This document shows, piece by piece, positions 1-26,905 of a stretch of DNA of 26,905 nt. Both the position numbers and the translations under genes were made by a program. The notes below the pieces were generated by a model. The model saw only the letters and a list, made by a program, of their open reading frames with translations, ran no database searches and was not told where the DNA came from. Within the stretch, counting starts at the first letter, position 1. Every line of letters starts with the position of its first letter. This DNA comes from Streptosporangiaceae bacterium (GTDB lineage: Bacteria > Actinomycetota > Actinomycetes > Streptosporangiales > Streptosporangiaceae): NCBI GenBank assembly GCA_030050125.1, contig JASIJN010000091.1, forward strand, positions 1 to 26,905. The letters are read 5' to 3'.

Positions 1-116
1 ACCCGAAACGGCGCGCCTGCCCAAGCGAGCGTAAACCCCGGCGAACGCGGGCTGATGTCCGATGGATCCCTGGATGACCGGCCCGCTCACCGCCGGGCCG
101 GGCGCGGAGTGACGCC

Positions 117-167
117 ATGCGATACCGTCGCCTGGTTCCCGGCGGGCCGGAGGTATCCGAGCTGGGG
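117..167 (+). pseudogene. aldo/keto reductase N-terminal fragment
   Basis: An ATG opens a frame reading MRYRRL-V-PGGPEVSELGL, the recognisable first 17-18 residues of actinobacterial aldo/keto reductases, where the next residues would normally be GTMTFG or similar. After the codons for ELGL the family resemblance stops and the sequence switches to the C-terminal part of an unrelated dehydrogenase. The frame itself runs on without meaning to a stop near 218. Only the N-terminal tip of the enzyme remains, so it cannot be functional. I am confident of the family from the MRYRRL...VSELGL signature, and less sure of the exact junction. Confidence 0.55.
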
Positions 168-343
168 CTGACTTCGAGACCGCGGTACGCCTCGTCGGCG
201 CAGGGACCATCCCGGCAGGCGCCCTGATCTCACGGATCGAGCCCCTGTCCCGCGCGGAGTCGGCTTTCGCGGCGCTGGAGCAAGGCGGCGCGGTCATGAA
301 GATCCTCGTCGACTGCCAGCCCGGCCGGGAGGCAGGAGCTTGA
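168..343 (+). pseudogene. zinc-type alcohol dehydrogenase (MDR) C-terminal fragment
   Basis: From about position 168 one frame reads ADFETAVRLVGAG, then ISRIEPLSRAESAF, then GGAVMKILVDC, ending at a TGA at 341-343. This is the typical last ~55 residues of a medium-chain zinc-dependent alcohol dehydrogenase: a helix, then the 'plsraesAF' segment, then the final 'VMKILV' strand. The cofactor-binding domain and zinc ligands are absent. The N-terminal side is replaced by an aldo/keto reductase fragment. The stop overlaps the TTG start of the downstream SDR gene (TTGA), so the two probably once formed an oxidoreductase operon. Confidence 0.6.
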
Positions 344-922
344 GCCCTGACATCACGGCGCTGTTCGACCTGACTGGCTCCCTCGCCGTGGTCACCGGCG
401 CGCGCCGGGGAATAGGCCTGGCCATCGCCGACGCGCTCGCCGGAGCCGGGGCGGACATCGTGGCGGTGAGCGCCCACATGGAGCCGGACGGGGGAGCGGT
501 AGCCCGCACCGTGCGCGCGCGCGGCCGCGACTGCACCGTGCTGCGGGCCGACTTCTCCGACCCGGCCGCCGTCGCAGCCCTCGCAGGGCGGCTCGCCGGA
601 TGGCCGAGGCCGGTGGACATCCTGGTCAACAACGCCGGGACTATCGCCCGCACCCCAGCCGTCCGGCATACCGACGCCGACTGGGACCGGGTGCTCCAGG
701 TCGACCTCAGCAGCCAGTTCGTGCTCGCCAGGGAAGTCGGGAGGGCCATGCTCGAGCGCGGGCACGGGAAGATACTGTTCACCGCCTCGCTGCTGAGCTT
801 CCAGGGAGGCATCAACGTGCCTGGCTACACCGCTGCGAAATCGGGGCGTCGCCGGGCTCACCCGTGCCCTGGCCAACGAATGGGCAGCGGGCGGCGTCAA
901 CGCTCGGCCCTACTTGATTTAG
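340..922 (+). pseudogene. SDR oxidoreductase (KduD-like), frameshifted and truncated
   Basis: A short-chain dehydrogenase starting at TTG 340 behind GGCAGGAGC. The start overlaps the stop of the preceding dehydrogenase fragment. Visible motifs are the Rossmann TGARRGIG near residue 20, the NNAG segment near residue 97, a serine in the KILFTASLLS strand, and the active-site YTAAK near residue 165. Just after YTAAKSG there is one extra G in a GGGG run around 843-849. Dropping it restores the expected GVAGLTRALANEWAAGGVN, but this restored frame then ends at a TAG at 920-922 instead of continuing with the usual PG-containing C-terminal ~80 residues. The gene is thus both frameshifted and cut short. 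Its 3' end overlaps the 3' end of the convergent TetR gene. The 'FDLTGSLAVVTGARRGIG' start resembles 2-deoxy-D-gluconate 3-dehydrogenases, but the substrate is not knowable. Confidence 0.75.
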
Positions 923-1539
923 CTGCTTTCCCGCAATGCGGCGCGGCCTTGGATCAAGGCGAGCGTGGCGCTTGCGGCCTGGCTGGCGGCACGGTCAATG
1001 GCGTCCGGATCGGGTGGTTCGGGTTGGTCGGTGAGCAGCGCCGCATAGCCATGCGCGGTGGCCTCGATGGCGTCGGCGAGTTGTTCTGCGGCATCGGGGT
1101 CTGCGGGGCACAGTTCTGCGACGCTGGCGCTGAGTATGCCCTCGACGTCCTCGTAGGCCTGCCGCAGTTCCGGGTAGCGGCTCTTCTTGTCAAGGCCGAA
1201 GCCGAACACGACGCTGAACAGCGCGCGTTGTTCTGCGGCGAACCGGACATAGCCGCCGGCCATCGCCGCCAGCCGCCGCTGCGGCGGATCCGCCTCGGAT
1301 GCCTGCGCGGCCAGCGCCTGCCCGAATGCGCGCAGCGCGCGCACGGCGACGGCGGCAAGCAGCTCATCCCGGTCGGCGAAGTGCCGGTATGGCGCGGCGA
1401 CGGTCACCCCGGCGCGGCGGCTCAGCTCGGCAACCGAGAAGCCGCGTACCCCGCGCTCGGCGATCAACTCGACGGCCTCGTCGATGAGCGCGGCCCTCAG
1501 GTCGCCGTGGTGGTAGCGCCTTGACTGCGCAGCCGACAT
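919..1539 (-). CDS. TetR/AcrR family transcriptional regulator
   Basis: A 206-residue TetR-type repressor. The N-terminus (YHHGDLRAALIDEAVELIAERG) and the helix-turn-helix (FSVAELSRRAGV...APYRHFADRDELL, about residues 35-65) are textbook. The C-terminal ~130 residues are the ligand-binding domain, with no recognisable ligand signature. It lies 15 bp downstream of the epimerase gene (1555-2460) on the same strand and very probably shares its transcript. A palindrome sits in the promoter of that epimerase gene, so the simplest reading is a self-repressing two-gene operon induced by a small molecule connected to the epimerase. The 3' end overlaps the convergent SDR pseudogene by a few bases. Confidence 0.92.
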   Translation of the reverse strand: MSAAQSRRYHHGDLRAALIDEAVELIAERGVRGFSVAELSRRAGVTVAAPYRHFADRDELLAAVAVRALRAFGQALAAQASEADPPQRRLAAMAGGYVRFAAEQRALFSVVFGFGLDKKSRYPELRQAYEDVEGILSASVAELCPADPDAAEQLADAIEATAHGYAALLTDQPEPPDPDAIDRAASQAASATLALIQGRAALRESS

Positions 1540-1554
1540 CTCTGCCCGCCAGCC

Positions 1555-2460
1555 TTAGGAGACGGGCAGGTGATCGCGCCAGGAGTGACGCGGTTCGTAG
1601 CCGATCGCCTGCCGGGCCCGGTCGATGGCCAGCAGCGTGCCGAACTCCCCCACCTCGCGAGTGAGCGGGACACCGGGGAAGACCTCGGCGAGCAGCGCCG
1701 CCGACGGGCGGTTCATGACAGTATCCGCCGCGGCAATGATGAAGCTCGGGCTGCCCGCCACAGCCTCCGCGGGCGCCTCGAGGGCCAGGCGGCAGGCCGC
1801 CGCCACGTCCCGGACATCCACATACCCCCACAGGTTCCACTTGCGCGCGTGCGGATCCGCCCAAACCGAGGGAAACTCCTGGTAGTCACCCGGGACCATG
1901 ATGTTGGAAAAGCGCAGCGCGACAAACGGTATCCCCGACCACCGCGCGATGTGGCCCGCGATGGTCTCGCTCGCCACCTTCGCCAGCGCGTACGTGACCG
2001 TGGGCGTCGGGTAGTGATCCTCGTCCACCGGGGCGTACCGCGGCGCCAGCCCCTCGGCTTCCAGGAACGGCATCTCCTCCGGGCTCATGCCGAACGGCAG
2101 GCCCAGCGTGGTCTCGCTGGACGCCCACACCACCCGGCTGACCCCGACGCGCGCCGCGGCGTGGAAAACGTTGAAGTTCATCGCCATGTTGGCGTTGAAG
2201 GTGACCGCCGCCGTGCAGATACCAGGTGCCGGGATGTTGGCCAGGTGAATTACAGCAGAAGCGCCCCGCAACGCCTCCAGCGCCTGCCCGTAGTCGGTCA
2301 GGTCAGCGCGCAGCGTGCCGGCCTCCAGTTCCTCCCTGGTGGCCGCGATGTCGGTCGCCGCCACCTGGTAGCCGTGCTCGGCCAGTTCCCGTGCCACGGC
2401 CCGGCCTGCCTGCCCGCTCGCTCCCGTCACGCAGATCCGCTGCGCCGTCGCTGCTCCCAT
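1555..2460 (-). CDS. NAD-dependent epimerase/dehydratase (extended SDR)
   Basis: About 301 residues from ATG 2460, chosen because a purine-rich GAGAGAGGCGG stretch precedes it. An in-frame TTG at 2487 is possible but would place the start inside the operator. The glycine-rich NAD(P) motif VTGASGQAGRAVA lies near residue 10, an acidic residue follows the second strand (TDI), and the catalytic Tyr/Lys pair is YALAKVASE near residue 160, with SSE upstream. This is the extended SDR fold acting on nucleotide sugars or similar polar substrates; the reaction cannot be fixed. It is transcribed with the TetR gene behind an AT-rich promoter. Confidence 0.88.
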   Translation of the reverse strand: MGAATAQRICVTGASGQAGRAVARELAEHGYQVAATDIAATREELEAGTLRADLTDYGQALEALRGASAVIHLANIPAPGICTAAVTFNANMAMNFNVFHAAARVGVSRVVWASSETTLGLPFGMSPEEMPFLEAEGLAPRYAPVDEDHYPTPTVTYALAKVASETIAGHIARWSGIPFVALRFSNIMVPGDYQEFPSVWADPHARKWNLWGYVDVRDVAAACRLALEAPAEAVAGSPSFIIAAADTVMNRPSAALLAEVFPGVPLTREVGEFGTLLAIDRARQAIGYEPRHSWRDHLPVS

Positions 2461-2485
2461 GCCAGCCGCCTCTCTCGCGATTTCC

Positions 2486-2519
2486 AATGTAAGAGGAACT
2501 TACAATGTACTATACTATT
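2486..2519 (-). promoter_or_regulatory. promoter and TetR-type operator of the epimerase-tetR operon
   Basis: A palindrome with arms TGTAAG (2488-2493) and CTTACA (2499-2504) around a 5-base spacer extends with one mismatch to 2486-2506. It lies just upstream of the epimerase ATG. Next to it is AT-rich DNA (2505-2519) that on the minus strand reads TAGTATAGTACATTG and contains -10-like hexamers (TAGTAT/TATAGT). An operator directly downstream of a -10 element suits repression by the TetR protein of the same operon. The palindrome is seen; the binding partner is inferred. Confidence 0.55.
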
Positions 2520-2678
2520 ACTTCTCCGGCGGCCGCCTGCCGCCGTGCACAAACGCCACTTCGGGCGCAGTGCGGCGTGTTCGTGGTCGCTGGGTTTGGA
2601 GAGTCTCAACCGTGACGCACTCGATAACGGTGTCGCGGCCGGGTGCCGTGTCCGGAACGGAGAAGGTGAGAGACGGCG

Positions 2679-3223
2679 GTGACTCAGCGCACAGAGGGAG
2701 CGGCCATTCGCTTCGACGCCGTGCTGTCCACGATCGACACATCGGCTGTGTTGCGGTTGCCTGAGACGGCGAGCAAGGACCTGCCCTCGCGCGGGCAGGT
2801 GGCCGTCCGCGGAACGATCAACGGCGTGGAGTTCCGGACGGTGCTCGAACCAGACGGGAATTCTGGGCGCTGCCCCGCAGGAGATCCAGGACCTGTGGAA
2901 CGAGATCACCCCGATGGCGCGCCGGGAATGGGTGCGCTGGGTTAACGCCACGAAGAACCCAGACACGCGCAGACGACGGGTCGACGTGAGCCAGCGGGCG
3001 CCCGGCGCACAGATCGACCTGATCGGTATGCCCTGGCTGATGATCGGCGAGAGGACGTGAGCCCACGCGACGGCATGCTCGCCCAGGTCGTCGTCATGGC
3101 CGATCCGGAAGGCAACGAGTTCTGCGCCGAGCCGGGGCCCGTGGCTCGAGCGATCACGGGGCCAGCGGCTTTGCACCGGGCCGGGCAGTGGTGTCAGGAG
3201 TGGCCGAGCATGGCGGTGCCGTG
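2679..3223 (+). pseudogene. YdeI/DUF1905 remnant with internal deletion, joined to a glyoxalase-type C-terminus
   Basis: GTG 2679 starts FDAVLSTIDTSAVLRLP...GQVAVRGTINGVEFRTVLEPDG, the DUF1905 domain found at the start of YdeI/OmpD-associated proteins. At about 2858 the frame breaks. In a shifted frame the sequence resumes with APQEIQDLWNEITPMARREW and VRWVNATKNPDTRRRRVDVS, the C-terminal YdeI domain, so the middle has been deleted with a frameshift. After about 2990 the family match ends (APGAQIDLIGMPWLMIGERT, then TGA 3058-3060). From about 3057 another frame gives GMLAQVVVMADPEGNEFCAEPGP, the final strand of a VOC/glyoxalase domain, ending near 3223 inside the 3' end of the EF-hand gene. 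This looks like two or three decayed genes fused by deletions. Confidence 0.65.
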
Positions 3224-3739
3224 ATCTGCCGGGTCCGGGCTGAGGAAGAACTGGGCGGCGCCGGCGACCAGCTCATCAATGCTGATCTTGCCGTCGTGGT
3301 CGGTGTCAAGGCGGTCGAACCCGGCGAGCGCGATCTCGGCGGCGACGCCGCCCGCGGCCAGAAACGCGGCGTACTCGGCTGGTTCGATGTACCCGTCGCC
3401 GTCGGTGTCCAGCGCTTTGGCCTCGGCGGCGACGAACCGGCCGATCTGCTGCTGAAAGAAGGCGGCGGGGTCGCCGCGGCCCGAGATGTGAGCGGCGACG
3501 AACGCCGCGCGGCTGATCCGTCCGCCGGCGTCGGCCTCGGCGGCCAGCTGTTCCCACCAGGATGCCCAGATACCGGTGAGCTGCGTTCCCTTCGCCGTGC
3601 CGGCCAGGCCGAGCTGATCGCAGGCCAGTGCGGCCATCCGGCTGACGTCGGCCGCGGTGATCAGGCCGTCGGCATCGGTGTCCAGCGCGTCGAAGATCGC
3701 CCCGATATTGCGTTCCCGTAGATCACCAGCAGGATTCAT
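3194..3739 (-). CDS. EF-hand calcium-binding protein (calerythrin-like)
   Basis: 181 residues; ATG 3739 follows a strong GGAGGAGAT. There are four EF-hand units. Three have canonical 12-residue loops: residues 20-31 (DTDADGLITAAD), 111-122 (DTDGDGYIEPAE) and 145-156 (DTDHDGKISIDE). The second, around 69-80 (EADAGGRISRAA), lacks several liganding residues and probably does not bind calcium. Size and four-hand layout match the small cytoplasmic actinomycete proteins of the calerythrin/sarcoplasmic calcium-binding type, which buffer or sense Ca2+. No signal peptide is visible. It stands alone between a pseudogene and a gene-poor stretch. Confidence 0.92.
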   Translation of the reverse strand: MNPAGDLRERNIGAIFDALDTDADGLITAADVSRMAALACDQLGLAGTAKGTQLTGIWASWWEQLAAEADAGGRISRAAFVAAHISGRGDPAAFFQQQIGRFVAAEAKALDTDGDGYIEPAEYAAFLAAGGVAAEIALAGFDRLDTDHDGKISIDELVAGAAQFFLSPDPADHGTAMLGHS

Positions 3740-4255
3740 GATCTCCTCCGGGTTCAGTCACCGTGAATTGGCATGCCCACGACCATTGTGCGTCAGGGCG
3801 ACGGCCGGGCACCGGGCGGCGGCGCGGCGCTGCCGCCGGCTGCTGCCTTGGCGCGTAACGGATGGCTCCGGGGCGGCGTTGCACCGGCCGGTTCAGGGGC
3901 GGAACGGCGCGGCGGCGTTGACACCTCCGCGCGTGACCGGCTCACCACCCTCGACAGCAAGACGATCCGCTGACCGGCATCGCGGCTCGGGAACCGCCGA
4001 GCTGTGGCCGGGCGGCGTCTGGCCGCAGCGATGCGGCAGGCGCTCAGGAACGCGCTCAGCCCGCCCTCGTGCTGTCGCACGACCACAGGCGGCCCACCGG
4101 GGCGCCGCATTCGTTTCCCAGCCCCGATCCGGGAACCCAGCGTGTCACGGCCGGACCGGAGACGGCAACGGAAACGGAAAACGGGCCAGAGGCTGGGCCC
4201 CGGCCCGTTCCGCGTCATCCTGACGGCCGTCTAGCCGCCATTGGCAGCCTGCTGG
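3740..4255. other. gene-poor intergenic stretch
   Basis: About 500 bases upstream of the EF-hand gene and downstream of the secreted-protein gene. Open frames here are GC-rich, Arg/Pro/Ala-heavy and resemble no protein. The only structure I can support is the hairpin at 4180-4209, listed separately. The EF-hand promoter presumably lies just above 3740, but I cannot pick a clear -10/-35 pair. Confidence 0.5.
4180..4209 (-). terminator. hairpin terminator downstream of the secreted-protein gene
   Basis: Perfect 8-bp arms AACGGGCC (4180-4187) and GGCCCGTT (4202-4209) enclose a 14-base loop. Read on the minus strand, the right-hand arm is followed by TTTTCCGTTT, a broken U-tract. It sits about 45 bases after the stop of the minus-strand gene ending at 4256, the right place and direction for a factor-independent terminator. 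Confidence 0.55.
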
Positions 4256-5137
4256 TCACGCTGCCGCGAGGCACATTGCGACTGACTCGAACGTGGTGCC
4301 CAGGTCGGAGACCTTGACCCGCCAGGCGTTGCTGCTGGTCGGCTTGCCGACCGGGATGCTCCAGGTCTGCCCGATGCTGAAGACCACCTGGCCGCCGCCG
4401 ACCAGAAGGTCCGTCGTGCCACATGACGCCTCTACGGCCGCATCCCCGGTCGCCGGAGCGGTCGCCTGCGTGTCGACGGCGTTGACCGTCAGCGCGGTTA
4501 CGGGCTGGGAGTTCGTAGTCCCCAGGCATACCGCGAACGAGTTGAACGTCACCGCGACCGGCTCCTCGTTGTCGATCTCGGCAGTCCAGGTGCTGGTGGC
4601 AGTTGGCGCGTTGAGGTAGACGCTCCAGTGACTGTCGATGTCGTACACGGTGTAGCCGCCACCTGTAAGCAGGTCACCGGCTGGGCAGGTGGCGTCGGCC
4701 TCGCTGGTTTCGATGCTTGGCGCGGTGATCTGCGTCTGGACCACCTGCGTGGTGTATCCGCTCAGGCCGGTAGTCCCGGCCACCGACTTCGCGCAGACCG
4801 CGTACGCGGAGAAGTTCAACGCCAGGGTGGCGCTGAGGTTGATGGGCTCGACCAGCCATCCGGTGCCGCCCGCCCCGGGTGCGTCGACATAGATCCGCCA
4901 GTCGGGATCCGTGCTGCTGGTGTGGTAGCCGCCACCGACAAGAAGCTCACCGGCGGGACAATTCGCCTCGGCTTCGCCGGTTTCGGCCGCCGCCGCCGTT
5001 GCAGAAGCGACGACGATGTGCGTCGTGATGTTGTCGACGCTGACTGGTCCCGCGAGGGCCGGACTGCCTGCGATCACGGCACTGGCGATCCCGAGTCCGA
5101 CCGCGGCTACGCATGCCGCAATACGATGTCTGTGCAT
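4256..5137 (-). CDS. secreted protein with three tandem cysteine-paired repeats
   Basis: 293 residues. The N-terminus is a Sec signal peptide: MHRHR, a hydrophobic core AACVAAVGLGIASAVIAG, and a likely cleavage after SPALA near residue 29. The mature part consists of three similar units of about 75-85 residues. Each unit starts with a Cys-containing LLxGGG block (CPAGELLVGGGY, CPAGDLLTGGGY, CGTTDLLVGGGQ), has a W/Y core (WRIYVDAP, WSVYLNAP, WSIPVGKP) and closes with a second cysteine (AYAVC, SFAVC, SVAMC). The six cysteines probably form one disulfide per repeat. I do not recognise a named family or function; an extracellular beta-rich structural or adhesive protein is plausible. GGGGAG upstream of ATG 5137 supports the start. 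Confidence 0.8.
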   Translation of the reverse strand: MHRHRIAACVAAVGLGIASAVIAGSPALAGPVSVDNITTHIVVASATAAAAETGEAEANCPAGELLVGGGYHTSSTDPDWRIYVDAPGAGGTGWLVEPINLSATLALNFSAYAVCAKSVAGTTGLSGYTTQVVQTQITAPSIETSEADATCPAGDLLTGGGYTVYDIDSHWSVYLNAPTATSTWTAEIDNEEPVAVTFNSFAVCLGTTNSQPVTALTVNAVDTQATAPATGDAAVEASCGTTDLLVGGGQVVFSIGQTWSIPVGKPTSSNAWRVKVSDLGTTFESVAMCLAAA

Positions 5138-5356
5138 GTGGTGACTCCCCGCTCAAGGGTGGCCAAACTCCGATAAAGGCGTACCGGCCGCCAGGCTAAC
5201 ATCCGGAACTCCAGCCCCATGCCTTCATCGGAGAAGGTCACCAGATGGCGCCCGGCGGCTGCGTCCTTTCGTGCCAGTTGGCAATATTTCGCCGGCAAAT
5301 CATGTGGTCAGGCAGCCGGCCGGATGGTGACGTGGTGGCCGAGGGCTTCGAATGGT

Positions 5357-6586
5357 TCACGCGGACACGGGCGGCCTGTCCCGGCTGACGGCGTCGAGCA
5401 GCAGTTCCGCGGCCACCGTCGCCCCGTCGGTGCGGATCAGGCCGGCCACGGCCTTGGCTCGTGCTCGAATCCTGGGAGTCAGGGCCGTTGTGAGCGCGGC
5501 TGAAAGGGACTCGATGGTCAGCGCCTGAACGTCATGGGTCACGCCGATGCCCAGGTCGGCCACGCGGCGGGCAAAGTACGGCTGGTCGTCCCATTGGGGC
5601 ACTACCACCTGGGGCGCGCCGGCCCGGGTGGCGGTCGTCGTGGTGCCCGCGCCGCCGTGGTGCACGACGGCGGCTACCCGGCCGAACAGTGCCTGCTGGT
5701 TCACCTCGCCGACGGCGAAGCAGTCGTCCCCGTCGTCGACCAGGGCCAGGTCGGCCCAGCCGCGGGCGACGAGTGCGCGGCGGCCCTGCGAGCGGATCGC
5801 CCCGATGGCCACCCGGGCGATGTCATGCGGCGCGGGCATGCTGCCGAAGCCCAGGTACACCGGTGGCGGGCCGGCGTCCAGGAACGCCTCCAGTTCTGCC
5901 GGGAGCGGGCGCTCGTCGGGGAAGATCCAGGCCCCGGTCTGCACCACGTCGAGGTCCGCCGGCTCCGGCCAGGGGGCCAGGACCGGGTCCGCCGCCAGCC
6001 ACGGGTGGTCGCCGAGAAGGTAGTCACGGACGTTGTCCACCGGTCGCAGGCCGTTCGCTACCCGGTTCGTGTTGAGCGCTTCGCCGAACACCGCGTTATA
6101 GCTCTGGGCGTTCAGGTCCCACAGCACCCGGTTGTCAGTGACCTCGGGCGGCAATGGCCAGCCCGGCAGCGGGGTCGGCGGGTGGTGCGGCGACGGCAGG
6201 AAGATCGGGCAGTAGTGCACGTGCACGCAGTGGATGCCCAGTTTCTCGGCCACCGACCGCGCGCCGACCGCGGCCGGTATCACGCCGCTGGCCACAAGCG
6301 CATCGCATCCTTCGGCGGCCACGCCGACCTTGTCGAACCAGGTGGCGATCAACTTGGCCGCGCGCCGGGGCATTTCATCCTCCGACGGCAGCGTCGCCCC
6401 GTGCACCAGCGCACGCAGTGACTCTCCGGCCGGCATCAGCGGCACGCCGACCTCGGCCATCCGCTCCGCGCAGTCCGGCGGCGCGGACACCACCACCTCC
6501 GCGCCGAGTGCCTGCAGCCGTACCCCGAGGGCCATCAGCGGTTCGACACCTCCGCGCGAGTCATAGGTCGACAACAGCACGCGCAC
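5357..6586 (-). CDS. GT1-family glycosyltransferase (GtfB/MGT-like)
   Basis: 409 residues from GTG 6586, chosen because GGGGACGAGAA precedes it directly and the protein then begins VRVLLSTYDSRGGVEP, the standard N-terminus of natural-product GT-B glycosyltransferases of the glycopeptide GtfA-E type. The C-terminal donor-binding domain contains VVHHGGAGTTTTATRAG followed by PQWDDQPYFA, the nucleotide-sugar motif. The length is normal for the family. Such enzymes move sugars such as glucose, rhamnose or aminosugars onto small molecules. It stands 330 bp from MFS 1, so membership in the neighbouring biosynthetic locus is possible but unproven; an O-antigen or lipid glycosylation role is an alternative. 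Confidence 0.88.
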   Translation of the reverse strand: MRVLLSTYDSRGGVEPLMALGVRLQALGAEVVVSAPPDCAERMAEVGVPLMPAGESLRALVHGATLPSEDEMPRRAAKLIATWFDKVGVAAEGCDALVASGVIPAAVGARSVAEKLGIHCVHVHYCPIFLPSPHHPPTPLPGWPLPPEVTDNRVLWDLNAQSYNAVFGEALNTNRVANGLRPVDNVRDYLLGDHPWLAADPVLAPWPEPADLDVVQTGAWIFPDERPLPAELEAFLDAGPPPVYLGFGSMPAPHDIARVAIGAIRSQGRRALVARGWADLALVDDGDDCFAVGEVNQQALFGRVAAVVHHGGAGTTTTATRAGAPQVVVPQWDDQPYFARRVADLGIGVTHDVQALTIESLSAALTTALTPRIRARAKAVAGLIRTDGATVAAELLLDAVSRDRPPVSA

Positions 6587-6747
6587 TTCTCGTCCCCATT
6601 CCGTAGGTTCCGGTTCCGGCCTGCGCCCGGGGTGGCTCCAGGCTTCGCCGTCGCTTGTCGAGTCGCCGGGACGGCCGGTGCGGCGCTGGCAGGCACGGCT
6701 GTTACCCCGATTCCCCCGCGAGTGCCAGGCCGGGCGAGGCGGCACAG

Positions 6748-6791
6748 GCTGGCATTAGCCAGCGGAGTCGTAATATCAACGGGCCGACTCC
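6748..6791. promoter_or_regulatory. two adjacent hairpins in the MFS 1-glycosyltransferase gap
   Basis: The 334-base gap between the glycosyltransferase start (6586) and the MFS 1 stop (6921) holds GCTGGC-ATTA-GCCAGC (6748-6763), a perfect 6-bp stem with a tetraloop. It is followed at once by GGAGTCG (6764-6770) and CGACTCC (6785-6791), a 7-bp stem with a 14-base loop. There is no clear U-tract on either strand, so this may be a weak terminator of MFS 1 or an operator for the glycosyltransferase gene. The rest of the gap shows nothing I can support. Confidence 0.3.
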
Positions 6792-6920
6792 CTTCATGGG
6801 GGTAACGGGGCGTAACGGTGGACTTGCGGTAATTCGCCCGTTGTCCGTGCTCATCCCTGGCTGGGAATGCGTGCGGGGAAACAGTAGCCAGACGGGGACG
6901 AGTTGCTAAGTTCTGCGGTC

Positions 6921-8192
6921 TCAGGCGTCGACGGCTACCTCCGGGGCCGCGGCCGGACCTCCGGCGGCCGTGGCCAGCGGTCGCACAGCGAGCGTCGCGA
7001 CCACCACGCAGGCGGCGAAGACCGCCCAGCCCGCCGTGCCGTGATTGATCACCCCGGCCGTCACGATCACGGGGCCGACGACGTACTGCATACCGGTGCC
7101 GAGGTTGAACGTGGTCAGGTACTCGGCCCGGCCCTCCTCTGGAGCCAGAGCATAGGAGATGCCCCAGGCGCCAGCGGACTGCAAGAGCTCGGCGCCGGTC
7201 ATGACGACCACGCCGAGGATCAGTACCGCCACGACCACATCGGCCTGGTGGATATGCCCCGTGGCCAGGAAGATGAGGCAGCATGCGGCCAGCGCTGTTC
7301 CGCCGCGCTGCAGAGCCGTGATGCCGCCGGTCAGGGTGTCGGCGCCCCTTGACGCCCGCACCTGGCCGAGCATCGCGACGATAGTGTTCACCGCCAGCAG
7401 GATGCCGACCAGCGCGCGGGGGGCAGTGGTGTGCAGGGTCACCCATAACGGGATGCCCACGCTGAGCAGGGAGATATGCAGGCTTAGCACACCGTTGATC
7501 CCGGCCACGGCCAGGTGCCGCGGGTTTCGCAGGTGACGCAGTCGCAACGGCGCGCGCCGGGCCGACCCGGTCTGGCTTTCCGTTGCCGGGGCCGCGGCCA
7601 GCAACCCCGCCGCGACGAGGCAGAAAAAGGCATTGCCGAGCACGATTATCGAGAATCCGGTGCGCGTACCGTAGCCGATGGCGGCGGTGGCGGCTAGGGC
7701 GCCAAGCGAGTATCCCGCGTTGTAAACGACGCGGGTGCGGGCCATCATCGCCACCCGGGCTTCGACGCCGACCATGCGCTCGACGAGAGCCTGGTAGACC
7801 GGTGTGAGTGCCTGCTGACCGACGCCAATCATCGCGACGGCCACCAGGAACTGCCAGTACGAGCCGACGAGGAACAGCACGCCGAAGCTCAGCGCGCGCC
7901 AGATATGGAGCAGCACGAGGACCTGGCGCGGGCCGTGGCGATCCGCCAGCCAGCCGAGGACAGGCTGGCAGATCAGGCCGAGAAGGGCGCCGACGGACAG
8001 GCCGACGCCGACCTGGGTGGCGTCGAGGTGCAGGACAATGACGAAGAATACGGCCGACCCGGCGAGATACAGGCCGGTGCCGGTGCTGTCGATGAGGCCG
8101 ATGCCGAGGAGGGTGCGGGCGCCGCGGATGGAGGCGACGGGACCCAGGAGGAAGGCGGAGAGGCGGCCGGACCCGGATCCGGAGGTGGTCAT
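6921..8192 (-). CDS. MFS transporter (exporter) 1
   Basis: 423 residues from ATG 8192, which begins MTTSGSGSGR and follows the stop of ATP-grasp 1 by 13 bases, so the two are cotranscribed. About twelve hydrophobic segments are visible. The cytoplasmic loop between segments 2 and 3 carries GWLADRHGPRQV, the motif A signature of the major facilitator superfamily. It resembles the drug/peptide efflux type and shares with MFS 2 (13196-14569) a C-terminal block around the GAELLQSAG / GEMLQGAG segment. In dipeptide-antibiotic loci an ATP-grasp ligase beside an MFS exporter is a known pairing (bacilysin BacD/BacE), so export and self-protection are the likely role. Confidence 0.88.
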   Translation of the reverse strand: MTTSGSGSGRLSAFLLGPVASIRGARTLLGIGLIDSTGTGLYLAGSAVFFVIVLHLDATQVGVGLSVGALLGLICQPVLGWLADRHGPRQVLVLLHIWRALSFGVLFLVGSYWQFLVAVAMIGVGQQALTPVYQALVERMVGVEARVAMMARTRVVYNAGYSLGALAATAAIGYGTRTGFSIIVLGNAFFCLVAAGLLAAAPATESQTGSARRAPLRLRHLRNPRHLAVAGINGVLSLHISLLSVGIPLWVTLHTTAPRALVGILLAVNTIVAMLGQVRASRGADTLTGGITALQRGGTALAACCLIFLATGHIHQADVVVAVLILGVVVMTGAELLQSAGAWGISYALAPEEGRAEYLTTFNLGTGMQYVVGPVIVTAGVINHGTAGWAVFAACVVVATLAVRPLATAAGGPAAAPEVAVDA

Positions 8193-8205
8193 CGGAAATT
8201 CACAG

Positions 8206-9465
8206 TCATGTCGTCCGCCGGCCGGGTTCGGGATCGAAGGTTGGACGGAAGGTCGCGTCGATGGACTTCGCGATGTCCTCCAGGGCGGCGTGGTCGGGAG
8301 CGCGCCCGTAGACGATCCCGAGATGGCTCTGCGTCCCGTCCCGCCAGGAGTATGTCCGGCCGGCGGTCGCATGGACGTCCACGTGCTCGACGCCGGGCAG
8401 CGTTTCGAGCTCATCGGCTCCGGTGACCGCACGGAGCGTCCCGCCACCGTCGGCCGGCACCGCCAGGAAGTACTGATAGGTGACGCCACTGAACCGGGGC
8501 TGGAGCTCGCCGTGCGGCGGGCTGCCCAGCGCGGCGTCGATCGCGAGCTGGACCAGGCTGATGCCGGCGGCCCGCTTGAGGATCTCCGGGATATAGCCGC
8601 CGACGCGGCCGTTGACCTCGATGATCCGCGGACCATCAGGCGTCAGCTTTATCTCGGTGTGAGTGACGCCACTGCGCACGCCGAGCGCCTTGATCGCGGC
8701 CGCCTCAACCGCCAGAACCGCGGCCTGATCCTTCGCGCTCAGCGAGCAGGGCAGCAGCATCCCGGTCTCGCGGAACGGGTCGGCCAGCCGGAACTTGCCG
8801 GTCACGCAGATCTGAGTCGAACCTTCCTCCGTATGCACGGACTCGACCGACACGTAGTCGCCGAAGAACTGCCCGGCGACGCTCGGGTCGCCCCGCAGCA
8901 GTTCCTCCGCGACGAACTCGCAATCACCCGGCAGGGCACTGATGACCGCTTCGGCCTCGGCGGCCGTGGTGACCCGGTAGGTGTCCTTGCTTCCCGCCCC
9001 GCTGCGTGGCTTCACCACGGCAGGCAAGCCGACGGCCTCGATAGCGGCGCGCGGATCCGGCGACAGCGACCGGAAGCGGATGGCGTCGGCCCCCGCATCC
9101 GCGAGCGCCCTGCGCTGTGCGATCTTGTCGGTAAGCAGCACCACGGTTTCCAGCGAGTGCCCGCGCAGCCCGAGAGCCTTGGCCAACCGCGCGGTCTCGA
9201 GCAGCTGATACTCACTGAACGTGACGACGCCGACCGGCTGGTGCCCGGCTACGGCCTGGATCCGTCCCGCGTCGTCCAGCCCGGTCACATCGCACAGCGC
9301 GCCGAACGCCGCCAAGCGGGACCATACCTCGGCGACATGCGGCCGGTCCCGGTCGCCGACGAACAGCAGGTCGCAGCTTCGCCCGGCGGCGGCGCGGATG
9401 GTCGAGCCGGATACCGAGCCGTAGTCGTAGACGACTGCCAGCAGCGGCCGCGATGGAGCTGTCAT
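8206..9465 (-). CDS. ATP-grasp carboxylate-amine ligase 1
   Basis: 419 residues from ATG 9465 (GGGAAG upstream; the ATG overlaps the stop of the small ORF 9462-9605 as ATGA). The layout is that of an ATP-grasp ligase: an N-terminal preATP-grasp domain (about 1-105), a lid with LPAVVKPRSGAGSKDTYRV near residue 170, the ATP-binding FVAEELLRGD, and the metal-binding end of the fold, THTEIKLTPDGPRIIEVNGRVGG, near residue 300. IIEVNGRVGG is the form seen in L-amino-acid ligases of the BacD type, which activate a carboxylate as acyl phosphate and couple it to an amine. Substrates are unknown. It is followed directly by MFS 1. Confidence 0.9.
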   Translation of the reverse strand: MTAPSRPLLAVVYDYGSVSGSTIRAAAGRSCDLLFVGDRDRPHVAEVWSRLAAFGALCDVTGLDDAGRIQAVAGHQPVGVVTFSEYQLLETARLAKALGLRGHSLETVVLLTDKIAQRRALADAGADAIRFRSLSPDPRAAIEAVGLPAVVKPRSGAGSKDTYRVTTAAEAEAVISALPGDCEFVAEELLRGDPSVAGQFFGDYVSVESVHTEEGSTQICVTGKFRLADPFRETGMLLPCSLSAKDQAAVLAVEAAAIKALGVRSGVTHTEIKLTPDGPRIIEVNGRVGGYIPEILKRAAGISLVQLAIDAALGSPPHGELQPRFSGVTYQYFLAVPADGGGTLRAVTGADELETLPGVEHVDVHATAGRTYSWRDGTQSHLGIVYGRAPDHAALEDIAKSIDATFRPTFDPEPGRRTT

Positions 9466-9605
9466 GCCAGGACTTCCCGCATCTTGATAGGCAGCGGCAG
9501 CACCATGCACCCGTCTCGGCAGAAGGTTTTATGCAAGAGAAAACCGAGTGTGCGCATGTCGCGATGACATATGTCACGACATACCACTATGACCTCGCGG
9601 TTCAT
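9462..9605 (-). CDS. small Cys-rich ORF translationally coupled to ATP-grasp 1
   Basis: 47 codons from ATG 9605; the stop overlaps the ATP-grasp 1 start as ATGA. The peptide contains two matching CRDxC motifs (CRDIC at residues 9-13, CRDGC at 29-33) separated by 15 residues including HRD and a hydrophobic GFLLHK stretch. It could be a miniature metal-binding protein, a leader peptide controlling the ligase, or a ribosomal peptide substrate. No strong Shine-Dalgarno precedes ATG 9605, third-position GC is lower than in neighbouring genes, and an in-frame GTG at 9680 would make it 72 residues. I infer it may be real from the ATGA junction and the paired motif. An alternative is that this is simply the promoter region of ATP-grasp 1. 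Confidence 0.35.
   Translation of the reverse strand: MNREVIVVCRDICHRDMRTLGFLLHKTFCRDGCMVLPLPIKMREVLA
9565..9576. promoter_or_regulatory. palindrome upstream of ATP-grasp 1
   Basis: TGACATATGTCA is a perfect 12-bp palindrome, flanked by ATGTCG on the left (after a 3-base insert) and CGACAT on the right, so the symmetric region spans roughly 9556-9582. It lies about 90 bases upstream of ATP-grasp 1 in a locally AT-rich gap between two genes of the same strand. On the minus strand a -10-like TACAAT lies just upstream (9638-9643). A regulator-binding site for an internal promoter is the natural reading, although the palindrome also falls inside the small ORF. Confidence 0.4.
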
Positions 9606-9780
9606 GCCAACCCAAGGCGCAAAATGATTATGGTGATTGTAGCATAGATTTCCTAGTTCGGCACCTATCCCGGCGGCCACACTTTCTTTACTGAATTATC
9701 CAATTGCCGGAAAGGCGCATTGATCGAGCGTGCCTCGACCGTTCCTCGACGCCGCTGACGGGCGGGGTCCCGCGTTGTGA

Positions 9781-10872
9781 TCACGCACGCGCCTGACTGC
9801 GTGGCCGGGAGCCCTGCCGTTCGTAATCCCGCAAGATCTCCACCAGCCGCCCAGCGCCTTCACGGCAAGGATCGACAACCGGGAGCCCAGTCTGAGACTC
9901 AAGCTTCTCCGCTTCCCGCCGGAACTCTAGCTCACCGAAGCCGGCGCTGTTCACGCTGATGGCGGCCACCTTCGCCGGCCTCTCGAAAACGGTGAGCTCC
10001 TCATTCATTCGGATGAGTTCCTTAATGGGGATTATGGGGGTGTCCCAGACCTTTATCCGCTCGAGTCCCAAGCGGTGGCAGAAGACCATAACGTGCGGCA
10101 GCGCGCCATGCAGAATAGCCAGCGCCACTCCGCTAAAACCTATGTGGTTGAGCGATCCCTGGCCTTCCACGACCACCCAGTCGTTACCCGCCGCGGTCTC
10201 CATGACCACTTTTTCCACAGCGCCTGCCATGAAGTCGCCCGGCACACCGTCGACGGCCACCCCGTGCCCGGAGATGATCATGCCGCTCTGGCCTGTGGCC
10301 GCGAACCCGGTCTTGATCCCGCGGCGGTTCGCCTCGAAGTAGATCTCGAGAGACGTGGTCTTCTTGCCGATGTTGGAGTCGCTGCCGCACACGTGGATGA
10401 TCCAGGTGTCGAGTCCCAGCGTGCGCGCCTTGTTGAGCGGCACCGCCGGCGGATCCTTGGTCTCCCAGATGGTGATGTCGTTCTCACGGGCCGCGCGTGC
10501 CAGGTCGGGGTCGGCGAGCAGGCGGTAATGGATGCAGTTGATGATGTGCAGCTTGTGCCGCATGGCCGCCAGGAGATGCTGTTTCCAGCCCGGCGGCAGG
10601 TCGGCCGAGTGCAGCCCCTTGCCGATGATGAGGACCTCTGGCTGCGAGTGCAGGGCATCTTCGACGCTGGCGACGATGGGAATGGGGCCGCCATAGCCGA
10701 TGATGTCCTGCACCGTTTGTCCGGCCTTCGTGCTGTCGATGACCGCGACGCAGTTGTCGGACCGGTAGCGGATGAGGGACGCCGCGATCTTGCTGGTGAA
10801 CAGGCCGAAACAGTCCTCGGCGAATAGGATGAACTTCTTGTTTGCCAGTTCGGCGTGCTGCAACTGCCCCAT
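9781..10872 (-). CDS. DUF1611 family P-loop protein (DgcN-like)
   Basis: 363 residues, ATG 10872 behind GAGGGAGAAC. The N-terminal ~140 residues form a Rossmann-like domain (FILFAEDCFG...LIIGKGLHSADLPPGW), followed by the Walker A loop GSDSNIGKKT at 163-172 and VVVEGQGSLNHIGFSG near residue 240, all hallmarks of DUF1611. One studied member, DgcN, is reported to N-acetylate D-glutamate in D-Glu catabolism, so an acyl transfer onto an amino acid is the best guess here, but this protein may act differently. It starts 31 bases after ATP-grasp 2 in what looks like one operon, suggesting a role in preparing or capping an amino-acid substrate of the ligases. Confidence 0.85.
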   Translation of the reverse strand: MGQLQHAELANKKFILFAEDCFGLFTSKIAASLIRYRSDNCVAVIDSTKAGQTVQDIIGYGGPIPIVASVEDALHSQPEVLIIGKGLHSADLPPGWKQHLLAAMRHKLHIINCIHYRLLADPDLARAARENDITIWETKDPPAVPLNKARTLGLDTWIIHVCGSDSNIGKKTTSLEIYFEANRRGIKTGFAATGQSGMIISGHGVAVDGVPGDFMAGAVEKVVMETAAGNDWVVVEGQGSLNHIGFSGVALAILHGALPHVMVFCHRLGLERIKVWDTPIIPIKELIRMNEELTVFERPAKVAAISVNSAGFGELEFRREAEKLESQTGLPVVDPCREGAGRLVEILRDYERQGSRPRSQARA

Positions 10873-10903
10873 GTTCTCCCTCGGCGATTCCGCTGGTTCG
10901 GTT

Positions 10904-12148
10904 CTACGTGGTCTCCGCGACCGGCACGGCCGTCAGTCGGTACTTCGTGAGCGCGCTGTGCATGGCGCCCACAATTTGTTCTGGTGTTCCTCCACGGAAG
11001 AGGAAACGGCCTCCCTGAAGCGTGGCGTACCCGCCGGTTTGCCGCAGGACTTCCCCCGGCCCGGGAATCAGCTCGCGGTAAAGGAGCGGAACCTTCCCGA
11101 GCAGGGAGGTGGAACTGACAACCCTCTGCGGCAGCGGCTTCGGGCGGGGAATCATCAGCCATCCCCCGCTCTCGGCGAAGGCAGGCCAGTGCGGCCGCAC
11201 AAGATTACCCAGCATCACATCGGTCCACAGGCTGAACAGGTTCACGCCGTACAGGTCGCGGATGACGTAGGGGACATCGGCCCCTGGCACGCGTGCCCCG
11301 ATTTCCAGGAACACGAGCTCCCGTCCGGTGTCGAAGAACTCGAGATGAAAGGCGGACCCCTTCAGATCCAGGGCCGAAAGACAGCGGAGGGCGAAGCGCT
11401 CGCATTCGGAGCGCACCCCAGGGTCAGTCTGGACGACAGAGCCGAACGGCTCGCCAAGCTCGAAATCGAGGCCGTTGGATATGTAACGCGAAATGCAGAT
11501 AAAAAGACACTCGCCACTGGCGCTCACGACGCCGTCGGCGTGCATCAGGTCCCCCGTGATGTACTGCTCGATCTCGTGCTTGTCCAGGTCCGGCATCGCG
11601 CAGAGGGCACGCAGATCCTTGGCCGAGGTGACCTTGCGCACGCCCTGGCTGGAAGCGCCGCGTGCGGGCTTGAAGATCAAGGGGAAGCCAAGTGACCCAG
11701 CGTCGGACATCACCTGCTCCGGCGACCGGCAGGGCGCCCATCGCGGCACGGGGACGCCTGCCATGGCGAGGATCGTCTTCATGACGGTCTTGTCGCGGAA
11801 GCGATCCACCTCCGATGGTTTGGGCCCTGGGATCCCATGCTGCTCGCGGATGGCGGCTGCGACATCGAGGAGATATTCGGAAAATGCGATGACATAATTA
11901 GACGGGCCGTTTTCGGAAACTATTTTTCCGACCACTTCCAATACGTTGTCCGATTGCGCGAAGTCCACGATGGAGTGCACATCTTCAGCACCCCGCGGCA
12001 CGCCTGTCTGCCCGGCCAAATCACAGATGTAGGTCACGTGATATCGCTCGTGGTCGATGACGTCCTCGGGCCGGGCCAGCTCGTTGTCCCATCGCTGGCT
12101 GTCGCGGTATTGAGGCCAGCGGTTCAAAAGGAGTATGTTGCTGGGCAT
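10904..12148 (-). CDS. ATP-grasp carboxylate-amine ligase 2
   Basis: 414 residues from ATG 12148 (AGGAGAAC upstream; protein begins MPSNILLLNRWPQYRD). An in-frame GTG at 12259 would add 37 residues that look unlike the family, so I prefer the shorter form. Landmarks are VDRFRDKTVMKTILAMAGVP near residue 115, the ATP-binding GFPLIFKPARGASSQGVRKV, IEQYITGDLMHADGVV, and the metal-binding segment FHLEFFDTGRELVFLEIGARVPGADV near residue 290. The family joins a carboxylate to an amine or thiol with ATP. It is the first gene of operon A. A DosR-like palindrome lies about 150 bases upstream, shared with operon B. Confidence 0.9.
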   Translation of the reverse strand: MPSNILLLNRWPQYRDSQRWDNELARPEDVIDHERYHVTYICDLAGQTGVPRGAEDVHSIVDFAQSDNVLEVVGKIVSENGPSNYVIAFSEYLLDVAAAIREQHGIPGPKPSEVDRFRDKTVMKTILAMAGVPVPRWAPCRSPEQVMSDAGSLGFPLIFKPARGASSQGVRKVTSAKDLRALCAMPDLDKHEIEQYITGDLMHADGVVSASGECLFICISRYISNGLDFELGEPFGSVVQTDPGVRSECERFALRCLSALDLKGSAFHLEFFDTGRELVFLEIGARVPGADVPYVIRDLYGVNLFSLWTDVMLGNLVRPHWPAFAESGGWLMIPRPKPLPQRVVSSTSLLGKVPLLYRELIPGPGEVLRQTGGYATLQGGRFLFRGGTPEQIVGAMHSALTKYRLTAVPVAETT

Positions 12149-12296
12149 GAGGGACGTTCTCCTCATAGAAATTAGAGCTATTCCGAAGCAATGCCTCGAG
12201 CTGGCACCGAGTCGGCCAGCGCTCATGAGATTCGTGAGGAACTCTTCGACCTCAGTCACGATTTCACCAAGTATGACACTTCACCGCTGTGGCCAG

Positions 12297-12316
12297 AATA
12301 GGACCAAAGTCCCAGC
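12297..12316 (-). promoter_or_regulatory. DosR/NarL-like palindromic box upstream of operon A
   Basis: AATAGGACCAAAGTCC sits about 150 bases upstream of ATP-grasp 2. Its core GGACCAAAGTCC (12301-12312) matches 12 of 14 positions of the published DosR/DevR consensus GGGACTWWAGTCCC. The same box, with conserved flank, recurs at 24964-24983 upstream of operon B: on the minus strand both read GGACTTTrGTCCTATTyTGG. The TATTyT after each box could be a -10 element. A NarL/LuxR-type activator is the expected ligand. Confidence 0.55.
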
Positions 12317-12861
12317 CGGGGCTTCTTGGCCATCGGTGACTGACGTTGCGTAATCGTTTCTTACTCGCTGGCACCCCGCCCGCTGGTTTCCTCATCGGCC
12401 ACGAGTCATCTCGGCCAGGCCCGGCCTGAACCGGTGCCTGCCCGTTACCCTCGGCGGGCCGCTCCGCACCGCCGCCGCCATCAAAGGCCGAGGAAGACCT
12501 GGACGGCAAGTGGCCGCCCCGCGGCATCCTCACCCCATCGGGCTACGACCACCGCGGAACCCCGGTCCTCGGCGCCAGGGGCAGTTCGGCGAGAGCCCAG
12601 GCCAGCGGTGTGCGGCCTGCCACCTCGGCGGCGGTCGCTGCCAGGTGCGGGACGGTCTCCCAGGAGGTCGGAAACATGCGGCGAATACCATCAAATGGTC
12701 ATAATTGGACAAGCTTCAAGATCAGCGACAGATCCCGTTAAGCTAACGGAAGTGTTGGGCCTACCGGACACGGAATCTCCCGTCGCGGGCGTGCTCCGTT
12801 TTACGCCTGGTGGCGGTCCGCACCCGGGCCGCCGTCTACGCATTACAGAGTCTCGGCGACG
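12317..12861 (+). other. intergenic region with a coding-like remnant upstream of luxR
   Basis: About 545 bases between the operon A box and the LuxR gene. A stretch at roughly 12485-12660 reads in one plus-strand frame as EEDLDGKWPPRGILTPSGY, then DHRGTPVLGARGS, with strong third-position GC, like a piece of a protein gene I cannot name. It has no believable start. The same frame passes a perfect AGGAGG (12663-12668) before an ATG at 12676 and stops after 21 codons at 12741. Another small frame, ATG 12695 to TGA 12865, overlaps the LuxR start. Neither small frame is convincing alone. DNA around 12690-12760 is locally AT-rich and probably contains the LuxR promoter. Confidence 0.35.
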
Positions 12862-13137
12862 GTGATGCAGGACGAATACGGCCCGCAAAGCGGTAGCGGT
12901 CTCAGCGGCTGGGCGCGGAATCTTAGCTCGCGGGAGTGCTCTGTCATACGCCTGGTCGCGGTCGGCCTGACCAACCGCCAGATCGCCCGCTATCTCGGTA
13001 TTTCAGAGAAGACCGTCAAGAATCATCTGAGCGCCATCTTCCGCAAAATCGGTGTGGCAAGCCGCACCCAGGCCGCCGTCTACACCGTGCTGACGGCTTC
13101 GTTCAACCAAAATGAACTCGTGGGGAGCGAGTCGTGA
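12862..13137 (+). CDS. short LuxR/NarL-type DNA-binding regulator
   Basis: 91 residues from GTG 12862 (or ATG 12865). Nearly the whole protein is a GerE/LuxR helix-turn-helix: LSSRECSVIRLVAVGLTNRQIARYLGISEKTVKNHLSAIFRKIGVASRTQAAV, about residues 21-75. There is no receiver, GAF or autoinducer domain, so it is either a stand-alone DNA-binding protein or the surviving output domain of a longer regulator. It is the only regulator inside the ATP-grasp locus and runs opposite to the biosynthetic genes. NarL-type domains bind GGAC-type palindromes, and two such boxes precede the two operons, so it is the best candidate for their control. Confidence 0.85.
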   Translation: MMQDEYGPQSGSGLSGWARNLSSRECSVIRLVAVGLTNRQIARYLGISEKTVKNHLSAIFRKIGVASRTQAAVYTVLTASFNQNELVGSES

Positions 13138-13195
13138 TGCAAGCGGGTAGCGTAACGTCGCCGCGGCCCACCACCGGCCCGGACTCACTGTCCGC

Positions 13196-14569
13196 TTAGA
13201 TGGGTGCCAGCGACCCCTGGTCGCTGGCGGATGGCTGCCGCGCGCGCTCGGCCCACCGTACGACGGCCGGGAACGCCAGGCCGGCGAGGGCCAGTGGCGC
13301 GCCGAGGACGAGCCAGCCCAGCCAGGCCAGGTGGCTAAGGAGTACCGTCGCGAGGGCCGGGGTGGCGACCGTGCCGAGCTGCACGGACATGGCGAACACC
13401 CCCTGGTATTGCCCCTGGTCCCGGTCTGGGGCCAGGCCGAAGGACACCGACCACTGGCCTGCCCCCTGAAGCATCTCGCCGAAAACGTGCACAACGGCTC
13501 CGGCCGCCACGACTGCCACGGCGATCAGCATGGGTCTTCCCTGTGCCGTCGCGAACAGCACGCAGCACACGGCCAGCAGCAGCCCAGAACGCCGCATCGC
13601 CCGCGCGCCGCCTTCCGGGTTCTCGCTGCCCTTGCTGACACGGACCTGCAAGAACACGACCGCGCCGGTGTTGAGAATCAGCACGGCCGCATACATCCAC
13701 GACGGTGCCGCCGTACGCGTGCTGATCCAGATCGGGAGCGCCACCGTGAGAATCGTCATGTGCATGGTGAGAACGGTGTTGAGCAGGGCCACGACCAGAT
13801 AGGGGCGGTCGCGCAGGGCTATAAGGCGCGGGCCGTCGTGATGCTTGGCGATCACGGGGACCGCGGGCACCCTGAGGTAGGCGATACCAGACAAAATGAA
13901 ACACACCCCGCCGGCGGCCAGTACTCCCAGGTACACCGTGGTGCTGTTTATATACAACGCCACGCCCCCCGCGGCCGCGCCGATCCCGATGCCCAGGTTG
14001 GCGATCGACCGCATGTACGACAAAGCATGGACGCGTTCCTTTTGGGGAATGAGCCCGGCGATGAGCGCGCCACGCGAGCCGTAGGCCGCGGACTCGGCCA
14101 TCAGAGCCAGGCTGACCACCACCACCAGCCACGTGAAGCTGTGCACGAAGGCATAAGCGCCCGTGAATAAGCCCAGCAGGCACAGCAGCCCGACGGTGAC
14201 GTTGCGCGGCCCGGTGCGGTCGGCGATGTGGCCGATGGGAACACTCCCGAGCATTCCGATGGCCGCGCCGCCGCTCAGCGCCAGCCCGACCTCGTCCACG
14301 CTGATCCCGACTTTCCTGGTGAAGTACAGGACAATGACCGACAGGACGATGCCGTGCCCCACTGTCTTCGCCAGGTTGCTCAGGCTCAGCACGCGTACGA
14401 CGCCCGCCGGAGGAACGAGCTCACTGAAGAACGACAATGTGTTCAGTCCTCGGCGCAGTGGCGGGCTGGTTGCCGAACTCGGCTCAGTATCCACGTACTT
14501 CGCTTGGTCACCGGCCTTCAGGATAGCCGGCCATACGTCGGCGCCCTCGTCCATCAGGCGCGCGATCAC
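13196..14569 (-). CDS. MFS transporter (exporter) 2
   Basis: Up to 457 residues from GTG 14569; ATG 14554 is an alternative. The first ~35 residues are not typical of a transporter, so the true start may be later, near the segment LNTLSFFSELVPPAG. Twelve hydrophobic segments follow, with motif A as GHIADRTGPRNV between segments 2 and 3. The C-terminal half (FGEMLQGAGQWSVSFGLAP) resembles MFS 1, indicating a pair of related exporters in the same locus. It is convergent with the LuxR gene (58-base gap). The 5' side is unusual: a 55-bp copy of nrdA sequence lies 24 bases upstream of the assigned start. Confidence 0.85.
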   Translation of the reverse strand: MIARLMDEGADVWPAILKAGDQAKYVDTEPSSATSPPLRRGLNTLSFFSELVPPAGVVRVLSLSNLAKTVGHGIVLSVIVLYFTRKVGISVDEVGLALSGGAAIGMLGSVPIGHIADRTGPRNVTVGLLCLLGLFTGAYAFVHSFTWLVVVVSLALMAESAAYGSRGALIAGLIPQKERVHALSYMRSIANLGIGIGAAAGGVALYINSTTVYLGVLAAGGVCFILSGIAYLRVPAVPVIAKHHDGPRLIALRDRPYLVVALLNTVLTMHMTILTVALPIWISTRTAAPSWMYAAVLILNTGAVVFLQVRVSKGSENPEGGARAMRRSGLLLAVCCVLFATAQGRPMLIAVAVVAAGAVVHVFGEMLQGAGQWSVSFGLAPDRDQGQYQGVFAMSVQLGTVATPALATVLLSHLAWLGWLVLGAPLALAGLAFPAVVRWAERARQPSASDQGSLAPI

Positions 14570-14592
14570 GGCCTCGTCGCGGCTGGCGCCGC

Positions 14593-14647
14593 ACCGGGTG
14601 ATCGATCTGACCTTCTACCCCAGCGAGCAGGCGTCCGCGTCCAACCC
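14593..14647 (+). repeat. perfect 55-bp inverted copy of an internal nrdA segment
   Basis: These 55 bases are identical to the nrdA coding strand at 17819-17765, which encodes RVIDLTFYPSEQASASNP, but here on the opposite (plus) strand. Both flanks differ from nrdA. The copy lies just upstream of MFS 2 in the 220-base gap after the conserved gene 14791-15846, and is too short to encode anything useful. Confidence 0.9.
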
Positions 14648-14790
14648 AGTGCCCCGGAAGGGCCTGGCGGAGGCGCAGCTCGGCTACCGCGCACGCGACA
14701 ACCTGGATCTCGAAACCCACCAGGCGCTTGCTGATCAGGTCGTTCAGGTGATCCCGACGCGCGCCAAAGCCCGGCCTGTCGCCGCCTTTT

Positions 14791-15846
14791 CTAGCCAGCG
14801 CTCGCGCCGAGCTGATCGCCGGCATCGAGTCCGTGATCCGGACCGCGTGACCTTCCCGCTTGGCTGTCCAGGGCCTCAGCCCATCGCTGCAGCGGTGCCG
14901 GATCGGGGCTGAGATAGGGGAGCTGGCGAAGTGCGAGCGTGGCCGCTCGCCGCGTGGTCTGGAGCAGAGCCGAGAGGTCAGGCGGGGGCGGGTCGCCGGC
15001 GAGGACGGCGCGGATGATGTCGGACTTCGCGGCCACTACCGTGGAGTCGCCGTATCGACGCAGCAGCTCCTGGAACCGGTTGTAGCGGGCCCGGTCGAAC
15101 GGGATCTGCCGGCCGAGCAAGTCCCGCGTCGGGTGAGCGGGCACGACATAGGCGGCCGGCAGCCACCCCGGTGGGATGGGGTCGGTGTGGGGGTAACTAC
15201 GTCGGCTCGCCAGCAGAGCGGGCAGCAGGTGGGTATGCGGACCTTCTGGCGACGTGCCATGTGGCGGTGGGATCGGCGTGAAGACCTCGATACGGCCCGC
15301 GCGGGAGATGAACACGCGGTGCGGGTGCAGACTGACCAATGCCGTCGCGACACCAGTCGCACGGTCGAGCAAGGTGCTGCCGGCAGCGGCGCGAAGGCGT
15401 GCGATGATCTGCGGGTCGTGGGTCCGCACACACGCGTCGATGTGTTGAGCTCCCAGCCCGAGATCGAATAAAAGGTCGCCGCGATCCTGGGCGCGTACCG
15501 CTTCTGTGTCCGGGCCGAGCTCGGTGATCACTGTCCGGCGGTCCATCGCGCTTGCGGGCTCCGGCAGGCACAGGGCCACGCTCTGTGCCCAATGGGTGCC
15601 GGCGCCTACGGGACGTTCGAAGGCGACCGGGCGCAGCTGGGAGTTCGCCACGATCCGGATCGCTCCCCGCGCTGTCGACGCGGCAACGGTCAGCGGGCTG
15701 GCCGCGAGCTCGGTGATTTCGTCAACGTCGCGCATGAACTCGGCGATCGCACCAAACGTGCCGATACTCCAGCCGGCCTGCGGGTCCGCTAAATGCTCGC
15801 CGACCAGCTCAAGGACGTCCCCAGAATACGCATACACCCTAATCAT
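14791..15846 (-). CDS. conserved protein of unknown function
   Basis: 351 residues, ATG 15846 with a weak GTGAAG site, 52 bases after nrdB on the same strand. I do not recognise a characterised family. Visible features are an N-terminal segment MIRVYAYSGDVLELVGEHL, a central block SLHPHRVFISRAGRIEVFTP followed by IPPPHGTSPEGPHTHLLPAL, and PAAYVVPAHPTRD. This Pro/His-rich block looks like a conserved core of an uncharacterised protein group (possibly DUF6925-like, from memory). There is no signal peptide or membrane segment. The last ~25 residues are low-complexity and the frame may be altered there: another minus-strand frame takes over around 14825 with a plausible continuation. Position suggests cotranscription with nrdAB, but the function may be unrelated. 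Confidence 0.6.
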   Translation of the reverse strand: MIRVYAYSGDVLELVGEHLADPQAGWSIGTFGAIAEFMRDVDEITELAASPLTVAASTARGAIRIVANSQLRPVAFERPVGAGTHWAQSVALCLPEPASAMDRRTVITELGPDTEAVRAQDRGDLLFDLGLGAQHIDACVRTHDPQIIARLRAAAGSTLLDRATGVATALVSLHPHRVFISRAGRIEVFTPIPPPHGTSPEGPHTHLLPALLASRRSYPHTDPIPPGWLPAAYVVPAHPTRDLLGRQIPFDRARYNRFQELLRRYGDSTVVAAKSDIIRAVLAGDPPPPDLSALLQTTRRAATLALRQLPYLSPDPAPLQRWAEALDSQAGRSRGPDHGLDAGDQLGASAG

Positions 15847-15898
15847 TTACTTCACTACTTTTTGCTGAGCTTGTAAATGGCGTCGAGGTGTTGCGGAT

Positions 15899-16909
15899 TC
15901 AGAAGTCGTCGTCGAAGGACACCTCTCCGGTGACGCCGACCTGGTAGGCGGAGACCCGGCGCTCGAAGAAGTTGGACAGTTCCTGAACGTCCTGCAGGTC
16001 CATGAACGCCAGGGGGTTGGCCGAGCCGTACAGCGGCTCGATGCCGAGCTGCGCCAGGCGCCGGTCGGCGACGTGCTGCAGGTAGGCCCGCATGTCGGCC
16101 AGGGACAGCCCCGCCACGCCCGGGCCGAGGAGGTCCTCGGCGAACTGGACCTCGCATTCCACGGCTTCGGCCAGCATCTCGCGGACCTGGGCGGTCATGT
16201 GCCCGTCGAACAGGCCTGGTTCCTGGCGGCGGACGGTGTCAACCACATCGAACGCGAAGGCCATGTGCATGGACTCGTCGCGGAACACCCAGTTGGTGCC
16301 CGAGGCCAGGCCGTTGAGCAGGCCGCGGGAGCGCAGGAAGTAGACGTAGGCGAACGCGCCGTAGAAGAACAGTCCCTCGATGCAGGCGGCGAAGCAGATC
16401 AGGTTGAGCAGGAACGATCGCCGGTCGGCGGCCGTGCGCAGCTCGCGCAGCCCGAAGACGGAGTCGATCCACCTGAAGCAGAACTCGGCCTTGCGGGCGA
16501 TGGAGGGGATGTTCTCCACGGCCGCGAACGCCTGCGCCCGCTCGGTCTCGTCGGGCACGTAGGTGTCCAGCAGGGTGAGGTAGAACTGCACGTGCACGGC
16601 TTCCTCGAACAGCTGCCGGGACAGGTACAGCCGGCCCTCAGGCGAGTTGACGTGCTGGTACAGGTTGAGGACGAGGTTGTTGGCGACGATGGTGTCGCCG
16701 GTGGCGAAGAACGCGACCAGCCGGGAGACCAGGTGCCGCTCCGCGGGTGACAGCTTGCCCAGGTCGGCCAGATCGGAGTGCAGGTCGACTTCCTCGACCG
16801 TCCAGGTGTTCTTGATGGCGTCACGGAACCGGTCGTAGAACTGCGGGTAGCGCATCGGCCGCAGGGTCAGGTCCATGCCGGGGTCGAGCAGCATGTGCGT
16901 CGTGGTCAC
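15899..16909 (-). CDS. nrdB: class Ia ribonucleotide reductase, small (beta) subunit
   Basis: 336 residues from GTG 16909, which overlaps the nrdA stop as GTGA. NrdB holds the diiron-tyrosyl radical cofactor that starts catalysis in NrdA. Diiron ligands are visible in the usual order: D in FFATGDTIVANN, E and H in FEEAVHVQFY, E in CIEGLFFYG, and E and H in RDESMHMAF. The radical tyrosine lies four residues after the first histidine (HVQFY), as in E. coli Tyr122, so this is the Tyr-radical type and not the Tyr-less subclass. The length is normal. Tight overlap with nrdA gives equimolar subunits. A long upstream extension of the frame runs through nrdA and is not coding. Confidence 0.95.
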   Translation of the reverse strand: MTTTHMLLDPGMDLTLRPMRYPQFYDRFRDAIKNTWTVEEVDLHSDLADLGKLSPAERHLVSRLVAFFATGDTIVANNLVLNLYQHVNSPEGRLYLSRQLFEEAVHVQFYLTLLDTYVPDETERAQAFAAVENIPSIARKAEFCFRWIDSVFGLRELRTAADRRSFLLNLICFAACIEGLFFYGAFAYVYFLRSRGLLNGLASGTNWVFRDESMHMAFAFDVVDTVRRQEPGLFDGHMTAQVREMLAEAVECEVQFAEDLLGPGVAGLSLADMRAYLQHVADRRLAQLGIEPLYGSANPLAFMDLQDVQELSNFFERRVSAYQVGVTGEVSFDDDF

Positions 16910-19284
16910 TGGCACGCCTCGCAGGTCTCGGGGTTCTCCAGGGAGCAGGCGACGGCGTCCGCGGCGGCGGCCTGCGTGGCGTCTGCCGCCGGCAGCGCGA
17001 CGGTGGCCTGCTGGATCCGGGTCGCCGGGCGGGATCGCAGGTAATAGGTGGTCTTTAGGCCGGATTTCCAGGCGTGCAGGTACATCGACGACAGCTTGCC
17101 GATGGTGGGGGCGGCCAGGAACAGGTTGAGTGACTGGCTTTGGTCGATATACGGTGCCCGGGCCGCGGCCATGTCGATCAGCGCCCGCTGCGGCAGCTCC
17201 CAGGCGGTGCGGAACAGCTGCCTGGTCGGTTCCGGCAGCGCGGCGATGTGCTGCACCGAGCCGTCGGCCTGCTTGATCCGGTCCCGCACGGCCGGCGTCC
17301 ACAGTCCGTGTGCCTTCAGCTCGGTCACCAGCGCGGTGTTGACCTGAAGAAACTCCCCGGACATGGTCTCGCGCTTGAACAGGTTCGACACCTGCGGCTC
17401 GATGCACTCGTAGCACCCGACGATCGAGGCGATGGTCGCGGTCGGCGCGATCGCGATCAGCAGCGAGTTGCGCAACCCGGTTTGCTTGATCCGTTTGCGC
17501 AGCGCCTTCCACCGGGCCGGCTGGGTGCCCGTCACGCCCCACAGGTCGGGCTGCAGCTGGCCTGCGGCGGCGCGCGTCTGGTCGAACGCCGGGTGCGCGC
17601 CGTGCTCCTCGGCCAGGTCGGCCGAGGCCTCCAGCGCGGTCAGGTGGATCTCCTCGGCGATCCGCGCAGAGAGCTCGCGGCCCTCAGTGGAGTCGAACGG
17701 CAGCCGCAGCGCGAAAAACACATCCTGCAGGCCCATCACGCCCAGCCCGACCGGCCGCCAGCGGGGGTTGGACGCGGACGCCTGCTCGCTGGGGTAGAAG
17801 GTCAGATCGATCACCCGGTCCAGGAACGGGACGGCGGTGCGCACGGTGTCGCGCAGCTTGTCCCAGTCGACCCCCGGCGTGCCGCCGGGACCGGCGGTCA
17901 GGTGGCGGGCCAGGTTGATCGAGCCGAGGTTGCACACGGCGGTCTCGGCGTTCGTCGTCACCTCGGTGATCTCGGTGCACAGGTTCGACAGGTGCACCAC
18001 GCTGCCTGGCTGGCCGACCTGGTTGCACTTGGCGTTGCACGCGTCCTTGAACGTCATCCAGCCGTTGCCGGTCTGGGCCAGGGTGCGCATCATCTTCGCG
18101 TACAGATCGCGCGCCTTCACCTGGCGGACGTAGCGGCCGTCGGTTTCGGCCGCCCGGTAGGCCGCGTCGAACGCCTCGCCCCACAGGTCGGGCAGCTCGG
18201 GCACCTGGTCCGGGTCGATCAGCGACCACAGGCCGTCCGCCTCGACCCGGCGCATGAACTCGTCCGGCAGCCAGTTGGCCAGGTTCAGGTTGTGGGTGCG
18301 CCGGGCGTCCTCCCCGGTGTTGTCACGCAGTTCGAGGAACTCCTCGATGTCGGGATGCCAAGGCTCCAGGTAGACGCAGGCGGCGCCCTTGCGGCGGCCG
18401 CCCTGGTTCACCGCCGCGATCGACGCGTCCAGCGTCCGCAGGAACGGGACGATGCCGTTGGATTTGCCGTTCGTGCCACGGATCAGCGCACCGCGGGATC
18501 GCACCCGTGACCAGGAGATACCGATCCCGCCGGAGAACTTGCTCAGCTGCGCGACCTGCGCGTACCGGGCGTAGATGGAGTCCAGGTCGTCGCGCGGAGA
18601 ATCAACCAGGAAGCAGGAGGACATCTGCGGATGGCTGGTGCCGGAGTTGAACAGCGTCGGGGAGCTGGGCAGATACGCCAGCGTGGACATCAGCCGGTAG
18701 AACTCGACCGCCTCGGCTGGTGTCTGCGATAGCCCGCAGGCCACCCGCGTCAGGAAGTACTGCGGGGTCTCGATCACCATCCGGGTGGACGGGTGCCGCA
18801 GCAGGTACCGGTCGTAGACCGTCTTGATGCCGAAGTACTCGAAGTCCAGGTCGGCGCCGGGGTTGATGGCGTCATCCAGCTTGCGCGCGTTGTCCTTGAC
18901 GAACCGGGCCGTGGCGTCGTTGATCAGCCCTTCGGCCTGACCCAGCGCGACCGACTGGCTGAACGAGGCGATGCCCTGCCCGCGCACCTCCTTGCCGATA
19001 TAGCCGGCCAGCAACCGGCCCGCCAGCCGCGAGTACTGCGGCTCCTCGCCGGTCATCTCCGCGGCCGTCTGGATCGACAGCCGGTCCAGCTCCGCCGTGG
19101 TCGCCCCGTCATACAGGCCGCTGATCGTCTTGGTCGCCACCCGCATGGGGTCGACCTCGTCCAGACCGCCCGCGCACCGTTCAACCGCGCGGACAATCTT
19201 GTTCACGTCGACCGGCTCAGCGTCCCCGTTCCGCTTGCGGACCTGCATCCGCGCCTGCGTCGGCCTGGCCTTAGTGACCGTCAT
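16906..19284 (-). CDS. nrdA: class Ia ribonucleotide reductase, large (alpha) subunit
   Basis: 792 residues. ATG 19284 was chosen for the preceding GAGGAGA; an in-frame upstream start at 19341 lacks such a site. The N-terminal ~90 residues form an ATP-cone (VRKRNGDAEPVDVNKIVRAVE), the dATP/ATP activity switch. Catalytic residues are in NLCTEI (N434, C436, E438), with the redox partner cysteines in SSCFLVD and AVCNLGSINL, and a C-terminal shuttle pair in NPETCEACQ. It reduces ribonucleoside diphosphates to deoxyribonucleotides. It sits behind an AdoCbl riboswitch and NrdR-like boxes, as reported for Streptomyces nrdAB, where B12 shuts this enzyme off in favour of class II NrdJ. The NrdA residues ~489-507 segment is duplicated as a 55-bp inverted copy at 14593-14647. 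Confidence 0.96.
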   Translation of the reverse strand: MTVTKARPTQARMQVRKRNGDAEPVDVNKIVRAVERCAGGLDEVDPMRVATKTISGLYDGATTAELDRLSIQTAAEMTGEEPQYSRLAGRLLAGYIGKEVRGQGIASFSQSVALGQAEGLINDATARFVKDNARKLDDAINPGADLDFEYFGIKTVYDRYLLRHPSTRMVIETPQYFLTRVACGLSQTPAEAVEFYRLMSTLAYLPSSPTLFNSGTSHPQMSSCFLVDSPRDDLDSIYARYAQVAQLSKFSGGIGISWSRVRSRGALIRGTNGKSNGIVPFLRTLDASIAAVNQGGRRKGAACVYLEPWHPDIEEFLELRDNTGEDARRTHNLNLANWLPDEFMRRVEADGLWSLIDPDQVPELPDLWGEAFDAAYRAAETDGRYVRQVKARDLYAKMMRTLAQTGNGWMTFKDACNAKCNQVGQPGSVVHLSNLCTEITEVTTNAETAVCNLGSINLARHLTAGPGGTPGVDWDKLRDTVRTAVPFLDRVIDLTFYPSEQASASNPRWRPVGLGVMGLQDVFFALRLPFDSTEGRELSARIAEEIHLTALEASADLAEEHGAHPAFDQTRAAAGQLQPDLWGVTGTQPARWKALRKRIKQTGLRNSLLIAIAPTATIASIVGCYECIEPQVSNLFKRETMSGEFLQVNTALVTELKAHGLWTPAVRDRIKQADGSVQHIAALPEPTRQLFRTAWELPQRALIDMAAARAPYIDQSQSLNLFLAAPTIGKLSSMYLHAWKSGLKTTYYLRSRPATRIQQATVALPAADATQAAAADAVACSLENPETCEACQ

Positions 19285-19431
19285 CGCTGTCTCCTCGCGA
19301 GATCGCTTCCCCATGGCGCCGATCACGCGGGCACGCGACAAGACCAGCGGCCTGGTTGCGGCAGGTCACCGGGCCCGTCAGCCGTCCCGCGCGGCCCGAG
19401 CCGCCGCGCGCCCCTCGCGCGCGGCACGCTG

Positions 19432-19625
19432 GCAGGTCTTCGGACTCACGGGCACAGCGCCGCACACGCGCTTCCTACTGGCCGTCGCTTCCCAGGCTGA
19501 GACCCAGTGCTGTCGGCGCCGCGCATCCTGACGCGGCCCCGGACGGCTGTCGTTCCCGCTCACCGCTGCGGGGCAGTCCCGGAATTACACCGGGTTCCCT
19601 CTTGCCTCCGCGAACCTGGGAGGCC
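19432..19625 (-). promoter_or_regulatory. cobalamin (AdoCbl) riboswitch upstream of nrdA
   Basis: On the minus strand the conserved cobalamin-aptamer blocks occur in order: AGGTTC (P1 5' side), GGGAACCCGGTGTAATTCC, GGGACTGCCCCGCAGCGGTGA, later CACTGGGTCTCAGCCTGGGA, and finally GAGTCCGAAGACCTGCC closing P1. The element ends about 150 bases before the nrdA ATG. In Streptomyces coelicolor a B12 riboswitch of this kind turns off nrdABS when cobalamin is available, and the arrangement here fits that. The expression platform is probably in 19285-19431, but I did not resolve a terminator or SD-masking helix. Confidence 0.92.
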
Positions 19626-19645
19626 CGCGGAACCAGCTGCGGGCA

Positions 19646-19692
19646 ACACCATATGTGGGAGACTCCGCAATACCTAGCACCACATGTCGTGT
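19646..19692 (-). promoter_or_regulatory. tandem NrdR-like boxes in the nrdAB promoter
   Basis: Two related 16-mers, ACACCATATGTGGGAG (19646-19661, plus strand) and ACACGACATGTGGTGC (19692-19677, minus strand), match the consensus ACACWATATATAGTGT at about 10 and 11 of 16 positions. Their centres are 31 bases apart, the three-helix-turn spacing typical of NrdR box pairs. They lie just upstream of the riboswitch, where the nrdAB promoter must be. The rest of the gap up to 19984 holds no gene. Confidence 0.55.
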
Positions 19693-19984
19693 CGGCGTGT
19701 CGCGTTGTTGAGTCCCTGAACTCGGCGTCCCGGTTACCCGGCGACCGCGGCGCGCACCTGGCGGGCGGCCGCGACCAGGTTGCGCAGGGCGGGTTCGGTC
19801 TCGGCGTACCCGCGGGTCTTCAGCCCGCGGTTGCGATTCCAGGTATCGGACTGTACTCCGTTCGATGCCACTTCCGGGCCGCTCGGAGATCATCACGCAT
19901 CCGTCCCGCGCGGCGAACGGGCGGGAGGGACAGGTTCAGTCCTCGCACGAGAACCGATTGGATGGCCAGCCGCATTCCCTCAGG

Positions 19985-20878
19985 TCATTTTCCGTGCCCA
20001 GCATCAGCCGTGATCGTGGCATAACCCGTGGTCGCGGTCTCTTCAGCGGCGTGCGCCCCTTCCTGAAGCTGGAAGAGCGAGCCGAATGAGCGCTCGGCCA
20101 GTGGAAGGCGCCAGGTCCCTGCCTCCACCCGCGCCACTTGTGAGGTGCAGCCACGAAGGAGCTTGACGCCGGGCTCATTGTGGCTCGCGTGCGGGCCGAA
20201 ATAGATCGGATAGGAGTCCGCGGCCCGGTACGCGGGCAGAAAAGCTCGGCGGAACTTGTCGGAGCGGTTCGGCGACGAGTAGTGCAAGAGCAGGCAATGG
20301 ATGAAGACCACGCTGCCCGCGGGCGCCTCGATCGCCACCGCCGCGCCAGGATCGGGCGCGTCAGGCCCCGTCACCTTGCCGCGGAAATAACCATCGACGT
20401 AATGATTGGCCAGGCCGAGTTTGTGAGAGCCGGGCAGCGCTTGCAGGCAAGCATTTTGCGTGGTGGCGTCGTCCAGGTAGATCAGGGCCGTCACCAGGTC
20501 GGTGTTAGTGTGCGGGTAGTAGGAGAAGTCCTGGTGCCACTCCACGACGCTGCCCACGCGCGGACCCTTCATGTGGAGCTTGCTGTAGTGGAAGAGTATG
20601 TTCGGCCCGATGATCCGCTCGATGACGTCGAGCAACCGCGGGTCGGCCGCGGCCTTTTCAAATTCGGTGTGACGCTTGGTAGGTGACCAGATGCGCCGCG
20701 CGATGGAACTGTCCCCGGGCTCCACCTCAGCAACCGAGCCGATGTCGGGAACGCTGAGGACCTCTGCAATGGCGTCGTTCAGCCGTGCGACATGGTCCGT
20801 GTCGAAGAAGCGCTCCGCCACCGCGAACCCTTGCTGTCGATAGGTCTCCTCCAGCTCGGCCATGTTAGTTACAGTCAT
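19985..20878 (-). CDS. PhyH-family Fe(II)/2-oxoglutarate dioxygenase
   Basis: 297 residues from ATG 20878 (AAGGAG upstream), overlapping the end of the enolpyruvyl-transferase gene by 14 bases. The iron-binding triad is visible: H115-x-D117 in EWHQDFSYYPH and the distal H199 in HYSSPNRS, followed by the 2-oxoglutarate-binding R210/R211. ALPGSHKLG near 148-155 is the usual PhyH turn. Such enzymes hydroxylate, or sometimes halogenate or desaturate, an unactivated carbon; an Asp rather than Gly/Ala in HxD argues against halogenation. It is the last gene of operon B, so it probably tailors the product or a building block of that pathway. Confidence 0.92.
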   Translation of the reverse strand: MTVTNMAELEETYRQQGFAVAERFFDTDHVARLNDAIAEVLSVPDIGSVAEVEPGDSSIARRIWSPTKRHTEFEKAAADPRLLDVIERIIGPNILFHYSKLHMKGPRVGSVVEWHQDFSYYPHTNTDLVTALIYLDDATTQNACLQALPGSHKLGLANHYVDGYFRGKVTGPDAPDPGAAVAIEAPAGSVVFIHCLLLHYSSPNRSDKFRRAFLPAYRAADSYPIYFGPHASHNEPGVKLLRGCTSQVARVEAGTWRLPLAERSFGSLFQLQEGAHAAEETATTGYATITADAGHGK

Positions 20879-22316
20879 CTGTTCTGGGCTCCTTTTCGTC
20901 TCGCGGCCCGGCAAACCCGGATCGCACGGGATACACTGCGTCGGTGCTCGGGCCGAGCGACCCTTCGTAGCTGCTCGCGTCATCTATGAGCGAGGTCTTG
21001 ACACCGGCTTTTGCGAATTCAGAAAGAAACTCGGGGAAGGACAGGCGAACGCCTTCGGAACCCGAGAACACATTGGCTGATCTCATGCGGAGACCGGCCA
21101 CGAAGAGCGACATGAAGATACGGTGGTCGCTCCAGCTCGAGAACATTCGCCCGCCCGGATGCGAAGACGCGCCGAAGACCTCGAAGCCGTCGCAGTCCCC
21201 GTGGTCATAAATCAGCTTGATGTCGACACCCGCGCGCGAGAGCTCCGCGACCATGGCCTCGATGCGAGAAGTCTTGTGAAACCGCGTGATCTTTCCGCCG
21301 GTGACCCGCAGGCTGCCATCCACGTACGCCCCCACCGCCGCCAGGGTTGGCACGATGTTAGGGCAATCGGTCACGTCGATCTCGAAATTACCGCGAAGGC
21401 TCCCTGGAGAGTTCTCAACGATCAGGCAGGAGGTGGTGCGGTCGAACGTCATCCGTATCCCGAGCCGTTCGAGAATGGGGATGATAGCATATTCGCCCTG
21501 TGCGCTCTCGCCGTACATGCCCGTCAGGACGGATTTCCCCGGGTAAAGGGCGGCCGTGGCCAGCAGATAGGACGCCGACGTATAGTCCTCGCGCACCGTC
21601 ACCTCTTGCGCGCGGTAGGAAGAAGGCTCCACGCGATAATGGCAGTAATCGCTCGACGCGAAGACCTCGACGCCCGCCCGGGTCAGGCATGAGAGGGTCT
21701 GCCGGATGTACGACTGCGAATAAATTTCGCCCGTTACTTCTATTTCCACAGGACTGTCGGCGAACGGCGCCGCGAACAAGATGGCGGTGATGAACTGCGA
21801 ACTGATGTCACCTGGCAAGCGGCACGTGCCACCCTTCAGGCCGCCGCCCCAGTTGACGACGGGAGCGTTCCCCTCACGGCAGATGGCCTCGACGTCCGCG
21901 CCGAGCTCGCGGAGCGCATCGAGCAGTGGTGCCATCACGCGGTTGCACAGGGTCTCGTCACCGCTGATCACCACCGGCGACGAGTGCACCGAGCACAGCG
22001 CCGCCATCGTCCGAAACACGAGGGCCGAGCCATCGGCCCTGATCACACGCCTGTTGTGGCGGAATGACCGCCCGCAACCCCGGATCTCCAGATGTCCCTC
22101 GCGCTCAACGATCTCGGCACCCAGCGCGCGGCACGCGCGCTTCATGGTCTCGGTCTCATCGGACCGTAGATCGTTGAACACCCGCGAAACGCCATCCGCG
22201 AGCGTGCCCGCCAGAATGGCTCTTTGCGTTTCGGGCTTCGAAGAGGGGACGCGAAAGGTCCCTGAGAAGGACTCCAGTGGATCAACCTTGAGCAGCTTTC
22301 CGGTCTCCATGTTCAT
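20865..22316 (-). CDS. EPSP-synthase-like enolpyruvyl transferase with altered active site
   Basis: 483 residues; ATG 22316, 36 bases after the diiron oxidase gene. The two-domain AroA/MurA fold is recognisable by SSKPETQRAIL (25-35; PGSKS position, Lys27), R126 in LCNRVMAPLLDALRELGA, GDISSQFITAIL (169-180), D317 in IDVTDCPNIVPTLAAVGA, and SWSDHRIFMSLFVAGL (394-409). Compared with E. coli AroA, the NAGT loop is replaced by DGSALVFR (95-102). The KETDR segment reads HKTSR (347-351), placing Lys348 where the catalytic Glu341 should be, and the Lys411 position is Leu. PEP-binding Arg positions (126, 351, 399) appear kept, so PEP is probably still used but the acceptor differs from shikimate 3-phosphate. 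The closest functional analogy I know is NikO/PolA, which enolpyruvylate UMP in nikkomycin/polyoxin biosynthesis. The alignment is by eye. Confidence 0.85.
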   Translation of the reverse strand: MNMETGKLLKVDPLESFSGTFRVPSSKPETQRAILAGTLADGVSRVFNDLRSDETETMKRACRALGAEIVEREGHLEIRGCGRSFRHNRRVIRADGSALVFRTMAALCSVHSSPVVISGDETLCNRVMAPLLDALRELGADVEAICREGNAPVVNWGGGLKGGTCRLPGDISSQFITAILFAAPFADSPVEIEVTGEIYSQSYIRQTLSCLTRAGVEVFASSDYCHYRVEPSSYRAQEVTVREDYTSASYLLATAALYPGKSVLTGMYGESAQGEYAIIPILERLGIRMTFDRTTSCLIVENSPGSLRGNFEIDVTDCPNIVPTLAAVGAYVDGSLRVTGGKITRFHKTSRIEAMVAELSRAGVDIKLIYDHGDCDGFEVFGASSHPGGRMFSSWSDHRIFMSLFVAGLRMRSANVFSGSEGVRLSFPEFLSEFAKAGVKTSLIDDASSYEGSLGPSTDAVYPVRSGFAGPRDEKEPRTDDCN

Positions 22317-22352
22317 CGATTCGCTCTCGATTTCCGCGACGCGGGCTCCCAG

Positions 22353-23129
22353 TCAGGCGACGGTGACCGATTCGGACTCAGGCGTGGCCTCCGCCGATGT
22401 CTTCGCCACCGTGTCCTCATATATCTCCCTGAAGAACATCGCGAGGATTTCCTGCACGTCGTCGATGTACTTGAACACAGACTGGAAGTCCTCCTCGCTG
22501 AAGATTAGCTGTGAGAGGATCTTCCACATCTCCATGGCGTGGTCCTCGGTGGTGTCCACGTGCAGGTGGGCGGCCTGGCCTTTCACCATGTCCTTCCCGA
22601 GCTTCTCCTGAAGAGATGTCACGATCGCTGGCTGGAGTTTCTGCTGCGTGTACTCGACCAGGTAATTCGACACGACAGGCGCCAGCGGCGACTCGTGCTC
22701 CAGAGCGTAATAAAAGAACCCTTCGAAGAGGCGTGTCGACAGGTAGGGCTCCGTGTTGTAAATTTCCTCCATGGTAATTCCCGCCGCCTCGCAGTCGGCC
22801 ATGTACAACCGGTCGTGCATCATCTCCTCGCCCTGGTAAAGCGCGTAGTCATGAGCCGCCTTGGGGGATATCTGGGCAATCTTGTATATGGCCTTGGACT
22901 GGCTCACGCGAGACAGCCGGATTCGCCAGACATGCTCGATGAGTGTCCGGCGGTAATATGCTTGGTGGAGCTTCTTGTCGGTGAGGTGGGAGGCAAAAGG
23001 AACTGTCCGCTTCCACTCTTCCATCTTCTTGTCGAGATAGGCATCGAGCTCGGCCTTCTTCTCAAGCCCCTCCGCCTCGGAAAAATACGGCTTCGGATGG
23101 GTGATCCCAGTATTGTGTACGCGGTTCAT
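22353..23129 (-). CDS. heme-oxygenase-like diiron oxidase (HDO family)
   Basis: 258 residues from ATG 23129 (AAGGGAG seven bases upstream), overlapping the stop of the preceding small ORF as ATGA. The protein is all-helical. Candidate iron ligands, in the order expected for Haem_oxygenas_2/iron-containing redox enzymes, are E65/H66 in LIEHVWRIR, E101/E102 and H105 in YQGEEMMHDRLY, H188/H190 with D192, and D196/H197 in HLHVDTTEDHAMEMW. Relatives include UndA, SznF, BesC and related natural-product enzymes, which use O2 on amino acids or fatty acids for N-oxygenation, C-C cleavage or desaturation. It is flanked by an ATP-grasp ligase and an enolpyruvyl transferase, so an amino-acid-derived substrate is likely. 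The exact chemistry is not deducible. Confidence 0.85.
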   Translation of the reverse strand: MNRVHNTGITHPKPYFSEAEGLEKKAELDAYLDKKMEEWKRTVPFASHLTDKKLHQAYYRRTLIEHVWRIRLSRVSQSKAIYKIAQISPKAAHDYALYQGEEMMHDRLYMADCEAAGITMEEIYNTEPYLSTRLFEGFFYYALEHESPLAPVVSNYLVEYTQQKLQPAIVTSLQEKLGKDMVKGQAAHLHVDTTEDHAMEMWKILSQLIFSEEDFQSVFKYIDDVQEILAMFFREIYEDTVAKTSAEATPESESVTVA

Positions 23130-23443
23130 GGTAATCTCCCTTTCGGGCATCGCTGGCCCACAATCGAACGGACGGTCAGATGAGACTGGGCGGCGCGCGG
23201 CGCCAGATTCGATAGCGGCGGCCGCGACCACCTCCGGGTTCCCGAGCCACGGTGTTGCCCTCGTGCGACCGGCGGTAAGCCCCTGCCGGGTCGAGCGAAA
23301 TCGCCGGCAACCGGGGTGAAACCAGGGGTGCCGACGCGCGCCAGGTCTTCTCCCGGGCGCAGCGTAGCCTTGCCGCGGGCTTCGAGCTTCCCTCGCTCAT
23401 GGGGGCCGAATACCGGGTAGGCCGGGTCAGCGATACCGGACAT
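23126..23443 (-). CDS. small ORF fitted between ATP-grasp 3 and the diiron oxidase
   Basis: 105 codons from ATG 23443. The start lies 17 bases inside the end of ATP-grasp 3, with GGAG seven bases upstream. The TGA at 23126-23128 overlaps the diiron-oxidase ATG (ATGA). This exact fit suggests a translationally coupled gene. The first ~55 residues (MSGIADPAYPVFGPHERG..., then LRPGEDLARVGTPGFTPVAGDF) have good third-position GC. The rest is Arg/Gly/Pro-rich and includes a rare TTA codon. A neighbouring frame (GAYRRSHEGNTVAREPGGGR, stop at 23176) has equally good codon use from about 23280, so a frameshift is possible. I recognise no family. Candidates are a small partner protein, a peptide substrate, or a decayed gene. 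Confidence 0.5.
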   Translation of the reverse strand: MSGIADPAYPVFGPHERGKLEARGKATLRPGEDLARVGTPGFTPVAGDFARPGRGLPPVARGQHRGSGTRRWSRPPLSNLAPRAAQSHLTVRSIVGQRCPKGRLP

Positions 23444-24740
23444 GGAAGCGCTCCGTTGCCAGCCGGTCAAGAATTTCGGTTTCCGCAGCGAGGTTTTCGC
23501 TATCTACTTCCCAGAGGGCATCCATGAGGCAAATCGCTCGATCGGAGTCGTCCAGCTTCGTCCCCGCTTTCACGTGCAGCTTCAGGATCTGAGGCCCGCG
23601 CTCCCCAGCATCGAAACCGATCGAGTCAATCGTTCTTCCTTTTTCGCCGTACTTGCTCAGGAACACGGTTGCTTTCGATGCCGTTCCGTCGCGTAGAGAT
23701 TCCAGTTGTGAAGCTCTTTTCAAGCGCGCCAGGAACTCGTCCCGCCAGAGATCCTCAAGGATCAGGGATTCCGTCCACAGGTCAAGAATGGACTCACCGG
23801 TCAGCGCCTGCACGCTGGCATCGATTAGGCTGCCACCCATCCGTGGATTGATCTCTATGATTTCCCAGCGATCTCTGGCCGCCCAATACTTTGCTTCCAC
23901 ATGGAAGGCGCCCGCCGTCAGGCCCTGTTCTTTCAGCTCAGTGAAGCAACGGGTGACGAACTGTGCCCCCCGGAGAAGGACGCTCTGGCTCACGCTCGTG
24001 GGCGGGCTGATAGACATCGCTTCCAGCGTGGATCTCTGCAGCCGCTCCACCCGCGCTTTTTCCTGTATGCACAGGTGCCAGGCATCGTCGAGCACGATCG
24101 TCTCGAAGCTGAACTCAGGGCCCTCCACGTACTCCTCGGCCAGGAAGTCGTACTGGTCCATGAAGATGGCGCGCATGCGGTGGTCCTTCCGCATTTGCTC
24201 CTGGATCGCCGGCAGATCCTCCAGGTCTTGCAGGTCTTCGAGTATGAAGGCGGCGAAGGACGAGGCGCCGCGCAACGGCTTCACGAACCACTTGACCGAA
24301 GGGTCAAGGGGCGGGATGGCGTGGGGCGCGAGCCGGTGGCAGCGGACGCCGCTCAGCCCGCGCTGAAAGAGGAATTGCCTCAGCTCGTATTTGTTAAGGC
24401 AGAGTTTCAGCGCACCGACCGAGGAGTCGCGCGCCCCCAGCGCCTTGTTGAGGGTGGCCATCCACAGCCGGTACCCTTCGAAGGTCGCGATGGCGGCCTG
24501 GATTGCATAACCGCGGTCGGCGAAATCGCGCACCACGTCGTCGATGTCTGTATCGCTCAAGTCGGGCTCTTCCGTTACCAGGCAATCCGCGAGATAGCGC
24601 CGGCTCTCTTCGAGCGCCTCGGGCATTGCAGGACGGGAGCTTAAGGCGACGAGCGGCAGCCCGAGCCTCGCAGCCGCCTCGCTGGTCTCGCGAGTAAACG
24701 CTTTTCCCTGGTGCATCAATAGCAGCACAGCCCTCTTCAT
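23427..24740 (-). CDS. ATP-grasp carboxylate-amine ligase 3
   Basis: 437 residues, ATG 24740 behind GGAAGAGGTG. Landmarks are a preATP-grasp domain (MKRAVLLLMHQGKAFTRET), LCLNKYELRQFLFQRGL near residue 115, the ATP-binding VKWFVKPLRGASSFAAFIL near 150-168, FLAEEYVEGPEFSFETIV near residue 200, and the metal-binding WEIIEINPRMGGSLIDAS near residue 290. EINPRMGG is the classic ATP-grasp signature of peptide/dipeptide ligases. It is the first gene of operon B. A long leader (~220 bases) carries a DosR-like box. It differs clearly from ligases 1 and 2, so the three probably form different bonds. Confidence 0.9.
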   Translation of the reverse strand: MKRAVLLLMHQGKAFTRETSEAAARLGLPLVALSSRPAMPEALEESRRYLADCLVTEEPDLSDTDIDDVVRDFADRGYAIQAAIATFEGYRLWMATLNKALGARDSSVGALKLCLNKYELRQFLFQRGLSGVRCHRLAPHAIPPLDPSVKWFVKPLRGASSFAAFILEDLQDLEDLPAIQEQMRKDHRMRAIFMDQYDFLAEEYVEGPEFSFETIVLDDAWHLCIQEKARVERLQRSTLEAMSISPPTSVSQSVLLRGAQFVTRCFTELKEQGLTAGAFHVEAKYWAARDRWEIIEINPRMGGSLIDASVQALTGESILDLWTESLILEDLWRDEFLARLKRASQLESLRDGTASKATVFLSKYGEKGRTIDSIGFDAGERGPQILKLHVKAGTKLDDSDRAICLMDALWEVDSENLAAETEILDRLATERFHVRYR

Positions 24741-24887
24741 GTGCGCACCTCTTCCGCCGCGGCCTTGTCAGCACCATGACCGGCAGCGCATACGAGCCTG
24801 GAAGTCAAACGAGACCTGAGTGACTGAGAAGTAGAGAGCAATCGCACCCGGGTTCGGCAAGGAACCCGCGCACCAAGTCCGGCACGG

Positions 24888-24941
24888 CTAGTGTGAATTG
24901 GCGAGAGATTGGTACCCACTGCACTGACGATCTCTAAGCAT
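24888..24941 (-). CDS. possible 17-codon leader ORF of operon B
   Basis: ATG 24941 follows GAGGAGGTGCC, a very strong ribosome-binding site, and the frame ends at TAG after 17 codons (MLRDRQCSGYQSLANSH). It begins about 20 bases downstream of the DosR-like box and its TATTTT element, so a transcript from there would carry it near its 5' end. There is no codon run suggesting attenuation. It may be a regulatory leader peptide or a chance frame; I record it mainly for its ribosome-binding site. Confidence 0.25.
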   Translation of the reverse strand: MLRDRQCSGYQSLANSH

Positions 24942-24963
24942 GGCACCTCCTCTGCGTGCCCAA

Positions 24964-24983
24964 AATAGGACTAAAGTCCTATT
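24964..24983 (-). promoter_or_regulatory. DosR/NarL-like palindromic box upstream of operon B
   Basis: AATAGGACTAAAGTCCTATT is a perfect inverted repeat (9-base arms around AA) and matches 12 of 14 positions of GGGACTWWAGTCCC. It shares 3' flanking sequence (TATTyTGGsCAC on the minus strand) with the box at 12297-12316. It is also divergently upstream of the truncated SnoaL-like gene. The remaining bases of the gap 24741-25115 show nothing else but the small leader ORF. Confidence 0.6.
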
Positions 24984-25115
24984 GAACGATTTTCGTCCGG
25001 GGTGCTGCCCGGGGCTGGTGGAATGGCCCCGGCATCATCCGGGGGCCGGGCGTTGACGGCTTGCCTGGCGGGTCACGCGATAAAGGGAAATAGCCGACGA
25101 TTAGAGGAGCCTGTC

Positions 25116-25292
25116 ATGGCGCATCCGAACGAGGAGGTGGTCCGGCAGGCTTTCGCAGCATACGAACGCGGTGATATCGAGACGCTGCGGAGCCAGTTCC
25201 TCGCCCCGGATATCCGTTGGCACTTCATGAGGCGCAGCCCGCTGGCCGGCCATAGCGCGGCCGTCCTCCGTAGAAGATCCTGGGCCCAGTGA
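25116..25292 (+). pseudogene. SnoaL-like (NTF2-fold) protein, truncated
   Basis: ATG 25116 behind AGAGGAG starts MAHPNEEVVRQAFAAYERGD, then TLRSQFLAPDIRWHF and SPLAGHSAAV, the first ~50 residues of a SnoaL/NTF2-like protein (normally ~110-140 residues). At about 25262 the sequence switches to the 3' end of a minus-strand membrane-protein gene, and the frame stops at 25292. The half-barrel left cannot form the fold. The intact start and ribosome-binding site show it was once a working gene. Confidence 0.7.
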
Positions 25293-25692
25293 GGTAGCCG
25301 AGGCCGGCGGTCACCAGCGCGAGCAGTACCGCCCACAGCATCGCCCACTGCTGGGCCATCCCGGCAAGGCTGACAAGACAAACCAGGCTGACAGATGGCA
25401 CTGCTGTCCCGGCCGCCGCGGTGCATCGGACTGTCTGCCTGCTGCCGGCGATCTGCTTGCGCAGGCTCATGAGTGACAGGCCTCCGGACAGGCCGCTGAT
25501 GGGCCCGGCGAACAGACCGAGCAGCGCGCCAGCGAGGAGGTCTATCAGCCAGTCATCTCCGTGCGGCGGGATCCAGGCGCCGAGGCCGATAGAAGTGACC
25601 GCCCATACAACGGCACCGATGACGGCCCACCGGCGCAGCGAACGCCTCCAGATGCGGCCAGGATCTGGCGCGACTACTACCTGCACATTCAT
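25225..25692 (-). pseudogene. small membrane protein, 3' end replaced
   Basis: ATG 25692 follows AAGGAGCAGGC. The product has about four hydrophobic segments (RWAVIGAVVWAVTSIGLGAW, LLAGALLGLFAGPISGLSGG, VSLVCLVSLAGM, WAVLLALVTAGLGYLTG). After LTGPRIFYGG (about 25262) the last dozen residues are encoded by the antisense of the truncated SnoaL-like gene, so the native C-terminus is missing. I recognise no family. It may still be expressed as a four-helix protein, or may be dead; the junction argues for the latter. Confidence 0.5.
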
Positions 25693-25862
25693 GCCTGCTC
25701 CTTCGGCTGCGTGGCAGCCGCGCCTGCTGCCGGCGCCCTGCGCCCATCAGCCTCCGGCGACAGGTTACTGAGCCTGGATCCAGCCGTAAGGCGCGCGGTC
25801 TGAACGACACGCGGCCATCTCGAGATCACATCCAGCGGCCCAGCCACTTTTTGAAACACGGC

Positions 25863-26831
25863 CTAGTAGCTGGTGCGGGACAGGAAGGTGAGCAGCTCAA
25901 ACGAGCCCGTGTCCCGGCCGGCGGAGGCCGGCAGCAGGTCCCGGTGCAGGTCACAGAGGATCTGCGCCACCGCCAGAGTGACCGGTGCTACACCGGCCTT
26001 GATCTCGAACCAGCGCCAGTCGCCATCCGGGTTCACTTCCAGGAACACCGGTACGTCGGCCCGGAGCAGGAAGTCGAACGCGCCGTAGGACAGCTGCATG
26101 GCGCCGGCCAGCAGCCTGGTCGCCGTGACTACCTGCGGCGGAGGATCCACGGACCGGACGCTGACCCGGTCTTCGGCCAGCCACGGGTCAGCCGGCGTGT
26201 CCTTGCTGACCTCGAATCCGCGCACCTGCCCGGCGACGTAGTAGACGCGCAGCTCGGCATCATGCTCGACGAATTCCTGAACGATCAGCGGCGGGCTGGG
26301 CCGCGGCCCGGTGTCGGGTGCCGGCGGCCGGCCGACTGCGGGAAACACCCCGGTCAGCCGTCCGGGCGTGGCCTCGACGAAGTGCCCGGGCAACGCCTTG
26401 ACCACCATCCGCGAGCCCCGCAAAATGCTCCGCGCCTGTCCCGGATCGGTGGTGATCACCGTCCGCGGCACCGCGATCTGATGCCGCTCGGCGAGCAGTA
26501 GCTGCTCCAGCGGCCCGGCGTGCCGCGGCCGGATGCTCGTGCCGTACACCGCGCTGAGCTGGTCGGCAACGGCCTGCCAGGAGTCCCGCAAGAACAGGTC
26601 GCGCGCAGGGCTGCCCGCGCGCTCGATCGCCTGCACCGAGAAATGCCTGCTCCAGGTGACGGTCGGCCACAGCCAGGTGCCGTTGAGGCGCACCGCGCGC
26701 CGGGCCGGATCGATGAGCAGGTCCACGGCCCCCAGTTCGTCAGCGTTGAGGCGCGCGGACCGGATGCCTGCCGCGGCGAGCAGGCCCTCGACGGCATCGA
26801 GCTCGGCATCGCAGGAGCGGCTGAGCAGCAT
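25863..26831 (-). CDS. ATP-grasp ligase 4 (graspetide-synthetase-like)
   Basis: 322 residues from ATG 26831 (weak ribosome-binding site; an earlier start beyond the window edge cannot be excluded). The layout resembles peptide-maturing ATP-grasp enzymes (MvdC/MvdD, TgmB): an N-terminal domain with WLWPTVTWSRHFS, LLAERHQIAVPRTVITTDP near 112-130, the ATP-binding RMVVKALPGHFVE, IVQEFVEHDAELRVYYVAGQ near 188-207, and the end motif VFLEVNPDGDWRWFEIKAG near 260-278. LEVNPxGxWxWxE is the form typical of this group, which builds ester or amide links between side chains of a ribosomal peptide. No precursor gene is visible in the remaining 74 bases of upstream sequence, and no partner methyltransferase downstream. 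It is unlikely to belong to operon B. Confidence 0.75.
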   Translation of the reverse strand: MLLSRSCDAELDAVEGLLAAAGIRSARLNADELGAVDLLIDPARRAVRLNGTWLWPTVTWSRHFSVQAIERAGSPARDLFLRDSWQAVADQLSAVYGTSIRPRHAGPLEQLLLAERHQIAVPRTVITTDPGQARSILRGSRMVVKALPGHFVEATPGRLTGVFPAVGRPPAPDTGPRPSPPLIVQEFVEHDAELRVYYVAGQVRGFEVSKDTPADPWLAEDRVSVRSVDPPPQVVTATRLLAGAMQLSYGAFDFLLRADVPVFLEVNPDGDWRWFEIKAGVAPVTLAVAQILCDLHRDLLPASAGRDTGSFELLTFLSRTSY

Positions 26832-26905
26832 GATGCACGGGGCGGGCCGGTCGGCGGTCGTGGCTGCCGCGCGCCGGGGTGGCGGCCGTCCCGCACGCGC
26901 CGCGC

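Follow-up and report, generated by a model that had tools for sequence, protein, structure and literature searches.

The closest characterized system to the locus described here is that of mangotoxin, mboABCDE(F), in which the acetylenase MboA, a heme-oxygenase-like diiron oxidase (HDO), acts on a tripeptide built by two ATP-grasp ligases; VarO is named as the other HDO desaturase with similar substrates (PMC13185094). The stretch of DNA that we analyzed, 26,905 nucleotides in all and here called the window, likewise combines an HDO bearing the same six metal ligands (3-His/3-carboxylate) with two ATP-grasp ligases, AG2 and AG3. It differs from mangotoxin in that the arginine-binding residues of the HDO are replaced and that an EPSP-synthase-fold protein (AroAL), a PhyH dioxygenase, and a DUF1611 protein are present in addition, and Pfam scanning of 22 window ORFs found neither an arginine deiminase (MboE) nor an MboB-like partner. 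The other point of reference is EPSP synthase (AroA, TIGR01356), a very well studied family and the target of glyphosate. AroAL shares its fold and residues K22, R344, H385, and R386 but has the Asp, Glu, and Lys catalytic positions replaced and forms a separate clade.

We estimate a probability of roughly 60% that the window encodes an uncharacterized HDO-type peptide pathway based on ATP-grasp ligases, which includes a neofunctionalized EPSP-synthase-fold enzyme and yields a short modified peptide without an NRPS. The genes that an earlier note had named on this DNA, namely three ATP-grasp ligases, a DUF1611 protein, an HDO, an EPSP-synthase-family protein, a PhyH protein, two MFS transporters, and a LuxR regulator, were all recovered with Pfam and NCBIfam (Table 1), and its statement that NRPS, PKS, and radical SAM families are missing was borne out among the 22 ORFs scanned. 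Its picture of a single cluster with operon spacing did not survive. A ribonucleotide reductase (RNR) operon, made up of nrdA, nrdB, and the gene for a DUF6925 protein and accompanied by a cobalamin riboswitch, had been overlooked and splits the set into AG3-HDO-AroAL-PhyH and MFS2-AG2-DUF1611-AG1-MFS1. Because this block in the middle separates two halves, the listed genes are not one operon or one cluster. The open ORF of MFS1 extends to position 8636, overlapping AG1.

Table 1. Features of the window, with positions, strand, and supporting evidence
Feature	Positions	Strand	Evidence
AG3, ATP-grasp ligase, core	23427..24740	-	PF13535 1.3e-11
HDO, heme-oxygenase-like diiron oxidase, core	22353..23129	-	MboA 9ypi E=3.5e-15; start = ATG 23129
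AroAL, EPSP-synthase-fold protein, catalytic positions replaced, core	20865..22316	-	TIGR01356 301.4 bits
PhyH Fe/2OG dioxygenase, core	19985..20983	-	PF05721 8.7e-36; HQD motif; ATG 20881 possible start
Cobalamin riboswitch, upstream of nrdA, outside core	19414..19652	-	RF00174 71.8 bits, E=4e-16
NrdA, class I ribonucleotide reductase large chain	16906..19341	-	PF02867 1.8e-192
NrdB, small chain	15899..16909	-	PF00268 9.5e-78; start 16909
DUF6925 protein	14791..15846	-	PF21973 9.8e-114
55-nt exact inverted copy of nrdA 17765-17819	14593..14647	+	sequence identity
MFS2	13196..14569	-	PF07690
LuxR-type HTH protein, 91 residues	12862..13137	+ (opposite strand)	PF00196 3.9e-22
AG2, ATP-grasp ligase, core	10904..12259	-	several ATP-grasp models, each weak
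DUF1611 protein with P-loop, core	9781..10872	-	PF07755 8.6e-59
AG1, L-amino-acid-ligase-type ATP-grasp, outside core	8206..9510	-	PF13535 + LAL_C2
MFS1, outside core	6921..8180 (start approximate)	-	PF07690, residues 189-522 of 571-aa ORF

A genome scan with an alignment of the HDO gave 79 loci, each taken with up to 10 kb of flank on either side. AG2, AG3, DUF1611, HDO, PhyH, and AroAL are grouped within 7.5 to 8.6 kb in 26 of these, in three gene orders and in hosts from Streptomyces, Burkholderia/Achromobacter, and a Caballeronia-to-Shewanella group, and the six-gene unit spans two phyla, Actinomycetota and Pseudomonadota. A single match covers at least 60% of every core gene in all 26 loci, in genome G539, whose cluster is contiguous, in a different gene order, and without RNR, and in the window. 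Five other loci have four or five of the core genes, four of them truncated where the contig or the fetched flank ends. Streptomyces locus L003 comes from genome G001, and we also searched 392 genomes belonging to the same genus as G001, with at most 4 and 6 candidates scored per genome. Strong AroAL hits (744 to 848 bits; next, 262.5) and strong HDO hits (454 to 467 bits; next, 349.5) coincided in the same five genomes, in each of which the two lie no more than about 7 kb apart. These five do not represent new sampling, as at least three of them (G001, G406, and G550) are already among the 79 loci (L003, L004, and L014).

Conservation of the gene set in other genomes, which the earlier note had put forward as support, is thus found for six genes and not for AG1 and MFS1. 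These two are not in the conserved unit; AG1 has its best match in a single one of the 79 loci, with up to 10 kb examined per side (L061, 26% identity). The description of the locus as built on three ligases is accordingly right for AG2 and AG3 and wrong for AG1. No described cluster with this set emerged from searches of the literature, MIBiG being outside them, in agreement with what had been claimed. The six-gene unit is found in many unrelated bacteria, and its likely product is a small modified peptide.

Of the 79 loci, 48 are sister HDO/ATP-grasp clusters, with HDOs of about 40 to 46% identity, a relative of AG3 in 46, and one of AG2 in 43. They differ from the window in having no match to AroAL, PhyH, or DUF1611 and, in 46 of the 48, a [2Fe-2S] ferredoxin near the HDO. 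Among the 28 full-core rows, an aminotransferase is found in 23, an MFS transporter in 19, a luciferase-like protein in 14, and a ferredoxin in 9. Searches of the window for the sister-type ferredoxin (queries Fd_L022 and Fd_L047) and for the sisters' aminotransferase, luciferase-like monooxygenase, flavin reductase, and malic enzyme gave no match, and since the latter four enzymes have no counterpart there, the window cluster may be incomplete or may differ in product.

The relation of the HDO to MboA is one of sequence, established by PDB alignment, and the fold library matches listed for the HDO model do not include MboA. That model (pLDDT 88.8) has a fold resembling UndA, CtCADD, HrmI, and BesC, and the protein scores 27.1 bits against the Pfam heme-oxygenase-like model, slightly below the cut-off of 28.9. 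In the alignment, MboA ligands E86, H89, E143, H172, D176, and H181 correspond to E102, H105, E159, H188, D192, and H197, and MboA Tyr82 to Y98. The arginine-binding residues N57, D61, and D139 are S73, Q77, and N155 in the HDO, and with the guanidinium-binding residues replaced, its substrate side chain is probably not arginine. A plasmid search with the HDO returned eight records, the best at 44.4%, and the close family was absent from them.

The window AroAL scores above the NCBIfam aroA cut-off of 287.25, which three of five relatives pass and two miss, and its model (pLDDT 80.6) has the EPSP synthase fold (Foldseek E 1.7e-37). Read from alignment columns, and named by what we take to be E. 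coli numbering, of which Asp313 alone also appears in a structure title, S23P, D313N, E341K, and K411L/C occur in 34 of 34 AroAL rows (31 distinct), with K22, R344, H385, and R386 retained across them. AroALs form one clade (support 99/99), in which the window member is sister to that of G539, and a separate AroA that outscores AroAL is present in all five genomes tested. Counting against our reading are the window score above the aroA cut-off, 10 Streptomyces paralogues in which the Lys411 position is lost alone, with Glu341 and Asp313 kept, and a distant paralogue, L107, which has substitutions similar to those of AroAL and whose genome, G681, has no HDO match. As every AroAL carries replacements at catalytic positions, the usual enolpyruvyl transfer is unlikely, and the label of enolpyruvyl transferase, applied earlier, probably does not apply. 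AroAL is predicted from these substitutions to carry out chemistry other than that of EPSP synthase. The anion-binding residues are kept and the acid/base set is lost, from which its substrate would be phosphorylated or carboxylated and its reaction something other than normal enolpyruvyl transfer. A broader proposal, which we advance tentatively and do not favor over its negation, is that AroAL may be a new, non-enolpyruvyl-transferring activity on the EPSP synthase fold that serves widespread NRPS-free peptide antimetabolites, in which the HDO adds an alkene (an alkyne with ferredoxin) to a nonarginine residue.

Most ATP-grasp ligases have an E-x-N motif. AG3 shows E-[IV]-N in all 28 full-core rows, and where that motif stands AG2 has E-x-G, read as E-[IV]-G-A-R in 23 of 28 rows. 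For the motif reading, L008 and L011 yielded no usable AG2 translation and L002 none for PhyH, and all three genes nonetheless match over most of their length. The DUF1611 protein reaches 195.7 bits against the DgcN model NF041892, under the cut-off of 480, and a literature search on DgcN and DUF1611 found nothing relevant. MFS2 is 39% identical over 399 residues to the MFS transporter of the Streptomyces typhae locus L017 and is predicted to be the likely exporter of the cluster.

In the pathway that we propose, AroAL and PhyH would build or modify an unusual amino acid, which an aminotransferase or malic enzyme, present beside most sister clusters and absent from the window, would help to supply. 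AG2 and AG3 would link this amino acid into a di- or tripeptide through acyl-phosphate chemistry, and the HDO, acting like MboA, would bind the peptide through its carboxylate at the diiron center and desaturate the side chain. With no adjacent ferredoxin gene, the reaction here would end at an alkene; Caballeronia-type clusters that have a [2Fe-2S] ferredoxin next to the HDO could proceed beyond it. The DUF1611 protein may cap an amine or use ATP to activate a group, and MFS2 would export the product. Peptide formation and desaturation are proposed by analogy with a relative of weak overall similarity. The short peptide with an oxidized residue suggested by the earlier note agrees with MboA, the closest characterized relative, and is to be read as a predicted product.

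Other explanations of AroAL, AG1, and the RNR operon have to be set against this pathway. Were AroAL a self-resistance copy, insensitive to a product that inhibits EPSP synthase, its place in a likely biosynthetic cluster and its coexistence with a better-scoring AroA in five of five genomes would be accounted for, but a resistance copy needs catalysis and none of the 31 distinct AroALs retains Asp313, Glu341, or Lys411, so that we consider this quite unlikely. A bacilysin-like dipeptide pathway centered on AG1 seems very unlikely. Bacilysin-type clusters share with the window an ATP-grasp ligase and an MFS transporter, and AG1 has a LAL_C2 domain, weak similarity to BacD, and an MFS neighbor, but it scores 54.3 bits against the BacD model, far under the cut-off of 850, and is not conserved with the core. 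Still less probable is that the RNR operon is a self-resistance part of the cluster, the product of which would then target ribonucleotide reductase. The operon does lie between the cluster halves and on the same strand, but NrdA and NrdB, like DUF6925, have a best match in none of the 79 loci (up to 10 kb per side), its GC content is nearer to that of the flanks than to that of the core, and it carries a cobalamin riboswitch (cut-off, 31.5 bits), as the nrdAB operon of Streptomyces also does. The RNR operon is probably housekeeping.

An assembly error may instead have misjoined the contig and put the RNR block between the cluster halves, a possibility that we take seriously without preferring it. 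An exact inverted copy of nrdA sequence, 55 nt long as assembly k-mers often are, lies at one edge of the block, the sister cluster of G539 is unbroken and arranged in another order, and the GC content of the block differs from that of the core. Against a misjoin, NrdA is intact across its own copy of the repeat, an identical HDO occurs on a 7171-base NCBI contig, and a DUF6925 protein identical to that of the window is found on three NCBI contigs, the longest of 26872 bases, which are possibly assemblies of the same data. A templated-repair scar would give the same picture, and the repeat may be either a scar or an assembly join.

For the HDO-type peptide pathway that we prefer, both the product and the AroAL reaction are directly testable, as the cluster is small and occurs in culture-collection strains and in two phyla; strains bearing it include Streptomyces alboflavus NRRL B-2373 and S. 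griseocarneus JCM 4580. That a whole family within a likely biosynthetic cluster has lost the catalytic residues of EPSP synthase suggests chemistry without an assignment in the literature searched, and a natural comparison, between HDOs that have a ferredoxin neighbor and those that do not, bears on the MboA-type step from alkene to alkyne.

With respect to the surroundings of the RNR genes, ten nrdAB loci in six genomes (flanks of 20 to 40 kb in three genomes and about 1.5 kb in the rest) matched the window in NrdA and NrdB alone, with no synteny extending to its remaining genes. DUF6925 was found in none of 296 genomes in the phylum of G001, an absence that is weak because none of 14 controls matched either. 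NrdA is 78% identical to a protein encoded by a genome that shares its phylum with Streptomyces, and the DUF6925 relatives with a named source, among the 120 matches listed, are alphaproteobacterial.

Six genes travel together across genera. With an alignment of 16 heme-oxygenase-like diiron oxidases (HDOs) as the query, a search of species-representative genomes yielded 83 relatives, the best 80 of which were kept, giving 79 loci with flanks of up to 10 kb per side, and the genes of every locus were labeled by the window query that matched them best. The ATP-grasp ligases AG2 and AG3, DUF1611, HDO, PhyH, and the EPSP-synthase-like AroAL all lie within 7.5 to 8.6 kb in 26 of the 79 loci, from Streptomyces (15), Burkholderia/Achromobacter (2), and others (9: Caballeronia, Paraburkholderia, Aquabacterium, Andreprevotia, Pseudoalteromonas, and Shewanella), and they constitute a conserved unit. 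Five further loci carry four or five of the six, with a contig border stopping L004, L019, and L024, the fetched flank stopping L018, and neither stopping L061. The earlier note had proposed the whole set as one candidate cluster, which stands for these six but not for the third ligase, AG1 (best match in one locus of 79, L061, at 26%). The interspersed NrdA, NrdB, and DUF6925 are absent from all 79 loci within flanks of up to 10 kb. The remaining 48 loci form a sister kind of cluster, in which HDO is accompanied by relatives of AG3 (46/48) and AG2 (43/48) and a [2Fe-2S] ferredoxin lies near HDO (46/48). These sister clusters (L029-L060, L062-L075, L077, and L078) occur in Pseudomonas, Burkholderia relatives, Streptomyces, cyanobacteria, and others.

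The gene list of the earlier note was confirmed by Pfam and NCBIfam scans; it had overlooked NrdA, NrdB, DUF6925, and a cobalamin riboswitch. The minus-strand genes run AG3, HDO, AroAL, PhyH, then the ribonucleotide reductase (RNR) operon, then MFS2, AG2, DUF1611, AG1, and MFS1.

Features of the window
Feature	Position	Strand	Basis
AG1, ATP-grasp ligase	8206-9510	-	Pfam/NCBIfam
DUF1611 protein	9781-10872	-	Pfam/NCBIfam
AG2, ATP-grasp ligase	10904-12259	-	Pfam/NCBIfam
LuxR-type protein, 91 residues	12862-13137	+	
NrdA, NrdB, DUF6925 block	14791-19341	-	
Cobalamin riboswitch	upstream of nrdA		
PhyH	19985-20983	-	Pfam/NCBIfam
AroAL, EPSP-synthase family	20865-22316	-	Pfam/NCBIfam
HDO	22353-23129	-	Pfam score slightly below cut-off
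AG3, ATP-grasp ligase	23427-24740	-	Pfam/NCBIfam
MFS1 and MFS2, two MFS proteins		-	Pfam/NCBIfam

Just upstream of the LuxR-type gene, a partial copy of such a coding sequence, identified by eye, resembles a remnant (12790-12850). The left flank encodes an EF-hand protein (3194-3739) and a glycosyltransferase with an EryCIII-like C-terminal domain (5357-6745), and at the other edge, outside the core, a fourth ATP-grasp protein (25863-26831) resembles the graspetide ligases MdnB and CdnC.

Co-occurrence was also seen in 392 Streptomyces genomes centered on G001, the genome of L003, which was picked for its cluster. Strong AroAL matches (744-848 bits; next, 262.5) fall in G001, G396, G406, G539, and G550, strong HDO matches (454-467 bits; next, 349.5) fall in the identical five, and the two genes are at most ~7 kb apart in each. 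Leaving out G001, they coincide in four of four cases among 391 genomes, a chance of about one in a billion by simple counting, with kinship making the genomes non-independent. G406 and G550 are strains already in the locus set, as L004 and L014.

How the RNR block came to divide the core can be read in two ways. G539 has an uninterrupted cluster (MFS, AG2, DUF1611, AG3, malic enzyme, HDO, AroAL, PhyH). GC content in 1-kb bins is 0.59-0.65 in the core genes, 0.66-0.70 in the RNR block, and 0.67-0.72 in the flanks. An exact inverted copy of 55 nt of nrdA (17765-17819) sits at one edge of the block (14593-14647), with sharp ends on both sides and no similarity beyond. Either this copy is a repair scar from the entry of the RNR operon into the cluster, or it marks a misjoin in the contig. 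Streptomyces nrdAB is preceded by a cobalamin riboswitch; because the riboswitch is present and nrdAB is intact here, the genes suggest a housekeeping operon. The window NrdA shares 78% identity with a protein from a genome of the Streptomyces phylum. DUF6925 (14791-15846) comes right after this actinobacterial nrdAB; its relatives with a named source, among the matches listed, are alphaproteobacterial, and it had no match in 296 genomes of the actinobacterial phylum, where controls were equally silent.

Accessory genes vary with cluster layout. Of 28 full-core rows (the 26 loci, G539, and the window), 23 have an aminotransferase, 19 an MFS protein of the query types, 14 a luciferase-like monooxygenase, 11 a flavin reductase, 3 a malic enzyme, and 9, each of Caballeronia-type layout, a ferredoxin. 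In G539, PhyH is followed by a PhzF-like gene, and PhzF-like matches occur in 9 of the 26 loci (L003, L006, L008, L009, L011, L012, L014, L015, and L016). Among these accessory genes, the window matches the MFS type only, with no match to the aminotransferase, monooxygenase, flavin reductase, malic enzyme, or PhzF-like gene.

The closest solved relative of the window HDO is MboA, the acetylenase of mangotoxin biosynthesis (E=3.5e-15), which, according to PMC13185094, has six metal ligands, an extra Asp90, and Tyr82. HDO shares the ligands (E102, H105, E159, H188, D192, and H197) and the counterparts of Asp90 (D106) and Tyr82 (Y98), all eight invariant across the 16-HDO alignment, but the three MboA residues that grip the arginine side chain are S73, Q77, and N155 in the window. 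The alkene-to-alkyne step of MboA requires the reductase MboB, according to the same paper; no ferredoxin of the sister type was found in the window. That source also counts at least 25 unique clusters combining HDO with ATP-grasp genes, so the six-gene cluster may lie within its supplementary set; literature searches for the gene set listed no described cluster.

The window AroAL passes the NCBIfam aroA cut-off (301.4 versus 287.25 bits), and its predicted model folds like EPSP synthase; of the AroALs from five genomes in which AroA was also scored, two fall below that cut-off. All 34 AroAL rows of our alignment (31 distinct, as 3 duplicate another row) have P, N, K, and L/C at the columns that we take to be Ser23, Asp313, Glu341, and Lys411 in E. 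coli numbering, and retain Lys22, Arg344, His385, and Arg386. Among 31 comparison rows, Glu341 is kept in 30, Asp313 in 28 (Glu in two), and Ser23 and Lys411 in 20 each; ten, a set of Streptomyces paralogues, carry Tyr at 23 and Ile at 411, and L107 has AroAL-like substitutions. The AroAL rows form a single clade (support 99/99), within which the G539 protein is sister to that of the window (97/91), and each of the five genomes scored for both has a separate AroA scoring higher than AroAL. Because of the replaced positions, the distinct clade, and the separate, better-scoring AroA, AroAL is probably not an ordinary EPSP synthase. For its reaction, as for the pathway and product of the core unit, we infer rather than observe. 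The Tyr23/Ile411 paralogues of the Streptomyces sample (L109-L115 and L117-L119) are a separate clade. In L166 (5297-11279), a tandem pair of EPSP-synthase-like genes, one with AroAL-like substitutions, lies beside asparagine-synthase-like and methyltransferase genes.
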